Assembly (NCBI GenBank): GCA_017428945.1
Contig: JAFRPW010000023.1
Span: 1-62,123 of the forward strand
Direction: 5' to 3'
DNA length: 62,123 bases
Source: Bacteroidales bacterium
GTDB lineage: Bacteria; Bacteroidota; Bacteroidia; Bacteroidales; UBA932
Part shown: positions 1-62,123 of the stretch, piece after piece
How positions within the stretch are numbered: position 1 is the first letter of the stretch
Layout of the letters: every line of letters starts with the position of its first letter
The notes under the pieces: generated by a model
Seen by the model: the letters and a program-made list of their open reading frames with translations, nothing else
What the model was told of the DNA's origin: nothing
The model's database searches: none
Made by a program: the position numbers and the translations under genes

Positions 1-265
<265 letters not shown>

Positions 266-294
266 AAGGAAAGAAAAATACGCCGAATTGAATG

Positions 295-319
295 ATTCCC
301 GATCGAGGTCGGGAATGAC
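295..319. repeat. Palindromic GGAATGAC-type repeat in the 23S-5S spacer
   Basis: An ATTCCCGA...TCGGGAAT inverted repeat followed by GAC lies between the 23S and 5S genes. The same arrangement recurs near 6686, 17609, 18604, 52076 and 53822. It resembles the palindromic repeats scattered through many bacterial genomes. Confidence 0.7.
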
Positions 320-363
320 GAGGTCTTTTGCTGGACCAGTAGTCTGTTCTCTCAAGTCATATA

Positions 364-475
<112 letters not shown>

Positions 476-480
476 TTTCG

Positions 481-520
481 GAACGCCCCAGTCAGAAATG
501 ACCGGGGCGTTCTTTTTTTT
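481..520 (+). terminator. Rho-independent terminator of the rRNA operon
   Basis: A perfect 9-bp stem, GAACGCCCC (481-489) with GGGGCGTTC (504-512), closes a 14-nt loop and is followed by eight T residues. It sits 6 nt after the 5S gene. Confidence 0.95.
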
Positions 521-522
521 GC

Positions 523-530
523 TATATTTG
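523..530 (+). promoter_or_regulatory. Bacteroidetes -7 box (TATATTTG)
   Basis: TATATTTG matches the TAnnTTTG -7 consensus and ends 5 nt before an ATG at 536. This gives a leaderless or nearly leaderless transcript, as seen at several other genes in this window. Confidence 0.6.
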
Positions 531-535
531 CAAGT

Positions 536-720
536 ATGAGACGATTACTTGCAATATCACTGCTTCTTATCCCTGTCGTCCCTGGTGTCGGTGCACGCAG
601 ATGACGTCCGGCTCCCGGCTCTTCGTCCCGCTGAATCCTGCACCGATGACCGTCTCCGTCCAGAAAGGTGCCAGAGAGAACCGTCTATACAAGTCCGTCG
701 CCGTCCTGGCAAAGGATTGA
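536..720 (+). pseudogene. Possible frameshifted small secreted protein gene
   Basis: An ATG 5 nt after a good -7 box starts a typical signal peptide (MRRLLAISLLLIPVV...), but this frame stops after 22 codons at 602-604. A second frame continues from ATG 601 to TGA 718-720 and reads like protein (TSGSRLFVPLNPAP, then VQKGARENRLYKSVAVLAKD). A single indel near 570-600 would join a signal peptide to this tail. It could instead be a genuine 22-residue peptide, a sequencing error in an intact short gene, or chance. A hairpin repeat follows at 741-768. No family is recognised. Confidence 0.3.
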
Positions 721-740
721 GTTTCCGTTTTTGCTCCGTC

Positions 741-768
741 GTCCCTGAAAATGGCGTTTTTCAGGGAC
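741..768. repeat. 28-nt hairpin, single copy of the intergenic hairpin family
   Basis: The two 11-nt arms GTCCCTGAAAA and TTTTCAGGGAC pair perfectly around the 6-nt loop TGGCGT. The loop and the 28-nt length match the units at 2327, 2378 and 3781-3990, although the arm sequence differs. It lies between the small ORF and the 3' end of the minus-strand glycosyltransferase gene. Confidence 0.75.
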
Positions 769-790
769 GGCAGCGTAAAGAAGGATGGAA

Positions 791-1735
791 TCAGATTCTG
801 TCGCTGACCTGGTAGTTGTTCCGGCCGGGGGCGGAACGGGATACCATCTCGCCAATGAAGCCGGCGAGGAATAGCATTACGCCAAGTACCAGGGCCACAA
901 GGGCAAGGTAGAAGAGCGGCTGGTCCGTGACGGCGCGGTACTTGAGGCCCTGGCCCTGGAGCACCAGTTTCTCCACAATTATCCAGACGGCCATAACAAA
1001 GCCCACCAGGAACATAAGGATGCCGCTGGTGCCAAAAAAGTGCATTGGCTTGCCGCCGAAACGGGACAGGAACCATAGGCTCATAAGGTCCAGGAAGCCG
1101 TTCACGAAGCGGTCCATGCCAAACTTAGACTTACCGAACTTGCGCTTCTGGTGCACTACCGGCTTCTCCCCTATCCTGTTGAAGCCGGCGTTCTTTGCAA
1201 GGTATGGAATGTAGCGGTGCATCTCTCCGTATACCTCTATATTCTTTACCACATCGCGGCGATATGCCTTGAGGCCGCAGTTCATGTCGTGAAGTTTTAT
1301 GCCGGTGACGCGACGGGCTGTGGCGTTATAGAGCTTTGATGGAAGGTTCTTGGTGACGGGGTTGTCCTTGCGGTGCTGCTTCCAGCCGGACACAAGGTCA
1401 TAACCTTCTTCGCGTATCATGCGTACCATTTCCGGGATCTCTTCCGGGGAGTCCTGGAGGTCTGCATCCATGGTTACCACGATGTCTCCTTCGGCGGCGG
1501 CGAAGCCCTCAAACAGGGCGGCCGATTTGCCGTAGTTGCGGCGGAAGCGGATGCCGCGGATATGGTTTCCGTCTTTTGCCAGTTTGGAGATGAAGTCCCA
1601 GGATCCGTCCGTGGAGCCATCATCAATGAAGATGATCTCGTAGGAGAAGTCCTCGAGCGCACGGTCTATCCAGGCGGTAAGTTCCGGCAGGGATTCGCGC
1701 TCGTTAAGAAGGGGTATTACGATAGAGATATCCAT
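791..1735 (-). CDS. Family 2 glycosyltransferase, membrane-anchored (dolichyl-phosphate-mannose synthase-like)
   Basis: A 314-residue inverting GT2 enzyme. The N-terminal GT-A domain starts MDISIVIPLLNE and carries DDGSTDGS (residues 38-45) and the metal/nucleotide motif DADLQ (90-94). The MNCGLKAYRR and QKRKFGKSKFG segments are typical of the DPM1/GtrB/ArnC branch, which moves a sugar from a nucleotide donor to a polyprenyl phosphate on the cytoplasmic face of the inner membrane. Two C-terminal hydrophobic segments (about 230-255 and 268-292) would anchor it. The start lies 3 nt after the stop of the DUF4199 gene, so the two form an operon, a pairing I recall as common in Bacteroidetes. The sugar and acceptor cannot be read from the sequence. 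Confidence 0.88.
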   Translation of the reverse strand: MDISIVIPLLNERESLPELTAWIDRALEDFSYEIIFIDDGSTDGSWDFISKLAKDGNHIRGIRFRRNYGKSAALFEGFAAAEGDIVVTMDADLQDSPEEIPEMVRMIREEGYDLVSGWKQHRKDNPVTKNLPSKLYNATARRVTGIKLHDMNCGLKAYRRDVVKNIEVYGEMHRYIPYLAKNAGFNRIGEKPVVHQKRKFGKSKFGMDRFVNGFLDLMSLWFLSRFGGKPMHFFGTSGILMFLVGFVMAVWIIVEKLVLQGQGLKYRAVTDQPLFYLALVALVLGVMLFLAGFIGEMVSRSAPGRNNYQVSDRI

Positions 1736-1738
1736 AAT

Positions 1739-2305
1739 CTATTGTTCGTCGGGAGCATTGGGGTCGTCGTCCGGAGTGCCGTCAAAAAGCCTCTGGATAA
1801 AGACGTATCTGGACATGATGGCGCTGAGGACGGTCCCGTACAGGAAGCAGTACAGCCACTCGAATATGAAGGTTCCCAGCGGCAGTTTGTCCACCACCCG
1901 GCCCATGGAATCTATCTCAGAGGACGATAACTGCAGCTGCTGGGACAGCTGGCCAATCATGGTGTCCATGGCGTCCGCCGGCATCTTCATGATGATGAGG
2001 GCGTGGGCCGATGCCACCAGAAGACCGCTCAGCAGTGCAGCCCTGCGGCCGAACCTGTACGAATCCTGGATGGTTACACCGTAATAGTTGTCCTTGAGGC
2101 GAATCATCCGCTTTCTCATAAGGACGATGCACCCGGCAAACTCTGCAATCCACAGCACAACGCCTGTTGCCTGGATAAGGAACAGCTTTCCGGTTCCGGC
2201 AACAAACTGCTTTCCCATGAGGCAGGCAATTGATACGGCAGCAAAGAACAGTCCAGTTACCGCGGCCTCGTTCCACAGTGCGTTATTGTCCAGGTTTTTC
2301 TTCAT
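1739..2305 (-). CDS. DUF4199-type integral membrane protein
   Basis: A 188-residue protein starting at ATG 2305 (MKKNLDNNALWNEA). A TTG three codons upstream is less likely because it overlaps the -7 box at 2313-2320. It has about four hydrophobic segments (about residues 15-35, 45-62, 85-105 and 145-170). The motif YRFGRRAALLSG and the overall layout match the DUF4199 family, whose function is unknown. The C-terminus is acidic. It is the first gene of a two-gene unit with the GT2 enzyme, so a role in envelope glycan or lipid-linked sugar metabolism is plausible but inferred only from position. Confidence 0.8.
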   Translation of the reverse strand: MKKNLDNNALWNEAAVTGLFFAAVSIACLMGKQFVAGTGKLFLIQATGVVLWIAEFAGCIVLMRKRMIRLKDNYYGVTIQDSYRFGRRAALLSGLLVASAHALIIMKMPADAMDTMIGQLSQQLQLSSSEIDSMGRVVDKLPLGTFIFEWLYCFLYGTVLSAIMSRYVFIQRLFDGTPDDDPNAPDEQ

Positions 2306-2312
2306 AATACGC

Positions 2313-2320
2313 AAATATAG
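2313..2320 (-). promoter_or_regulatory. -7 box TATATTTG for the DUF4199-GT2 operon
   Basis: Reads TATATTTG on the minus strand and ends 7 nt before the ATG at 2305, predicting almost no 5' leader. Confidence 0.6.
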
Positions 2321-2326
2321 TCATTT

Positions 2327-2407
2327 GTCCGGAAAAAACGCCATTTTCCCGGACGGTGATGCCAAAAACGGGTCTCCGTCCGGAAAAAACGCCATTTTCC
2401 CGGACGG
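2327..2407. repeat. Two tandem 28-nt hairpins, 51-bp period
   Basis: Two identical 28-nt hairpins at 2327-2354 and 2378-2405 have left arm GTCCGGAAAAA, loop ACGCCA and right arm TTTTCCCGGAC (10 of 11 pairs). They are separated by a 23-nt linker containing GCCAAAAACGGG. The loop is the reverse complement of the TGGCGT loop at 741. The array lies between the divergent DUF4199 and serpin genes. Confidence 0.8.
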
Positions 2408-2463
2408 CGGGGGGCAGGGCGGTGCAAGATAGGGAGATAATTTGATTTATCATTCAGAATGAA

Positions 2464-2471
2464 TACATTTG
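2464..2471 (+). promoter_or_regulatory. -7 box TACATTTG of the serpin gene
   Basis: TACATTTG ends 4 nt before the ATG at 2476, so the transcript is probably leaderless. Confidence 0.6.
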
Positions 2472-2475
2472 CAGT

Positions 2476-3777
2476 ATGAAAAGAAGTATACTTATAGCAG
2501 TGCTGTTTGCAGGATGCGTGGCGGCATGCAATCCGGACAATATAAAGGTAAAAGACCCTATCAAGGTGTCATCGCCCCAGCCAAAGGAGCAGATTACAAA
2601 GGTAAGTCTTACCAGTGAGGAACTCGCCATGGTGGGTTATGGCAATGAACTCACGTTCAAGATGCTTCCTTTGCTCAAGGAAGGAAACAAGAGTTACATT
2701 TTCTCTCCTCTCAGCATACAGTACGCCCTTGGCATGACGGCTAACGGCGCTTCCGGGGAAACGCTTGCCCAGATGCTGGGGGCCATTGGTTTCTGGGGTA
2801 AGAATCAGGAGCTTATATCTTCAGATATCCAGGCAATGAACTCCCTGTGCAACAAGCTTTTGAACGAGCTCCCGGCAGTGGACCTTGACGTGAAACTACA
2901 GCTTGCCGATGCCATCCTGGTCAACGACCTGTACCCCCTTCATCCGGATTTCAAGCAGCTGGTGGAAAGCACCTACTACGCCGCCGTTGAAAACATGTCC
3001 TTTGACGACCCCGCCTACGTTGCGGCACGCATAAACGAGTGGGCTTCCCGCAACACCAACGGCCTCATAAAAAAGATGCTGGAGCCATCGGACATAGACC
3101 CTGCGGCCCTTGCCTTCCTCATGAACGCCCTGTACTTCAAAGCCCCGTGGGTGCCCAGGAATTCGGACCCGCTATTCATGAAGGAATCAACCCGGGACCA
3201 GGAGTTCTATCTTGAAGACGGCAGTGTCAAGGCGGTTCCCACCATGCATACGTACCGGGACTTCAGATATGCAGACCTTGATTCTTTCCGTGTACTTGAG
3301 ATACCTTACGCCAGCGGCAAGTTCGCAATGTACATCCTTCTGCCGGAATCTGTTACTTGCAGTAGCTTTATCGATGTTCTGCCCCGCGTTGACTGGCATG
3401 GAGTCCTCTCCGTGTTGAAAAACCGCTCCGTCAATCTCAGTCTTCCCCGCTTCGAGACTTCCAGCAGCTATCGCCTGAACGATGCCCTTCAGAAACTCGG
3501 CATGACTCAGGCATTTACCAGCGCCGCCCAGTTCGACCGCATGTTTGCCGACCCTGCCGTCCAGGCGTGCATCGACATGGTAATCCAGAAGGCCCGCATC
3601 TCCGTTACGGAGTGGGGCACCGAGGCCGCCGCAGTCACGGTTGTGGGCATGAAGGAGTCCTCCGCATACAATCCCGAGCCCCCCGTGGACTTCATCTGCA
3701 ACCACCCGTTTGCCTATTTGATAGCAGAAAAGACCTCCGGCACAATCCTCTTCGCCGGCGCCTACTGCGGGAACTAG
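2476..3777 (+). CDS. Serpin family protease inhibitor, lipoprotein
   Basis: A 433-residue serpin. The N-terminus is a lipoprotein signal with VAAC as the likely lipobox (Cys18), placing it on the outer surface or in the periplasm. The serpin core begins around residue 50. SPLSIQYALGMTANGASGET (about 75-95) is the conserved helix B region, and the hinge of the reactive-centre loop reads WGTEAAAVTVVG (about 378-390), with small residues as in inhibitory serpins. The end reads FNHPFAYLI-like plus GTILFAGAY, the usual serpin C-terminus. It should trap serine or cysteine proteases by a suicide mechanism. The probable P1 site lies in the GMKESSAYNPEPP segment, and the target is unknown. Length is normal for a bacterial serpin. 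Confidence 0.93.
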   Translation: MKRSILIAVLFAGCVAACNPDNIKVKDPIKVSSPQPKEQITKVSLTSEELAMVGYGNELTFKMLPLLKEGNKSYIFSPLSIQYALGMTANGASGETLAQMLGAIGFWGKNQELISSDIQAMNSLCNKLLNELPAVDLDVKLQLADAILVNDLYPLHPDFKQLVESTYYAAVENMSFDDPAYVAARINEWASRNTNGLIKKMLEPSDIDPAALAFLMNALYFKAPWVPRNSDPLFMKESTRDQEFYLEDGSVKAVPTMHTYRDFRYADLDSFRVLEIPYASGKFAMYILLPESVTCSSFIDVLPRVDWHGVLSVLKNRSVNLSLPRFETSSSYRLNDALQKLGMTQAFTSAAQFDRMFADPAVQACIDMVIQKARISVTEWGTEAAAVTVVGMKESSAYNPEPPVDFICNHPFAYLIAEKTSGTILFAGAYCGN

Positions 3778-3780
3778 CCG

Positions 3781-3990
3781 TCCATCCACGGAAATGGCGT
3801 TTTTGGTGGATAAGTTGGCGTTTTGACCGGTTTGTCCACGGAAATGGCGTTTTTGGTGGATAAGTTGGCGTTTTGACCGGTTTGTCCACGGAAATGGAGT
3901 TTTTGGTGGATAAGTTGGCGTTTTGACCGGTTTGTCCACGGAAATGGCCTTTTTGGTGGATAAGTTGGCGTTTTTGGTGGATGGGTGAAG
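3781..3990. repeat. Four tandem 50-bp hairpin units
   Basis: Four units repeat at exactly 50 bp (GTCCACGGAAATGG at about 3784, 3834, 3884 and 3934). Each has a 28-nt hairpin (left arm GTCCACGGAAA, loop TGGCGT, right arm TTTTGGTGGAT) and a 22-nt linker (AAGTTGGCGTTTTGACCGG then TTT). Units 1 and 2 are near identical. Later units have single changes in the loop. The array lies between the serpin stop and the thrS promoter. The open frames on both strands here arise from the 50-bp period and are not genes. Confidence 0.9.
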
Positions 3991-4011
3991 GGACTTTACG
4001 TGAAAAATTGC

Positions 4012-4019
4012 TATATTTG
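4012..4019 (+). promoter_or_regulatory. -7 box TATATTTG upstream of thrS
   Basis: A clear TATATTTG lies 82 nt before the thrS ATG. This is one of the few promoters here with a long leader (4020-4101), which could carry control elements, though I see no recognisable riboswitch or T-box. Confidence 0.6.
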
Positions 4020-4101
4020 CAAGCTATTCGCACGGGCAGGCAGGTTGCCCACGTGGGGATGGCGAGTGAAAGACATTGTAAGTAATAAACTCAAAGCAAT
4101 T

Positions 4102-6063
4102 ATGATTGACATCAAGTTCCCTGACGGGAGTGTAAGACAGTATGAATCCGGAGTTACCGGATACGAAGTGGCAATGGGCATAAGCCCCAGGTTGGCAGAA
4201 CAGGTTCTGGCCGTGAATATCAAGAGGCCCGATGAGCCGGAGACCTCCAAAGGTACCACAATAGATGTTACGCGCCCCATCACGGAGAATGTAGAGATAC
4301 GTCTTCTCAAGTGGGAGGATGACGAGGCCAAGAAAGTGTTCTGGCACTCATCGTCCCACCTTATGGCAGAGGCGCTGGAGGCACTTTTCCCCGGCGTCAA
4401 GTTCGGAATAGGCCCTGCAATCGAGGCAGGCTTCTACTACGATGTTGACATGAACGGCCGCACCCTTACGGACGCGGACTTCAAGGCCATCGAGGACAAG
4501 ATGCTGGAACTGGCACGCGGCAAGGAAGACTTCTGCCGCATAGAGGTCTCCAAGGCCGATGCCATGAAATACTTCACGGAGAAAGGCGACCAGTACAAGC
4601 AGGAACTCATCTCCGAGCTTGAAGACGGCACCATCACCTATTACACCAACGGTCACTTCACGGACCTCTGCCGCGGCCCTCATCTCAAGAACACCGAGGT
4701 CATCAAGGCCGTGAAGGTGCTCTCCCTTGCCGGCGCATACTGGAGGGGCGATGAAACCCGCCAGCAGCTCACCCGCATTTACGGCATCACCTTCCCCAAG
4801 AAGAGCATGCTGGACGAGTACCTCGTTGTCCTGGAAGAGGCCAAGAAGAGGGATCACCGCAAGATTGGCAAGGAAATGGAACTCTTCACCTTCTCCCAGA
4901 GGGTGGGTTCCGGCCTGCCCTTGTGGCTGCCAAGAGGCGCCGCCCTGCGCAACACCCTCCAGAGCTTCCTTGCAAAGAAGCAGGCGGAGTACGGCTACCT
5001 GCCGGTAGTGACTCCGCACATCGGTGCAAAGGAGCTTTACGTCACTTCAGGCCACTACGCCAAATACGGAAAGGACTCCTTCCAGCCCATCCACACCCCC
5101 CAGGAAGGCGAGGAATACCTCCTCAAACCCATGAACTGCCCCCACCACTGCGAAATCTACCGCAGCGCGCCCCGCAGCTACAGGGACCTTCCTCTCAGGT
5201 TCGCAGAGTTCGGCACCGTGTACCGCTATGAGCAGTCCGGTGAACTCCACGGCCTCACCCGCGTCCGCAGCTTCACCCAGGACGATGCCCACCTTTTCTG
5301 CCGCCAGGACCAGCTCCAGGAAGAGTTCGAGAAGGTTATCGACCTCATCCTCTATGTCTTCAAGACCCTCCACTTTGACAAGTTCACCGCCCAGGTGAGC
5401 CTCCGCGACCCCAAGAACCCCCAGAAGTACATCGGTTCCGATGAAAACTGGAACAAGGCGGAGCAGGGTATCATAGACGCTGCCAAGAAGAAGGGCCTCC
5501 CTTACGTGGTGGAGACCGGCGAGGCCGCTTTCTACGGCCCCAAGCTGGACTTCATGGTGAAGGACGCCATTGGCCGAAGCTGGCAGCTGGGAACAATCCA
5601 GGTAGACTACAACCTCCCGGAACGCTTTGAACTGGAGTACGTTGACTCTGATGGCAGCCGCAAGCGCCCCGTCATGATTCACCGCGCACCCTTCGGTTCC
5701 CTGGAGCGTTTTGTGGCAGTCCTTCTGGAGCACACAGCTGGTCATCTGCCGCTCTGGCTGCACCCGGATCAGGTAAAAGTGCTCCCCGTGAGCGAAAAAT
5801 ATGCAGATTATGCGAAAAAAGTTGTAAATCTGCTAAATAATTCCGAAATTCGCGCCTCCATAGACGACCGTAACGAGACTCTTGGCAAACGAATCAGGGA
5901 GACATCCCTCATGAGAGTTCCGCTGCTTGTCATCGTTGGAGAGAAAGAGCAGGCGGAAGAGTCTGTCTCTGTGCGCCGTGGAGCCGTCGACCAGGGTTCC
6001 ATGAGCGTCCCTGCCTTTGTGGAGTACGTCCGCAAGGCTGTGGAAGAAGAACTGGCCAGATAA
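4102..6063 (+). CDS. thrS: Threonyl-tRNA synthetase
   Basis: A 653-residue class II synthetase that charges tRNA-Thr in the cytoplasm. The start is ATG 4102 ([17 protein letters not shown]), the canonical beginning of the TGS domain. The open frame extends 39 codons further upstream but starts inside the promoter. After the TGS domain come the editing domain ([12 protein letters not shown], about residue 80), the catalytic core with [10 protein letters not shown] (about 343, zinc-binding Cys and His) and [12 protein letters not shown], and a C-terminal anticodon-binding domain (about 555-650). infC, rpmI and rplT follow in the classic order, so this gene heads a translation operon. Confidence 0.97.
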
Positions 6064-6076
6064 GTTTAACTTTTAA

Positions 6077-6091
6077 AGGAGCAAAGCTATC
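6077..6091 (+). promoter_or_regulatory. Shine-Dalgarno AGGAG and AUC start codon of infC
   Basis: AAAGGAG (6075-6081) is followed 7 nt later by ATC (6089-6091) and then GCA ACG CCT. A strong Shine-Dalgarno is rare in this window. The frame is closed by TAA at 6074-6076, so the start must lie between 6077 and the first ATG at 6137. ATC has the right spacing. Confidence 0.7.
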
Positions 6092-6679
6092 GCAACGCCT
6101 TACAGACCCAAGCCCTCGGGCCCCAAGCGCAAACCCATGCAGCAGATGGGCCCCAACAAGCAGGACGAAAACGAACTGCGCATCAACCGTGAAATCACCG
6201 CCCCCCAGGTGCGCCTGGTAGGCGAGAACATCCCGGAACAGGGCATTTACCCCATAGCCAAGGCCATGGCCATGGCTCAGGAACAGGAACTGGACCTGGT
6301 GGAGATCAGCGCAAAGGCAGACCCGCCCGTTTGCAAGATTCTGGACTACCAGAAGTACCTGTACCAGCAGCGTAAGAGAGCTAAGGAGATGAAGGCAAAC
6401 GCTGCGAAGATAGTTATCAAGGAAATCCGCTTCGGCCCCAACACGGACGAGCACGACTTCCAGTTCAAGCTCAAGCATGCTCAGGAGTTCCTGCAGGAAG
6501 GCTCCAAGGTCAAGGCCTCGATATTCTTCCGCGGACGCTCCATCCAGTTTGCCCAGCAGGGTGAAAAGCAGCTTCTGCGTTTCGCCGTGGAGCTTGAAGA
6601 GTTCGGCCGGCCGGAGAACATGCCGGTCCTGGAAGGCAAGAGGATGACAATGATGATTGCTCCTATAAAGAAGAAATAA
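6089..6679 (+). CDS. infC: Translation initiation factor IF-3, predicted AUC start
   Basis: IF-3 binds the 30S subunit, blocks premature 50S joining and checks start-codon pairing. I place the start at ATC 6089, giving 196 residues beginning (f)M-A-T-P-Y-R-P-K-P. The first ATG (6137) would remove 16 residues and has no Shine-Dalgarno. The N domain runs from ELRINREI to QYLYQQRKR-like residues, and the C domain has KEIRFGPNTDEHDFQFKLKHA and the ending VLEGKRMTMMIAP. IF-3 genes in other bacteria use AUU or similar rare starts for autoregulation, so a rare codon here fits the family. It begins 25 nt after thrS and precedes rpmI. Confidence 0.93.
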   Translation: MATPYRPKPSGPKRKPMQQMGPNKQDENELRINREITAPQVRLVGENIPEQGIYPIAKAMAMAQEQELDLVEISAKADPPVCKILDYQKYLYQQRKRAKEMKANAAKIVIKEIRFGPNTDEHDFQFKLKHAQEFLQEGSKVKASIFFRGRSIQFAQQGEKQLLRFAVELEEFGRPENMPVLEGKRMTMMIAPIKKK

Positions 6680-6685
6680 CCCACA

Positions 6686-6735
6686 CGTCATCCCCAACTT
6701 GTTTGGGGATCCCCGATCAGGTCGGGGGTGACGGT
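6686..6735. repeat. Composite palindromic repeat between infC and rpmI
   Basis: Two adjacent hairpins (ATCCCCAACTTGTTTGGGGAT and CCCCGATCAGGTCGGGG) are enclosed by outer CGTCATC/GGTGACG arms. They belong to the same class as the copies at 295 and 52076. The element lies inside the thrS-infC-rpmI-rplT unit and would be transcribed. Confidence 0.7.
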
Positions 6736-6765
6736 TAAAATATTAATTATTAATTGTTTAAAACA

Positions 6766-6960
6766 ATGGCAAAGCTTAAAACCAACTCCGGTGCCAAAAA
6801 GCGCTTTACGCTTACCGGATCGGGAAAGATCAAGAGGAAGCACGCTTACCACAGCCACATCCTCACCAAGAAGACCAAGAAGCAGAAAAGGAACCTGGAC
6901 CACTTCGCCATCCTCGAGAAGGACGACCTGGGCCGCGTAAAAGAGCTTCTGGTAATGTAA
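6766..6960 (+). CDS. rpmI: 50S ribosomal protein L35
   Basis: A 64-residue basic protein starting [14 protein letters not shown] at ATG 6766. The upstream TTG in frame is not needed. It contains the L35 signature [20 protein letters not shown] and ends [13 protein letters not shown]35 is a component of the large subunit. It lies 86 nt after infC and 75 nt before rplT, the standard infC-rpmI-rplT order, which is often controlled by L20 feedback. Confidence 0.96.
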
Positions 6961-7035
6961 TTATGTTTAACTGGAAAGCAGTCGAAAGCGCATCGTCACG
7001 GACAATGCCACTGCCTCCAAAAAGAGTAAAGATTT

Positions 7036-7380
7036 ATGCCTAGATCAGTTAATTCTGTTGCCTCAAGGGCACGCCGCAAGAAGATCCTCTCCAGGACCCG
7101 CGGTAATTTCCTCTCCCGCAAGAACGTCTGGACGGTTGCAAAGAACACCTATGAGAAAGGTCTCACCTATGCATACCGTGACAGAAAGGCCAAGAAGCGC
7201 GAATTCCGCTCCCTGTGGATACAGCGTATCAACGCCGCCGCCCGCCAGTACGGTCTCACCTACTCCCAGCTTATGGGCCGCCTTGCGAAGCAGAACATCG
7301 GTCTCAACCGTAAAGTTCTCGCAGACCTTGCTATGAACAATCCTCAGGCTTTTGAGGCTATTGTCAACTCTGTAAAATAG
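7036..7380 (+). CDS. rplT: 50S ribosomal protein L20
   Basis: A 114-residue protein of normal length. It starts [16 protein letters not shown], and the middle [21 protein letters not shown] is the L20 signature. It binds 23S rRNA early in 50S assembly and in other bacteria represses its own operon. The start is ATG 7036. lepB follows 12 nt after its stop, so the two are probably cotranscribed. Confidence 0.97.
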
Positions 7381-7392
7381 TTCTTTGAAATT

Positions 7393-8697
7393 GTGAGCCC
7401 GAAGGAATTCATCCGGAACAAGTGGGTCAGACTGGCCTTTTGGTCGGTTCTGTACATTGCCTGGGTGGTATGGCTCGGAAATTATTGGTGGCTCCTTGGC
7501 CTGGGCATCATCTTCGACCTCATCGTCACAAAGAAGGTGAAATGGCTCTTCTGGAAGAAAGAGTACGCGCCCGGGGAGAAGCACAACTTCTGGCTGGACT
7601 GGCTTGACGCCATCATCTTCGCCGTGGTTGTTGTAACCTTCATCAATATTTTCTTCTTCCAGGCCTTCAAGATTCCTTCATCGTCCATGGAGAGCTCCCT
7701 GTATACGGGAGATCACCTGTTCGTTTCCAAGCTCACCTATGGTCCGCGCCTGCCCCAGACGCCGCTCACCATACCTTTCACGCACAACCGTGCATTCGGA
7801 AAGGAGTCGTATTCCACGGCCATCCAGTCCGATTACAGGAGGCTCAAAGGTTTCAGGAGCGTTCAGAAGGGAGACGTCGTGGTCTTTGGGTTCCCCAACG
7901 GTGACACCGTCCTTTCCAAACGCCCGGCAGATGATTACTATGCCTGGGTCCGTACATACGGCAGGGAAAAGACAATCAAGCAGTTCGGCCCCATCATCGT
8001 CCGCCCGTCGGACAAGAAGGACCACTACGTGAAAAGGTGCGTCGCCACCGCCGGAGACACCCTGGAAATCCGTAACGGAGTTGTCTGGGTGAACGGCGTA
8101 AAGGAGCCGGACTATCCGGGAAAGCAGATGACCTACAGGGTCGTCACCACCGGAAACCGCATAAACAACCTCAGGCTTGAGGAGCTTGGACTGAACATCG
8201 CAGAGCTCTACTATGACTCCCGCCTTCCCGGTTATCCCGCGATGCCGCTTACGGAAGGTATGCTGGAAAAGGTAAAGGCCATGAAGTCTGTAGTGGAAGT
8301 TGTTCCCAACATCGAGACCTTCCCCTCCAGCGGCCAGGACACGGAACTTTTCCCCTTCACCGGGAAAACCCGCTGGACTGCCGATAACTTCGGCCCGCTC
8401 TGGATTCCCAAAAAGGGCGTCACCGTGCAGATCACCCCGGAAACCCTGCCCTTCTACGAGCGCATAATCCGGGACTATGAGCACAGCTCCACAGACGTAT
8501 CGGAGTACACATTCAAGCAGGACTATTATTTCATGATGGGGGATAACAGGCACAACAGCCTGGATTCCAGATACTGGGGCTTCGTACCGGAAGACCACAT
8601 AGTAGGAACGCCCTCCGTCATTTGGCTCTCTACGGACGCTACAAAGAGCTTCCCCAGGAGCATCAGGTGGAAGAGATTTCTCAAACACCGCTTTTAA
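7393..8697 (+). CDS. lepB: Signal peptidase I, large Bacteroidetes form
   Basis: A 434-residue S26 leader peptidase starting at GTG 7393, 12 nt after rplT. Hydrophobic segments near residues 14-45 and 72-90 precede the catalytic Ser98 in KIPSSSME. The general base is Lys214 in YVKRCVATAGD. The family C-terminal box reads MMGDNRHNSLDSRYWGFVP (about 383-401). It removes signal peptides from exported proteins at the periplasmic face of the inner membrane. It is longer than the 324-residue E. coli enzyme because of a roughly 130-residue insert between the Lys motif and box E (about 240-370), a size I recall as usual for this phylum. Confidence 0.95.
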   Translation: MSPKEFIRNKWVRLAFWSVLYIAWVVWLGNYWWLLGLGIIFDLIVTKKVKWLFWKKEYAPGEKHNFWLDWLDAIIFAVVVVTFINIFFFQAFKIPSSSMESSLYTGDHLFVSKLTYGPRLPQTPLTIPFTHNRAFGKESYSTAIQSDYRRLKGFRSVQKGDVVVFGFPNGDTVLSKRPADDYYAWVRTYGREKTIKQFGPIIVRPSDKKDHYVKRCVATAGDTLEIRNGVVWVNGVKEPDYPGKQMTYRVVTTGNRINNLRLEELGLNIAELYYDSRLPGYPAMPLTEGMLEKVKAMKSVVEVVPNIETFPSSGQDTELFPFTGKTRWTADNFGPLWIPKKGVTVQITPETLPFYERIIRDYEHSSTDVSEYTFKQDYYFMMGDNRHNSLDSRYWGFVPEDHIVGTPSVIWLSTDATKSFPRSIRWKRFLKHRF

Positions 8698-8723
8698 AGT
8701 AAACAATTAAAAAGTATAATATT

Positions 8724-8966
8724 ATGTCAAAGGTTTGTCAGATAACCGGCCGCAAGAGAATGATCGGCAACAACGTCGCCCATTCCAAGCTTCGCACTAA
8801 GCGCGACTTCGCCCTGAACCTCAAGACCAAGAAGTTCTGGTCAGAGACAGAGCAGCGTTTCATCACCCTCAAGGTTACCACCAAGGGTATGCGTATTATC
8901 GAGAAGAACGGTCTCGATGCAACACTTAAGGATGCCCAGGCAAAGGGCTATGTAAACCTCGTTTAA
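8724..8966 (+). CDS. rpmB: 50S ribosomal protein L28
   Basis: An 80-residue protein starting MSKVCQITGRKRMIGNNVAHS, the L28 signature, and ending GYVNLV. It lies 26 nt after lepB and 13 nt before rpmG. The rpmB-rpmG-DUF4295 order is a common Bacteroidetes arrangement. Confidence 0.97.
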   Translation: MSKVCQITGRKRMIGNNVAHSKLRTKRDFALNLKTKKFWSETEQRFITLKVTTKGMRIIEKNGLDATLKDAQAKGYVNLV

Positions 8967-8979
8967 AACCTGTTGAATT

Positions 8980-9168
8980 ATGGCAAAGAAACAGAAAGGA
9001 AACAGGGTGCAGGTCATCCTGGAGTGCACAGAACAGAAGGCAAGTGGTGTTCCCGGCATGTCCCGTTACATCACCACCAAGAACAAGAAGAATACCCCGG
9101 ACCGTCTGGAGCGTATGAAGTACAACCCTTACCTCAAGAAGGTTACCCTTCACAAAGAGGTCAAGTAA
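8980..9168 (+). CDS. rpmG: 50S ribosomal protein L33
   Basis: A 62-residue protein starting [20 protein letters not shown]. The [21 protein letters not shown] segment is the L33 core. It lacks the CxxC pairs of zinc-binding L33 forms, having only one Cys, so it is the zinc-independent type. It precedes a short DUF4295 gene. Confidence 0.96.
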
Positions 9169-9187
9169 AATAGAGGAGATCTAAACT

Positions 9188-9346
9188 ATGGCAAAAAAAG
9201 CAGTTGCAACCTTCGATGCAAAAGCCGGTGCAAAGCACATGGTGAAGGTTATCCGCATGGAAAAGAGCCCCAAGACCGGTGCCTACGTGTTTGTAGAGCA
9301 GCTTGTTGAAGAGGGTAAAGAGAAAGAGTTCTTCAACAAGAAGTAA
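9188..9346 (+). CDS. DUF4295 small basic protein
   Basis: A 52-residue protein, ATG 9188 to TAA 9344-9346: MAKKAVATFDAKAGAKHMV at the start and EGKEKEFFNKK at the end. It matches the DUF4295 family, a short protein found directly after rpmG across Bacteroidetes. Its position in a ribosomal protein operon and its basic composition suggest a ribosome-associated role, but this is inference. It lies 19 nt after rpmG and is followed by a terminator. Confidence 0.88.
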   Translation: MAKKAVATFDAKAGAKHMVKVIRMEKSPKTGAYVFVEQLVEEGKEKEFFNKK

Positions 9347-9365
9347 GTTTTTCCGACTAAGAATT

Positions 9366-9398
9366 AAGCCGTCCTTGAAAAAGGGCGGCTTTTTTTTG
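9366..9398 (+). terminator. Rho-independent terminator of the rpmB-rpmG operon
   Basis: AAGCCGTCCTT pairs with AAGGGCGGCTT (one G-T pair) around GAAA and is followed by a run of T residues. Confidence 0.9.
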
Positions 9399-9400
9399 CT

Positions 9401-9523
9401 AAAATTGACGATATAGACCTCAAGACCTATCCCTACTACGACCACAACCTCAGCGCCAAGGCATCCGACAAGATGGAGGAAATCTTCTTCAAGAGCGTTG
9501 ACTTTATAGTGGCCAATATCTAG
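9401..9523 (+). pseudogene. Orphan 3' gene fragment
   Basis: An open stretch of 40 codons ending at TAG 9521-9523 reads KIDDIDLKTYPYYDHNL and then SAKASDKMEEIFFKSVDFIVANI. Composition and codon use look like real protein, but there is no start codon and it lies directly behind a terminator, 4 nt from the ftsY stop. It is best read as the remaining C-terminus of a deleted gene. The family is not recognised. Confidence 0.4.
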
Positions 9524-9527
9524 ATCC

Positions 9528-10451
9528 CTATTTCTCCAGATCTTCCATCTGGAACAGGGCTTCCACGAACTCTTTCTTGTCGAAGACTTTAAGGTCGTCG
9601 ATGCCTTCTCCAATTCCAAGGTACTTTACCGGTACCTTGAACTGGTCTGTGATTCCTACAACCACGCCGCCCTTGGCGCTGCCGTCTATCTTGGTGATGG
9701 CAAGCGAGGTGACCTTGGTGGCACGGGAGAACTCCCTGGCCTGCACAAAGGCGTTCTGGCCGGTGCTGGCGTCAAGGACCAGCATCACATCGTGCGGAGC
9801 GTCCGGGACCACCTTTGCGCAGACGTTGCGTATCTTGGTGAGCTCGTTCATGAGGTCTATGCGGTTGTGGAGGCGGCCGGCGGTGTCTATGAGCACAACA
9901 TCGGCATCCCTTGCAACGGCGGCTTTCACGCTGTCGTAGGCCACGGCGGCGGGGTCTGCCCCGGTGGGCTGCTTCACGATATCCACTCCGGCCCTTTCCG
10001 CCCATATTACAAGCTGGTCTACGGCGGCTGCGCGGAAGGTATCGGCCGCACCAATAACCACCTTCTTGCCCTGGGCCTTGAGCATTGCGGCCATCTTGCC
10101 GATGGTGGTGGTCTTTCCCACGCCGTTAACGCCCACTACAAGCATGACGTACGGCTTCTTGGAAAAGTCGAAGGGCTCTACGGGAGTGTCCGGCCCCATG
10201 AGGTTAGATATCTCGTCGCGGATTATGGCGGTGAGTTCCTCCATGTCCACGTACTTGTCCTTCTCCACTCGGTCCTGGATGTTGTCCAGGAGTTTCAGGG
10301 TGGTGTCTACGCCCATGTCAGAGCTCAGGAGCGCCTCTTCAAGCGCATCCAGCACGTTGTCGTCCACCCTGGACTTTGCCGTAAACACCCTCCCCAGCTT
10401 CTGGAAGAAGTTGAGGTTAGTTTTTTTTACACCTTTGTCAAAAATACCCAT
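9528..10451 (-). CDS. ftsY: Signal recognition particle receptor FtsY
   Basis: A 307-residue SRP GTPase starting at ATG 10451 (MGIFDKGVKKTNLNFF). The upstream extension of the frame overlaps the -7 box. A helical N domain (about 10-85) is followed by the G domain: GVNGVGKTTT (G1, about 106-115), DTFRAAAVDQL, DTAGRLHNR (G3), TKIDGSAKGG (G4) and GIGEGIDDLKVFD at the end. It receives SRP-ribosome complexes at the inner membrane. The long acidic A domain of E. coli FtsY is absent, as in many bacteria. It is divergent from pheT across a 430-bp region packed with hairpins. Confidence 0.96.
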   Translation of the reverse strand: MGIFDKGVKKTNLNFFQKLGRVFTAKSRVDDNVLDALEEALLSSDMGVDTTLKLLDNIQDRVEKDKYVDMEELTAIIRDEISNLMGPDTPVEPFDFSKKPYVMLVVGVNGVGKTTTIGKMAAMLKAQGKKVVIGAADTFRAAAVDQLVIWAERAGVDIVKQPTGADPAAVAYDSVKAAVARDADVVLIDTAGRLHNRIDLMNELTKIRNVCAKVVPDAPHDVMLVLDASTGQNAFVQAREFSRATKVTSLAITKIDGSAKGGVVVGITDQFKVPVKYLGIGEGIDDLKVFDKKEFVEALFQMEDLEK

Positions 10452-10464
10452 AGCAGCGGCAAAG

Positions 10465-10472
10465 ATAGCAAA
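10465..10472 (-). promoter_or_regulatory. Probable -7 box TATCTTTG of ftsY
   Basis: The minus strand reads GCTATCTTTGCCGCTGCT just before the ftsY ATG. TATCTTTG fits TAnnTTTG, with about 13 nt or fewer to the start codon. Coordinates are good to within a few bases. Confidence 0.5.
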
Positions 10473-10506
10473 AAAACCGCACCTGTGCCACCCCCGGCAT
10501 CTCTCT

Positions 10507-10587
10507 GGTTGCATTTTGGGCCATTATTGCACCCACAGTCATGCTATCGGCACCGCTGCGGCAGCATTTTACACCGTTATTGCTCCC
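10507..10587. repeat. Two 28-nt imperfect hairpins, 53-bp period
   Basis: Units at 10507-10534 and 10560-10587 share GCATTTT...CCATTATTGC/CCGTTATTGC cores. Their arms are GGTTGCA/TGCACCC and GGCAGCA/TGCTCCC, so the changing base in the arm is matched on the other side. The 28-nt length matches the other hairpin units of the window. Confidence 0.5.
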
Positions 10588-10627
10588 CAACAGATGCTGC
10601 GAGCTTGATGCTGCCAGTTTGAAGCCT

Positions 10628-10797
10628 CGCGAAACAGACGTACAGACCGTATGGTCTGTTTCAGCGGCACCTGAAGTGCGGTAATTGGCGTTTTGGCATG
10701 GTTTGGGTCTCGCGAAACAGATGAAACGGATCTTTGGTATGTTTCGCGTGATAGCCACGTCATCCCAGGCCACGAAAACGTGGGAAAGCGTGGCCTG
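10628..10797. repeat. Three further hairpins in the ftsY-pheT intergenic region
   Basis: First, GAAACAGAC/GTCTGTTTC within about 10630-10662 (9-bp arms). Second, CGCGAAACA/TGTTTCGCG within about 10711-10748. Third, GGCCACG/CGTGGCC within about 10768-10795, exactly 28 nt and with the same arms as the pair at 55089. No coding sequence is convincing in 10473-10852. Confidence 0.65.
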
Positions 10798-10852
10798 ACG
10801 TGACATGACCAGCCCGGAAGCACAAAATATTGTTTTTGAAAGAGGAAAACTG

Positions 10853-10860
10853 TATCTTTG
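10853..10860 (+). promoter_or_regulatory. -7 box TATCTTTG of the pheT operon
   Basis: TATCTTTG lies 21 nt before ATG 10882, with a TTTG-containing -33 candidate near 10835-10838. Confidence 0.6.
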
Positions 10861-10881
10861 TATGATTATAACGATACAGAT

Positions 10882-13326
10882 ATGAAACTATCTTACAGTT
10901 GGCTCAAAGAGTATCTGGAGTGTGACCTTACACCGGAGCAGGTGGCGGAGGCCATGACATCCATTGGTATAGAGGTAGATTCCGTGGAAATGGAAGAGGC
11001 GGTGCCTGGCGGCCTTAAGGGCGTTGTGGTGGCGAAGGTTCTCACGTGCGAGGCCCATCCGGACAGCGACCATCTGCACGTCACAGCAGTTGATGACGGC
11101 TCACCGGAGCCCGTACAGGTTGTGTGCGGAGCACCCAACGTGGCGGCAGGGCAGAAGGTGCTGTTTGCGCGCATCGGCACAACGCTTCCCGGAGATTTCA
11201 AGATAAAGAAGTCAAAGATCCGCGGCGTGGAGAGCTTCGGCATGATCTGCGCCGAAGATGAACTTGGAATAGGCGCCAGCCACGACGGCATCATGGTTCT
11301 CCCTGAAAGCGCCGTGCCCGGAACGCCGGCATACGACTACCTCGGCCTGGAAGACCAGGCGGTCATCGAATATGAAATCACTGCAAACCGCATAGACGCC
11401 GCTTCCCACTGGGGCGTGGCAAGGGACCTGGCCGCATACCTTGGCTCCAGGGACATCCCGTTCAAGCTGCATCGTCCTTCCGTAGATGCATTCAGGGAGG
11501 GAGAAGGCACGGAGATTCCCGTGGAGGTGCTGGACAGCGAGGGCGCTCCCCGCTACATAGGCATTACAGTAAAGGGCGTCAAGGTTGCCCCTTCGCCGGA
11601 ATGGCTGCAGAAAAAGCTCATGTCCATAGGCCTCAAGCCCATCAACAACGTTGTGGACATCTCCAACTTCGTTCTCTTCGAGGACGGCCAGCCCCTCCAT
11701 ACCTTCGATGCCGACAAGATCCGCGGCGGCAAAGTCGTGGTCCGGAGGGCAGGGGAGGGAGAGGTCCTCAAGACCCTGGACGGCATAGAGCGCAAGCTCT
11801 GCGCCAAGGACATGGTAATTGCCGATACCGTCGGCCCCATGTGCCTTGCAGGCGTGTTCGGCGGTGAGGACTCCGGCGTTACGGACAGCACCGTGAACGT
11901 GTTCATCGAGGGCGCTTATTTCGATCCCGTGAGCATCCGCCGCACTGCAAAGAGCCAGCAGCTCTCTACAGACGCCAGTTTCCGCTACGAGCGCGGCGCA
12001 GACCCTGAAGCCGCAGAGTACGGAGCCCTCAGGGCGGCCCTCCTCATCCAGGAGCTGGCCGGCGGAAAGGTCATCGGCAAGAAGGTGGAGGTTTATCCCA
12101 AACCCATCGGCCGTGCCCGCATAGACCTTGATTACAACAGGATAGAGGCCTTCATCGGCAAGAAAATCGGCCACGATACCATAGAGAAGATACTGACGGC
12201 GCTGAACTATGAGTTCGTAGAAAAGCGTCCCGGCGGAGCCCTGGTGGCCGCCCCTACCTACATGATAGACGTCACCCGCGAGTGCGACGTGGTGGAGGAA
12301 ATCCTCCGCATCTACGGCTACAACAACATAGAGCTGCCCCAGACCCTCAGGATGAGCGTGCAGCCCAGCCAGCAGCCGGAACCGGAGGCCATCCGCAACG
12401 CCATCTCCAACTGGCTTGCCGCCAACGGCTTTGTGGAGACCATGAACAACTCCCTCACAAAGGAAGACTATTACGCCAAGCTTCAAACCTTCCCCGCAGA
12501 AAGGTGCGTCCACATTGTGAACCCGCTTAGCCAGGACCTCAACGTAATGCGCCAGACTCTGCTTCTGAGCGGCCTGGAGGTTGTGGCATATAACATCAAC
12601 AGGCAGATTTCGTCCCTCAAATTCTTTGAGTACGGCTCCGTGTACCAGAGACTTCCGGAGACTGACGGTACAACCCTTGCCGGCTACGAGGAGCACCGCT
12701 GCTTCTCCCTGTTCCTTTCCGGAACTCCGGACAAGGCCTGGAGGAATCCGGCCCAGAAGAGCAGCTTCTTCCAGCTCAAGGGCTATGTGGAGGCCCTTCT
12801 GGCCAGGTATCGCGTAGACGCTTCCACCCTTATCGTGGGCGCCGCTCCCACCGATATCTTCGCAGAGGGCATCACCTGGAGCCTTCCAGGCCGCGAACCC
12901 CAGCAGCTGGCCGTCCTGGGCACGGTTAACCCTGCCCTTGCCAGGCGTTTCGGCATCAAGCAGCCAGTGTTTGCCGCAGAAATCAACTGGGAAGTCCTCT
13001 TCACCCTGGTAAAGCGTGACAAGTTCTCCTTCAAGGAACTGCCAAAGTTCCCGGAAGTAAGGCGAGACCTTGCCCTCCTTCTGGACGAGTCCGTCAGCTA
13101 CGGCGCACTCCGTGCAAGTGCCCTCAAGGCAGGCAAGAAGCTCATCAAGAGCGTTTCCCTGTTCGATGTCTACCGCGGGGAGAAGATTCCCGCCGGCAAG
13201 AAGCAGTACGCCCTTAACTTCGTGCTTCAGGACCTTGAGCACACCCTCACGGACGTTGAGGTGGAAAAGACCATGCAGATGGTCCTGGACACCCTTACGG
13301 CAGAGTTTGGAGCAGCGCTCAGATGA
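10882..13326 (+). CDS. pheT: Phenylalanyl-tRNA synthetase beta subunit
   Basis: An 814-residue beta chain of the (alpha-beta)2 synthetase that charges tRNA-Phe. The start is ATG 10882 (MKLSYSWLKEYL), preferred over a TTG at 10858 inside the -7 box. Domains in order are an EMAP-like tRNA-binding domain (about 40-150, KVLTCEAHPDSDHLHVTAVD), the B3/B4 editing domain (about 210-390, VDISNFVLFEDGQPLHTFD and GGEDSGV), B5 (about 405-475) and a C-terminal FDX-ACB domain (about 720-814, FPEVRRDLALLLD). pheS is not adjacent. The 3' end overlaps the DUF4296 gene by 4 nt. Confidence 0.97.
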   Translation: MKLSYSWLKEYLECDLTPEQVAEAMTSIGIEVDSVEMEEAVPGGLKGVVVAKVLTCEAHPDSDHLHVTAVDDGSPEPVQVVCGAPNVAAGQKVLFARIGTTLPGDFKIKKSKIRGVESFGMICAEDELGIGASHDGIMVLPESAVPGTPAYDYLGLEDQAVIEYEITANRIDAASHWGVARDLAAYLGSRDIPFKLHRPSVDAFREGEGTEIPVEVLDSEGAPRYIGITVKGVKVAPSPEWLQKKLMSIGLKPINNVVDISNFVLFEDGQPLHTFDADKIRGGKVVVRRAGEGEVLKTLDGIERKLCAKDMVIADTVGPMCLAGVFGGEDSGVTDSTVNVFIEGAYFDPVSIRRTAKSQQLSTDASFRYERGADPEAAEYGALRAALLIQELAGGKVIGKKVEVYPKPIGRARIDLDYNRIEAFIGKKIGHDTIEKILTALNYEFVEKRPGGALVAAPTYMIDVTRECDVVEEILRIYGYNNIELPQTLRMSVQPSQQPEPEAIRNAISNWLAANGFVETMNNSLTKEDYYAKLQTFPAERCVHIVNPLSQDLNVMRQTLLLSGLEVVAYNINRQISSLKFFEYGSVYQRLPETDGTTLAGYEEHRCFSLFLSGTPDKAWRNPAQKSSFFQLKGYVEALLARYRVDASTLIVGAAPTDIFAEGITWSLPGREPQQLAVLGTVNPALARRFGIKQPVFAAEINWEVLFTLVKRDKFSFKELPKFPEVRRDLALLLDESVSYGALRASALKAGKKLIKSVSLFDVYRGEKIPAGKKQYALNFVLQDLEHTLTDVEVEKTMQMVLDTLTAEFGAALR

Positions 13327-13847
13327 GGCTTCGTTTCTGGCATATAGCGCTTGTATTCCTGGCGGTGGCTTCCTGCACCGGGCCGCGCACCATCCCGCGC
13401 GACAAGCTGGGAGACATCTTCCACGACATGTTCCTCCAGGACCAGCAGATAAAGAGCGACTTTTCGCTTAAACGCATAGCGGACACGTCGCTGGTTTACC
13501 AGGGAATATTCAAGGAATACGGCTACGATACGGACGATTACCTCTACACCATCAACAAGTATATCAAGGACCCGGAGAAACTATCCAAGGTGTTTGAGAA
13601 GGTGGCAGAACGCCTCCTGGAGGAGTCCAAGGACATAAGGAAGGAGAAAGACTTCCTGGAGTGGCGCACAAGGTTCCTGGCAATTTACAAGCACAGGATA
13701 GACACCACTTCGCTGCCCCGTGTTCCCCTTGGGGCGGTGGATACCATGTATTTCCGCCTGCACAAGGACCAGGTGCAGTTCTTCCCTCCGCCGGATACCC
13801 TTTCTCCGGTTCTGGATACGATGATATTTCAGATAGACAGCCTATGA
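13323..13847 (+). CDS. DUF4296 lipoprotein
   Basis: A 174-residue protein whose ATG overlaps the pheT stop (ATGA). The lipobox is VASC (Cys18). The mature part, with LGDIFHDMFLQDQQIKSDF and YQGIFKEYGYDTDDYLYTINKYIKDP, matches the DUF4296 family of Bacteroidetes lipoproteins of unknown function. It probably sits in the periplasm or outer membrane. The stop overlaps the start of the radical SAM gene, so translation of pheT, this gene and the next is probably coupled. Confidence 0.85.
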   Translation: MRLRFWHIALVFLAVASCTGPRTIPRDKLGDIFHDMFLQDQQIKSDFSLKRIADTSLVYQGIFKEYGYDTDDYLYTINKYIKDPEKLSKVFEKVAERLLEESKDIRKEKDFLEWRTRFLAIYKHRIDTTSLPRVPLGAVDTMYFRLHKDQVQFFPPPDTLSPVLDTMIFQIDSL

Positions 13848-14593
13848 TGAGGGAAGAAACGGTTTTCGGGCCCATTTTCAGCCGCAGGCTGGGCTCTTCG
13901 CTGGGGATAAATCTTCTCCCGCAGCACGGCAAGGTGTGCAACTTCGACTGCATCTACTGCGAGTGCGGCTGGAACAAGGACGGCCTCCAGGACAGGACCA
14001 TCCCCAAGGCTGCCGATGTCCGTAAGGCCCTAACGGCCAAGCTGGAAGAGTGTGCATCGGCAGGAACCCGCATAGACTCAATCACCTTCTCCGGCGATGG
14101 CGAGCCCACCCTGAACCCGGATTTCCCGGAGATAGTGGACATAACCCTGGAACTCAGGGACAAGTACTGCCCGGAGGCAAAGGTATCGGTCCTTTCCAAC
14201 GCCACAATGGCCTTCAAGGACGATGTCTTCCGCGCCCTCTCGCGCGTGGATAACCCCATCATGAAACTGGACGCGCCCACGGATGAAGAGGTGGCCCTGG
14301 TGAACCGCCCCGTCGGCCGGTACAGCGTGGAAGAAGTGGTTCGTTCGCTGGAGAGGTTCGGTGGCAATTTTGTGCTCCAGACCATGTTCCTCAAGGCTCC
14401 GGACTTCCGGAGCGGAAACTGGGTGGGAGGATGGATGAGCCTGGTGAGGAGGCTTAAGCCACGTGAGGTAATGGTCTATACCATAGACCGTGAAACTCCC
14501 ATGAAAGGGCTTGAAAAATATACGGTTGAGGAGATGCGCGCCCTTGTGCAGCCCCTCATTGACGAAGGATACAAGATTCAAATTAAAGGATAA
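13844..14593 (+). CDS. Radical SAM protein
   Basis: A 249-residue protein starting at ATG 13844 (MMREETVFGPIFSRRLG), overlapping the preceding stop by 4 nt. The CX3CX2C cluster-binding motif is CNFDCIYC (Cys32, 36, 39), followed by FSGDGEPTLNPDF (SAM-binding GGE-like motif) and VLSNAT. It is the compact radical SAM type (COG0731-like) with no extra cluster domain. The substrate is unknown. deoC follows 4 nt after the stop. Confidence 0.88.
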   Translation: MMREETVFGPIFSRRLGSSLGINLLPQHGKVCNFDCIYCECGWNKDGLQDRTIPKAADVRKALTAKLEECASAGTRIDSITFSGDGEPTLNPDFPEIVDITLELRDKYCPEAKVSVLSNATMAFKDDVFRALSRVDNPIMKLDAPTDEEVALVNRPVGRYSVEEVVRSLERFGGNFVLQTMFLKAPDFRSGNWVGGWMSLVRRLKPREVMVYTIDRETPMKGLEKYTVEEMRALVQPLIDEGYKIQIKG

Positions 14594-14597
14594 AACT

Positions 14598-15488
14598 ATG
14601 TCACTATCAAGCAAGTACGGCTACACGCCGGACAAAGAGGCCATCGACCGCCATCTTGAACTCATTGCCAGCAACCTGGACGGAATCGCAAACGAACAGG
14701 TGTACAAATTCTGCTTTGGCATCATGGACCAGACTACCTTGTCGGCCGACGACACCCCCGCTTCCGTGAAGGCTATGGTGGAGAAGGTCAACGGCATTCC
14801 CGCCAACTTCCCCGGCTGGCCCCTGCCCGCATCCTGCTGCGTCTATCCCAACCTGGGCCATGTGGTGGCGGAGACCCGCAACAATCCCGAGATGCACGTT
14901 ACCACCGTTGCCGGCTGCTTCCCCACTTCCCAGAGCTGGACAGAGGTCAAACTCCGTGAGATTGAACTGGCTGTCCGTGGCGGTGCCGACGAGATTGACA
15001 TCGTCCTTGCCCTCAACGCTTTCCTGGCGGGGGACTATGAGACTGCCGGTGCAGAGATTGCTGCCGCACGCGAGTGCATAGATAAAGTGGCAGCTGAACT
15101 TGGCCGTCCCGTGGTGCTCAAGGTCATCATCGAGACAGGCCTTCTCGTGACTCCAGAACTCATTGCCGATGCCTCCTTCCTCGCAATGGAGAACGGCGCA
15201 GACTTCATCAAGACCTCTACCGGAAAGGTGAAGGTGAACGCCACCCCTCTTGCCGCATACGTGATGTGCCAGTGCATCAAGAAGTACCATGAGGCAACTG
15301 GAATAAAGGTAGGTTTCAAGGCCGCAGGCGGAGTTGCCTCCGCAATGGATGCCGTATGCTACTACAGCATTGTAAACACCATCCTTGGCAAAGAATGGAT
15401 GGACAAGAAGTTCTTCCGCTTCGGCGTCTCCTCCCTGGCCAACAAGCTCCTCTCTGCCGTTGAGCAGAAGACCGTCGCATACTTCTAG
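14598..15488 (+). CDS. deoC: Deoxyribose-phosphate aldolase
   Basis: A 296-residue class I aldolase that splits 2-deoxyribose-5-phosphate into acetaldehyde and glyceraldehyde-3-phosphate in deoxynucleoside salvage. The start is ATG 14598 (MSLSSKYGYTPDKEA). It contains GADEIDIVLAL (about 129-139), LKVIIETG (about 174-181), the Schiff-base Lys205 in DFIKTSTGK, and the second active-site Lys in GFKAAGGV. It is longer at the N-terminus than the 250-260 residue E. coli type. It ends the pheT cluster, before a hairpin array. Confidence 0.95.
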   Translation: MSLSSKYGYTPDKEAIDRHLELIASNLDGIANEQVYKFCFGIMDQTTLSADDTPASVKAMVEKVNGIPANFPGWPLPASCCVYPNLGHVVAETRNNPEMHVTTVAGCFPTSQSWTEVKLREIELAVRGGADEIDIVLALNAFLAGDYETAGAEIAAARECIDKVAAELGRPVVLKVIIETGLLVTPELIADASFLAMENGADFIKTSTGKVKVNATPLAAYVMCQCIKKYHEATGIKVGFKAAGGVASAMDAVCYYSIVNTILGKEWMDKKFFRFGVSSLANKLLSAVEQKTVAYF

Positions 15489-15519
15489 ACCCTTTCAGAA
15501 CCCTTGTCTTGGCCCTCTC

Positions 15520-15757
15520 GTCCGGAAAACAGGTGTTTTTTCCGGATGTAAGGGCCAAAACTGTGTCTCCATCCACCAAAAACGCCATTTCCGTGGACAA
15601 CCCCCCGTTTTGGCCAACTTGTCCACCAAAATCCCGCATTTCCGTGGACAAACTCCGGTTTTGGCCAACTTGTCCACCAAAAACGCCCGTTTCCGTGGAC
15701 AAACCCCCGTTTTAGCCAACTTGTCCACCAAAAACGCCATTTCCGTGGACGGAGGGG
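15520..15757. repeat. Five tandem hairpin units, 50-51-bp period, mixed polarity
   Basis: The first unit, at 15520-15547, has arms GTCCGGAAAA.../...TTTTCCGGAT and a 23-nt linker. Four more follow at about 15571, 15621, 15671 and 15721 with the arms TCCACCAAAA/TTTCCGTGGA, which is the reverse complement of the array at 3781. Loops differ (ACGCCA, TCCCGCA, ACGCCCG, ACGCCA). Linkers carry CCGTTTTGGCCAACTTG. The array lies between deoC and the GH92 promoter. Open frames here come from the period. Confidence 0.88.
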
Positions 15758-15786
15758 TGGGATTTGTATAAATGACGGTCTTTGAG

Positions 15787-15794
15787 TATATTTG
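15787..15794 (+). promoter_or_regulatory. -7 box TATATTTG of the GH92 gene
   Basis: TATATTTG ends 5 nt before ATG 15800, predicting a leaderless mRNA. Confidence 0.6.
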
Positions 15795-15799
15795 TTACC

Positions 15800-18334
15800 A
15801 TGAACGCACTACTTGTAACCATACTCGCCGCACTGATTCCCTATGTGAATCCTTTTGTGGGAACGGACGCCCACGGCCATACCTTTCCGGGGGCCGTGTA
15901 TCCCTTTGGCATGATTCAGCTGAGCCCGGACACACGCCCCAATCCCGGGGACTGGGACGGATGCAGCGGCTATCATTACAGTGATAGCCTCATCTACGGC
16001 TTCTCCCATACCCATCTCAGCGGTACGGGTTGCGATGACTGGTGTGACATACTCGTAACACCCAGAGGAATCCCATCCAGGTTTTCTCACAAAACGGAGA
16101 AGGCATCACCGGGATATTATGAGGTATTTCTGGAGGATAGCAAGGTACAGGTAAAACTGGCTGCAGGACAACGGAGCGCAATTCACGAGTATAGATTCTT
16201 GAGTGGAGCTTACTTAACCGTGGATTTGAATCATCGTGATCCGCTGTTGGATTATGAACTTGACTCTGACGGTAGAGCATGTTGGGGACATCGTACTTCA
16301 AATAGTTGGGCCCAGGGTCAGCGAGTATATTTCTACATGGAGTTCTCTTCTCCATTTATGTGGGATAATCAAGGCGCAAAGGCTAACCTGTATTTCAAGA
16401 CAGCCGTTGTCACCCTGCGCATTGGCATTTCCTCCGTTTCCTGGCAGAACGCCAAGGAGAACCTGTATAGCGAGTATCCTAAGTCCATCAAGGCAGTAAA
16501 AAAGTCAACTGAGAGAGTCTGGAATGCATATCTCAAAAAGGTCAAGTGCCCATATAAGGACAAGGACCACAAAACACGCTTCTATACCGCCTTGTACCAC
16601 ACGGCCATACATCCCACCCTTTACTCCGATGTTAACGGAGAGTACCGCGGCATGGACGGTAAGGTGCATAAGGCCGATGGCTGGGACCGCTATACAGTCT
16701 TCTCCCTCTGGGATACATTCAGGGGCCTTCATCCGCTCCTCACGGAAATCGAACCTGAACGCACGGTAGACTTCATAAAGTCCATGCTCTCCATATATGA
16801 CGAGGCCGGCAAACTGCCTGTCTGGGAGCTCTCCGGCTGGGAAACCAACTGCATGATAGGCTACAACAGCGCTCCCGTAATTGCCGATGCCATCCTCCGC
16901 GGCCTCAAAGGCTTCGACTATGAGAAGGCCTTCCGGGCCCTCGTAGCCAGCGCCCACAACCCCGCTTTCGGCCTGGACAGCTTCCGCCGCAACGGCCTTG
17001 TCCTTGCCGACGACGAGCACGAGTCCGTCTCCAAGACCCTTGAGTACGCATTTGACGACTGGTGCGTTGCCCAGGTGGCTCGGAAACTCGGCCACATGAA
17101 GGAGTACAAGGAGTTTATGACCAGCTCCCAGTACTGGAAGAACGTCCTTGATCCGGAAACCAAGTTCATGCGTGCCCGTCTCAACGGCCGTTGGTTCACA
17201 CCCTTCGACCCCCGTGAGGTCAACAACAATTACACGGAGGCCAACTCCTGGCAGTACAGTTTCTTTGTCCCCCATGACATTCCCGGGCTCATTGAAGCCC
17301 TTGGTGGAAAAGATGCTTTCGAGGCCCGCCTGGATGCCCTTTTCGATGCCCCGGAGCAGACCACCGGCCGCACCCAGGCCGATATCACCGGTCAGATTGG
17401 CCAGTACGCCCACGGTAACGAGCCCAGCCACCACATCGCATATCTATACGACTCCATCGGCCGCCCGGGCAAGCGCAAAGCACGCGTGGATCAGATACTT
17501 GAGACTCTGTATACATCGGCCCCCGACGGCCTGTGCGGCAACGAAGACTGTGGCCAGATGAGCGCCTGGTATGTGCTGTCATCCATTGGAAGATATCCCG
17601 CGTGTCCCGTTGGAGATTCCCGGTCGGAGCCGGGAATGACGGAAGCTATCGTCACCAATCCCGCCTTCGTCGTTCCAAATGACATCTTCACGGACTCCAT
17701 AGAGATCGCCATTCAGGGGGAAGGAACCATTTATTATACAGTTGCCGGCGGCGCACCTCAGCGTTATGACGGGCCGTTCACAGTAACGGAGCCTTGCGAA
17801 CTCACTGCATGGGCAGAACGGGGCGGCAAGAGCAGCTTTGTAACCCGCTGCAAACTGCGTCAGGTGCAGAAAGACCGCGCAATCCGGATTCTTTCCCGCT
17901 ACAGCCGTCAGTACACGGCGGGCGGTGACCAGGGCCTCATTGACGGGGCCCGTGGCAGCACCAACTGGCGCACCGGCGGCTGGCAAGGCTATCAGGACAC
18001 AGACTTCGAGGCGGTCCTTGACCTTCTTGAGGAGCGTGACATAACAGTAGTGGGCGCCGGCTTCTGCCAGGATGCCCGTTCATGGATCTGGATGCCAAAG
18101 TATGTAGAGTTTTCCGTGTCCCGGGATGGCGTATCATTTACGCCCGTCGGCCGCCTGGACACCTCCGTTGCAGAGGAAGACCTCGAGGTCCAGACCTGGG
18201 ATGCAGAACTGCCGGTCAGCTGCAGGGCACGTTACGTCAAGGTGTTCGCCAGGAACATAGGCACCATCCCCGCCTGGCACCCCGGCGCCGGAGCCCCCGG
18301 CTTCATCTTCGTAGATGAACTTTGGGCTAAGTAG
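15800..18334 (+). CDS. GH92 alpha-mannosidase-like exo-enzyme with C-terminal accessory domains
   Basis: An 844-residue secreted protein. The short signal peptide (MNALLVTILAALIP) runs into the GH92 start YVNPFVGTDAHGHTFPGA. Typical GH92 blocks follow: GFSHTHLSGTG, SLWDTFRGLHPLLT, GNEPSHHIAYLY and CGNEDCGQMSAWYVLSSIG, with the acidic residues used for Ca2+-dependent inverting catalysis. Beyond about residue 610 comes a hexosaminidase C-terminal-like segment (TIYYTVAGGAPQRYDGPFTV) and a discoidin-like end (about 700-844). Where GH92 proteins usually read CPGSGEY, this one has CPVGDSRSEPGMTEA, encoded by a palindromic repeat. Codons around 16130-16400 are more AT-rich than the rest, which could reflect recombination. 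It probably trims host or yeast mannans. Substrate linkage is unknown. Confidence 0.92.
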   Translation: MNALLVTILAALIPYVNPFVGTDAHGHTFPGAVYPFGMIQLSPDTRPNPGDWDGCSGYHYSDSLIYGFSHTHLSGTGCDDWCDILVTPRGIPSRFSHKTEKASPGYYEVFLEDSKVQVKLAAGQRSAIHEYRFLSGAYLTVDLNHRDPLLDYELDSDGRACWGHRTSNSWAQGQRVYFYMEFSSPFMWDNQGAKANLYFKTAVVTLRIGISSVSWQNAKENLYSEYPKSIKAVKKSTERVWNAYLKKVKCPYKDKDHKTRFYTALYHTAIHPTLYSDVNGEYRGMDGKVHKADGWDRYTVFSLWDTFRGLHPLLTEIEPERTVDFIKSMLSIYDEAGKLPVWELSGWETNCMIGYNSAPVIADAILRGLKGFDYEKAFRALVASAHNPAFGLDSFRRNGLVLADDEHESVSKTLEYAFDDWCVAQVARKLGHMKEYKEFMTSSQYWKNVLDPETKFMRARLNGRWFTPFDPREVNNNYTEANSWQYSFFVPHDIPGLIEALGGKDAFEARLDALFDAPEQTTGRTQADITGQIGQYAHGNEPSHHIAYLYDSIGRPGKRKARVDQILETLYTSAPDGLCGNEDCGQMSAWYVLSSIGRYPACPVGDSRSEPGMTEAIVTNPAFVVPNDIFTDSIEIAIQGEGTIYYTVAGGAPQRYDGPFTVTEPCELTAWAERGGKSSFVTRCKLRQVQKDRAIRILSRYSRQYTAGGDQGLIDGARGSTNWRTGGWQGYQDTDFEAVLDLLEERDITVVGAGFCQDARSWIWMPKYVEFSVSRDGVSFTPVGRLDTSVAEEDLEVQTWDAELPVSCRARYVKVFARNIGTIPAWHPGAGAPGFIFVDELWAK
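17609..17645. repeat. Palindromic repeat embedded in the GH92 coding sequence
   Basis: ATTCCCGGTCGGAGCCGGGAAT followed by GACGGAAG lies in frame and encodes about DSRSEPGMTE. It is the same element class as 52076-52100. Confidence 0.75.
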
Positions 18335-18343
18335 CCCCTCCTG

Positions 18344-18422
18344 TCCACGGAAACAGGGGTTTTGGTGGACAAGTTGGCTAAAACCGGGGTTTGTCCACGG
18401 AAATGCGGGGTTTTGGTGGATG
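18344..18422. repeat. Two tandem hairpin units, 50-bp period
   Basis: Two GTCCACGGAAA...TTTTGGTGGA hairpins (28 and 29 nt) with different loops are separated by a 22-nt linker with GGCTAAAACCGGGG. They begin 10 nt after the GH92 stop. Polarity is the same as the array at 3781. Confidence 0.85.
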
Positions 18423-18427
18423 GGGGT

Positions 18428-18462
18428 AGCAAAAAAGCGGCACCTTGAACAAGGGCCGCTTT
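18428..18462 (-). terminator. Terminator downstream of tRNA-Leu, probably bidirectional
   Basis: On the minus strand AAAGCGGCCCTTG pairs with AAGGTGCCGCTTT and is followed by a T run. It lies just after the tRNA 3' end and can also serve the GH92 gene on the plus strand. Confidence 0.85.
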
Positions 18463-18466
18463 AATG

Positions 18467-18550
18467 TGCGCGAAATCAGAGTCGAACTGACACGTCCTTT
18501 CGGACACTACCTCCTGAGAGTAGCGCGTCTACCAATTCCGCCATCCGCGC
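18467..18550 (-). tRNA. tRNA-Leu(CAG)
   Basis: On the minus strand the 84-nt cloverleaf has acceptor GCGCGGA pairing with TTCGCGC, an anticodon arm CTACT-CTCAGGA-GGTAG with anticodon CAG, a long variable arm (TGTCCGAAAGGACG) as expected for tRNA-Leu, and a T arm with GTTCGACTC. CCA is not encoded. Confidence 0.93.
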
Positions 18551-18566
18551 ATGATTTTTGGGACTG

Positions 18567-18574
18567 CAAATATA
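18567..18574 (-). promoter_or_regulatory. -7 box TATATTTG of tRNA-Leu
   Basis: The minus strand reads TATATTTG 16 nt before the mature tRNA 5' end. Confidence 0.6.
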
Positions 18575-18603
18575 CAACCTTTTTTTATTTCTGCAAAAAA
18601 AAG

Positions 18604-18640
18604 ATTCCGGGTCAAGCCCTGAATGACGCCGGAATCAGAT
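18604..18640. repeat. Palindromic repeat overlapping the 3' end of the fimbrial-type gene
   Basis: GATTCCGG...CCGGAATC outer arms enclose GGTCAAGCCCTGAATGACG. It is a diverged member of the GGAATGAC-type family and covers the stop codon (18635-18637) of the minus-strand gene. Confidence 0.5.
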
Positions 18641-19402
18641 ATCTACCGACATGAATGTCTCGGGCTCCCATGAAGGAGGACGGATGGTGAGGGAAGTGAC
18701 GGAAACGCTAAGGAGAAGATCCAGGTCCTGAAGGTCCGGCAATGACCAGTCAAAACCAGACTCATGAAGGTAAGGGCCAAGTGAAAACGTACGGACCGTA
18801 GAGTCTTCCATCACTATGTCCAGAAGCAGCGGACTGTCTGCAAACTGCCGTGGGATGCGGGCGGTCCACATGCCCGAAGACATGTCCGGCTCAAAGGAGT
18901 ACTCTCCCTCTACAGGTATCCCGTCAAGCCCCATGCCGCAGACGCCTCCGCGTATACGCGTACCGAATGGTTTTCCCCATCCTGGAGGGCCCTCCACGGA
19001 CACCCGCAGAGTGCAGTACTGCTTCTGCAGCCGGGCATGCACTATGGCAAGGTCCCCAAATGCGTCCATACGGCACCTGCACAGGTACAGGGGAGGAGCC
19101 TCATTTCCCGGAAGTATGCTGAAAACACTCCCAAAAGGTCCTGAAGCCGCTCCGCTCCAGGCGGTTACTGAAACCCCACCCCTTGGAACGGATACCTGCA
19201 GAAGAGTGTCTCCTTCTACATGGTATGTGACAGATTCGGAACCGGCCTCCACAAGTACTTCAGCCGGCTGGCCAAAGGTTCCGGAAAGATGGATGTCAAG
19301 GAGGCAGGGGCACGGGTCCCGGTTTTCTTTTACAAGTGTGCAAGAAAAGAAAGAGACGGCTGTGATTATGATAACCGGGACCAGGTGCCTTTTATCTGCC
19401 AT
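18635..19402 (-). CDS. FimB/Mfa2-like fimbrial-type lipoprotein
   Basis: A 255-residue protein starting at ATG 19402 (MADKRHLVPVIII). The signal ends at lipobox FFSC (Cys21). The mature start VKENRDPCPCLLDIHLSG resembles FimB/Mfa2 family anchor subunits, which begin with a Cys-rich segment before two beta-sandwich domains. Family members cap or anchor fimbriae on the outer membrane. Similarity is read by eye and is moderate. No major fimbrillin gene is nearby. It overlaps the end of the metalloprotease gene by 11 nt, so the two are translated together. The extreme C-terminus is encoded by a palindromic repeat region. Confidence 0.6.
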   Translation of the reverse strand: MADKRHLVPVIIITAVSFFSCTLVKENRDPCPCLLDIHLSGTFGQPAEVLVEAGSESVTYHVEGDTLLQVSVPRGGVSVTAWSGAASGPFGSVFSILPGNEAPPLYLCRCRMDAFGDLAIVHARLQKQYCTLRVSVEGPPGWGKPFGTRIRGGVCGMGLDGIPVEGEYSFEPDMSSGMWTARIPRQFADSPLLLDIVMEDSTVRTFSLGPYLHESGFDWSLPDLQDLDLLLSVSVTSLTIRPPSWEPETFMSVDI

Positions 19403-20969
19403 ATCTTGCAAAGGTATCGGCAATGAGTTCCTCCCTTTCGGGATACAACTGCGTGAGCGCTTTCTGAAGGCCGTCCACAGACTTGACTTCCGGCTTCAGG
19501 GCGCGAAATATTTCCTGGCGTGAAGTGCCCCTTTCGTACAGATAACCAAGTATTTCCGGGCGGAACCACATATAATCCGGGTACTGGGGCATGCCCCCGC
19601 CATAGCGGTCTTTGTATATGCTGGAGCCAAGGAAGAAAGCCCACATCTCTCCCACGGCGCAATGGCCTGCGCCTTCCGAGTCCCCGTGGCCGTATGGAGT
19701 GTGGCGGTCGCGTATGTAGGATGAGATGATGTAGGTTATGAATGCCGTCCACCACGATGTGTCGCTGCTGCAGACGTTGGTGAAGTGGCTGGCGTGTGAG
19801 AGCTCGTGGACGGTGAATTCATATATGTCGGCAAAGCTCCCGCTGAGTTTTGTGCCGATGGTTATATCCGGCAGGAACATCTCCAGCACGGGGGCAAATT
19901 CCTGGGCATACTCCTTTATGAGCCGGTGGTCCAGCCCCGCCCCGTGGTGCAGCATGGGTGCCGAAGAGCACTCCAGGAACGGAATTATCCATATCCTGAT
20001 GTCTCCGGGCGGGGGCGTTATACCAAGATCGGAGGGAGTGCAGCGGGAGTAGTAGTCGTAAGCGGCGTTGTTCACGGCCGTCCGTCTCATAAGGGCCGCA
20101 TCGTCCGCCTCGGTGATGTTGTAGTCGATACCTCCGGGACCGCCTTTCCCCAGAGTGGAGACAGAGGCAGGAATAAGAATAAGGTTTATGCCAACGGAAA
20201 AGCCTTTGCTGTTCTGGAAGACAAGGCGGTAGCGGGGGTCCGAGGTAAAGGTTTTGTCCATACTGTAATAACCGTCCCGGTCTGTATGTGTCACGCAGAT
20301 CTTTGTAAAGACATTGCACGCTACCATCACTCCCGAAACCCCTACCGGCTTGCCTTCGCAGAACAGGGGATCGGTCATGGTAATACGCCCCTGGGGTGCC
20401 TGTGGCTCCGCTTTTGTCTGAGGCAGCAGCATGTCCCCGTTCCCGGTAATCCGGTACGATTCCCTCTCCACGGCCTCCCAGTCTATCCCGTCCGCAGCGC
20501 GGGTGGCAGGGTCGTGCTCGGAGATGTAGCACTTCTGCAGCACCTGATGGACGATTCCCTCCGGGAAGGTGAAGTTCCGGTCCACCACGGCGTACTGCCA
20601 GGTTATGGCGCCGTCCTCCACCTCCGGGTCCCGGTACCAGTCTCCTTCTTTCACGATTCGGTAGTCCATGGGGTGGTCCAGCAGGTACAGCCCGTTTTCC
20701 CGGAGTGCTTCCAGGTCCTCTCCCGTGCGGGGCAGGAACCTCACGTACAGGTCCGTAGGGTGTATGTCAGTGCGCTCCGACTTCACGGGGTAGAGGTTTC
20801 TCAGCGCTTTCTCGATGTTCTCTACTGCGTAGGGGTCCTCCAGCTTTTCTCCCAGTTCAATCATTCCGTGGCCGATTTCCCCGTACGGCGCTCTGGGGTC
20901 CGGCTCCTGGGGAAGGTCCTTCCCGCATGAGGCAAGGACCGCAAGTGTCAGTATGCAAAGTCTTTTCAT
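19392..20969 (-). CDS. Putative lipoprotein zinc metalloprotease
   Basis: A 525-residue protein. The lipobox is LASC (Cys15). The N-terminal half (about 30-200) has LYVRFLPRTGEDLEAL and LLDHPMDY. A carboxypeptidase-regulatory-like stretch (about 205-265, GVSGVMVACNVFTKICVTHTDRDGYY) precedes the probable catalytic region with HELSHASHF (about 386-394), a HExxH zinc motif with a third His downstream. It probably acts at the cell surface. No named peptidase family was recognised. Coupling to a FimB/Mfa2-like lipoprotein suggests a surface complex or fimbria processing, which is inference. Confidence 0.6.
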   Translation of the reverse strand: MKRLCILTLAVLASCGKDLPQEPDPRAPYGEIGHGMIELGEKLEDPYAVENIEKALRNLYPVKSERTDIHPTDLYVRFLPRTGEDLEALRENGLYLLDHPMDYRIVKEGDWYRDPEVEDGAITWQYAVVDRNFTFPEGIVHQVLQKCYISEHDPATRAADGIDWEAVERESYRITGNGDMLLPQTKAEPQAPQGRITMTDPLFCEGKPVGVSGVMVACNVFTKICVTHTDRDGYYSMDKTFTSDPRYRLVFQNSKGFSVGINLILIPASVSTLGKGGPGGIDYNITEADDAALMRRTAVNNAAYDYYSRCTPSDLGITPPPGDIRIWIIPFLECSSAPMLHHGAGLDHRLIKEYAQEFAPVLEMFLPDITIGTKLSGSFADIYEFTVHELSHASHFTNVCSSDTSWWTAFITYIISSYIRDRHTPYGHGDSEGAGHCAVGEMWAFFLGSSIYKDRYGGGMPQYPDYMWFRPEILGYLYERGTSRQEIFRALKPEVKSVDGLQKALTQLYPEREELIADTFARYGR

Positions 20970-20992
20970 GGTTCAAAAGTATTTCTTGGCGG

Positions 20993-21000
20993 CAAAGCTA
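20993..21000 (-). promoter_or_regulatory. -7 box TAGCTTTG of the metalloprotease operon
   Basis: The minus strand reads TAGCTTTG 23 nt before ATG 20969. The rest of the divergent spacer up to 21190 shows no other feature that I can support. Confidence 0.5.
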
Positions 21001-21193
21001 TGCAGAATTATCGGTGTACCTGAAAAATGATACGTTTATTTGTTAAAAAACCCATTCAGGCCATGCCAGAGGCCGATATTTTTGTCCACTTGAAACACAT
21101 AATGCATCAAACTCCCTTGCCGGAAAGTTGAAAATCGGCCTTCCACACGTGCAGAAGGCACTTTATCCGTTTCACTTTTTTGCGGATTTTTAT

Positions 21194-21201
21194 TAACTTT
21201 G
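21194..21201 (+). promoter_or_regulatory. -7 box TAACTTTG of typA
   Basis: TAACTTTG lies 22 nt before ATG 21224. Confidence 0.55.
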
Positions 21202-21223
21202 CGGGCTTTAAAGAGAAGATAAT

Positions 21224-23029
21224 ATGCAAGATATCCGCAACATAGCCATCATCGCCCACGTGGACCACGGCAAGACCACCCTCGTGGACCGCATGATCTA
21301 CCAGGCAAACCTTGTCCGCAAGCCGGAAGACCTTGGCAACCTTATCCTGGACAACAACGACCTGGAACGCGAGCGCGGCATCACCATCCTTGCCAAGAAC
21401 GTGTCGGTCACCTATAAGGGCGTCAAGATAAACATCATCGACACCCCCGGCCACTCCGACTTCGGCGGAGAGGTGGAGCGCGTCCTGAACATGGCGGACG
21501 GCGTCCTCCTTCTTGTGGATGCCTTCGAAGGTTGCATGCCCCAGACCCGGTTCGTCCTTAACAAAGCCATCGACATGGGCAAGAAACCCATCGTGGTCAT
21601 CAACAAGGTGGACAAGCCCAACTGCCGTCCGGACGAGGTCCAGGAAGAGGTCTTCGAGCTCATGTTCAACCTGGGCGCCAGCGATGACCAGCTGGACTTC
21701 AAGACCGTCTACGGCAGCGCCAAGCAGGGCTGGATGTCCAGGGACTGGAAGCAGCCTACGCAGGATATCACAGTCCTTCTGGACACCATCCTGGAGGAAA
21801 TCCCTGCCCCGGAAATCAAGGAGGGAACCCCTCAGATGCTGGTATCGTCCCTGGAGTACAGCCCGTACGTGGGCCGTATCGCCGTGGGCCGCATTACCCG
21901 CGGAACGCTCAGGACCGGCATGCCCGTTAGCCTTTGCAAGAGGTACGATATAATCGAAAAGAGCAAGATCAAGCAGCTTATGGTCTTCGAAGGCCTGGGC
22001 AAGGCCAATGTGGACCAGGTCCAGTGCGGCGACATCTGCGCCGTCGTGGGCATCGAGGGCTTTGAAATCGGCGACACCATTGCCGATTTCGAGACCCCGG
22101 AGGCCCTTCCTCCCATCGCCGTGGACGAGCCCACCATGAGCATGCTCTTCATGATCAACAACAGCCCCTTCTTCGGCAAGGACGGAAAATTCGTGACTTC
22201 CCGCCACATCAAGGACCGCCTGGAGAAGGAACTGGAAAAGAACCTCGCCCTCCGCGTCAAGCCCGGCATCAATGCCGACAGTTTCGTGGTCTACGGCCGT
22301 GGCGTCCTGCACCTTTCGGTGCTAATTGAGACCATGCGCCGCGAGGGCTTCGAACTCCAGGTAGGCCAGCCCAAGGTTCTGGACAAGACCATAAACGGCC
22401 AGAGGTGCGAACCCATCGAGGAACTTTCCATAGAGGTTCCGGAGCAGTTTGTGGGCGCGGCTATCGAGCTTTCCACCCGCCGCAAGGGCGCGCTCGTGCG
22501 CATGGAGCCCCGCGGGGACCGTACCCTCCTTGAGTTCGAGATTCCTACCCGCGGCCTCATGGGCCTCCGCTCCAACCTCCTTACCGCAACTCAGGGAGAG
22601 GCCGTGGTGGCACATCGTTACAAAGAGTATCAGCCTTACAAGGGCGAGATAGAAATGCGCACAAACGGATCCCTGGTATCCCTGGAGACCGGTGAGGCTG
22701 TTGCCTACTCCATGAACAAGCTGCTGGACCGCGGCCGTTTCTTCGTGGAACCGGGAGAGGAAATCTACGGCGGCCAGGTGGTTGGAGAGCACACCCGCGA
22801 CAGGGACCTCAACATCAACATCTGCAAGACCAAGAAGCTTACCAATGTCCGCGCCTCCGGGTCGGACGAGAAGGTAATCCTCCCTCCGGCCGTCAAGTTC
22901 TCCCTTGAGGAGGCTCTGGAGTATATCCAGGACGATGAACTCGTGGAGATAACCCCGAATCACATGCGCATGCGCAAGATTCAGCTTGACCCCCTTGACA
23001 GAAAGAGAAATTCTGCTACGGAAGATTGA
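21224..23029 (+). CDS. typA: Ribosome-binding GTPase TypA/BipA
   Basis: A 601-residue translational GTPase of normal length. G1 is AHVDHGKTT (11-19), switch regions include ERERGITI, G3 is DTPGHSDFGGEVERVL, and G4 is NKVDKPN. The EF-G-like domains and the TypA-specific C-terminus (about 490-590, EPGEEIYGGQVVGEHTRDRDLNINICKTKKLTNVRASG) follow. It acts on the 70S ribosome and in 50S assembly, chiefly under stress or cold. It stands alone with its own promoter. Confidence 0.97.
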   Translation: MQDIRNIAIIAHVDHGKTTLVDRMIYQANLVRKPEDLGNLILDNNDLERERGITILAKNVSVTYKGVKINIIDTPGHSDFGGEVERVLNMADGVLLLVDAFEGCMPQTRFVLNKAIDMGKKPIVVINKVDKPNCRPDEVQEEVFELMFNLGASDDQLDFKTVYGSAKQGWMSRDWKQPTQDITVLLDTILEEIPAPEIKEGTPQMLVSSLEYSPYVGRIAVGRITRGTLRTGMPVSLCKRYDIIEKSKIKQLMVFEGLGKANVDQVQCGDICAVVGIEGFEIGDTIADFETPEALPPIAVDEPTMSMLFMINNSPFFGKDGKFVTSRHIKDRLEKELEKNLALRVKPGINADSFVVYGRGVLHLSVLIETMRREGFELQVGQPKVLDKTINGQRCEPIEELSIEVPEQFVGAAIELSTRRKGALVRMEPRGDRTLLEFEIPTRGLMGLRSNLLTATQGEAVVAHRYKEYQPYKGEIEMRTNGSLVSLETGEAVAYSMNKLLDRGRFFVEPGEEIYGGQVVGEHTRDRDLNINICKTKKLTNVRASGSDEKVILPPAVKFSLEEALEYIQDDELVEITPNHMRMRKIQLDPLDRKRNSATED

Positions 23030-23047
23030 TTTTCCGAAAATTATTCG

Positions 23048-23055
23048 TATCTTTG
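23048..23055 (+). promoter_or_regulatory. -7 box TATCTTTG of the DUF177-rpmF unit
   Basis: TATCTTTG lies 25 nt before ATG 23081 and follows the typA stop. Confidence 0.55.
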
Positions 23056-23080
23056 CACCCCTTAATCTGTTTTTGAGGCA

Positions 23081-23545
23081 ATGAAAAGTATCATCATTCC
23101 TTTAGGCGGTTGGGCGGCAGGAGAGCGGAGTTTCCGCTTTCATGCTGATACAGAGTTCTTTCAAGCGTTTGACAACACAGAAATCCTGAGCGCGGACGTT
23201 GAAGCGGAAATCAGGGTGGTCAAGGACGGCGCAAAAGCAGAGGCAGAGCTTCACCTCGGCGGAACTGTTACCGTGCCGTGCGACCGCTGCCTGGAGCCGC
23301 TCCAGGTTCCCGTAGAAGAGAACCCTTCAGAGGAGTTCCAGACAGAACTCGTCAAAGAGGACTGGGACCTCAGCCAGGCGGTGTACGACTACGTTTGTCT
23401 TGCACTGCCCATGCAGAGGGTTCATCCGGAAGGGGAATGCAACCCGGACACGGTCCGGTTTCTGGGTCAAGATGGGCGCGTGGACGAGGAGGCTGCCCCG
23501 AGCAGCCCGTTCGCCGCTCTGAAAGGACTTTTTGACAGCAAATAA
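23081..23545 (+). CDS. DUF177 (YceD-type) protein
   Basis: A 154-residue protein with the DUF177 core VPCDRCLEPLQVPVEE (about 65-80) and a C-terminal segment VRFLGQDGRVDEEAAPSSPFAALKGL. DUF177/YceD proteins are encoded beside rpmF in most bacteria and have been linked to 23S rRNA accumulation. Here rpmF follows 20 nt later. It is cytoplasmic. The Cys in CDRC is single, not a CxxC zinc pair. Confidence 0.9.
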   Translation: MKSIIIPLGGWAAGERSFRFHADTEFFQAFDNTEILSADVEAEIRVVKDGAKAEAELHLGGTVTVPCDRCLEPLQVPVEENPSEEFQTELVKEDWDLSQAVYDYVCLALPMQRVHPEGECNPDTVRFLGQDGRVDEEAAPSSPFAALKGLFDSK

Positions 23546-23565
23546 ACAATTAAAAACTATAAACA

Positions 23566-23748
23566 ATGGCACATCCGAAACACAAACTCTCCAAGCAGAG
23601 AAGAGACAAAAGGCGTACCCACGACTTCGCTCCGGTTCCCACTCTGAGCGTATGTCCCAACTGCGGCGCCACCGTTATGTATCACCGTGTATGCCCTGAG
23701 TGCGGCTACTATCGCGGTCGTCAGATCATCGAAAAGAGCGCAGAGTAA
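23566..23748 (+). CDS. rpmF: 50S ribosomal protein L32
   Basis: A 60-residue protein starting MAHPKHKLSKQRRDKRRTH. It has two CxxC pairs (CPNCGA and CPECGYY) for one zinc ion, so it is the zinc-binding type. It follows the DUF177 gene and is followed by tRNA-Arg 15 nt after the stop. Confidence 0.97.
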   Translation: MAHPKHKLSKQRRDKRRTHDFAPVPTLSVCPNCGATVMYHRVCPECGYYRGRQIIEKSAE

Positions 23749-23763
23749 TTGCTCTCTTTTGAT

Positions 23764-23835
23764 GGCCTCATAGTTCAACGGATAGAACGGAAGTTTCCTA
23801 AACTTTAAATCGAGGTTCGATTCCTCGTGGGGCTA
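23764..23835 (+). tRNA. tRNA-Arg(CCT)
   Basis: A cloverleaf of about 72 nt: acceptor GGCCTCA with TGGGGCT, anticodon arm AAGT-TTCCTAA-ACTTT-like with anticodon CCT, and T arm GAGGTTCGATTCCTC. The D loop is short. CCA is not encoded. Confidence 0.88.
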
Positions 23836-23840
23836 CGAAG

Positions 23841-23864
23841 AACCCGCCAGTCGGCGGGTTTTTT
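23841..23864 (+). terminator. Rho-independent terminator after tRNA-Arg
   Basis: AACCCGCC (23841-23848) pairs with GGCGGGTT (23853-23860) around AGTC and is followed by TTTT. Confidence 0.92.
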
Positions 23865-23918
23865 CGTGCACGGAGGGGAATGGAGTGCCGGGCGCCGCCG
23901 CAAGTTAAATGCAAGCAT

Positions 23919-24692
23919 TCATTCCCACAGAGCAGGGAAGTCCAAAATGCGGGAGGAGTTTTCCGGGTGAAATAGCAAGTGCTTGAAATCCTGTGCTTTG
24001 AGACGGAAATCCGTCCTTTCGCACACCTGCTTCATCCGGCGGCTCAGTTCCTCGCTGCTTGCAATGCCCTCCCGTTGCGAAATATAGTTCATATCCGCTT
24101 CACTTCTGGAGCCCAGAAACATGGCATCGTAGAAATCCCGGCCTTTTCCGCGGTGGAGAATGGTGGAAAGTTTCATTGCATACAGCGTGGCGTCTGAAGG
24201 TGAGGGTATCCTGAAATAGAATCCGTCTCTGTTCACAGTGAACATCTCTCGCCGGTAATCCACTCCCTGGTCCTGAGCCTCAATCTTCAAGACGAACTTC
24301 TTTTCCCGGTAAGGGGACAATCCCAGGTCGTAAAGCAGTTGCGGGAACTGAATGGTCCTGCGGAAAGCCGTCAGGGCATTACTCTCCTTTTCCTTGGTGA
24401 CAGCAGGAAGACCGTTCCGCCTTAGAAAGCGGACGACATCATCGGTTAGGCTTGCGAACTCCTCCTGCGAGAGATTCTTGCAATCAAAGTCCAAATCCTC
24501 GGAAAACCGGTCTATCTGCCTGAGGAGTCGTAGGGCAGTGCCTCCGATAAAAGTCAGTTTCCCAATCAGAGAGTGGGAGGATAAATAGTCCAGGACCATC
24601 AGCTCCAGGTATTCCTTATAGAGTTGGATGTCCGTGTCCGGACTCTCCGGAAAACCTGGATAAAAGGCTCTGATGTTTTGCAGGTCAAGCAT
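23919..24692 (-). CDS. AbiEii-type nucleotidyltransferase toxin
   Basis: A 257-residue protein. FIGGTALRLLRQIDRFSEDLDFD (about 48-70) is the AbiEii/MenT nucleotidyltransferase core, with GG and the two metal-binding Asp residues in SEDLDFD. A second conserved block lies around YAMKLSTILHRGKGRDFYDAMFL (about 170-192). Such toxins transfer nucleotides to tRNA or other targets and give abortive phage resistance or plasmid/island stability. The start ATG 24692 overlaps the antitoxin gene end by 8 nt. Base composition is more AT-rich than the neighbours. The pair sits next to tRNA-Arg, which fits an acquired island, though no integrase is visible. Confidence 0.85.
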   Translation of the reverse strand: MLDLQNIRAFYPGFPESPDTDIQLYKEYLELMVLDYLSSHSLIGKLTFIGGTALRLLRQIDRFSEDLDFDCKNLSQEEFASLTDDVVRFLRRNGLPAVTKEKESNALTAFRRTIQFPQLLYDLGLSPYREKKFVLKIEAQDQGVDYRREMFTVNRDGFYFRIPSPSDATLYAMKLSTILHRGKGRDFYDAMFLGSRSEADMNYISQREGIASSEELSRRMKQVCERTDFRLKAQDFKHLLFHPENSSRILDFPALWE

Positions 24693-25299
24693 ATGTATTC
24701 TCTATTATTGCCGCTCTCTGTGAGAGAGCCCTATTGTCAAATCGCTCTAAAAAGGCACGGAAACGCTTCCAGTCAAATTCTTCGCGCATGGCATCCCTGT
24801 CAAGGCGAAGATTCTCCATATCGCGATCCGATTTGTATTCAGGGTGCAAGTAAAGCAGGTCCAGCAGGGCTTTCTCAGGGGTTGCCATTAGAGAGGGTAA
24901 ACCGTCCCTCGGCTGGATGGGCTTATACCCGAAAAACAGGTTCGGGGAAACGTGCCGATAAGAATAATAACCGATTGGGGTGTCAAATACGGCGGTCTTC
25001 AGCGTACTCACGGATGTAAGCGCAAGGACAGTTTCTGGAATTATTTCGTGCCACGAGAGGACATACTCCAGGCTGAGGTAGGACGGACAATAGATTTTAC
25101 CGGCCGCTGCCATACGCACGTCCGCCCTTCCCGCCTCATCGGGGAAAAGGTACCAGCCCTGGCGGATGCGCAGGATTTTTTCCTCACCCTTCCAGCGCCT
25201 GAGGTTGGAGGAAAGGCTGTTGTCGTTGCTTCTCTCTATACTGTTTAAGGAAAAAACACCTTGCCCCGAGTATAGCTTTTTGAATTCGTAATAATTCAT
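24685..25299 (-). CDS. AbiEi-type antitoxin / transcriptional regulator
   Basis: A 204-residue protein starting at ATG 25299 (MNYYEFKKLYSGQGVFSL). The N-terminal part (about 5-70) looks like the winged-helix AbiEi domain, with SLSSNLRRWKGEEKILRIRQGWYLF. The later part, with YLSLEYVLSWHEIIPETVLALTSV and ATPEKALLDLLYL, is the conserved AbiEi C-terminal antitoxin region. It should repress the bicistronic operon and neutralise the toxin. A TTG seven codons upstream is in frame but overlaps the promoter. A 10-bp inverted repeat flanks its -7 box. Confidence 0.83.
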   Translation of the reverse strand: MNYYEFKKLYSGQGVFSLNSIERSNDNSLSSNLRRWKGEEKILRIRQGWYLFPDEAGRADVRMAAAGKIYCPSYLSLEYVLSWHEIIPETVLALTSVSTLKTAVFDTPIGYYSYRHVSPNLFFGYKPIQPRDGLPSLMATPEKALLDLLYLHPEYKSDRDMENLRLDRDAMREEFDWKRFRAFLERFDNRALSQRAAIIENTYA

Positions 25300-25302
25300 T
25301 GT

Positions 25303-25340
25303 ATTTCTGAAACTGCGCAAATATACACAATTTCAGAAAT
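25303..25340 (-). promoter_or_regulatory. AbiEi promoter with flanking operator inverted repeat
   Basis: ATTTCTGAAA (25303-25312) and TTTCAGAAAT (25331-25340) are perfect inverted copies around the minus-strand -7 box TATATTTG (25318-25325). AbiEi proteins bind inverted repeats in their own promoter, so this is a good operator candidate. Confidence 0.65.
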
Positions 25341-25432
25341 AAAACAAAGACTTAGACAAAGACAATCACTGATAATGTTGTCCCATAGTTTTACCCTATC
25401 CGTCCGGATTATTAGCCATTCCGGAATTGAAT

Positions 25433-26506
25433 TTAAATCAGAACCTTGATCCTGAAGCCTCGGCCGGTGGGCTCTTCCACGATGGCCTGGGCTTTGCTGC
25501 GGATACCGTCCAGGGCGGTGGGGTCCTTGACGGGAGATTCCGATAATCCTTCCATCATGAAATCCAGGGCGGTGTCTCCGGTGAGTTCCGTATAGGTTAT
25601 GCGGAAAGTAAGGGGACGTATGCTCCCAAGGTGCTCAAAGAGCATCTCCTTGATAATGGAGTACGCATTCTCCGCCTTCCCGGAGAGGTTGTACTTGAGG
25701 AAGAACTGATTGAGGCCGGTCCGAATCTGGAGATAGTCAAAATCTTTACCGTCAATCTCATAGACCAGTTTCTGGATGCGGTTCACAAACGCCTTGGTGG
25801 CGCTGTGCACGGGATGCCCGAAGACCTGCTCCGGGGTGCCGTCTTCGTAGATGATGCCCTCGTTCATAAAAAAGATACGGGTGCTCACGTCGCGGGCGAA
25901 ACGCATTTCGTGGGTAACAATCAGCATAGTCATTCCGTCCTTTGCCAGTTGCCGCATAACGCTGAGGACCTCTCCCACCATCGTGGGATCGAGAGCGGAT
26001 GTGGGCTCGTCGAAAAGGATCACTTCCGGGTGCATTGCAAGCGCGCGGGCTATGGCCACACGCTGCTTCTGTCCGCCGGATAGGGAATCGGGGTAAACAT
26101 CGGCCTTCTGGGCAAGGCCCACTTTCCGGAGGAGTTCCATGGCTTCTTCCCTGGCATTGTCCTCCGATAATTTGAGCAGTTGCACGGGGGCGTAGGTAAT
26201 GTTCTCCAACACCGTCATATGCTCAAAGAGGTTGAAGCTCTGGAATACCATCCCCATTCTCTTGCGCATCTTGTCCAGCCGATATCCCTTGGCCATTATG
26301 TTCTCGCCGTCCACCCAGATTTCTCCGGATGTGGGTGGCTCAAGCATGTTGATGGCCCGAAGGAGAGTGCTTTTCCCCGTCCCGGAAGGGCCTATGATAC
26401 TGATAACCTCTCCCTTCCGAATCTCGCAGTTAACATCCTTCAGGACGGTGATGACGGAACCGTCGGGATTCTTGAAAGTCTTGCTTAAATGCTTGATACT
26501 AATCAT
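25433..26506 (-). CDS. Polar amino acid ABC transporter, ATP-binding subunit with C-terminal extension
   Basis: A 357-residue ATPase. Walker A is GPSGTGKST (39-47), then [12 protein letters not shown] (Q loop, GlnQ-like), signature [15 protein letters not shown] and Walker [14 protein letters not shown]. The first 245 residues match GlnQ/HisP-type ATPases. The remaining 110 or so, from [16 protein letters not shown] on, form an extension with alternating charged beta-like segments that could be a regulatory ligand-binding domain. The start lies 1-2 nt after the permease gene, so the two form an operon. It powers uptake of an amino acid across the inner membrane. Confidence 0.9.
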
Positions 26507-26507
26507 A

Positions 26508-27965
26508 TTACTTCTTCTTCAGGAAAAGGTTCAACACTACCCGGATGAGCCAGGCAAGGACAAAGTAAAGGACGGTGACCACCAGCAGCGGAATCAGGGC
26601 GTCGAAGGTGCGGCTGCGGATAAGGTCGCTGGCGCGGGTGAGGTCCTGGATGGCTATGTAACCAACTATTGAGGTGCTCTTGAGGAGTGCAACGCATTCT
26701 CCGGCAAAGAGCGGAAGGCCTTTCTTCAGGGCTTGCGGGAAGACGATTCCCGTAAATGTCCTGAGGGGCGTAAAGCCAAGGCTCAGGCCGGCCTCCGTCT
26801 GTCCCTTGGGGACTGAGGAAATGGAAGAGTTAAAGATGTTCCCGGAAGACCATGCAAAGCACAGGGCAAATGTGATAATCGCTACTACCGATCCGTCAAG
26901 GCCCGCATTCGCGAGGATGACGTAGAACATGATGAGAAGCAGAACCAGCGTAGGGATGCCCTGGATGAAGGCTCCATAAAGATTTGCCGTCTTCTGTACC
27001 CATTTCCGGCGGCTTCGGAGCATCGCGCAAATCCCGGCGCCGAGGAGCGTCCCGAAAAGGATTGCGAAGAGGGTGATCTTCAGGGTTTCCAACAGACCGC
27101 TTACGATGAGTCTCCACCTGCCTTCTTTTACAAGATTCATCTTCAGGCGCTCTCCAAGGCCGATATTTGAGGATTCTTCCCCGTTATATACAAAATAACC
27201 GGGATGGCACTGGTAGTAAGGAACGGTGAAATCCACGGACTTCTTGCGCTCCTCAGTTACATACAGGCAGGCGCTCACGATGTCGCATTGGCCGGTGTTG
27301 AGGGCTATGATGGCCGATCCAAGTTCTAAGAACTGCATCTGGAAAGGGCGGCCGCTCCAAATGGCGAAGCGCTTCAGGATATCGGCATCCATGCCCATCC
27401 ACTCTCCTCCTTCTCCCAGAAAGCAGGTGGGCTCAAGATTGACGGCTGTGACGCACCTCACGGGTTCATCATGGCGGGTGACCGTGCCGGGTGCAGGCAT
27501 TTCGGGCTCAGGGGTTCCGCTGGTCCAGTGGGAGATGACGGCGTCGAGGGTACCATCGGCCTTGAAAGTGGAGATGAAAGAGTTCAGATCCTCCCTGAGG
27601 GCGTCGTTGCCTTTCCTGATGGCAAACGCCACGTCAAAGTTTTCTTCGCCACGGAAAGCCAGCCGCATATTGAGCTTTTCCCGGGCCTCGGGGGTAATGG
27701 CAACCTCGTCACTCACAAATACATCTGCAATTCCATGACGGACAGCCTGGATGCCATCCGCATCAAAATTCACCCGAAAAAGGGTGATGTCCTGGTAACT
27801 GGAGTACTTGTCGTCATAATAGTTTCCGGCCGATGTGGCGATTGTAAGCCCGTGGAGGTCTTCCTCGGACTTGAGGTCCAGCGTTTTCTTGCCACCGGAG
27901 CAGCTTTGCAGGAAGGCAATGAACGCAAGGCCAGTTAGAAAATATAGAGTCCTTTTCATAGACAT
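26508..27965 (-). CDS. Amino acid ABC transporter, substrate-binding domains fused to permease
   Basis: About 485 residues, start ATG 27965 ([10 protein letters not shown]) or 27959. A lipobox-like LQSC (Cys about 22) follows the signal. Two family-3 periplasmic binding segments come in tandem: a shortened one (about 28-160, [20 protein letters not shown]) and a second with [25 protein letters not shown] and [29 protein letters not shown]. The C-terminal part (about 270-480) is a BPD_transp_1 permease with the EAA-like loop [14 protein letters not shown]. All binding and membrane functions of the importer are thus in one chain, with the ATPase next door. The substrate is probably a polar amino acid, not identified. 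Confidence 0.88.
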
Positions 27966-27993
27966 GGAATGATGGGGCTGGAAAAAAGCCCTG

Positions 27994-28037
27994 ATACACA
28001 ATAAAAGCCAGGCTTTCTGCCTAGCTTTATTGTGTAT
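27994..28037 (-). terminator. 44-nt inverted repeat, probable terminator of the TonB-domain gene
   Basis: ATACACAATAAA (27994-28005) and TTTATTGTGTAT (28026-28037) are perfect 12-nt arms. They continue inward as AGCCAGGC/GCCTAGCT with one wobble or mismatch. It lies 12 nt after the stop of the minus-strand gene at 28050. Confidence 0.6.
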
Positions 28038-28049
28038 GCAAGCAGAATA

Positions 28050-28634
28050 TTACTGGAGCTTGAAAACGACGGGGAAGGTGTACTTGACGGCCACGGGAAT
28101 GCCGTTCTGGGCACCGTTTGCCCACTTGGGGGAAGAGGAGACTACACGGACGGCTTCTGCATCCAGGAGCTCGTTTACACCGCGGAGAACCTTTACGTCC
28201 TTGACATCGCCTTCCTTGCCCACGGTGAACTGGAGGATAACTCTACCTTCAAGTTTCTGGTCGATTGCATCCTGAGGATATACAATCTGTGAAGCCACCC
28301 ATTTTGAGAAATCGTTGGCGTCGCCACCGTCGAAAGTGGGCTTGGTTTCAACTGCTGCGAAAGGAACGGCGTAGTCCGGGTTCTTCTCCAGAGTTTCTGC
28401 AAGGGATTCCACAGCACCCTCAGCGTCGATGGCGGAGAGTTTCTCAACGGCCTCGCGTACATTGACTTCTTCCTCAGCCTCGATAGCTTCGATGGCATCT
28501 TCAAGAGCCTTGGCCTTCTGGGCTGCTACTTCTTCTGCCTTTGCAGCTTCTGCTGCAGCTTTCTTGCTGTTGTTGGATTTGCAACCTACCACCAGGATGG
28601 CCATGGCTGCCAAAAGTACATAAACTTTACGCAT
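28050..28634 (-). CDS. Lipoprotein with C-terminal TonB domain
   Basis: A 194-residue protein. Lipobox VVGC (Cys18) is followed by an Ala/Glu/Lys-rich, probably helical linker (about 24-75) and then a TonB_C domain (about 100-194) with YPQDAIDQKLEGRVILQFTVGKEGDVKDVKVLRGV and the ending YTFPVVFKLQ. It differs from classical TonB in having a lipoprotein signal instead of an N-terminal membrane helix, so it is probably a periplasmic lipoprotein with a TonB-like fold and may not couple to ExbBD. A TAACTTTA near-consensus -7 box lies at 28666-28673 on the minus strand. Confidence 0.85.
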   Translation of the reverse strand: MRKVYVLLAAMAILVVGCKSNNSKKAAAEAAKAEEVAAQKAKALEDAIEAIEAEEEVNVREAVEKLSAIDAEGAVESLAETLEKNPDYAVPFAAVETKPTFDGGDANDFSKWVASQIVYPQDAIDQKLEGRVILQFTVGKEGDVKDVKVLRGVNELLDAEAVRVVSSSPKWANGAQNGIPVAVKYTFPVVFKLQ

Positions 28635-28731
28635 GATATAAAATGATTAGTTGGTTTTTCCGGACCTAAAGTTAGAAAAAAAACGATTTGTTTACAAATA
28701 ATTCCCAAGTATTCGCTATTTTTGTGAAGGT

Positions 28732-29952
28732 ATGCGTAAAATATTGAGTGTCATAATAGTGTTCCTCCTGTCTTCCGCAATGGTGTGTGGGCAGGATAAA
28801 CCCTTGGGTCTTACGTATGCTGTAAGCGGTACAGTGACGGACGGAGTCAGCGGCCGGCCGCTGGAATCCGTTCACGTATCCATTCCTGGCAGGCATCAGG
28901 CAACCGTAACCAACGCAGACGGATATTTTGTCCTTAAGAGCGACAAGGAAATAGACCTTGTGGAATTCTCTTTCCTTGGATACAAATCCCGCCGCCTGAA
29001 GCCGCAGGAGTCCATGAACGTTGCACTTCAAAGGGAAAACCTTCAGCTTGCGGAATCTTCCATAGTTTCAGGTGATCCTAAAGCAATTGTTGAAGCGGCC
29101 CTTGGCAGGGTCTGGGACACTTACTGCACCCATCCGGAACTCCTCAGGTGCTTCTACAGGGAAACTGTCCGTAAGCAAAACCGTTACATATATGTGGCCG
29201 AGTCCGTATCCAAGCTCTTCAAAGGCAAGTATTACGGCCATGTCGGTGCCGATGCCGCAGCTCTGGAGAAAAGCCGTGTGCTGGTGAGTCAGCGTGCCAG
29301 GGATACCCTGAGCATAAGGATGATGGGCGGTCCCACTCAGGCGATAACCCACGATATCGTCAAGAACGGGGATATAGTCTTCAATGCGGACGACATGCCC
29401 AGGTATATCTTCAAGATGGAAGCGCCGGCTTACATAGGCGACCGCCTTCAGTTTGTGATATCCATGATTCCGGCTGCAACTGCGGATTATGCGCTGTATG
29501 CCTGTACCTTATATATAGACAGGGAACTCCTTACCTTTACACGTGTGGAAGCATCACTTGATGTGAGCAACAAGGCAAAGGCCACAAGGATGCTACTTGT
29601 TAAAAAGCCTGCAGGATTGCGTTTTTCGCCTGAAGAGGCAACCATAGTGATCAATTATCGCCTTGACGACGGGAGAACACGTCTGGAATATTTCCGTTCT
29701 ACCATGCGTTTTACCTGCGACTGGAAAAAGCGCCTGTTCCGTACCCGGTATACAACCGTAAACGAGCTTGTGGTTACCGATGTCCTGCCGGAAGCCCAGC
29801 CCATACCGCGTAAAGACCGTTTCCGCAGTTCGGAATTCCTTGTCGACAAAGCTTCGGAATTCCTGGACCCCGATTTCTGGAATGACTATAACATCATTGA
29901 ACCGTCAGAGAGCCTTGAGCATGCCATTGGCCGTCTGAGAAAAGGAAAGTAA
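28732..29952 (+). CDS. Secreted protein with carboxypeptidase-regulatory-like domain
   Basis: A 406-residue protein. Signal peptide MRKILSVIIVFLLSSAMVCGQ precedes a CarboxypepD_reg-like beta-sandwich (about 30-103, YAVSGTVTDGVSGRPLESVHVSIPG and VTNADGYFVL). The remaining 300 residues have no recognised catalytic motif and look mostly beta-stranded. Such proteins are common in Bacteroidetes envelopes, with unknown function. The start is ATG 28732, 7 nt after a TATTTTTG box (28717-28724). The GH97 gene follows 5 nt after the stop, so the two are probably one operon. Confidence 0.8.
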   Translation: MRKILSVIIVFLLSSAMVCGQDKPLGLTYAVSGTVTDGVSGRPLESVHVSIPGRHQATVTNADGYFVLKSDKEIDLVEFSFLGYKSRRLKPQESMNVALQRENLQLAESSIVSGDPKAIVEAALGRVWDTYCTHPELLRCFYRETVRKQNRYIYVAESVSKLFKGKYYGHVGADAAALEKSRVLVSQRARDTLSIRMMGGPTQAITHDIVKNGDIVFNADDMPRYIFKMEAPAYIGDRLQFVISMIPAATADYALYACTLYIDRELLTFTRVEASLDVSNKAKATRMLLVKKPAGLRFSPEEATIVINYRLDDGRTRLEYFRSTMRFTCDWKKRLFRTRYTTVNELVVTDVLPEAQPIPRKDRFRSSEFLVDKASEFLDPDFWNDYNIIEPSESLEHAIGRLRKGK

Positions 29953-29957
29953 AGAAT

Positions 29958-31925
29958 ATGAAAAGAATTGCAGTTACTGTTTGCCTTCTTGCCCTGAGTG
30001 TGGTGGCTTATTCAAGGCCCAAGTCTTATGTTTTGAATTCCCCTGAAGGTATCATTTCCGTAAGTGTTGAGGTTGGGGAAAAGATTACCTGGAGCATCGG
30101 TAGTGGCTCTGAAACAGTCATTTTACCTTCACGGATAGGCCTTGAGCTTTCTGATGGTACTGCCTTTGGGAAAGCTTCCAAGGTATCAAAAACGAAACGC
30201 TTGTCGGTTAGTAAAAATGTTCCTGCAGCTGTCTATAAAAGCAGTCTGGTCTTTGACCGTTATAACGCTCTGACTCTTTCTTTCAAGGGTTTTGACCTGG
30301 AGTTCCGTGCATATGACGAGGGCGCTGCTTACCGCATTGTTCCTAAGGTTAAGGGGGGCTTCTCTGTCAAGCAGGAGACCGCTCAGTTTGTTTTCCCTTC
30401 CGGCAATTGCCGTGCCTGGATTCCTTATGTGAATTCAACGCCTGACAACCAGTTCTCGTCTTCTTTTGAAAGTCAGTATACAGAATCGGCCGTATCAGCC
30501 TGGAAGAAAGGTCTCCTGGCTTTCCTTCCTGTGGCTGCTGAATCTTCCGGCAAGAAGGTTCTTATTACCGAATCCGGCCTTTACAATTATCCTGGCATGT
30601 ATCTTACCGGTGAGGATAATGTTTTAAACGGTGTTTTTGCTCCTTATCCCAAGACTCTGGTACAGGGCGGTCATAATATGCTTGAGATGCTGGTTACCGA
30701 GAGGGAAGACTATATTGCAAAGTTTGACAAGGCTGAGCCTCTTCCCTGGAGGATAGTCCTTGTTGCCTCTGATGACAAGGACCTTCTCTCTTCCGATATG
30801 CCATGGCTTCTTGCTGAAGAGCCCGGTGATGACTACTCATGGGTACGTCCCGGAAAGGTGGCATGGGACTGGTGGAATGACTGGAATGTCTACAATGTTC
30901 CTTTCAAGGCAGGTATCAATAATGAAACATATAAGTATTATATTGACTTTGCTTCCAAGCATGGTATTGAGTATGTTATTTTGGACGAAGGCTGGGCTGT
31001 AAATCTTCAGGCCGACCTCTTCCAGGTAGTCCCTGAAATAGACTTGGAAATGCTTGCGAAATATGCCGATTCCAGAGGTGTTTCCCTTATCCTCTGGGCG
31101 GGTTATAAAGCCTTTGAAAAAGACATGGAAAAGGCCTGCCTGGAGTATGCTTCAATTGGCATTAAAGGATTCAAGGTAGACTTTATGAACCGTGATGATC
31201 AACCTATGGTGGAATTCTATACCAAGGCTGCCAAGATGACTGCCAAATATGGCCTTCTTATTGATTTTCACGGTGCTTTCAAGCCTGCAGGTCTTCAGAG
31301 GACGTATCCTAATGTGATCAATTTCGAAGGCGTTTACGGTCTTGAAAATATGAAATGGGCGCCCGAATCTGTTGACCAGGTTACCTATGACGTAACAATA
31401 CCTTTTATCCGTAATGTTGCCGGCCCTATGGATTATACGCAGGGAGCTATGAACAATGCTGCAAAGGGCAGTTATCGTCCTGTGTATTCCGAGCCTATGA
31501 GCCAGGGTACAAGATGCCATCAGTTAGCAGAGTATACGGTGTTCTTTGCACCCCTTACCATGCTGTGCGATTCTCCCTCAAATTATATGTCTGACCCTGA
31601 GTCTCTATGTTTCATTTCTGAAATACCGACAGTGTGGGATTCGACTGACCCTCTTGATGGAAAAATAGGGGAATATGTTGCAGTTTTGCGCCGTAGCGGC
31701 ACAGATTGGTATATTGGTGTTCTCAATAATTGGGAAGAGCGTACTATTCAACTTAATCTTCACGAGTTTGGTCTTTGGTCCAAGTCTATTGAGATTTTTG
31801 AAGACGGTCCTAATGCCAATAAGGCGGGCAGGGACTATGTCCATCGTTTTGATACAGTTCCTGACAATTCAATTATTACTGTTCATATGGCATCTGGCGG
31901 CGGTTGGACGGCCCGCATTCATTAA
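29958..31925 (+). CDS. GH97 glycoside hydrolase, probable retaining alpha-galactosidase type
   Basis: A 655-residue secreted enzyme. Signal MKRIAVTVCLLALSVVAYS is followed by the N-terminal beta-sandwich (about 22-275), the TIM barrel with VAWDWWNDWNVYNVPFKAG and YVILDEGWA, and a C-terminal beta domain. Asp409 in GFKVDFMNRDDQ lies where retaining GH97 alpha-galactosidases have their nucleophile. The inverting SusB type uses Glu residues instead. A retaining mechanism is therefore likely, and the exact sugar is inferred. The gene is clearly more AT-rich at third codon positions than the pectin genes that follow. It precedes the lacI gene by 95 nt. Confidence 0.9.
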   Translation: MKRIAVTVCLLALSVVAYSRPKSYVLNSPEGIISVSVEVGEKITWSIGSGSETVILPSRIGLELSDGTAFGKASKVSKTKRLSVSKNVPAAVYKSSLVFDRYNALTLSFKGFDLEFRAYDEGAAYRIVPKVKGGFSVKQETAQFVFPSGNCRAWIPYVNSTPDNQFSSSFESQYTESAVSAWKKGLLAFLPVAAESSGKKVLITESGLYNYPGMYLTGEDNVLNGVFAPYPKTLVQGGHNMLEMLVTEREDYIAKFDKAEPLPWRIVLVASDDKDLLSSDMPWLLAEEPGDDYSWVRPGKVAWDWWNDWNVYNVPFKAGINNETYKYYIDFASKHGIEYVILDEGWAVNLQADLFQVVPEIDLEMLAKYADSRGVSLILWAGYKAFEKDMEKACLEYASIGIKGFKVDFMNRDDQPMVEFYTKAAKMTAKYGLLIDFHGAFKPAGLQRTYPNVINFEGVYGLENMKWAPESVDQVTYDVTIPFIRNVAGPMDYTQGAMNNAAKGSYRPVYSEPMSQGTRCHQLAEYTVFFAPLTMLCDSPSNYMSDPESLCFISEIPTVWDSTDPLDGKIGEYVAVLRRSGTDWYIGVLNNWEERTIQLNLHEFGLWSKSIEIFEDGPNANKAGRDYVHRFDTVPDNSIITVHMASGGGWTARIH

Positions 31926-31954
31926 ATTTTAAAAATAGTCGAAAAATTTCTTTG

Positions 31955-31984
31955 CAAACGTTTGGATTTTTGTGCAAACGTTTG
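31955..31984 (+). promoter_or_regulatory. Twin LacI-type operators over the lacI promoter
   Basis: Two copies of the palindrome CAAACGTTTG (31955-31964 and 31975-31984), each preceded by TG or GTG, have centres 20 bp apart, about two helical turns. The second abuts the -7 box and the first overlaps the -33 region. The layout fits autorepression by the LacI-family protein encoded downstream. Confidence 0.75.
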
Positions 31985-31992
31985 TATCTTTG
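31985..31992 (+). promoter_or_regulatory. -7 box TATCTTTG of the lacI-kdgK-kdgA operon
   Basis: TATCTTTG lies immediately after the second operator and 28 nt before ATG 32021. A TTTG at 31961-31964 is a suitable -33 element. Confidence 0.65.
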
Positions 31993-32020
31993 CATTCGCT
32001 ATATAGTGAACAACCACGTA

Positions 32021-33004
32021 ATGGTAACAATTACCGACATCGCTGCATCGTTGGGAATAACCCCTTCTACAGTGTCCCGCGCTCTCGCGGGAAGTTCCCG
32101 TGTGAAAGAATCCACTCGCCTTGCCGTCGAAAAAAAAGCTGCAGAAATGGGCTATGAACGCAACGTGGTGGCTTCAAATCTCCGTAAAGGACGCTCCAAC
32201 ATGGTTGGAATCGTCGTTCCAAGGATTCACCGTGAGTTCTTCTCAAGGGTTATAGGCGGTGCGGAGAGTGTTCTGAATGAAGCTGGATTCAATGTTATCA
32301 TATGTCAGACAATGGAAAGCCGCGAAGCGGAGATCAAGGCCCTTAAGGCCCTCAGGAACTACCGTGTGGCGGCTATTTTCCTTTCCCATGCAATAGAATC
32401 CAGGGACAGTTCCCATGTAAGGGAAATTATAGGTACAGACATTCCGTTAGTTCAGTTCGACCGCGTTTTCCCAGACCTTCCTGGAGCTAAGATATTGGGT
32501 GCCAATTGCGAAGGGGCATTTACCGCAACTAAACATTTAATTAGTCAGGGCTATAAGCGCGTTGGAACCATCGCCGGGTACATGAGTTCCCAGGCTTTCG
32601 TAGAGCGCCTTGCCGGTTACCGCCTTGCTCTTGAGAGTGCCGGAATTCCCTTTGATTCATCCATAGTATTTGAGGACTCAATTGTCCGTGAAACCGGCCG
32701 TGAAGCTTGTCTGAAGGCTATTGAGGCAGGTTGTGACGCCCTTTACTGCGCAGGGGCGTATTCCGCCCTCGGTGCCGTGGACGCCTTGAGGGAGAAGGGA
32801 ATCCGCATTCCGGAGGAGTTCGGCCTGGTGGGAACTTCCAACGAGTCCTTCACTTCCCTTATGGTCCCTTCCCTGAGCACCCTGGGCCAGCATCCGTTCG
32901 AGATGGGGCAGGCCGCGGCCAACGCTTTTCTGGAAGGCCGCGCCAATACGGAGGTCATTCCAATGGAACTTCATATAAGACAATCATCTAAACGTATTAA
33001 ATAA
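32021..33004 (+). CDS. LacI-family transcriptional regulator of the pectin locus
   Basis: A 327-residue repressor. The HTH starts at once: MVTITDIAASLGITPSTVSRALAGSSRVKESTR, followed by the hinge (VVASNLRKGRSNMVGIVVP) and a periplasmic-binding-like effector domain (about 60-327). The start is ATG 32021. A longer frame from 31904 would run through the operators. The stop overlaps the kdgK start by 1 nt. Coupling to KDG kinase and aldolase suggests that the effector is a uronate intermediate such as KDG or galacturonate. This would be the local regulator, since no hybrid two-component or ECF system is present in the window. Confidence 0.92.
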   Translation: MVTITDIAASLGITPSTVSRALAGSSRVKESTRLAVEKKAAEMGYERNVVASNLRKGRSNMVGIVVPRIHREFFSRVIGGAESVLNEAGFNVIICQTMESREAEIKALKALRNYRVAAIFLSHAIESRDSSHVREIIGTDIPLVQFDRVFPDLPGAKILGANCEGAFTATKHLISQGYKRVGTIAGYMSSQAFVERLAGYRLALESAGIPFDSSIVFEDSIVRETGREACLKAIEAGCDALYCAGAYSALGAVDALREKGIRIPEEFGLVGTSNESFTSLMVPSLSTLGQHPFEMGQAAANAFLEGRANTEVIPMELHIRQSSKRIK

Positions 33005-34041
33005 TGGCAAAAGTAGTTACCTTCGGCGAAGTGATGCTTCGCCTCTCCACTCCGGGATACCAGCGTTTCTCCCAGGCCCGTCAGTTTGACATCAATTTTG
33101 GCGGTGGTGAAGCCAATGTGGCCGTATCCCTCGCAAACTACGGCGTAGACGCACACTTCGTGACCCGCCTTCCCAAGAACGACATCGCAGCTATGTGCGC
33201 AGCGGAGCTCAGGGGCTTCGGCGTAGACCTTGACGGCGTTGTCTGGGGCGGTGACCGCGTGGGCATCTACTATCTTGAGACCGGCGCCGTTGCACGCGGC
33301 TCCAAGGTTGTTTACGACAGGGCCAACTCCGCAATCGCAGAGATCAAGCCCGGAATGGTAGACTGGCACAAAGTACTGGAAGGCGCCGACTGGTTCCACT
33401 GGACCGGCATCACTCCAGCCCTCTCGCAGGGTGCTGCCGATGCCTGCCTCGAGGCCATCAAGGTTGCCAACGAGATGGGCGTAAAGGTCTCCTGCGACCT
33501 CAACTACCGCAAGAAACTCTGGAAATACGGAAAGAGCGCATCCGAGGTCATGCCCGCCCTGGTGGAAGGCTGCGACCTCATCCTTGGTAACGAGGAAGAC
33601 GCAGAGAAGGAATTCGGCATCAAGCCCGAGGGATTCGACGCAGAGAAGACCGGCGGTGAGATTGACCAGGCCAGCTTCATCAGCGTTTGCCGCCAGCTCA
33701 TGGCAAAGTTCCCCCGCTGCAAGAAGGTTGCCGTAACCCTCCGCGGTTCCATCAACGCAAACCACAACACCTGGGGCGGTATCCTCTACGACGGCAAGAC
33801 CCTCTGGCAGAGCCGCAGGTACGACATCACCCACATCGTAGACCGTGTAGGCGGCGGCGATTCCTTCATGGGCGGCCTCCTCTACGGCCTCATCTCTTAT
33901 CCCACGGATCAGGAAGCCATTGAGTTTGCAGCAGCCGCATCGGCCCTCAAGCACACCATCCTTGGCGACTACAACCGTGTCACCGTAGAAGAAGTGGAAG
34001 CCCTTGTAAAGGGCGGCGGTTCCGGCAGAGTATCACGTTAA
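33004..34041 (+). CDS. kdgK: 2-Keto-3-deoxygluconate kinase
   Basis: A 345-residue PfkB-family sugar kinase that phosphorylates KDG to KDPG in the cytoplasm. It starts MAKVVTFGEVMLRLSTPGYQRF. The GGGEANVAVSLANYG block (about 33-47) and the catalytic/anion-hole motif DRVGGGDSFMGGL (about 281-293, base Asp in GGGDS) are intact. KDG rather than ribose or fructose specificity is inferred from the adjacent KDPG aldolase and the uxa genes in the same locus. Confidence 0.93.
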   Translation: MAKVVTFGEVMLRLSTPGYQRFSQARQFDINFGGGEANVAVSLANYGVDAHFVTRLPKNDIAAMCAAELRGFGVDLDGVVWGGDRVGIYYLETGAVARGSKVVYDRANSAIAEIKPGMVDWHKVLEGADWFHWTGITPALSQGAADACLEAIKVANEMGVKVSCDLNYRKKLWKYGKSASEVMPALVEGCDLILGNEEDAEKEFGIKPEGFDAEKTGGEIDQASFISVCRQLMAKFPRCKKVAVTLRGSINANHNTWGGILYDGKTLWQSRRYDITHIVDRVGGGDSFMGGLLYGLISYPTDQEAIEFAAAASALKHTILGDYNRVTVEEVEALVKGGGSGRVSR

Positions 34042-34053
34042 GCTTTTCCAGAT

Positions 34054-34716
34054 ATGTCAAAGTTCAATAAAATAGATACCATTAATATTATAAGGAATAC
34101 CGGTATCGTTCCCGTTTTCTACAATAAGGATGTAGAGCTCACCAAGAAGGTTGTGAAGGCCTGCTACGACGGCGGCATCCGCGCCTTCGAGTTCACAAAC
34201 CGCGGCGACGGCGCCCACATCGTCTTCAAGGAACTCATTGCCTTTGTGCGTGCAGAGTGCCCCGAGATGGCTCTTGGCGCAGGCACCATCCTGGATGCCC
34301 CCACCGCCGCCCTCTACCTCCAGCTGGGAGCCGATTTCCTGGTATCTCCCTGCTGCGTGGACGAGGTCATCACCATCGCCAACCGCCGCGGCATCCCTTA
34401 CAGCCCCGGCTGCGGTACCGTTACGGAGATTGTTCACGCGCAGGAGCGCGGCTGTGACCTTGTAAAGGTATTCCCTGCAGGCACCGTTGGCGGTCCCGCC
34501 TTCGTGAAGAATATCCTTGCACCCCTTCCTTGGGCCCTTGTGATGTGCACAGGCGCTGTAGAACCCGAGGAAAACAACCTCAAGGCATGGGCAAAGAGCG
34601 GCGTTACCGCTGTGGGCATGGGCTCCAAGCTCTTCCCCAAGGAAGTGGTTGCCGCAGGTGACTGGAAAGCCATTTCCGAGCTCTGCCGCAAATCCCTTGA
34701 ATGGTTCCGTAAATAA
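34054..34716 (+). CDS. kdgA: KDPG / 4-hydroxy-2-oxoglutarate aldolase
   Basis: A 220-residue class I aldolase splitting KDPG to pyruvate and glyceraldehyde-3-phosphate, the last step of the galacturonate pathway. It carries IVPVFYNKDVELTKKVVKAC, FEFTNRG, LGAGTILDA, SPCCVDEVI and the Schiff-base lysine (about 138) in DLVKVFPAG. It lies 12 nt after kdgK. GH28 begins 6 nt after its stop, tying cytoplasmic catabolism and extracellular breakdown into one transcription unit. Confidence 0.93.
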   Translation: MSKFNKIDTINIIRNTGIVPVFYNKDVELTKKVVKACYDGGIRAFEFTNRGDGAHIVFKELIAFVRAECPEMALGAGTILDAPTAALYLQLGADFLVSPCCVDEVITIANRRGIPYSPGCGTVTEIVHAQERGCDLVKVFPAGTVGGPAFVKNILAPLPWALVMCTGAVEPEENNLKAWAKSGVTAVGMGSKLFPKEVVAAGDWKAISELCRKSLEWFRK

Positions 34717-34722
34717 TTGCCG

Positions 34723-36150
34723 ATGAGACTCCTTAAGCCCCTCGCCATCCTGGCAGTCTGCATAGCAGCATTGTCCTGTGGGAAAAAGCAGGATATTCCT
34801 CTTCCCAGGATCCCATCCTACACCGTAACTCTTACGGACTTTGGTGCCGTAGGTGACGGCGTCACGGACAACACCCAGGCCTTTGCCAAGGCCATGCAGG
34901 CCCTTTCAGACAAGGGCGGAGGCAAGCTGGTGGTCCCGGACGGCATCTGGCTCAGCGGCCCCATCGGCCTCAAGAGCCATACCGAGCTGCATCTTGAGGA
35001 CAACGCCATCATAGTGTTCTCCACCGACCAGGACCTTTATCCCATCATCGACACCAACTTTGAGGGTCTGGATGTAAGGCGCTGCCTATCACCCCTTTAT
35101 GCCGACGGTGAAACCGATATCGCCATCACCGGCAAGGGCATCATCGACGGCAACGGCGCAGCCTGGCGCGAACTCAAGCGCAGAAAGGTGGGGGACGATA
35201 CCTGGAAAGCCATGACCAAGGGCCACGGCGTCCTCTCCGACGATGGTTCCGTCTGGTATCCGGACGAAGGCTACAAGCGCGCCCGCCTCACCGCAGGCAG
35301 CCTCAACTACCAGGACCAGAGCCTCCCGGAAGATGAGATAAAGACCTTCCTCCGCCCGGTAATGGTGTCCCTCAAAAACTGCGAGAGGGTGCTCCTGAGG
35401 GAAGCCACTTTCCAGAATTCAGCCTGCTGGAACATCCACCCGCTGTGGTGCAAGGATGTCACCATAAAGGACATCACGGTCCGCAATCCCCACTACTCCA
35501 CCAACGGCGACGGCATTGACATCGAGGCCTGCGAGAACGTGCTTCTCACCGGTTCCTCCTTCGACGTAGGGGACGATGCCATCTGTATCAAGTCCGGAAA
35601 GGACGCCGACGGCCGCCGTCATGCCCGCAAGTGCCGTAACCTCACAATCCTGGACTGCACCGTCTACCACGGTCACGGCGGCTTCGTGATTGGCTCCGAG
35701 ATGAGCGGGGGAGTGGAGAACATCCTTGTCAAGGGCTGCCGATTCATGGGAACGGACGTTGGTCTCCGCTTCAAGAGCACCCGCGGCCGCGGCGGTCTTG
35801 TAAGGAACATCGTCTGCGAGGATATCTATATGAAAGACATTGTTGCAGAGGCTGTTACCTTCAACCTCTACTATGCGGGCGTAGCCTCTACGGAAAGGGC
35901 CGATGCCGGTGAAACCCAGCCGGACCTTCCCCCCGTGGACGAAACCACCCCCGAGTTCCGCGACATGAGCTTCAGCGGCATAGTCTGCTCCGGCGCAAAG
36001 CAGGCCATCTACATCAACGGCCTTCCCGAGCTCCCGCTTAGGAACGTCTCCTTCAAGGACTGCACCTTCACCGCAAAGAAAGGCCTTGAGATGCACAATG
36101 CAGAGAACGTCACCTTTGACGATGTAACAATTAACGGAGAAAAGATATGA
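34723..36150 (+). CDS. GH28 polygalacturonase-type hydrolase, lipoprotein
   Basis: A 475-residue protein starting at ATG 34723 (MRLLKPLAILAVCIAALSCGKK), lipobox ALSC (Cys19 or nearby). TDFGAVGDGVTDNTQAF opens the right-handed beta-helix. GH28 motifs are STNGDGIDIEACENV, VGDDAICIKSGKD, GHGGFVIGSEMSGG and LRFKSTRGRGG, with the catalytic Asp triad in NGDGID and GDDA. It cleaves alpha-1,4-galacturonosyl bonds of demethylated pectin, exo or endo not decidable. Its stop overlaps the next start (ATGA). Confidence 0.93.
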   Translation: MRLLKPLAILAVCIAALSCGKKQDIPLPRIPSYTVTLTDFGAVGDGVTDNTQAFAKAMQALSDKGGGKLVVPDGIWLSGPIGLKSHTELHLEDNAIIVFSTDQDLYPIIDTNFEGLDVRRCLSPLYADGETDIAITGKGIIDGNGAAWRELKRRKVGDDTWKAMTKGHGVLSDDGSVWYPDEGYKRARLTAGSLNYQDQSLPEDEIKTFLRPVMVSLKNCERVLLREATFQNSACWNIHPLWCKDVTIKDITVRNPHYSTNGDGIDIEACENVLLTGSSFDVGDDAICIKSGKDADGRRHARKCRNLTILDCTVYHGHGGFVIGSEMSGGVENILVKGCRFMGTDVGLRFKSTRGRGGLVRNIVCEDIYMKDIVAEAVTFNLYYAGVASTERADAGETQPDLPPVDETTPEFRDMSFSGIVCSGAKQAIYINGLPELPLRNVSFKDCTFTAKKGLEMHNAENVTFDDVTINGEKI

Positions 36151-37766
36151 TCCTTTCCATCATAGCTGCCGCCATGTTCACCATCCACCTGATGGGGGAC
36201 AGCACAATGGCAGAAAAGGACCTCCCCAAAGCCGGGGAAGAACGCGGCTGGGGCATGATGTTCCAGAACTACCTTGACAGCGATGTTAAAGTAATCAATT
36301 ACGCCCAGAACGGCCGAAGCACCAAGAGCTTCAGGGACCTTGGCCTCTGGGACAAGGTTTACGCCGCAGTTAAACCCGGGGACTATGTTTTCATCCAGTT
36401 TGGCCACAACGACACCAAGGAGGACGATCCCGCCCGTTATGCTCCCGCATGGGGCGCCTATCAGGACAACCTCCGCGTATTCATCGACGGTGTGCGTGAA
36501 AAAGGCGGCACCCCCGTGCTCCTGACCCCCATCGCCCGCCGCTGGTTCAAGGAGGGCAAGCTGGACAGGAACTGCCACACTGACTATCCTGCAGCCATGC
36601 AGGCCGTAGCTGCGGAAAAGGGAGTCACTTGCCTGGACATGACCACCCCCACCCTTGACTGGATAGAATCCCTTGGCGACGAAGCCTCCAAGGCTTACTT
36701 CATGATTTCCACCGGCAAGAACGACAACACCCACCTGGTGCCCGCCGGAGCCCGCAAGGTTACGGAGATGGTCTGCGACAAGATAAGGCAGCAGCTCCCG
36801 GAGATTGCAAAGCACCTCCAGTACTACCACTTTGTTGTTTCCGCCGACGGCCACGGGGATTTCAAGACCGTGCAGGAAGCCATTAACGCCTGCCCGGACT
36901 ACAGCCATGCGGAGATTACCCGCATCCTGGTGCGCAAGGGAACCTACAAGGAGCAGGTCATCATCCCTCACAGCAAGTTCCGCCTTTATATTAAAGGTGA
37001 GGAAGCCCGCGGCACCGTGATAACCTATGACAAGTACGCAAAGGCCACCTGGCCCGGCAGGGATTTCGCCGTGGGAACAAGCGGAAGCGCATCGGTCTAC
37101 ATCCACTCCAGCTATGTCACCTTCGAGGACATCACCTTCGAGAACTCCTCCGGAGAAGGCAAGGAGATTGCCCAGGCCGTTGCCGTCTTCACGGACGGGG
37201 ACTTCCTCTTCTTCAACCGCTGCCGCTTCATAGGCAACCAGGATACCCTGTACACATACGGAAGGTTCGGAAAGGAAGGCGGAATCAAGCGCAACTACTA
37301 CAAGGACTGCTACATAGAGGGCACTACGGACTTCATCTTCGGCCCCAGCATATGCTACTTCGAGGGCTGCCACATCCACTCCAAGAAGAACTCCTACGTA
37401 ACCGCCGCCTCCACCCTCAAGGGCCAGAAGTACGGCTACGTTTTCCATAACTGCAAGCTCACCGCCGATCCCGGAATAGATAAGGTATACCTTGGCCGTC
37501 CCTGGGGTGCCTACGCCAAGACGGTCTTCATCGACTGCTTCCTGGACGGGCATATCGTCCCCGAGGGCTGGCACGACTGGGAGAAGGAAGGAAAGCCGGA
37601 TACCAGGAAGAACTCCTTTTACGGAGAGTCCGGAAACTACGGCCCAGGCGCCCGCGGACCCCGTGTGAAGTGGGCCCACAAGATCAAGGCAAAGAACTAT
37701 ACCTTCGAAAAGGTCATGTACCAGAAGGAAGACGGCATCAAATGGGATCCATACAACAACAAATGA
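36147..37766 (+). CDS. CE12 acetylesterase - CE8 pectin methylesterase fusion
   Basis: A 539-residue two-domain esterase. A short signal (MILSIIAAAMFTIHL) precedes a rhamnogalacturonan-acetylesterase-like SGNH domain (about 15-225): GDSTM with nucleophile Ser19, GRSTKSF, FGHND, and DNTHL (about 193-197) with the Asp/His pair. After LQYYHFVVSADGHGDFKTVQEAI comes a CE8 pectinesterase beta-helix (about 228-539): AQAVAVF, GNQDTLY, TTDFIFG and YLGRPWGAY. One protein would remove both acetyl and methyl groups from pectin so that GH28 and PL1 can cut. It overlaps neighbours on both sides by 4 nt. Confidence 0.93.
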   Translation: MILSIIAAAMFTIHLMGDSTMAEKDLPKAGEERGWGMMFQNYLDSDVKVINYAQNGRSTKSFRDLGLWDKVYAAVKPGDYVFIQFGHNDTKEDDPARYAPAWGAYQDNLRVFIDGVREKGGTPVLLTPIARRWFKEGKLDRNCHTDYPAAMQAVAAEKGVTCLDMTTPTLDWIESLGDEASKAYFMISTGKNDNTHLVPAGARKVTEMVCDKIRQQLPEIAKHLQYYHFVVSADGHGDFKTVQEAINACPDYSHAEITRILVRKGTYKEQVIIPHSKFRLYIKGEEARGTVITYDKYAKATWPGRDFAVGTSGSASVYIHSSYVTFEDITFENSSGEGKEIAQAVAVFTDGDFLFFNRCRFIGNQDTLYTYGRFGKEGGIKRNYYKDCYIEGTTDFIFGPSICYFEGCHIHSKKNSYVTAASTLKGQKYGYVFHNCKLTADPGIDKVYLGRPWGAYAKTVFIDCFLDGHIVPEGWHDWEKEGKPDTRKNSFYGESGNYGPGARGPRVKWAHKIKAKNYTFEKVMYQKEDGIKWDPYNNK

Positions 37767-38923
37767 GAAAGAGCGCACTTATACTCTTGGCAGCCCTGAC
37801 CGCATGCACGGCCAAGGCTCCGCTGTCCCTGGAAGTTGTCCGCAGCGAGATGGCCCGTAACCCCGAGGCCAGCTACATAGACGGCCAGGAAGGCAGGCTC
37901 AAATGGAACTACACCACCGGCCTTGAACTCAAGGCCATGCTGGATGCGGCTCCGGAAGAGACCCTGGACTACGTAGATGCCTGGTACGATGCCATCATCG
38001 ACAGCACCGGCAACATCTTCAAGTACAGGAAGGAGAACTTCTCCCTGGACCACATCTGCCCCGGACGCACTCTTTTCCAGCTGTACGACATCACCGGAAA
38101 AGAGAAGTACCGCGCAGCCATGGACACGCTTTACGCCCAGCTTTGGGAGCAGCCCCGTACCCCGGAAGGCGGCTTCTGGCACAAGAAGGTTTACCCTGAC
38201 CAGATGTGGCTGGACGGCCTTTACATGGCCGAGCCCTTCTACGCAGAGTACACCGTCCGCTACGTGACTGATTCCCTGGAAATGGCGGAGAATTTTGCCG
38301 ATATCGCTTACCAGTTCGGCCTTGTCTTCGACGCCACCTTCGACACCGAGACCGGTCTTCTGCGCCACGCCTGGGACTCATCCCGCGAGATGTTCTGGTC
38401 CGATGAGGTCACCGGCCAGAGCGCCCACGCCTGGGGCCGCGCCATGGGCTGGTATGCAATGGCACTTGTGGACGTGATAGAGATCATGCCCTCCGGCGAG
38501 GAGCACGACGAGCTTGTCCGCATCCTGAACCGCGTCTTTGACCCTCTTCCCCTTTATGCCGATGCCCAGACGGGCATGTGGTACCAGGTGCTGGACCGTC
38601 CCTACGAGGAAGGCAACTACCTGGAGGCCACATGCAGCGCAATGTTCACCTACGCGCTCCTGAAGGGAACGCGCCTGGGCGTCCTGGAAGGCTTCACCCA
38701 GGAAGACGCCGTAACCCGTTACAATGAGCTTCTGGACACCTTTGTGCGCCGCAATTCAGACGGTCTCATAGACCTTGAATCCTGCTGCGAGGTAGCAGGG
38801 CTTGGCGGCAAGCAGAACAGGGCGGGGGACTACGATTACTATATCAGCGAGCCCGTCCGTTCCAACGACCCCAAGGGAATCGGCCCCCTCATCTGGGCGG
38901 CTCTTGAGTTTGAGAGAATATGA
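37763..38923 (+). CDS. GH105 unsaturated rhamnogalacturonyl/galacturonyl hydrolase
   Basis: A 386-residue lipoprotein starting at ATG 37763 (MRKSALILLAALTAC, Cys15). The (alpha/alpha)6-barrel motifs are DHICPGRTLFQLYD, MWLDGLYMAEPF, SAHAWGRAMGWYAMALVDV and SDGLIDLESCCEVAGLGG. It removes the 4,5-unsaturated uronic acid left at the non-reducing end by pectin lyases. The upstream frame extension lies inside the CE12-CE8 gene. Start and stop both overlap neighbours by 4 nt. Confidence 0.92.
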   Translation: MRKSALILLAALTACTAKAPLSLEVVRSEMARNPEASYIDGQEGRLKWNYTTGLELKAMLDAAPEETLDYVDAWYDAIIDSTGNIFKYRKENFSLDHICPGRTLFQLYDITGKEKYRAAMDTLYAQLWEQPRTPEGGFWHKKVYPDQMWLDGLYMAEPFYAEYTVRYVTDSLEMAENFADIAYQFGLVFDATFDTETGLLRHAWDSSREMFWSDEVTGQSAHAWGRAMGWYAMALVDVIEIMPSGEEHDELVRILNRVFDPLPLYADAQTGMWYQVLDRPYEEGNYLEATCSAMFTYALLKGTRLGVLEGFTQEDAVTRYNELLDTFVRRNSDGLIDLESCCEVAGLGGKQNRAGDYDYYISEPVRSNDPKGIGPLIWAALEFERI

Positions 38924-40767
38924 AAAAATACCTTAATATAATCATTGCAGCCCTCGCAGTGTCCTGCTGCGGAGGAAGCGGTACGGAAAAAGAGGAGGAT
39001 ACCGGTAATCCTTCAGCACCTACCGGGCTCATGCTGCATTCTTCTTCCGAGAGCAGTCTCACCTTCCAGTGGGACAATATGGCCGCGGCAACACAATATG
39101 AATGGACACTTACATGTGAGTCAAGTACCGTGGACAGCGGCAATACAAAGAGCCGCAACGTTACCGTAGACAATCTGGAGAAGGATACGGAATACGTTTT
39201 CACTGTCCTTAGCGTGGGCTCCGACGGATACAAGTCCCAGCCTTCATCCATTACTGCCAAAACTGAAGGTGACACCACAACTCCCGTGGATCCTCCCGTG
39301 AATCCGCCGGTGAGCAGCATCGCTTATGCGGATTATCTGATTTCCCAGGCTGAGGACCAGGACGGAAGCGCACTGGCTTTCCCGGGGGCGCAGGGCGGTG
39401 GTATGTTCACCACCGGAGGCCGTGGTGGGAAAGTATATCATGTGACAAACCTTAACGACAGCGGTGATGGCTCGCTGCGCTGGGCAATAGGCCAAAGTGG
39501 TATCAGGACCATCGTATTCGACGTTGCCGGCCTCATCGAACTCCAGAGTACTCTGGTAATCAAGAACGGCGACGTAACCATTGCCGGCCAGACCGCTCCC
39601 GGTGACGGTATCTGCCTCAAGAACTACACCTTCCGCATCAACGCCTCCAATGTGATAGTACGCTATATCCGCTGCCGCATGGGTGACGAGAAGAAGACCG
39701 AGGACGATGCCATGCAGGTGATGGATCACGATGACGACAAATTCAACAACATAATAATAGACCACTGTTCCGTGAGTTGGAGCACCGACGAGTGCGCATC
39801 GTTCTACGGAATGAAGAATTTCACTTTCTCCTGGAATATTGTTTCCGAGAGTCTGCGCATTTCTGTCCATGGTAAAGGAAACCATGGCTACGGAGGTATC
39901 TGGGGCGGCAACAACGCCACCTATCACCACAATCTCCTCGCTCATCATGACAGCCGCAATCCGCGTCTGGATCACGACTATGTCTCCACCCAGAAAGGCC
40001 CGGTGAGCGTAATCAACAATGTGGTCTACAACTGGAGCGGAGACTCATGCTACGGCGGGGAGAGCTCCAACAAGAGCGGTTCCGACTACCGCAAATACAA
40101 CTTTGTGGGCAATTACTACAGGCCCGGTCCGGCAACTCCTTCAAACCGTCACAGGCTCCTGAATCCCACAACCTCCTGCAGTAACTGCGGCGGCACCATC
40201 ATCCCCGGTCACTTCTATATGACAGGCAACGTGCTCCACGGCAACAGCGGCGTTACCGCCGACAACTGGACAGGGACCACCGCATCGGCTGAGGTAATCG
40301 AGCAGATTAAGGCTAATGAGATGTTCCTCTATGCCGCAAATCCCACCAGAATTGCCATTCAGAGCGCCCAGAATGCATACAATTCCGTAATTGCATACGC
40401 CGGAGCAAGCCTTGTGCGTGACCGTATAGACAAGAGAGTCTCCAACGAGGCCGCCATCGGCTCCACCACGTACACCGGCAGCAAGGGCGGCACCAAGGGC
40501 CTCATCGACACCCAGACGGATGTGGGCGGCTGGCCGGAATACACTGCCACCGACGACCAGAAAGCCCAGGTGACAGACAGCGACGGGGACGGCATGCCCG
40601 ACTGGTTCGAGGATGCAGCTGGATTGGACAAGTCCAAAGCTGCTGATGGCGCCCAAAAGACAATAGATACCAAGGGCCGCTATACCAACCTGGAAATGTA
40701 CCTCCACTATCTTGTCCGTGAGATAACACGTGATCAGAACACAGATGGAACATATACAATACTCTAA
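38920..40767 (+). CDS. PL1-type pectate lyase with N-terminal Fn3 domain, lipoprotein
   Basis: A 615-residue protein. Lipobox VSCC gives a surface lipoprotein. An Fn3 domain (about 30-115, APTGLMLHSSSESSLTFQW) is followed by a Pro/Thr linker and a right-handed beta-helix: AFPGAQGGGMFTTGGRGGKVYHVTNLNDSGDGSLRWAI, DHCSVSWSTDECASFYG, HHNLLAHHDSRNPRLDHD. These are features of Bacteroidetes PL1 (PF18884-like) lyases that act by Ca2+-dependent beta-elimination. It ends with a DSDGDGMPDWFE dockerin/thrombospondin-like calcium loop (about 570-590). The Fn3 matches that of the CE8 protein at 59904. Confidence 0.9.
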   Translation: MKKYLNIIIAALAVSCCGGSGTEKEEDTGNPSAPTGLMLHSSSESSLTFQWDNMAAATQYEWTLTCESSTVDSGNTKSRNVTVDNLEKDTEYVFTVLSVGSDGYKSQPSSITAKTEGDTTTPVDPPVNPPVSSIAYADYLISQAEDQDGSALAFPGAQGGGMFTTGGRGGKVYHVTNLNDSGDGSLRWAIGQSGIRTIVFDVAGLIELQSTLVIKNGDVTIAGQTAPGDGICLKNYTFRINASNVIVRYIRCRMGDEKKTEDDAMQVMDHDDDKFNNIIIDHCSVSWSTDECASFYGMKNFTFSWNIVSESLRISVHGKGNHGYGGIWGGNNATYHHNLLAHHDSRNPRLDHDYVSTQKGPVSVINNVVYNWSGDSCYGGESSNKSGSDYRKYNFVGNYYRPGPATPSNRHRLLNPTTSCSNCGGTIIPGHFYMTGNVLHGNSGVTADNWTGTTASAEVIEQIKANEMFLYAANPTRIAIQSAQNAYNSVIAYAGASLVRDRIDKRVSNEAAIGSTTYTGSKGGTKGLIDTQTDVGGWPEYTATDDQKAQVTDSDGDGMPDWFEDAAGLDKSKAADGAQKTIDTKGRYTNLEMYLHYLVREITRDQNTDGTYTIL

Positions 40768-40797
40768 TATTAACCATTAACTAACAAACCAGATCCA

Positions 40798-43700
40798 ATG
40801 AAAGCAAAGAAATTAATTCTTGCGCTGCTCGGAATGGTAACGGCAGTTACCCTGTCGGCCCAGACCACAATCAGTGGTATCGTGACCGATGAAAACGGCG
40901 AACCCCTCATCGGGGCGGGCGTCGTGGTAGAGGGCACCACTACCGGAACCATCACCGGCATTGACGGTGACTATGTTCTCACCGTCCCAGCATCTGCAGT
41001 GAACCTGGTGTTCTCCTTCATCGGCCTGTCCGATCAGGTTGTTCCCATCAATGGGCAGACTAAGATCGACGTGGTCTTGAAGACGGACAGCACCTTCCTG
41101 GATGAAGTGGTCGTTGTAGGTTACGCTACTGTCAAGCGCCGTGACCTCCTTGGCTCCGTATCATCCGTGGGAAGCGACAAACTCGCAGAACAGCCTGTAA
41201 CAACTGTAAGCCAGGCCCTTACCGGAAAGATGGCCGGCGTTTCCGTGGTCACCACCGAAGGCGACCCCGACGCTGACATCAAGATCCGCGTCCGCGGCGG
41301 CGGCTCCATCACCCAGGACAGCAGTCCTCTGTACATCGTGGACGGCTTCCCCGTGGAGTCCATCAACGACATCCCTTCGTCCGAGATCCAGTCCATCGAC
41401 GTTCTCAAGGATGCTTTCTCAACCGCCATCTACGGTTCACGTGGAGCAAACGGCGTTGTTATCGTTACCACCAAGAGCGCTGATAAAGGCCAGAAGATTT
41501 CCGTCAAGTTCAATTCCTATTATGGCACCAAGAAGATGGCCAACGCAGATGCCATCGTGGCTATGGATCCCGAGAACTTCGTGAAGTTCCAGTACGAACT
41601 TGGAGTTATCCGTGACAACCTCAATTCCTACTACAACCCTTACTTCGGTACATTCGCAGACATAGACATGTACACCGGCATGAAGGGGAACAACTGGATT
41701 AATCAGGTTTTCGGACATACTGGCAGCACCCTTTCCACGGACTTCTCCGTATCCGGTGCCGGCGACAAGGTGAACTGGACCCTTGGTTACGCCCACATGG
41801 GCGACCAGGCCATCATGTCCGGTTCCACCTATACCCGTGACAACCTCAACTTCAAGGCCAACTTCAAGACCTCGGAGAATACGTCCATCGACGCAAATGT
41901 CCGTTATTCCCGCGTGAATGTGCGCGGCGGCGGTGCCAACGGCATCAACGATACCGGTACCACTTCCGGCAACGGCCGTCTCAAACACTCCGTGAGCTAC
42001 ACTCCCATCCCCCTGCAGTCCACAATCCAGGGCGTAGATGAAGAGCAGGATTACGGAGACAACGCCCCGCCGCTCCAGTCCGTGGCCGACAACGACTCCC
42101 GTCGTATCCGCACCACCTGGAACGCCAATACGGCTTTCAACTGGAAGATAAAGGAAGGTCTCACCCTCAAGGTTGAAGGCGGCCTTGAGAAATACTCCCA
42201 GACCGATGACCGTTTCTACGGCATGACCACTTACTATGTGGCCAACAACTCCACGGACAAGACGGGCGTCTCCAACCAGCACAAGGAAGCCTTCCGCACC
42301 AAATACCGTAATACGAACACCCTCAATTACGATTTTGCGGAAATCCTCAACAATGAGGACATTAGCCTGACTCTCCTCCTAGGTGAGGAAATGACCATCA
42401 CCAAGAGCAACACTCTCACCAGCATGGTGGACGGTCTTAATCCTTCATACGATGCACTGATGGCCTGGAATTTCATGTCTTCCGGCACTCCTGCATCCGT
42501 TAACAATTACTTCAACCCGGACGACAAGCTCCTCTCCTTCTTCGGCCGTGTCAATTACGACTACAAGCACAAGTATTCCGTGGGCGGAACGCTCCGTGCC
42601 GACGGCAGCTCCAAGTTCTCACGCGGAAACCGCTGGGGTCTGTTCCCCTCCGCCGCTGTGTCCTGGACCATCTCCAACGAGGAATGGATGGAGGCCAGCT
42701 CCGAATGGCTTGACCAGCTCAAGCTCCGCTACAGCTTTGGTACCGCCGGTAACAACAATATCCCTTCCGGACAGATAGTGAAGCAGTACGGCGCCACCAC
42801 TACCGCATGGTTGAGCCAGAGCTCCAATTACTGGATGGCCGGTAAGATAATGAACAATCCGGACCTCACATGGGAGACCACCATCACCCATAACGTAGGT
42901 CTTGACTTCTCATATTACAAGGGCAAGCTCACCGGCAGCATCGAGGTTTACCAGAACGATACCAAGGACCTCCTCATCAACTTCCCCATCACGGGCTCCG
43001 GCTATGACAGCCAGTACCGCAACCTGGGTTCCACCCGCAACCGCGGTGCGGAACTCACGCTGAACGCCCCTCTGGTGCAGAAGAAGGACTTCTCCCTGCA
43101 GATAGGCGGAAACATCGCCTATAACAAGAACGTGGTTACCAACCTGGGCGGCCTTGACAAGATCACCGCACAGTCATACTGGGCCTCCACTGAAATTGGT
43201 GACGACTATGTGGTCCAGGTGGGTCAGCCTCTGGGCAACATGTACGGCTACATCAGTGACGGCATGTACACCACCGACGACTTCAACTGGGACGGTTCCA
43301 AGTGGGTCCTCAAGGACGGCGTGGTAGACTGCTCTTCCATCATTGGAGCCACCTACATGATGCCCGGCGCTCCCAAGTACAAGGACCTCACCGGCGGCAA
43401 GGACGAGAACGGAAACCCCATTCCTGACGGAAAGGTGACCGTTGCGGACCGCACCGTCATAGGCAACGCCAGCCCGGACTTCACCGGCGGTTTCAACCTG
43501 TCCGGTTACTACAAGGGCATCGACTTCGGAGCCAACTTCAACTTCATGATAGGCAACCAGGTTTACAACGCCAACAAGATAGAGTTTACCAGCTCCCGCA
43601 AGTTCTCCAACCGCAACCTCCAGAACCTTATGGACGTGGACAAGCGCTGGACCAACATAGACTGGGAAACCGGCGAGCTCATCACCGATGCCGACAAACT

Positions 43701-44025
43701 CAACGAGATCAACGCCGGAAAGACCATGTGGGCACCTTTCATCGGCAATGCCATATTCAGTGACTGGGCGGTTGAGGATGCCTCCTACCTGAGGTTCCAG
43801 AGCGCCACCATCGGCTACACCCTTCCTGAAAAGGTTGTGGAGAAATGGCATGTACGCCGCGTCCGTGTGTATGTGACCGGAACCAACCTGTTCTGCCTTA
43901 CCAACTACTCCGGTTACGATCCGGAAGTTGATACACGCCGCTCAACCCCGCTCACCCCGGGTGTTGACTACTCCGCTTATCCCAAGAGCATCGGTTTCGT
44001 GGCCGGTGTAAACCTCACCTTCTAA
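40798..44025 (+). CDS. SusC-like TonB-dependent outer-membrane transporter
   Basis: A 1,075-residue protein. Signal MKAKKLILALLGMVTAVTLSAQ, a carboxypeptidase-regulatory domain (about 24-100, ISGIVTDENGEPLIGAGVVVEG), a TonB-box-like LDEVVVVGYATVKRRD, a plug (about 112-225, SSPLYIVDGFPVESINDIPSSEIQSIDVLKDA) and a 22-strand barrel ending GFVAGVNLTF. With SusD it imports pectic oligosaccharides across the outer membrane. It lacks an STN signalling domain, in keeping with no anti-sigma partner nearby. SusD follows after 12 nt. Confidence 0.96.
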   Translation: MKAKKLILALLGMVTAVTLSAQTTISGIVTDENGEPLIGAGVVVEGTTTGTITGIDGDYVLTVPASAVNLVFSFIGLSDQVVPINGQTKIDVVLKTDSTFLDEVVVVGYATVKRRDLLGSVSSVGSDKLAEQPVTTVSQALTGKMAGVSVVTTEGDPDADIKIRVRGGGSITQDSSPLYIVDGFPVESINDIPSSEIQSIDVLKDAFSTAIYGSRGANGVVIVTTKSADKGQKISVKFNSYYGTKKMANADAIVAMDPENFVKFQYELGVIRDNLNSYYNPYFGTFADIDMYTGMKGNNWINQVFGHTGSTLSTDFSVSGAGDKVNWTLGYAHMGDQAIMSGSTYTRDNLNFKANFKTSENTSIDANVRYSRVNVRGGGANGINDTGTTSGNGRLKHSVSYTPIPLQSTIQGVDEEQDYGDNAPPLQSVADNDSRRIRTTWNANTAFNWKIKEGLTLKVEGGLEKYSQTDDRFYGMTTYYVANNSTDKTGVSNQHKEAFRTKYRNTNTLNYDFAEILNNEDISLTLLLGEEMTITKSNTLTSMVDGLNPSYDALMAWNFMSSGTPASVNNYFNPDDKLLSFFGRVNYDYKHKYSVGGTLRADGSSKFSRGNRWGLFPSAAVSWTISNEEWMEASSEWLDQLKLRYSFGTAGNNNIPSGQIVKQYGATTTAWLSQSSNYWMAGKIMNNPDLTWETTITHNVGLDFSYYKGKLTGSIEVYQNDTKDLLINFPITGSGYDSQYRNLGSTRNRGAELTLNAPLVQKKDFSLQIGGNIAYNKNVVTNLGGLDKITAQSYWASTEIGDDYVVQVGQPLGNMYGYISDGMYTTDDFNWDGSKWVLKDGVVDCSSIIGATYMMPGAPKYKDLTGGKDENGNPIPDGKVTVADRTVIGNASPDFTGGFNLSGYYKGIDFGANFNFMIGNQVYNANKIEFTSSRKFSNRNLQNLMDVDKRWTNIDWETGELITDADKLNEINAGKTMWAPFIGNAIFSDWAVEDASYLRFQSATIGYTLPEKVVEKWHVRRVRVYVTGTNLFCLTNYSGYDPEVDTRRSTPLTPGVDYSAYPKSIGFVAGVNLTF

Positions 44026-44037
44026 TCTCCGGGAAAT

Positions 44038-45882
44038 ATGAAAAAGACATTATACTACATTCTTTCCGCGGCGGTTATGGTTTTCGCAGCATCTTCCTGC
44101 GAGAAGTTCCTTGACTCCGAGTCCCCGTCCGCATTCGACGCGGCTACCGTGTATTCCAACTATGCCCTTACTGAAGGCACCATCTACGGTATCACCGAGG
44201 CCTTCTGCGAGGTGAACAGTTACCGCGGCCGTTTCCTTCCCTGGTACGGACACAACACCGATATCGAGTGGTACAATACCTACAAGCCGGGTGACGGCAA
44301 GTCCGACATATCGGCATATGCCTGCCTCACCAACAACTCGCAGCTGAACCTCTCCAACGGTCCCTTCCCGCTCATGTACATGGGCATCGAGAGGGCTAAC
44401 CTTGTGATCGAGGGCCTCCGCGAATACGGCAATACCGCAGAGAACAAGGACATGGCCTACCTCCTTGGCGAGGCCCTGACCCTCCGTGCCATGATCTACT
44501 ACGACCTCACAAAGGCATGGGGAGACGTTCCTGCGCGTTTCAGCTCCCTTACTTCCGACACCATCTACGCCCCCAAGGACAGCCGCGACGTGATCTACAA
44601 GCAGATCCTCGCCGACCTTGACGAGGCTATCCCTTACCTGCCTTATCCCGGCGAAACTGCAGCCACTTCCCGCACTGACCGTGTGAACAAGGTTTTTGCA
44701 GAGGGCCTCTACGCCCGTATCGCCCTCATGGCATCCGGCTTCGCACTCCGTCCTGAGGACGATGCGATTGGCACCGGAGACCTGGGCAGGGTACGTGAGA
44801 CCAACGATCCCGAACTCAAGAAGGCTGTGCTTTATCCCAAGGCCCTTGAATATCTTAAGGACGCTTACGGAAAGGCTGCCCTGGAGCCGGATTTCGAGAC
44901 CTACTGGTACAATGTGAACAACATGAACAACATGGTCGCAGGTCCCTCCAATGAAACCCTTTACGTGATTCCTTTCGGCGCAGGCCGCGGCCGCTGGAAC
45001 TTCACTTACGCTATCAGTTCAGAGGGCGCAAGCATCTCCAACGGTGTTTCCCGTGGCGGTGACGCCGGCCCCGTTCCCACCGTTTACTTCAAGTATGCAG
45101 CCGGCGACAAGCGCCGCGACGTTACCTGCGTGAACTACAAGTGGAACAAGGACGACACCATCGAGCCCGCAGGCATCGGCAAATGGTACTTCGGCAAGTA
45201 CCGCTTCGAGTGGATGAAGGCCCAGCCTTACACCGGCGGTAACGACGACGGTATCAAGCCCGTAGTGATGCGTTATGCTGACATCCTCCTCATGGCAGCC
45301 GAGATTGAGAACGAACTCAACGGCCCCGCCAATGCCAAGAAGTACATCGAAGAGGTACGTGCACGTGCATGCGGTGCAGACGCTGCCGCTACTTTTGTAG
45401 CAGGCCTGGGCACCAAGGACGCAATGCGCAACGCCATCATCGACGAGCGCGCGCTTGAGTTCTGCGGCGAGTTCCTCCGCAAGGCCGACCTCATCCGCTG
45501 GAACCTCCTCAAGACCAAGCTGGATGCTGCCAAGGCCGACATGCTGGCCCTTCGCGGACTCTCCGGAGACTATGCAGGCTTGTCCGGCGACATCGCCTAT
45601 GCATATGCCGACGACGCCATGTCTATCGACATCAAGTTCCTTGCAACCGGCGAAGCCGCCCCTGCAGGTTACGAGCTCTCCACCGGCTATGTGACCAAGT
45701 ATGACGATGCCAAGAACACCGGCTTCTATACGGAACGCATCAACGGCATCTATCTCACCGACCCCAAGACCGGCGGCCATGCGAAGAACCCGGAGCAGCA
45801 CATGTTCTGGCCCATCTTCAACGATACCATGACCAACAGCCAGGGTATGATCAAGAACGATTATGGCTACGACAACCTTTAA
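44038..45882 (+). CDS. SusD-like glycan-binding lipoprotein
   Basis: A 614-residue RagB/SusD protein. Lipobox ASSC (Cys21), then CEKFLDSESPSAFDAATVYSN, the usual SusD start. The TPR-like helices include YLLGEALTLRAMIYYDLTKAWGDVPAR, and the C-terminal region has EVRARACG and IIDERALEFCGEFLRKADLIRWNLL. It caps the SusC barrel and binds oligosaccharide at the cell surface. It is cotranscribed with SusC and the giant lipoprotein 12 nt downstream. Confidence 0.96.
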   Translation: MKKTLYYILSAAVMVFAASSCEKFLDSESPSAFDAATVYSNYALTEGTIYGITEAFCEVNSYRGRFLPWYGHNTDIEWYNTYKPGDGKSDISAYACLTNNSQLNLSNGPFPLMYMGIERANLVIEGLREYGNTAENKDMAYLLGEALTLRAMIYYDLTKAWGDVPARFSSLTSDTIYAPKDSRDVIYKQILADLDEAIPYLPYPGETAATSRTDRVNKVFAEGLYARIALMASGFALRPEDDAIGTGDLGRVRETNDPELKKAVLYPKALEYLKDAYGKAALEPDFETYWYNVNNMNNMVAGPSNETLYVIPFGAGRGRWNFTYAISSEGASISNGVSRGGDAGPVPTVYFKYAAGDKRRDVTCVNYKWNKDDTIEPAGIGKWYFGKYRFEWMKAQPYTGGNDDGIKPVVMRYADILLMAAEIENELNGPANAKKYIEEVRARACGADAAATFVAGLGTKDAMRNAIIDERALEFCGEFLRKADLIRWNLLKTKLDAAKADMLALRGLSGDYAGLSGDIAYAYADDAMSIDIKFLATGEAAPAGYELSTGYVTKYDDAKNTGFYTERINGIYLTDPKTGGHAKNPEQHMFWPIFNDTMTNSQGMIKNDYGYDNL

Positions 45883-45894
45883 TCCTATACGGCC

Positions 45895-48800
45895 ATGAAA
45901 AGAATCAAATATTTAATTCTCGCATTATTTGCGGCAGCCCTTACTTCCTGCTTTGAGAAGGAAGAGCCTATCGTGGTCGATGAGCTGGACCTGATACGTT
46001 GCCTCCAGCCCATGAACCTTAACGCCCGCGTGAGTGCCGCCCTGGGAGATGTTGTAACCTTCTCCTGGGATGTTTCCAAGGATGCCGAAAGCTATGTTCT
46101 GACGGTTTACACCGACGAGGCGCTCAAGAACAAGTACCTCTCTGAAAGCGTGGCTCCCACAAACGTTCCCTACCAGAAGAAACTGGATGCTGACAAGACC
46201 TACTGGTTTACCGTCCAGGCCACTGCGGAGAGTAAAGAACCCTCAAAGGTGGCAGTCTATGAAAAGTCCTTCAAGACCTTTGCGGTAAAGGACAACCTTT
46301 TCCTCAAGGTAACCGCAAGGACCGCCACCAGCGTAACCCTGGCATGGTCCAAAGAAGTCTCCGACTACCTTGACGTGGACCGCATCGAATACGCCCTTCC
46401 CGGCGCAGACGCCAAGCTGGGCTCCAAAGCCCTTGCCGATGCCGACAAGACGGCTGCAACAGCCACCATTGACGGTCTGGATCCTGCAAAGGAATACGTG
46501 TTCACTCTCTACTACCTCTCCGCATCCCGTGGCCAGGTTGATGCTTGGACCACTCCGGACGTGAGCGCCCTCACGGAGGTTGCCACAACAGAAGCTCTCC
46601 TGAACGCCGTCAAGACCCCCGATGCAAAGATTCTCCTCAAGATGGCAGGATCTCCTTACGAAATCCAGTCTTTGGATATCTCCAACGGTTTCTCCATCAC
46701 AGGTGAAGAGGCAGCCGACGGCACCAAACCCGTAATTCAGGGTGAATTCCATGTGGCTGACACATGGGTGGACGGCGGAGATCTCTACTTCGAGAGTGTC
46801 GAGTTCAGCGGTGCACCTACCGCAGTGGCTCCTTCCGGATACGGCTTCGCCTTCCAGAACAAGAACGGCGGTACCAAGGAAGGAAAGGTTATCGGCAACC
46901 TTACCTATAAGAACTGCATCATCTCCTGGTACACCAAGGGTCTCATGTATGAGTGGGGCAAGAAGATGACTATGGGTGAAGTCGCATACGACAGCTGCGA
47001 TATCCACGACATCAATACCGACGGTACCGTGGGCGGCGACGTATTCGACATCCGCCAGGCTACGGACATTGCCAAGCTCTACTTAGTGAACAACACCATC
47101 CATCAGGGCATGCGTACCTTCGTCCGTTTCGATGCCGGTACCCTTGGCGCCCTGGTGTTCGAGAACAATACCCTGCACAACCTGAACTTCGTTGACAACA
47201 CCAACAATGCCGGTGTGTTCGGTCTTCAGATTGTTCCCGGTAGCTTCTCATTCAAGAAGAACCTCTTCCTGTACATGACCGGAAAGGCCGTTCTTGAAAG
47301 TGCCAACACAAAGTACAAGACCGCTTCCGACATGGCAGTGGCCGCTGCAGACAACTTCTTCTACAGCCTTCCTGTGGACGATGCCGGCGCAGTTGCATAC
47401 TTCACCGACAACTTCACGCTTGCAAATGCCGGCGGTACCATCCTTGAGGCGGATCCCTGCTTCAACGCTCCCGGCGGCCTCTACAACATCAACCCCGATT
47501 CAGAGATTGCAGGAAAGGGAATCGGCGCATCCAAGTGGTGGACTCCTTACGTGGAGGAACCCGAAGACCTTACCCTTGGCAAGGTTACCGGAAACCACAC
47601 CTGGAATCTGGCCGACGCCAAGTACTTCTCCGGCACCATCAAGAAGCAGATGGTCCGCGACCTCCTGTTCGTGAGCGGTTCCGAAAACTGCCCCATCGTG
47701 GTTGACGGCGGAATGCTCAACTTCCAGAACGCAGCGGTTACAAACCGTAACGGCGTTCCCACCGACGGTTACCTTGCATTCAAGGTTGACGGCCCCGGTT
47801 CACTGGTGGTCAAGGCCAAGGATCCCGAGTCCCTGGGCAACCACTTCATCGTGGGCGTAGGTCCTGTTGACGGCAGCCAGATTACCCTCAAGGGCGGTGT
47901 TTCCGCAATGGCCGATATGGCAACCGCCACCAAGATTCTCATCACCACCATAACTGAAGAATCCTTTGTGTACATCTTCCCTTCAGGTGCAGTGAGCCTT
48001 GAAAAACTTGCATGGAGCACCGACGTCACTCCCGTGAACACGGCGCTGCCCGCTCCCGCACCCGTTGCAGCCCCCGCTTCCTTCACCGCCGGTGAAGCCA
48101 CCGACGTGGTTGTGAGCTGGGAGCCCGTTCCCAATGCGGCCAGCTACTCCGTTGTGTTCAACGGCAAGACCAACACGGTTTCTGAAGAGCCTTGGCAGTA
48201 TACCATCGAGGGCAAGACCACCGGTATGCTTGATGCCGGCAGCTACACCGTTCAGGTGTACGCCAACCCTGGCAAGGAAGATATCTACAACACCGAATCC
48301 GCAGCCGGCACCGCCGCCTTAGCAGTACTGCCTAAGGGCGGTTCCGAGGAAGGTGCTGAACTGGTTGTGAAGACCGTGGATGAACTCCTTGCAGCAATTG
48401 CAGCAGGCAAGACGGAGATTACTCTCGCAGCCGGCGAATATGACCTTGCCGGAATCCTCACCGTCACCGCTCCTCTCGCCCTCAAGGGCCAGCCCGGAGC
48501 AGTTGTGAAGGGTGCCTTCACCCTGAGCGGCGAGGTGGGCAACTTCTCACTGGAAGGCCTTACTGTGGATGCAGGAGACCCTGCACAGGGCGTCCTCGTC
48601 AACTTTGACGCAGCAGGCGTGACTGCAGAAACCATCACCGTAAAGAACACAGTCATCAACGGCTTCGCAAAGAGCGTCATTTACGCTTCCAACACCGCAG
48701 ATGTGTTCAATGTGGGTGATATCCTGTTCCAGGGTGTCGAGGTTTACAACCAGGGTACCGGCCAGGGCATGTTCGACCTCCGCAATGGTAATTACTCATC

Positions 48801-51069
48801 CTTCGCCATCACCGAATCCACCCTCACCGGCGGCCGTGACTTCTTGCGTATCGACGGAACCTGCACCCTCAATTCCGTACAGGTCTCCAGAAACACCATG
48901 TACAACCTCAATACCAGCAAGAACGGCAACGGTATCTTCTATGTACGTGCTGCAGCCGCTAACTACAGGGTAGAGAAGAACCTCCTCCTTGGCATGACTT
49001 CAGGAACCATCATCGGCAAGTCCGGTGCAACCGTTCCTGTCATGAGTGGCAACTACTTCTACGACTGCAATGACGAGGTGTTCTTCACCGGTATCATGGA
49101 CAAGGAAACCGCACTGGGCGGCCAGGGCGTAGTCCTCACCGTAAATCCGGTCAAGGATGCCGCCAACAATGACTTTACCGTAGTCAACGGCGTGGTGATG
49201 AGTGCAGGCGTGGGCGCTCCCAAGTGGAACCCCGGCTATGCTCCCGCAACTTCCGGCGAGTTCTTCACGGTTACCAATGCCGATGAGTTTACCGCAGCAG
49301 TAGAGGCCGGTAAGACCAGCATACTCTTTGCCGACGGCGAGTACGACCTCTCCGCAGCTGACATCACCCTTGGTGCCAACATGCACCTGAAGGGTGAGGC
49401 AGGAGCGCATGTCAAAGTGGTCCAGTTTGTCCTCGCAGAGGGAGAACTCGGCGATATCGTCATCGAGAACCTGGCCATTACAGCAGGTGCAAACAACCTC
49501 ATTACAGTCTCCGCTGCATCCGTGGTGAACAGGCTGGTTGTGCGCAACTGCGTAGTGGACTCCGTGGCGAAGAGTGTTCTGTACGGCAATGCAGACGACT
49601 CATCGTTCCAGACCGTGGTCTTCTCCGGTAACGTATTTACCGGTCTTGGCGGCGGCCAGGGTACCTTCGATATCCGCAAGGGTGCGTACACGGCTCTCAC
49701 CATCGACAACAATACCGTCGTTGGCGGCCGCGACTTCATCCGTGCCGATGCCGGAAAGGTCACAGGTTCCATCAATATTGTGAACAACACCTTCGATGGC
49801 GTTACCCTTAACAACGGAAACGGCGTGCTCTACGTACGTTCCACTCCGGAAAGCTACGTGGTGAAAAACAACCTGTTCCTGAACGAGAACGGTGAGAACA
49901 ACTTGTTGTCCAAGTCCGGTGCAACTGTTCCTTCAGTCATGTCCAACAACTACTTCTACAACTGTGTTGCAGAGAAGTTCTGGACCGGACCTATTACGCA
50001 GGAGATAGCCACCGGCAACGGCGGCGTAATCCTGGCAAGTGATCCCGTAAAGGATTCAGCCAACCATGACTACACTCTGGTGGATGCCCTCTGTCTGGCT
50101 TCCAACGTTGGCGCAGCCCGCTGGAATCCCAATGCAGGCAAGGTCAGCTCCGACATCACCGTAACCAACGTTGAGGAACTCCTCACTGCAATCGATGCAG
50201 GAAAGGCAGGCATTACCCTCAAGGCCGGTTCCTACGACCTCCGTACCGAGGCCAACGCCAGCGGTATCGTCAACCTCATTGCTCCTGTGAGCCTTGAAGG
50301 CAAGGGTGCCGTAGAGATTATCGGTGCATTCAAATTCGGAATCGGAACCACCTCATTTGCCGCTACGAACATCAAGTTCAATGGCGCAGAGAAGGCTCTT
50401 GGCAATGCATTTGAAATTGCCGAGGCCACCGAGATGGAGAAGATCCAGATCGTGAACTGCGAGATCGTAGCCTACAACAAGAGCCTCTTCTACGGAAACG
50501 GAACCGACTCCAAGATAGGCCTCTTCGACTTCCAGAAGAACCTCGTTCACGGATTCGGTACCGGTCAGGGCATGATAGACATCCGCAAGGGCGCCTATAC
50601 CGTGATCAACGTGAGCAAGAGCAGCTTCTACGATGGCGGCCGTGACTTCATCCGTTGCGACAAGGATATCGCAGGCAGCATCGCAATCGTGAACAACACC
50701 TTTGCAGCATGTTCCGTCGATGCCGGAAACGGCCTGCTCTGGGTGCGTTCCTGTGCAGACGCTCCTGAGAAGTACAACGTGAAGAACAATCTGTTCCTGA
50801 ATATTGGCGGAAACTCGCTTCTTGCAAAGACCGGTGCAACCGTTCCCACAATGAGCGGCAACTGGTTCTTCAATGTTGCGGAAGGATTCTTCGGCGGTGC
50901 TATCTCCCAGGAAGTCGCCACCGGTAACGGCGGCGGTGTCCTGACCGAGGATCCTTGCGCCGGTTCTGCAGAGTTCAACCTCAAGCTCATCAACGCCGAG
51001 CTCCGCGCAGCCGACGTAGGTGACCCTCGTTGGAACTCCGCATCCCCCAACTACATCAAGAAAAAGTAG
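45895..51069 (+). CDS. 1,724-residue surface lipoprotein with repeated DUF4957/DUF5123-like beta-helix modules
   Basis: Lipobox LTSC (Cys19). Two Fn3-like segments come first (about 35-225). A first beta-helix-like module (about 228-555) begins TTEALLNAVKTPDAKILLKM and ends GIGASKWW. A unique region (about 560-705) and another Fn3 (about 710-812) follow. Three closely related modules of about 300 residues then begin at about 821, 1123 and 1420. Each opens V.ELL.AI.AGK..I.L..G.YDL, has GGRDF[IL]R and GATVP.MSGN.F, and ends GA.[KR]WNP. DUF4957/DUF5123 proteins usually have one such unit. It occupies the SGBP position after SusD, so it probably binds long pectin chains. No catalytic triad is evident. 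A lyase role cannot be excluded. Confidence 0.8.
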   Translation: MKRIKYLILALFAAALTSCFEKEEPIVVDELDLIRCLQPMNLNARVSAALGDVVTFSWDVSKDAESYVLTVYTDEALKNKYLSESVAPTNVPYQKKLDADKTYWFTVQATAESKEPSKVAVYEKSFKTFAVKDNLFLKVTARTATSVTLAWSKEVSDYLDVDRIEYALPGADAKLGSKALADADKTAATATIDGLDPAKEYVFTLYYLSASRGQVDAWTTPDVSALTEVATTEALLNAVKTPDAKILLKMAGSPYEIQSLDISNGFSITGEEAADGTKPVIQGEFHVADTWVDGGDLYFESVEFSGAPTAVAPSGYGFAFQNKNGGTKEGKVIGNLTYKNCIISWYTKGLMYEWGKKMTMGEVAYDSCDIHDINTDGTVGGDVFDIRQATDIAKLYLVNNTIHQGMRTFVRFDAGTLGALVFENNTLHNLNFVDNTNNAGVFGLQIVPGSFSFKKNLFLYMTGKAVLESANTKYKTASDMAVAAADNFFYSLPVDDAGAVAYFTDNFTLANAGGTILEADPCFNAPGGLYNINPDSEIAGKGIGASKWWTPYVEEPEDLTLGKVTGNHTWNLADAKYFSGTIKKQMVRDLLFVSGSENCPIVVDGGMLNFQNAAVTNRNGVPTDGYLAFKVDGPGSLVVKAKDPESLGNHFIVGVGPVDGSQITLKGGVSAMADMATATKILITTITEESFVYIFPSGAVSLEKLAWSTDVTPVNTALPAPAPVAAPASFTAGEATDVVVSWEPVPNAASYSVVFNGKTNTVSEEPWQYTIEGKTTGMLDAGSYTVQVYANPGKEDIYNTESAAGTAALAVLPKGGSEEGAELVVKTVDELLAAIAAGKTEITLAAGEYDLAGILTVTAPLALKGQPGAVVKGAFTLSGEVGNFSLEGLTVDAGDPAQGVLVNFDAAGVTAETITVKNTVINGFAKSVIYASNTADVFNVGDILFQGVEVYNQGTGQGMFDLRNGNYSSFAITESTLTGGRDFLRIDGTCTLNSVQVSRNTMYNLNTSKNGNGIFYVRAAAANYRVEKNLLLGMTSGTIIGKSGATVPVMSGNYFYDCNDEVFFTGIMDKETALGGQGVVLTVNPVKDAANNDFTVVNGVVMSAGVGAPKWNPGYAPATSGEFFTVTNADEFTAAVEAGKTSILFADGEYDLSAADITLGANMHLKGEAGAHVKVVQFVLAEGELGDIVIENLAITAGANNLITVSAASVVNRLVVRNCVVDSVAKSVLYGNADDSSFQTVVFSGNVFTGLGGGQGTFDIRKGAYTALTIDNNTVVGGRDFIRADAGKVTGSINIVNNTFDGVTLNNGNGVLYVRSTPESYVVKNNLFLNENGENNLLSKSGATVPSVMSNNYFYNCVAEKFWTGPITQEIATGNGGVILASDPVKDSANHDYTLVDALCLASNVGAARWNPNAGKVSSDITVTNVEELLTAIDAGKAGITLKAGSYDLRTEANASGIVNLIAPVSLEGKGAVEIIGAFKFGIGTTSFAATNIKFNGAEKALGNAFEIAEATEMEKIQIVNCEIVAYNKSLFYGNGTDSKIGLFDFQKNLVHGFGTGQGMIDIRKGAYTVINVSKSSFYDGGRDFIRCDKDIAGSIAIVNNTFAACSVDAGNGLLWVRSCADAPEKYNVKNNLFLNIGGNSLLAKTGATVPTMSGNWFFNVAEGFFGGAISQEVATGNGGGVLTEDPCAGSAEFNLKLINAELRAADVGDPRWNSASPNYIKKK
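48358..51050 (+). repeat. Three tandem modules of about 900 bp inside the giant lipoprotein gene
   Basis: Protein-level repeats start near 48358, 49261 and 50155 (about 302, 298 and 304 codons). Shared blocks include TGQGM/GGQGT plus FDIRKG/FDLRNG, GGRDFIR, N.NG..YVR, K.NLFL and GATVP. They are diverged enough in DNA to be old duplications. Confidence 0.8.
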
Positions 51070-51084
51070 TCATTCTTTAAAGGA

Positions 51085-51106
51085 TGCGGGGCCTGACCGC
51101 CCCGCA
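51085..51106 (+). terminator. GC-rich hairpin after the giant lipoprotein gene
   Basis: TGCGGGGC (51085-51092) pairs with GCCCCGCA (51099-51106) around CTGACC. No T run follows, so it may be a weak terminator or an mRNA 3'-end stabiliser. Confidence 0.6.
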
Positions 51107-51148
51107 CCCTTCCAATAGCGCTCTTTGACATACTGTTTACCGCAAAAA

Positions 51149-51166
51149 TCCAACGAATTCGTTGGA
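51149..51166 (+). promoter_or_regulatory. 18-bp perfect palindrome upstream of the MqsRA-like operon
   Basis: TCCAACGAATTCGTTGGA is an exact palindrome 18 bp upstream of the TACCTTTG -7 box (51184-51191). The position fits an operator for the HTH antitoxin. Confidence 0.65.
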
Positions 51167-51207
51167 AAATTGAAAAATAGTTGTACCTTTGCAAAAAGAT
51201 ACATCAA

Positions 51208-51564
51208 ATGGAGATAACGAAGCAAGACGTAGAGCGGTTTTTAGCCAATTTTCACACCAAAATGCGGGTGTTCAACATCGTTTTCCGGGATGATAGGAAG
51301 AAGAATGTTGATGCATTGGCAGAATTGGATATAATTGGCAAATACCGTGAAACGGTGATAATGGGATTGGAGTATTGGGACTATATAGATGGCCCTATTG
51401 GAGATACACTGAACCAAATGGGAGAGATGTGGGTTTTCGGCAAAGATGTAAAGGGTAGGGAAGTGTATATTAAGATATCAATGGGGCGTCCTGGAAGCAA
51501 TACAATCTGTATCTCTTTTCATATTGCAGAGTTTCCGCTTGTGTATCCTTTTAAAGATGACTAA
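51208..51564 (+). CDS. MqsR-like toxin
   Basis: A 118-residue protein starting at ATG 51208 (MEITKQDVERFLANF). The fold pattern, with the core LNQMGEMWVFGKDVKGREVYIKISM and the end ICISFHIAEFPLVYPF, resembles the MqsR/RelE-like RNase toxins, where VYLKI...VISFH forms the central sheet. It would cleave mRNA when freed. The antitoxin follows within a few nucleotides, toxin first as in mqsRA. It is AT-rich compared with the pectin genes on both sides, which suggests insertion. The assignment is by eye and moderate. Confidence 0.65.
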   Translation: MEITKQDVERFLANFHTKMRVFNIVFRDDRKKNVDALAELDIIGKYRETVIMGLEYWDYIDGPIGDTLNQMGEMWVFGKDVKGREVYIKISMGRPGSNTICISFHIAEFPLVYPFKDD

Positions 51565-51565
51565 T

Positions 51566-52018
51566 ATGAAAAGCCCATTTGCTGATTGTGAAGCCACTTA
51601 CAAGGAGGAGCGAAAGACTCTCAAATACAGGGGAGAGGTTTTCTCCTATACTTATCATTATTATCAGTGTGATGAGACCGGCATAGTATTCACCACATCG
51701 GAACTTGATGATAAAAGCATAGGAGAAGTTTATGACCAGTATCGTAAAAAGTACGGCATCCCTTTTCCGGAAGAGTTGAAGGCTACCAGAAAGAAATATG
51801 GTCTCTCGGCAGCCAGGATGTCTCAGATTTTGGGTTTGGGCACAAACCAGTATAGGCTTTACGAAGACGGAGAAATGCCTTCTCTATCGGTAGGAAAAGT
51901 CTTGAAGAGTATAGAAGACCCATACGTATTCCGGAAGTTCCTGGAGAACTCCGTTAATCAACTAACTAAGCAGGATTATGATAAGATAGCTACAAAAGTA
52001 TCTGCAGTGTTTGCATAG
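51566..52018 (+). CDS. MqsA-like HTH antitoxin with degenerate zinc finger
   Basis: A 150-residue protein. The start is ATG 51566, or ATG 51557, which overlaps the toxin end. The N-terminal part (about 1-45) resembles the MqsA zinc domain but has one Cys per knuckle (FADCEATY and YYQCDETG) where MqsA has CxxC pairs. A linker (SIGEVYDQYRKKYGIPFPEEL) leads to an Xre/MqsA-type HTH: RKKYGLSAARMSQILGLGTNQYRLYEDGEMPSLSVGKVL (about 72-110). It should neutralise the toxin and repress the operon through the palindrome at 51149-51166. Confidence 0.72.
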   Translation: MKSPFADCEATYKEERKTLKYRGEVFSYTYHYYQCDETGIVFTTSELDDKSIGEVYDQYRKKYGIPFPEELKATRKKYGLSAARMSQILGLGTNQYRLYEDGEMPSLSVGKVLKSIEDPYVFRKFLENSVNQLTKQDYDKIATKVSAVFA

Positions 52019-52035
52019 GTAGTTTTGAGCACATG

Positions 52036-52069
52036 AAAAGCGGTAAACAGATATGTTTGACCGCTTTTT
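52036..52069 (+). terminator. Terminator of the toxin-antitoxin operon
   Basis: AAAAGCGGT-AAACA pairs with TGTTTGACCGCTTTT (one bulged C) around GATA and is followed by T residues, 18 nt after the antitoxin stop. Confidence 0.85.
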
Positions 52070-52075
52070 GTTTGT

Positions 52076-52100
52076 ATTCCCGGTCAAGCCGGGAATGACG
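52076..52100. repeat. Palindromic GGAATGAC-type repeat in the uxaC leader
   Basis: ATTCCCGGTCAAGCCGGGAAT followed by GACG is the cleanest copy of this family in the window, 25 nt before uxaC. Confidence 0.8.
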
Positions 52101-52124
52101 GAAATACTAAAAACATTATATACT

Positions 52125-53540
52125 ATGAGCTTCATCGACAAAGACTTCATGCTGCAGACAAAGACTGCACGCAAACTTTACCACGAGCATGCAGAGAACA
52201 TGCCCATCATCGACTATCACTGCCACCTGGTTCCCCAGCAGATAGCAGAGAACATCCAGTTCCGCGACATCACCCAGCTATGGCTGGTTGACGGCCACTA
52301 CGGAGACCATTACAAGTGGCGTGCAATGCGTGCAAACGGCGTTTCCGAAGACTACCTCACCGGCGGCAAGTACAACTCCTGGGAGACTTTCCAGAAGTGG
52401 GCCGAAACCGTTCCCTACACCATGAGGAACCCCCTCTACCACTGGACCCACCTCGAGCTCAGCCGCGTCTTCGGCATCGACAAGCTCCTTTCTCCCAAGA
52501 CCGCACGTGAAATCTTTGACGAGTGCAACGCAAAGCTTGCTACGGAAGAGTTCCGCGGACAGGCCCTCATCCGCAAGTTCGGAGTTGAGGTAGTATGCAC
52601 CACGGACGATCCCGCCGACGACCTCCGCTACCACAAGATGATCCTCGAGAAACCCTTCGGCACCAAGGTCATCCCCGCATGGCGTCCGGACAAGGCCATG
52701 GCAATTGAAGATCCCAAGTCCTATAAAGAGTACCTTGTCAAGCTTGGCGAGGCTGCCGATATCATGATCGACTCTTACACTGACCTCATCGAGGCCCTGC
52801 AGCGCAGGCACGACTTCTTCGCCTCCATGGGCTGCAAGCTCTCAGACCACGGCCTTGAGACCTTCTACGCCGCAGATTACAAGCAGATAGAGATAGAGGC
52901 CATCTTCAAGATGGTTCTCCTTGGAAGACGCGTATCCGAGCTGGAACTCAACAAGTTCCGCAGCGCATTCCTGCACGATATGGCCGTCATGGACGCAAAG
53001 GCCGGCTGGGCACAGCAGTTCCATGTTGGCGCCATCCGCAACAACAACTCCAAGATGTTCGGCCTGGTTGGTCCCGATACCGGCTTCGACGCCATCCACG
53101 ACCTTCCCACCGCAGCCGCCGGCCACAAGTTCTTCGACCGTCTGGCCTCTGAGGACGCCCTGGCAAAGACCATCCTCTACTGCCTCAATCCCAAGGACAA
53201 CGAGGTCATGATGACCATGGCATACACCTTCAACGACGGCACCTTCCCCGGCAAGATGCAGTTCGGCAGCGGCTGGTGGTTCCTGGATCAGGAAGTTGGC
53301 ATGCGCCGCCAGATGGATGCCCTGAGTGTCCTTGGCCTGTTCTCCCGCTTTGTGGGCATGCTCACGGACAGCCGTAGCTTCATCTCCTACCCCCGCCACG
53401 AGTACTTCCGCCGCATCCTCTGCGACGTCCTTGGCAAGGACGTTGAGGAAGGCAAGCTCCCTGCCTCCGAACTTGACTTCATCGGCAAGATGGTAGAGGA
53501 CATATCCTACAACAACGCAAAGAACTACTTTAACTTCTAA
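52125..53540 (+). CDS. uxaC: Glucuronate/galacturonate isomerase
   Basis: A 471-residue isomerase converting galacturonate to tagaturonate in the cytoplasm. The start is ATG 52125 (MSFIDKDFMLQTKTARKLYH). The frame continues upstream through the repeat and terminator but has no promoter there. Motifs are NMPIIDYHCHLVPQQIAEN (metal-binding HxH), VVCTTDDPADDLRYH, QFHVGAIRNNNS and the ending SRSFISYPRHEYFRRILCD. The length is normal. It is followed 1 nt later by uxaA. Confidence 0.97.
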   Translation: MSFIDKDFMLQTKTARKLYHEHAENMPIIDYHCHLVPQQIAENIQFRDITQLWLVDGHYGDHYKWRAMRANGVSEDYLTGGKYNSWETFQKWAETVPYTMRNPLYHWTHLELSRVFGIDKLLSPKTAREIFDECNAKLATEEFRGQALIRKFGVEVVCTTDDPADDLRYHKMILEKPFGTKVIPAWRPDKAMAIEDPKSYKEYLVKLGEAADIMIDSYTDLIEALQRRHDFFASMGCKLSDHGLETFYAADYKQIEIEAIFKMVLLGRRVSELELNKFRSAFLHDMAVMDAKAGWAQQFHVGAIRNNNSKMFGLVGPDTGFDAIHDLPTAAAGHKFFDRLASEDALAKTILYCLNPKDNEVMMTMAYTFNDGTFPGKMQFGSGWWFLDQEVGMRRQMDALSVLGLFSRFVGMLTDSRSFISYPRHEYFRRILCDVLGKDVEEGKLPASELDFIGKMVEDISYNNAKNYFNF

Positions 53541-53541
53541 T

Positions 53542-55050
53542 ATGAAGTATATAAAAATCAACCCCGCCGACAACGTCGCCGTGGCGCTCCAGGACCTCTC
53601 CAAAGGCGAGGTGGTGGAGGGCGTTACCCTGAAGGTAGATGTGCCAAGGGGGCATAAGATTGTCCTTAAAGACCTGAAAGCAGGGGAGAACGTGATAAAG
53701 TACGGTTTCCCCATCGGCCATGTGACCGTGGATGCCGCACAGGGCACCATGGTAGACCACAACTGCATCAAGACCAACCTGGAAGGCCTGCTGGAGTATA
53801 AGTACGAACCTATATTTGAGATTGCCGGTCAAGCCGGCAATGACGCTCGTCATGCCCGACCTGATCGGGCATCTCAATATACCTTCAAAGGCTACCGCCG
53901 CTCCGACGGCCAGGTGGGCGTCCGCAACCAGATATGGGTAATCCCCACCGTGGGCTGTGTGAACGGCATCTGCCAGGAGATAGTGGAAGCCTTCAAGCAG
54001 GAGTGTCCCGGCCATCCCGGCGTGGATGCCATAGTGGCTTTCCCGCACAACTACGGCTGCTCCCAGCTTGGCGGAGACCATGAGAACACCCGCACCATCC
54101 TTGCCGATATGGTTCACCATCCCAACGCCGGCGGCGTGCTGGTTGTGAGCCTGGGCTGTGAGAACAACCAGTTGGACGCTTTCCGCGAGCTGGTAGGCCC
54201 CGTGGACGAGTCCCGCGTTCGCATGTTCGTCACCCAGAAGGTAAAGGACGAGGTCGAGTACGGCCTTCAGCAGCTAAGGGAAATCTACGCCGTGGCTTCC
54301 AAGGATGTCCGCGTGGACGTTCCGGTTTCAGAGCTCCGAGTTGGCCTCAAGTGCGGTGGATCCGACGGCCTTTCCGGCATCACTGCAAACCCGCTTCTTG
54401 GCGTTTTCAGCGACTGGATCGTAGCCCAGGGCGGCACCACGGTGCTTACAGAGGTTCCGGAAATGTTCGGTGCAGAGACCATCCTCATGAACCGCTGCCA
54501 GGACAAGGCAACATTCGACAAGACAGTGCACCTTATAAACGATTTCAAGGAGTACTTCATGAAGCAGGGAATGCCTGTGTATGAGAATCCTTCTCCCGGC
54601 AACAAGGCCGGCGGCATCTCCACCCTTGAAGAGAAGAGCCTTGGCTGCACGCAGAAGTGCGGCAAGAGCATCGTCAGGGGAGTGCTGAAGTATGGCGAGA
54701 GGCTGTCTGTAAAGGGGCTTAACCTTCTGAGCGCACCCGGCAACGACCTGGTGGCCTCCACCGCCCTTGCATCGGCCGGCTGCCAGCTGGTTCTGTTCAC
54801 CACGGGCCGCGGCACTCCGTTCGGGAGTTTCGTGCCCACCATGAAGATATCCACCAACACTCCGCTCTATGAGGGTAAACCCCGCTGGATAGACTTCAAC
54901 GCCGGCGTCCTTGCCCAGGACGAGCTCATGGACACCGTAGCCCCGCGCTTTATAGACTACGTGCTGTCCGTTGCTTCCGGAGAACCCGTGAACAACGAGA
55001 AGAACGGCTACCGCGAGCTCGCCATCTTCAAGCAGGGCGTGACGCTGTAG
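53542..55050 (+). CDS. uxaA: Altronate dehydratase, with a repeat-encoded insert
   Basis: A 502-residue enzyme dehydrating altronate to KDG. The N-terminal SAF-like domain (1-90) is joined to the catalytic C-terminal domain (about 113-502, YRRSDGQVGVRNQIWVIPTVGCVNGICQ; NYGCSQLGGDHENT; KCGGSDGLSGITANP; STLEEKSLGCTQKCGKS). Between them residues 93-113 read about EIAGQAGNDARHARPDRASQ, encoded by two palindromic repeats (53822-53875). They fall in the interdomain linker, so activity is probably kept. Iron-binding Cys residues are intact. Confidence 0.95.
   Translation: MKYIKINPADNVAVALQDLSKGEVVEGVTLKVDVPRGHKIVLKDLKAGENVIKYGFPIGHVTVDAAQGTMVDHNCIKTNLEGLLEYKYEPIFEIAGQAGNDARHARPDRASQYTFKGYRRSDGQVGVRNQIWVIPTVGCVNGICQEIVEAFKQECPGHPGVDAIVAFPHNYGCSQLGGDHENTRTILADMVHHPNAGGVLVVSLGCENNQLDAFRELVGPVDESRVRMFVTQKVKDEVEYGLQQLREIYAVASKDVRVDVPVSELRVGLKCGGSDGLSGITANPLLGVFSDWIVAQGGTTVLTEVPEMFGAETILMNRCQDKATFDKTVHLINDFKEYFMKQGMPVYENPSPGNKAGGISTLEEKSLGCTQKCGKSIVRGVLKYGERLSVKGLNLLSAPGNDLVASTALASAGCQLVLFTTGRGTPFGSFVPTMKISTNTPLYEGKPRWIDFNAGVLAQDELMDTVAPRFIDYVLSVASGEPVNNEKNGYRELAIFKQGVTL
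53822..53875. repeat. Two palindromic repeats inside the uxaA coding sequence
   Basis: ATTGCCGGTCAAGCCGGCAAT plus GACG, then ATGCCCGACCTGATCGGGCAT, in frame with uxaA. Both match the element class at 6686 and 52076. Confidence 0.78.
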
Positions 55051-55088
55051 GGGCCTGCCCCGCTTGACCGTCCCTTGGCGTCACCCCA

Positions 55089-55168
55089 GGCCACGAAAAC
55101 GCCCAAAAACGTGGCCGCGGATGACAAGGCCGTCACGCCAGGCCACAAAAACAGCCAAAACCGTGGCC
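55089..55168. repeat. Two hairpin units, 52-bp period
   Basis: GGCCACG...CGTGGCC at 55089-55116 and GGCCAC...GTGGCC at 55141-55168 are each 28 nt, with A-rich interiors and a 24-nt linker. The arms are the same as the hairpin near 10768. The array lies between uxaA and the second PL1 gene. Confidence 0.8.
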
Positions 55169-55200
55169 GGGGATGAAAAGCGGTAATAAAACATAACAGA

Positions 55201-56991
55201 ATGAAAGTAAAACACATATTATTGATGCTGGCGGCGGTGATGATTACCGTGGCTGCATGTGCTGAACCTGAGGTTGACAATGGTACTGACAACGGTACCA
55301 TTCAGCCAGAGAAAGTGGACCCCGGCACTGACCCTGGCACCGATCCCATCCCTGGAGAAGGGGACGAGCTTGACTGCCCCAACCCGCCCACGGTGGGTAC
55401 GGTAGACATGACGGCACTCACAGGCTACGGTGCGGGAGTGACCGGAGGCGAGGGCGGCAAGGTGCTCCACTTCAACAGCGGCAAAGCCCTGCAGACGTGG
55501 CTGCTTGCCCGCACCAAGACAGAGAAGAGCGGTGATCACAACCCCGTAACCATCTGGCTCAGCGGCACTTTCAAGCCCGATGACGGCCGAGACTTCTCCG
55601 AAGCCCATCCCTGGTTCGACGTCAAGGATGTCTCCAACCTTTCCTTCATTGGCACGGACAGCTTTGTCATGGACCGCATAGGTATCTTCTGCGTCCGCGC
55701 AAAGAACATCGTCATCCGCAACATCAACTTCCAGCAGCCCAAGGCCAACAACGGCGCCGATGCCGTCTCCATGCAGGACTGCGACGGTGTATGGGTGGAC
55801 CATTGCACCTTCACATCCCTGAACCAGACCAAGGACTACGAGGACGGCTCCACCGATATCACCCACGGATCCAAAAACGTCACCGTGAGCTGGTGCCGAT
55901 ACATAAAAACTCAGAAGAGCTGCCTCGTGGGCCACTCCAACAGCCAGAGCGGCGACACCCAGATTACGGCTACCTTCCACCACAACTGGTTCGAGGGTTC
56001 AAGCTCCCGCCACCCGCGCGTGCGCTTCGGCAAGGTCCATGTTTACAACAACTACTTCGACGGCAACACCACCTACGGCGTAGGTTCCGCCTATGGCGCC
56101 AAGGTCCTTGTGGAGTACAACTACTTTGACGGCGTGCAGCTTCCTACCGATATCTGCACATATCCCGCCAAGGAAAGCGGCGAGTCCAACCTCCAGGGCA
56201 GCGTGGCCGGTTATCTCTGGGCAACGCAGGACATATTAGTGAACCGTCCCGCCAAGGCAAAGGATCCGTACCCGCTCACCAACATCAAGTATGAAAAGTA
56301 CAACGGCAGCACAATCACGCCCCTTACTTATGCCGATTTCAAGCCCTCCTACGACTACACCGTCACGGCCGCTGCCGATGTTCCCGCAGTGGTCAAGGCA
56401 GGCGCCGGCTACGGCAAGCTTGGCTTCACCGAGGCTCCTGTTGCAGTGAACAACGGCGGCATTACGGAGTTTGACGGCACCGACCCCAATCCCGAGAATC
56501 CGGATCAGGGCGACGAGGACGATCCCGGCCAGCCCGGCGGCCAGGACGACGGCTCCGCCCACACATACACCCTGAGCATGCAGAGCAAGGCCCTGGTGCA
56601 GACCAAGGACGGCGCTGCCGGCGCCAGCTATTTTGACGCTTCCACCAGCGTGGCCGACTTCAGCAAGGACTACAGCGGATCCTTCACCATTGACGGAACC
56701 ACTTACAGCCAGGGTATCAAGATGGACAGCAAGGGCTACGTGAACTTCACCACATCGGCCCAGTACACCACTACGGTGCGCTTCTATGCCGCTCGCCGCA
56801 AGGCCGACGCCACCAGCGCCTGCATGCAGCTTGTTCCAGCCTCCGGAGACCCCACCGTCTTTGACGTGACCCCTCACGACACTTACTTGGACAGCGGTGA
56901 AATCACCCTTGAAAAGGGCGCCGCCTACACCATCAAGCAGAAATCCGGCGAGCAGGCCGTAATCCTTGTAATAGTTAAGGAAACAGAATAA
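55201..56991 (+). CDS. PL1 pectate lyase with C-terminal beta-sandwich, lipoprotein
   Basis: A 596-residue protein. Lipobox VAAC (Cys20), then an acidic Gly/Pro/Thr linker (about 25-55). The PL1 beta-helix (about 60-400) has FIGTDSFVMDRIGIFCVRAKNIVIRNINFQ, DAVSMQDCDGVWVDHCTFTS, HHNWFEGSSSRHPRVRFGKVHVYNNYFDG (catalytic Arg in RHPRVRFG) and CTYPAKESGE. A second acidic linker (about 425-455) leads to a C-terminal beta-sandwich (about 457-596, SYFDASTSVADFSKDYSG) that may bind carbohydrate. It cuts polygalacturonate by Ca2+-assisted beta-elimination at the surface. Confidence 0.93.
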   Translation: MKVKHILLMLAAVMITVAACAEPEVDNGTDNGTIQPEKVDPGTDPGTDPIPGEGDELDCPNPPTVGTVDMTALTGYGAGVTGGEGGKVLHFNSGKALQTWLLARTKTEKSGDHNPVTIWLSGTFKPDDGRDFSEAHPWFDVKDVSNLSFIGTDSFVMDRIGIFCVRAKNIVIRNINFQQPKANNGADAVSMQDCDGVWVDHCTFTSLNQTKDYEDGSTDITHGSKNVTVSWCRYIKTQKSCLVGHSNSQSGDTQITATFHHNWFEGSSSRHPRVRFGKVHVYNNYFDGNTTYGVGSAYGAKVLVEYNYFDGVQLPTDICTYPAKESGESNLQGSVAGYLWATQDILVNRPAKAKDPYPLTNIKYEKYNGSTITPLTYADFKPSYDYTVTAAADVPAVVKAGAGYGKLGFTEAPVAVNNGGITEFDGTDPNPENPDQGDEDDPGQPGGQDDGSAHTYTLSMQSKALVQTKDGAAGASYFDASTSVADFSKDYSGSFTIDGTTYSQGIKMDSKGYVNFTTSAQYTTTVRFYAARRKADATSACMQLVPASGDPTVFDVTPHDTYLDSGEITLEKGAAYTIKQKSGEQAVILVIVKETE

Positions 56992-57003
56992 ACTTTTATT
57001 GAT

Positions 57004-58443
57004 ATGGAAAGACTAAACCGTAAAACTGCGCCTCAGGCAAAGCAGTACACAGAGAAGGTGATTCAATTCGGAGAAGGCAACTTCCTCCGTGCATTCATCG
57101 AATGGATTATCTGGAAGACCAACCAGAAGACCGATTTCAACGGCTCCGTCGTCGTTGTCCAGCCCATCGAGAAGGGCATGGTTGAATGGCTCAACGAGCA
57201 GGACGGCCTCTACCACCTGAACCTCCAGGGCCTCCAGAACGGAGAAACCGTGAACAGCCTGGATATGATTGACGTCATCTCCCGCGGCCTTAACCCTTAC
57301 ACGGAGTTTGACAAGTATCTGGCCCTTGCCGAGCAGCCGGAAATCCGCTTCGTGATATCCAACACCACGGAGGCCGGCATCGCCTTCGATCCCTCATGCA
57401 AACTGGACGACAAGCCCGCCAGCAGCTATCCCGGAAAGCTCACCCAGCTCCTGTACCACAGGTACCAGCACTTTAACGGTGCAAAGGACAAGGGCCTCAT
57501 CATATTCCCCTGCGAGCTCATCTTCGAGAACGGAAAGCACCTGAAGGAATGCATCCGCCAGTACATTGACCTCTGGAACCTGGGTCCCGATTTCAGCGCA
57601 TGGTTCGAGGGCGCCTGCGGCGTGTACTCCACGCTTGTAGACCGCATCGTCCCCGGATATCCCCGCGACAATGCCGCCGAGCTTTGCGAGAGGGCCGGTT
57701 ATGACGACCACCTCCTGGACAAGGCGGAAATCTTCCATCTCTGGGTCATCGAAGCTCCCAAGGAGATTGCCGATGAATTCCCTGCCGACAAGGCCGGCCT
57801 GCACGTTCTCTTCGTCCCCAGCGAGGCCCCTTACCACGAGAGGAAGGTTACCCTGCTGAACGGTCCCCACACCGTCCTGAGCCCCGTAGGCTACCTCAGC
57901 GGCCTCAATACCGTCAAGGAATGCTGCGAAGACCCGGAAATCGGCGCATTCGTGAAGAAGGTCATGTACGATGAGCTCCTTCCCACCCTGAATCTTCCCA
58001 AGGCAGAGCTGGAGCAGTTTGCCGGTGACGTCATGGAGCGCTTCCGCAACCCCTTCGTGAAGCACTTCGTGACCTCCATCATGCTCAACTCCTTCCCCAA
58101 GTTCAAGACCCGCGACCTCCCCGGCCTCAAGACCTACCTGGACCGCAAGGGAGAACTGCCCAAGGGCCTGGTGCTGGGCCTCGCCGGCATCTGCACCTAC
58201 TACAAGGGTGGCAAGAGGGGAGAGGACGAAATCGTCCCCAATGACGACCCCAAGATCCTGGAGCTCCTGAAGAACCTCTGGGCCACCGGCGACGTCCGCA
58301 AAGTCGCCCAGGGCGTCCTTGCCGATGAGTTCATCTGGGGCGAAAACCTCAACGCCATCCCCGGCCTCACCGACCTTCTCACCGCAGACCTCGCCCTCAT
58401 CCAGGCCCAGGGCATGAGAGAAGCTGTTAAAAGTATTATTTAA
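57004..58443 (+). CDS. uxaB: Tagaturonate reductase
   Basis: A 479-residue NADH-dependent reductase of the mannitol dehydrogenase superfamily, turning tagaturonate into altronate. IQFGEGNFLRAFIEWII near the N-terminus is the Rossmann glycine motif. RFVISNTTEAGIAF and PCELIFENGKHLKECI are conserved family blocks. YLSGLNTVKECCEDPE and the C-terminal helical domain follow. It links uxaC and uxaA functionally. It lies 12 nt after PL1 and 3 nt before the exuT-like gene. Confidence 0.95.
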   Translation: MERLNRKTAPQAKQYTEKVIQFGEGNFLRAFIEWIIWKTNQKTDFNGSVVVVQPIEKGMVEWLNEQDGLYHLNLQGLQNGETVNSLDMIDVISRGLNPYTEFDKYLALAEQPEIRFVISNTTEAGIAFDPSCKLDDKPASSYPGKLTQLLYHRYQHFNGAKDKGLIIFPCELIFENGKHLKECIRQYIDLWNLGPDFSAWFEGACGVYSTLVDRIVPGYPRDNAAELCERAGYDDHLLDKAEIFHLWVIEAPKEIADEFPADKAGLHVLFVPSEAPYHERKVTLLNGPHTVLSPVGYLSGLNTVKECCEDPEIGAFVKKVMYDELLPTLNLPKAELEQFAGDVMERFRNPFVKHFVTSIMLNSFPKFKTRDLPGLKTYLDRKGELPKGLVLGLAGICTYYKGGKRGEDEIVPNDDPKILELLKNLWATGDVRKVAQGVLADEFIWGENLNAIPGLTDLLTADLALIQAQGMREAVKSII

Positions 58444-58446
58444 GAT

Positions 58447-59907
58447 ATGAGTACACAGAAGAAATTAATGAGCAACTGGCGGTGGTGGATATGCAGCCTG
58501 CTGTTTGTGGCCACTACCGTGAACTACCTGGACCGTCAGGTACTGTCCCTTACCTATGAGGAATTCATCAAGCCCGAATTCCACTGGACCGATGCCAACT
58601 ACGGCACCATCACCAGCTTCTTTTCCATCTTCTACGCAATCTGCTGCCTGTTTGCGGGCAAGTTCGTGGACTGGATGGGAACCAAGAAGGGCTATCTGGT
58701 AGCAATCGGCGTGTGGTCTGCAGGCGCAGTGCTGCATGCTGCCTGCGGCTGGGCCACTGCACATATCGTGGGCCTGGACTCCGTGGCCGCAATGCGCGCC
58801 GTTGAGGCAGGTTCCAACATTGCACTGGCAGTGTCTACCACATCGGTCTACCTGTTCCTGCTGTGCCGCGGCATACTGGCACTGGGTGAAGCCGGAAACT
58901 TCCCAGCGGCCATCAAGGTCACGGCGGAGTACTTCCCCAAGAAGGACAGGGCCTTTGCTACTTCCATTTTCAACGCCGGTGCATCGGTGGGCGCCCTTGC
59001 AGCCCCGCTGCTGATACCGCCGCTCGCCGTCAAGTTCGGCTGGGAGATGGCCTTCATCATCATCGGTGGCCTTGGCTTCATCTGGATGTTCTTCTGGGCC
59101 TTCATGTATGAGAAGCCGGAAAAGAGCAAGCGCGTGAACGAGGCCGAACTGGAGTACATCCACCAGGACGATGCAGAGGCTGCCGTTGCTGCAAAAGCAG
59201 CGGCCGAAGCACCCGAAGAGAAGTCCATTCCTTTCATCCAGTGCTTCAAGTACAGGCAGACCTGGAGCTTCATCGCCGGCAAGTTCTTCACCGACGGCGT
59301 ATGGTGGTTCTTCCTGTTCTGGGCTCCTTCTTACTTCAGCAACCAGTTCCACGCTCCGGCAACTTCTCCTCTTGGCCAGTGGCTCATCTTCACGCTGTAT
59401 CTCATCGTGACGGTGATTTCCATCGGCGGCGGATACCTGCCCAAGATTTTCGTGGACAAGAAGGGCATGAACCCTTATGCAGGACGTATGCTGGCCATGC
59501 TCATCTTTGCCTTCTTCCCCATCGCAGCCCTGTTTGCACAGCCCCTTGGCGTGAGCTTCAACTCTCCCTGGTGGCCGGCAATCCTCATCGGCCTTGCAGG
59601 TGCGGGACACCAGGCCTGGAGCGCCAACCTCTTCTCCACCGTGGGCGACATGTTCCCCAAGAGCACCATCGCAACCATCACCGGTATCGGTGCAATGGCG
59701 GGCGGTATCGGTTCCATGATTATCCAGAAGGTTGCCGGTAACCTCTTCACCTATGCAGAGGCCCAGGGCGCAGCCTTCCAGTTCCTCGGCTTCGAGGGCA
59801 AGCCTGCAGGCTACTTCATCATGTTCTGCTTCTGCGGCCTTGCCTACCTCATTGCCTGGGCCATCATGAAGAGCCTTGTGCCCAAGTACAAGCAGGTAGA
59901 AATATGA
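58447..59907 (+). CDS. exuT: Hexuronate MFS transporter, ExuT type
   Basis: A 486-residue major facilitator (ACS family) with 12 predicted helices. WWICSLLFVATTVNYLDRQVLSLTYEE is the conserved first helix. The GTKKGY loop 2-3 motif, RGILALGEAGNFPAAIKVTAEYFPKKDRAFATSIFNAG and the loop 6-7 EKPEKSKRVNEAELEYI match ExuT/GudP transporters. It imports galacturonate or glucuronate through the inner membrane by proton symport. The stop overlaps the CE8 start by 4 nt. Confidence 0.93.
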   Translation: MSTQKKLMSNWRWWICSLLFVATTVNYLDRQVLSLTYEEFIKPEFHWTDANYGTITSFFSIFYAICCLFAGKFVDWMGTKKGYLVAIGVWSAGAVLHAACGWATAHIVGLDSVAAMRAVEAGSNIALAVSTTSVYLFLLCRGILALGEAGNFPAAIKVTAEYFPKKDRAFATSIFNAGASVGALAAPLLIPPLAVKFGWEMAFIIIGGLGFIWMFFWAFMYEKPEKSKRVNEAELEYIHQDDAEAAVAAKAAAEAPEEKSIPFIQCFKYRQTWSFIAGKFFTDGVWWFFLFWAPSYFSNQFHAPATSPLGQWLIFTLYLIVTVISIGGGYLPKIFVDKKGMNPYAGRMLAMLIFAFFPIAALFAQPLGVSFNSPWWPAILIGLAGAGHQAWSANLFSTVGDMFPKSTIATITGIGAMAGGIGSMIIQKVAGNLFTYAEAQGAAFQFLGFEGKPAGYFIMFCFCGLAYLIAWAIMKSLVPKYKQVEI

Positions 59908-61694
59908 GAATGAGTAATGCTATTCTGCTGGCGGCGGCTATTATGGCCGCCGCTTGCGGTAAACCGGATGACCAGGGCGGTGAAAATCCCGTGGTGGCCG
60001 TTACCGTGCCGCAGAACGTGAAGCTGCACAGCGCCACTGAAACCAGCCTCACTTTCCAGTGGGGTGCCGTTGAGGGCGCCGGCAGCTATGGCTGGAAGCT
60101 GTCCCAGGACGGCTCCCCGGTCAAAAGCGGCACTGCCAGCGGCCGCAATGTGGTCATAGAAGGCCTCGCTCCCGGAACAACGTATGGCTTCAGCGTATGT
60201 GCGATAGGGAAGGGAGGATCGTCAGAGTACTGCGCCGTGGTTGAGGCCACTACCGAGGGCACTGCGCCCACCCCTCCGGATCCGTCGGCAAAAGTGGTGT
60301 GCGTGGATGCGCCCATCGTCATTGAATATTCTTCCGTACCCGTCCTTGGCACCTCCGGATACATTCGCGTGTTCAAGAATGACGGCAACAAGGTGGACGA
60401 AATCAACCTTGCCGACATCTCCAAGACGGTCACCCTCGAAGACGGGACCATGATTCCCGCCGGGGCCGATGCCGATGCAGGCAAGATAGCCATCGGCAAT
60501 GACTATGTCTTCCACACCTTCATGGATGCCCTTCACAGCGGCCAGTACAGGGTGGTGCACTATACTCCGCTCCGCATAAAGGGAAAGACGCTGGAGATAA
60601 AGCTTCACAACGAGGCCCTTTCCTTCGGCGAGTCCTACTATGTGACCGTCGATGAATCCGTTGTCGGCAAGGCCGTGGCGGCAGAGGATATGCCCTTCAC
60701 CGTCAAGGCCCGCCCCTCAGGTACAACCCTTTCCGTCAAGGCCGACGGCACCGGCGATTTCTGCACCGTACAGGGCGCCCTGAGCTATGCTTCCACTCTC
60801 TCCAAGGATGCCGATGTAGTGATCGAGATAGGGGAGGGACGCTTTGAGGAGCTGCTTTTCCTCAGGAACAAGAACAACGTCACGCTCCGCGGCGCATCCA
60901 GAAGCGGTACCGTCATCGCATATCCCAACAATGACAGCTATGAGACCGGTTCCGGTTCGTCTGTGTCTTCGAAGCCTTCCGTAGGCCATTCCATCGGAAA
61001 GTCCGGCGGCCGAAGCGTGTTTCTGGTAGAGAACTGTGACAACCTGGTGCTTGAAAATCTCACACTGGAGAACACCTACTCCATCCCTTCACACAAGGGC
61101 CAGGCAGAGGCCATCTATTTCAACGACGGCTCCAACTCCCGCAAACTCACCATCGAAAGCTGCAATCTCCTCTCCTGGCAGGACACATTCCTCACCAAGG
61201 GCAGGGTATGGGTGCATGGCAGCCTCATCGCAGGCCATGTGGACTACATCTGGGGATACCCTGACGTTTGCCTCTTTGAAGACTGCGAGATCCGCTCCCG
61301 TGCAGGCGGCTACATAGTCCAGGCCCGCGTTCCTGCGGCTTCCAACAAGGGATTCGTGTTCCTGAACTGCAAGCTCACCGCAGAAAGCGGCGTGAAGGCT
61401 GGCTCGATGTATCTTGCCCGCAGCGGCGGAGATACCAGCGTATATGACAACGTTGTGTTCGTAAACTGCACCATGTCTGATGTCATCGCATCTGCCGGGT
61501 GGTTCGGCCCCAGCGTCAACTCGGGCGCCAAAAAGCCCACTCCGGAGGCTCCTACGGCCACAGCCGGCTGGCGCGAATACGGCTCCAAGACCCCCGCAGG
61601 CACCGCCGTCACCGGCCACAACTCCTACGGCAAGGTCCTCACCGCCGCCGAAGCCGAACCGTACCTCGCCCGGGAGTCCATTCTCGGCTGGTAA
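59904..61694 (+). CDS. CE8 pectin methylesterase with Fn3 and Ig-like domains, lipoprotein
   Basis: A 596-residue protein. Lipobox AAAC (Cys18). An Fn3 domain (about 35-118, NVKLHSATETSLTFQW) and a bacterial Ig-like domain (about 130-265) precede a CE8 beta-helix (about 272-590): VKADGTGDFCTVQGAL, KGQAEAIYF, SWQDTFLTKGRVWV with the acid/base Asp, AGHVDYIWG with the nucleophile Asp, and YLARSGG in place of the usual YLGRPW, with the Arg kept. It demethylates pectin at the surface and ends the pectin locus. Confidence 0.92.
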   Translation: MRMSNAILLAAAIMAAACGKPDDQGGENPVVAVTVPQNVKLHSATETSLTFQWGAVEGAGSYGWKLSQDGSPVKSGTASGRNVVIEGLAPGTTYGFSVCAIGKGGSSEYCAVVEATTEGTAPTPPDPSAKVVCVDAPIVIEYSSVPVLGTSGYIRVFKNDGNKVDEINLADISKTVTLEDGTMIPAGADADAGKIAIGNDYVFHTFMDALHSGQYRVVHYTPLRIKGKTLEIKLHNEALSFGESYYVTVDESVVGKAVAAEDMPFTVKARPSGTTLSVKADGTGDFCTVQGALSYASTLSKDADVVIEIGEGRFEELLFLRNKNNVTLRGASRSGTVIAYPNNDSYETGSGSSVSSKPSVGHSIGKSGGRSVFLVENCDNLVLENLTLENTYSIPSHKGQAEAIYFNDGSNSRKLTIESCNLLSWQDTFLTKGRVWVHGSLIAGHVDYIWGYPDVCLFEDCEIRSRAGGYIVQARVPAASNKGFVFLNCKLTAESGVKAGSMYLARSGGDTSVYDNVVFVNCTMSDVIASAGWFGPSVNSGAKKPTPEAPTATAGWREYGSKTPAGTAVTGHNSYGKVLTAAEAEPYLARESILGW

Positions 61695-61723
61695 GCGGGA
61701 AGTCTTCTGCCCCGGATACATTC

Positions 61724-61765
61724 AAACCACCGTTTTCGGCCTCTGGTGAGCTAAAACGGTGGTTT
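61724..61765 (+). terminator. Hairpin after the pectin locus
   Basis: Perfect 13-nt arms AAACCACCGTTTT (61724-61736) and AAAACGGTGGTTT (61753-61765) close a 16-nt loop. No strong T run follows, but the arms contain AAAA/TTTT inside a GC stem, which can work in either direction. 61766-61864 shows nothing else that I can support. Confidence 0.65.
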
Positions 61766-61864
61766 GCCTATGTTTAAACTGCGCCAAATGTATCGCCTCC
61801 ACCTCCCTGTCCCCCTCTGCGACTACATCAACATGTCACTTATCGGCAAGTGACTGTTAGGAGA

Positions 61865-62092
61865 TCACTTCAAGGTGGCCTTTTTCAAAAGTGCCGGGAT
61901 AGAGGTATTTATAGTGGCCAGGAACTCGTCAATCCCCATGTCGGGATCGGCCTTGATGGCGGCCTCAAAGTCATTGATGAGGCGGGTTACGGTTTTACGG
62001 TCGGCGCCGGTCTTGCGGGCAATCTCCCGCAGGCTCAGTTCATCTACACGGTAGTAGTGAAGAATCTGTTGTTTAAGGTCCATAGAAATCAT
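61865..62092 (-). CDS. Short HTH protein, possible IS21-type transposase remnant
   Basis: A 75-residue protein starting at ATG 62092 (or 62083, MDLKQQILHYYRVDE). LSLREIARKTGADRKTVTRLINDFEAAI (about 20-47) is a clear helix-turn-helix like the N-terminus of IstA (IS21) transposases, which run to about 400-500 residues. Here a stop follows after INTSIPALLKKATLK. It is either a truncated transposase or a small standalone DNA-binding protein. A TAGATTTG box lies upstream near 62114-62121. No terminal inverted repeats could be confirmed within the window. Confidence 0.5.
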   Translation of the reverse strand: MISMDLKQQILHYYRVDELSLREIARKTGADRKTVTRLINDFEAAIKADPDMGIDEFLATINTSIPALLKKATLK

Positions 62093-62123
62093 TGTTTAGA
62101 GATTTACTTACGCAAATCTACAA

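Follow-up and report, generated by a model that had tools for sequence, protein, structure and literature searches.

Hairpin repeats of a Bacteroidales genome surround what looks like their own transposase gene

A REPIN consists of two inverted REPs that form one longer hairpin and behave as a replicative unit, according to excerpts of PMC3116915. In Bacteroidetes, excerpts of PMC6006769 report TnpA-Y1 genes whose flanks carry atypical secondary structures lacking GT[AG]G. CGTC-tagged palindromic REPs have also been reported from this phylum, and the partial text of PMC3733652 describes them as having no dedicated transposase. Here we analysed a stretch of 62,123 nucleotides (the window) from the Bacteroidales genome G000, in which a preliminary description had noticed hairpins said to match no named family. 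That judgement was too strong, given the Bacteroidetes TnpA-Y1 genes of PMC6006769 as excerpted; a restricted literature collection yielded no published description of these particular units. We observed a transposase-like gene amid the hairpin repeats, and the same arrangement with other hairpin spellings in related species. We propose that the hairpins are very probably REP/BIME-like non-autonomous mobile repeats of a Bacteroidales genus, spread by cognate RAYTs.

Hairpins are present at all seven intergenic sites where they had been claimed (Table 1). The unit is a palindrome of 28-29 nt, mostly 28 as previously stated, plus a linker of 22-24 nt, and tandem units recur at 50-52 bp; Tandem Repeats Finder returned periods of 50 at 3785-3974, 51 at 15572-15750 and 52 at 55079-55180. 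Arrays can fold either into the 28-nt hairpins or, across the linker, into alternate 34-nt hairpins. The sites had been taken for one family; they fall instead into several spellings. The main one comprises the GTCCAC units (3784-3983, 15571-15750 and 18343-18421), a second has GTCC with CTG, GCA or CGG inside (sites 741, 2327 and 15520), the palindromes at 10507-10797 form a mixed cluster, and 55089 carries the GGCCAC spelling. In the window, Rfam at gathering scores identified rRNA and tRNA and nothing else. One CGTC-tagged palindrome also occurs there.

Table 1. Hairpin features of the window (positions in the 62,123-nt stretch).
Feature	Position	Strand	Spelling group
Single 28-nt hairpin, GTCCCTG..CAGGGAC	741..768	+	second spelling
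Two 28-nt hairpins, GTCCGG..CCGGAC (2327-2354 and 2378-2405), 51 nt apart	2327..2405	+	second spelling
Four-unit GTCCAC/ATCCAC array, period 50; hairpins 3784-3811, 3834-3861, 3884-3911, 3934-3961	3784..3983	+	
Imperfect 28-nt hairpin; GGCCATTATTGCAC common to it and to repeats adjoining the RAYT in L002	10507..10534	+	
28-nt hairpin, GGCCACG..CGTGGCC, within the mixed palindrome cluster 10507-10797	10768..10795	+	
28-nt hairpin, GTCCGG..CCGGAT, adjoining the 15571-15750 array	15520..15547	+	second spelling
Four-unit GTCCAC array, period 51; hairpins 15571-15598, 15621-15649, 15672-15700, 15723-15750	15571..15750	-	
Two GTCCAC units (18343-18370 and 18393-18421), inverted relative to the 15571-15750 array	18343..18421	+	
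Two 28-nt hairpins, GGCCAC..GTGGCC (55089-55116 and 55141-55168), 52 nt apart	55089..55168	+	

A clear excess was found for the GTCCAC family, and little for 28-nt hairpins in general. In the genome, exact copies of the main spelling, GTCCACGGAAA-n-TTTTGGTGGA, number 53 (32 places by our grouping), whereas the reversed control pattern has 0. A generic scan of the window for 28-nt hairpins gave 57, with a mean of 43.4 and a maximum of 56 in ten shuffles. Since this generic count is only a little above shuffle level, the excess belongs to the hairpin family and not to 28-nt hairpins at large. Model R1, trained on ten units from the window, produced 155 genome matches at E<=1 when both strands are counted, with 150 of its 2437 candidates scored, and all spellings seen by R1 together occupy about 60 places. 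Spacing is tight: of the 86 steps between successive filtered hairpins in the G000 loci that were fetched, 82 measure 50 nt (30) or 51 nt (52). The two bases preceding a hairpin are TT in 136 of 172 cases within arrays, and TT or CC in 97 of 150 at array ends. By these counts and by the window sequence, the GTAG or CGTC foot of canonical REPs is absent from the GTCCAC hairpins. The arms had been described as changing while they keep pairing. This holds between loci of different genomes, where both arms change together and pairing is kept, but strict compensation within the genome does not: the second spelling combines non-complementary inner triplets, and ATCCAC..GTGGAC, with A..C as the outermost pair, accounts for 32 of 225 anchored hits (63 A..C in total, chance hits included).

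Further information came from a motif scan of the loci around hairpins, the only search that found a RAYT-type gene between GTCCAC units. It encodes a 303-aa HUH/Y1 protein of the RAYT (TnpA-REP) type at G000:C18:52512-53423. One GTCCAC unit lies about 210 nt upstream (about 52270-52303) and three lie downstream, starting 8 nt past the stop codon (about 53432-53560), so that the gene has units on both sides. As a single query the protein remained below library cut-offs (Pfam E 0.14; no NCBIfam match). At E<=0.01, 22 of 29 family members match NCBIfam REP_Tyr_transpos and five of 29 match Pfam Y1_Tnp, and hhalign pairs the alignment of G000-type RAYTs with one of 30 of the 80 L001-type RAYTs at probability 100 (E 1.9e-44, 279 columns). 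The HUH histidines H63 and H65 and the tyrosine Y121 are invariant across 29 aligned RAYTs; Y121 lies 56 residues beyond H65, and the motif is Y-x-IRNP. A PDB sequence search with three alignments gave nothing significant, the best hit of the G000-type alignment being an IS200-type transposase entry at E 0.22. By eye, the C-terminal tail of these ~300-aa Y1 proteins resembles a helix-turn-helix.

A PF01797 search revealed four other RAYT-like genes in G000, and in the flanks fetched for these R1 had no match at E<=1. We rejected the L001 RAYT as mobiliser of the GTCCAC units, because it has GTGAC-type hairpins whose strict-pattern copies occur solely at its own locus (5/5). Applied to 98 RAYT loci of other types, R1 gave 20 matches at E<=1, the best at E 0.0093.

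The preliminary description had suggested, as the first of several guesses, a REPIN- or MITE-like element with a RAYT, and this was upheld by the gene between GTCCAC units and by the recurrence of such linkage in the genus. A homologue search with the G000 RAYT gave 30 loci, in which arrays were detected blind to structure. A tandem array (44-60 bp, mostly with a 50-52-bp period) lies within 400 nt of the RAYT in 20 of them, and no array was called at the other 10. Overall, 31 arrays were near the RAYT and two elsewhere in the 30 loci (1.318 and 0.034 arrays per kb). In a second RAYT group, arrays occur at 14 of 80 loci, with 0.336 per kb near the gene and 0.005 elsewhere. Perfect arms in the units of the 31 arrays average 6.97 bp against 4.48 bp in shuffles, with the units of only 16 beating their own shuffles at p<=0.05. 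The sister genome G063 shares the GTCCACGGAAA spelling, which lies about 200 nt from its 87% identical RAYT, G050 has a GTCCTTG-type array 184 nt from its own RAYT, and in G081 GTCCAC arms adjoin the RAYT despite only 39% RAYT identity. R1 matches at E<=1e-6 were found in seven congeners; in one of these, G060, the stretch inspected has no array and the match looks like chance.

Sixty places in G000 were classed by gene context (three weak places, of which two lie inside genes, were left out): 35 as intergenic, 17 as overlapping crude ORF calls and eight at edges. By these crude calls, the sites face 38 gene 3' ends at a median distance of 43 nt. Such closeness would suit RNA devices, namely terminators or mRNA 3'-end stabilisers selected at gene ends with only incidental RAYT linkage, as would the overlap of four of the 24 terminator-like calls with family hairpins and the presence of a fifth in the mixed cluster (loose pattern, window positions 500-20400). 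However, again by crude gene calls, 5' ends make up 32 of the 70 facing ends (median 54.5 nt) and five of the 35 sites that could be classified have divergent genes on their two sides, and the 24 terminator-like sites at 500-20400 are no excess over the 20.6 expected (sd 5.0). The earlier suggestion of an RNA processing or termination device is weakened accordingly. Second-spelling copies, as at 741 and 2327, are also found in frame within four genes, those for RibF, CitX, PbpC and AroB; neither these nor the tandem arrays adjoining RAYT genes would be explained by RNA devices, which we consider improbable. Rickettsia palindromic elements are likewise palindromic repeats inserted in frame within protein genes. 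The units described here, likened to them by description and not by sequence, differ in being tandem, REP-like and also intergenic.

Six hairpin sites were compared with G063 in one stretch. Five lie at ends of segments inverted in G063, and the sixth (3781) has other hairpins there, one of them of the second spelling. This stretch showed no GTCCAC array with a clean empty counterpart, and no movement of units was seen in the sequences compared. Alternatively, the arrays could be simple tandem duplications, or the MITE of an ordinary transposon, spread by recombination or by another transposase, the Y1 genes having merely landed in repeats. The tandem periodicity and the position of several sites at inversion ends fit this reading, and RAYT action is deduced from sequence. 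However, at 20 of 30 loci arrays of differing spelling adjoin RAYT genes, and the similarity of arrays tracks the identity of their RAYTs (Mantel r 0.55, p 0.0001, n=19), a signal that comes from close pairs (r = 0.09 below 50% identity, 144 of 171 pairs). We therefore think that duplication or an ordinary MITE is unlikely to account for the arrays. Protein-binding or chromosome-organising sites (BIME-like) kept for host benefit, which would be compatible with the RAYT reading, are a very improbable explanation: size and spacing are conserved and host roles have been assigned to REPs elsewhere (PMC8266576, in excerpt), but spelling differs between congeners, as do positions in the one stretch compared.

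Arrays find no support as a general cause of local inversions, since across other congeners the genes at 791-2314 occur in both orientations and the inspected junctions mostly show no array by eye. In G080, an array is present at the inspected junction of this segment.

We hypothesize that, in spreading these REP/BIME-like repeats, the RAYT would bind a folded single strand through arm and loop, and that its tyrosine would cut and join the strand. The protein could then copy or move units into new single-stranded targets, most retained insertions presumably being those between genes. Arrays may grow by repeated strand transfer or slippage, and arm spelling would drift along with the RAYT, giving each genome its own spellings. 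It is also conceivable, although we hold it to be rather doubtful, that these are a genus-wide and so far undescribed REPtron class, in which ~300-aa Y1 proteins with an HTH-like C-terminal tail make near-constant 50-52-bp tandem hairpin arrays in place of GTAG-tagged REPs. The 51-bp unit would preserve the reading frame and be able to enter protein genes, and the arrays would keep intergenic regions in continual turnover and perhaps promote inversion of local genes. In any case, an unexplained hairpin family has been tied to a transposase-like gene, and the REP/RAYT idea now reaches a large genus of Bacteroidales whose repeats follow another grammar, with tandem units of near-constant 50-52-bp period and without the GTAG foot. 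The many natural RAYT/repeat pairs in one genus are material for testing the joint divergence of Y1 proteins and hairpins.

Among described systems, TnpA-Y1 subclass 2.6, as excerpted from PMC6006769, shares the Bacteroidetes host, the lack of GT[AG]G, and hairpins that occur next to the gene as well as in other parts of the genome. It differs in its median HUH-to-Y spacing of 82 aa and its motif YIH[QN]NP, against the 56 residues and Y-x-IRNP found here; the paper's spacing measure may differ from ours, and the repeats are compared by description alone. The CGTC-tagged REPs in the partial text of PMC3733652 are palindromic repeats too, but GTCCAC units have no CGTC foot. Gammaproteobacterial REP/BIME/REPIN and RAYT REPtrons, in the excerpts of PMC2817692 and PMC3116915, have the same short multi-copy palindromes, largely intergenic and species-specific in spelling, the same tandem arrays with repeats on both sides of an HUH/Y1 gene, and the same tracking of repeat similarity with RAYT identity. 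Of the features that mark a REPtron, a RAYT-family HUH/Y1 gene, repeats on both sides of it and dispersed, mostly intergenic palindromes are found here. In contrast to those systems, the Bacteroidales units lack a GTAG foot and have outer arms of 6 bp with A/T steps and a near-constant 50-52-bp tandem period, and their ~300-aa RAYT is poorly detected by library models. On our best reading, the hairpin units are of the REP/RAYT kind already known, and it is the differing repeat form, with neither a GTAG nor a CGTC foot, that is new.

Palindromes of 28 or 29 nt, standing singly or in tandem with linkers of 22-24 nt, were found at all seven window sites for which the preliminary description had claimed dispersed 28-nt hairpins with covarying stems; the three larger arrays have Tandem Repeats Finder periods of 50, 51 and 52. 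The main spelling consists of GTCCAC/GTGGAC arms, an A/T step and a variable GC-rich loop, and ten aligned window units share the linker consensus AAGTTGGCCAAAACnGGGGTTT. The 2.6-Mb genome (G000) contains 53 copies of its exact pattern, in 32 places by our own grouping, against 0 for the reversed control, which puts the hairpin family far above chance. For generic hairpins the excess over shuffled sequence is slight: scanning the window for any 28-nt hairpin gave 57 versus a mean of 43.4 and a maximum of 56 in 10 shuffles. A covariance model trained on the ten window units (R1), a search the preliminary description had proposed for this genome and its relatives, gave 155 matches at E<=1 in G000, with both strands of the palindromes counted and 150 of 2437 first-look candidates scored. 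Spacing between successive hairpins was 50 or 51 nt in 82 of 86 cases (filtered hairpins, fetched G000 loci). A second, related spelling has GTCC/GGAC ends with inner triplets CTG, GCA or CGG (window sites 741, 2327 and 15520), and its paired copies, where seen, are in tandem at 51 nt. A further palindrome, AATGTAAAAGGTTCGG..CCGAACCTTTTACATT, adjoins GTCCAC units at about 1590-1700 of locus L005, with a similar one in L024.

A RAYT-type gene (for a TnpA-REP, an HUH/Y1 transposase-like protein), of the kind that the preliminary description had proposed to look for, lies between GTCCAC units. Four RAYT-like genes of G000, recovered via PF01797, have other hairpins alongside: five GTGAC hairpins, 51 nt apart, at L001, whose strict pattern matched nowhere else, and L002-type hairpins in five places, two of these at the L002 gene. 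A motif scan of hairpin-flanking loci revealed a fifth, more divergent RAYT-type gene (C18:52512-53423, 303 aa) with one GTCCAC unit about 210 nt upstream and three downstream, the first 8 nt past the stop codon. The protein carries MSNHIH and YTIRNP; taken singly, it reached E 0.14 against Pfam Y1_Tnp and had no match in NCBIfam. When aligned with its relatives (A4, 29 sequences after removal of one that carries an internal stop), it matched, across 279 columns, an alignment of 30 of the 80 L001-type RAYTs (A5; probability 100, E 1.9e-44). At E<=0.01, 22 of the 29 A4 members match NCBIfam REP_Tyr_transpos and 5 match Pfam Y1_Tnp.

Dispersed palindromic units flank a RAYT-type gene on both sides, and this linkage recurs in the genus. 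Of 200 genus genomes, 155 (G000 among them) have a match to the protein at E<=1e-10, more distant RAYT types included. In the 30 homologous loci covered from this search, a tandem-array scan blind to structure (periods of 44-60 bp) was positive at 20, with the array no more than 400 nt from the gene; 31 arrays lay near the gene (1.318 per kb; period 50-52 in 30, 45 in one) versus 2 farther off (0.034 per kb). The L001 type was sampled through the best 80 of its 223 loci in named records, 79 of them under a Bacteroidales or Bacteroidia title and one under Clostridia; 14 of these 80 loci have an array near the gene, with 21 arrays near versus 2 (0.336 vs 0.005 per kb; periods 48-53).

The arms vary between loci and still pair; within G000, strict covariation is unsupported, because second-spelling copies with full pairing occur beside others with non-complementary triplets, and ATCCAC..GTGGAC, with an outer A..C pair, is common (32 of 225 anchored hits). 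Perfect arms in array units measure 6.97 bp versus 4.48 bp in dinucleotide shuffles for the 30-locus set (31 arrays, 16 of them individually at p<=0.05) and 5.90 versus 4.26 bp for the L001-type set (21 arrays). This is a fairer test than re-dealing the arms of fifteen hand-chosen 28-nt hairpins (one from the window, 14 from the 30 loci), a choice favouring pairing, in which 86 of 90 outer cells pair versus 57 (maximum 75) with the 3' arms redistributed, with up to four Watson-Crick types per pair. Array similarity follows RAYT identity across 19 of the 20 array-bearing loci (Mantel r 0.55, p 0.0001), the signal coming only from pairs above 50% RAYT identity; the 144 of 171 pairs under that level give an r of 0.09.

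Among 120 congeners, 7 have R1 matches at E<=1e-6, the match in one of them (G060) appearing to be chance. No copy of the strict GTCCACGGAAA pattern turned up in 18 congeners or in 12 further genomes from the order. The sister genome, G063, has an 87% identical RAYT and shares the G000 spelling, with units standing about 200 nt from the gene (C98:1108-1215 and C98:6-914, respectively). G050 has GTCCTTG-type arms, with one array 184 nt from its RAYT, and GTCCACAAA-type hairpins are present in G081 and G052. Since GTCCAC arms also adjoin the G081 RAYT, which is 39% identical, the RAYT cannot be identified from arm spelling alone. In G080 (L274:500-700), hairpins of that genome's RAYT-side type (ACTGTGTGGAACAGGCCGTTCTGCACAGT) adjoin the counterpart of the gene at window 791-1735.

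The suggestion of a terminator device is weakened, as terminator-like sites show no excess in window 500-20400. Position relative to gene ends, which was to be mapped, was followed over 60 places (the R1 match list plus sites 741 and 10768, absent from it, and minus the weak C30:62484, C31:39821 and C47:111402): 35 were classifiable, 22 between co-directional genes, 8 convergent and 5 divergent; of the others, 17 overlap ORFs called crudely and 8 are at edges. Units also lie in open frame within genes (see table), where they would add peptides, for example SLKKAVFADG or, in another form, a repeat of 17 aa; units of 51 bp preserve the reading frame.

RAYT-like genes and in-gene hairpin units
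Feature	Locus and coordinates	Remark
PF01797-type RAYT-like gene, G000	L001	own hairpins, by eye
PF01797-type RAYT-like gene, G000	L002	own hairpins, by eye
PF01797-type RAYT-like gene, G000	L003	own hairpins, by eye
PF01797-type RAYT-like gene, G000	L004	own hairpins, by eye
RibF gene, G000	L156:1313-2215	second-spelling units in open frame
CitX gene, G000	L174:1343-1909	second-spelling units in open frame
PbpC gene, G000	L147:880-3180(-)	second-spelling units in open frame
AroB gene, G000	L177:1299-2243(-)	second-spelling units in open frame
DnaX gene, G081	L189:161-2071	hairpin units in open frame

Across window 343-21000, none of six hairpin sites has GTCCAC units in G063: five lie where inverted segments end, and at the sixth there are other hairpins, one of the second spelling. 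These differences fit gain or loss of units since the split, with no clean empty site. The segments inverted in G063 are window 790-2320, 9560-10467 and 15763-18327; five of their six ends are window hairpin sites, and the G063 junctions are without such arrays. The gene at 9528-10514 is turned in the window alone among seven genomes where it was placed, and genes 791-2314 have the window orientation in five congeners and are turned in three. A separate, CGTC-ended palindrome lies at window 6681-6750, with similar ones at 17617, 18604, 52076 and 53821; where the window has about 70 nt containing the first, G063 has about 9 nt, which makes this a near-empty site.

We infer that the RAYT would act on a folded single strand and thereby spread its own units. 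The hairpin system works like the REP/RAYT system, sharing its linkage and dispersal, but its units are without the GTAG/CGTC foot. A Bacteroidetes subclass, 2.6, has been reported with atypical structures (PMC6006769); compared with its description there, the RAYT found here differs in HUH-to-Y spacing and in Y motif. Given the linkage and dispersal, the units without that foot and the difference from subclass 2.6 as described in that source, we regard the hairpin system as a variant of the known REP/RAYT kind.
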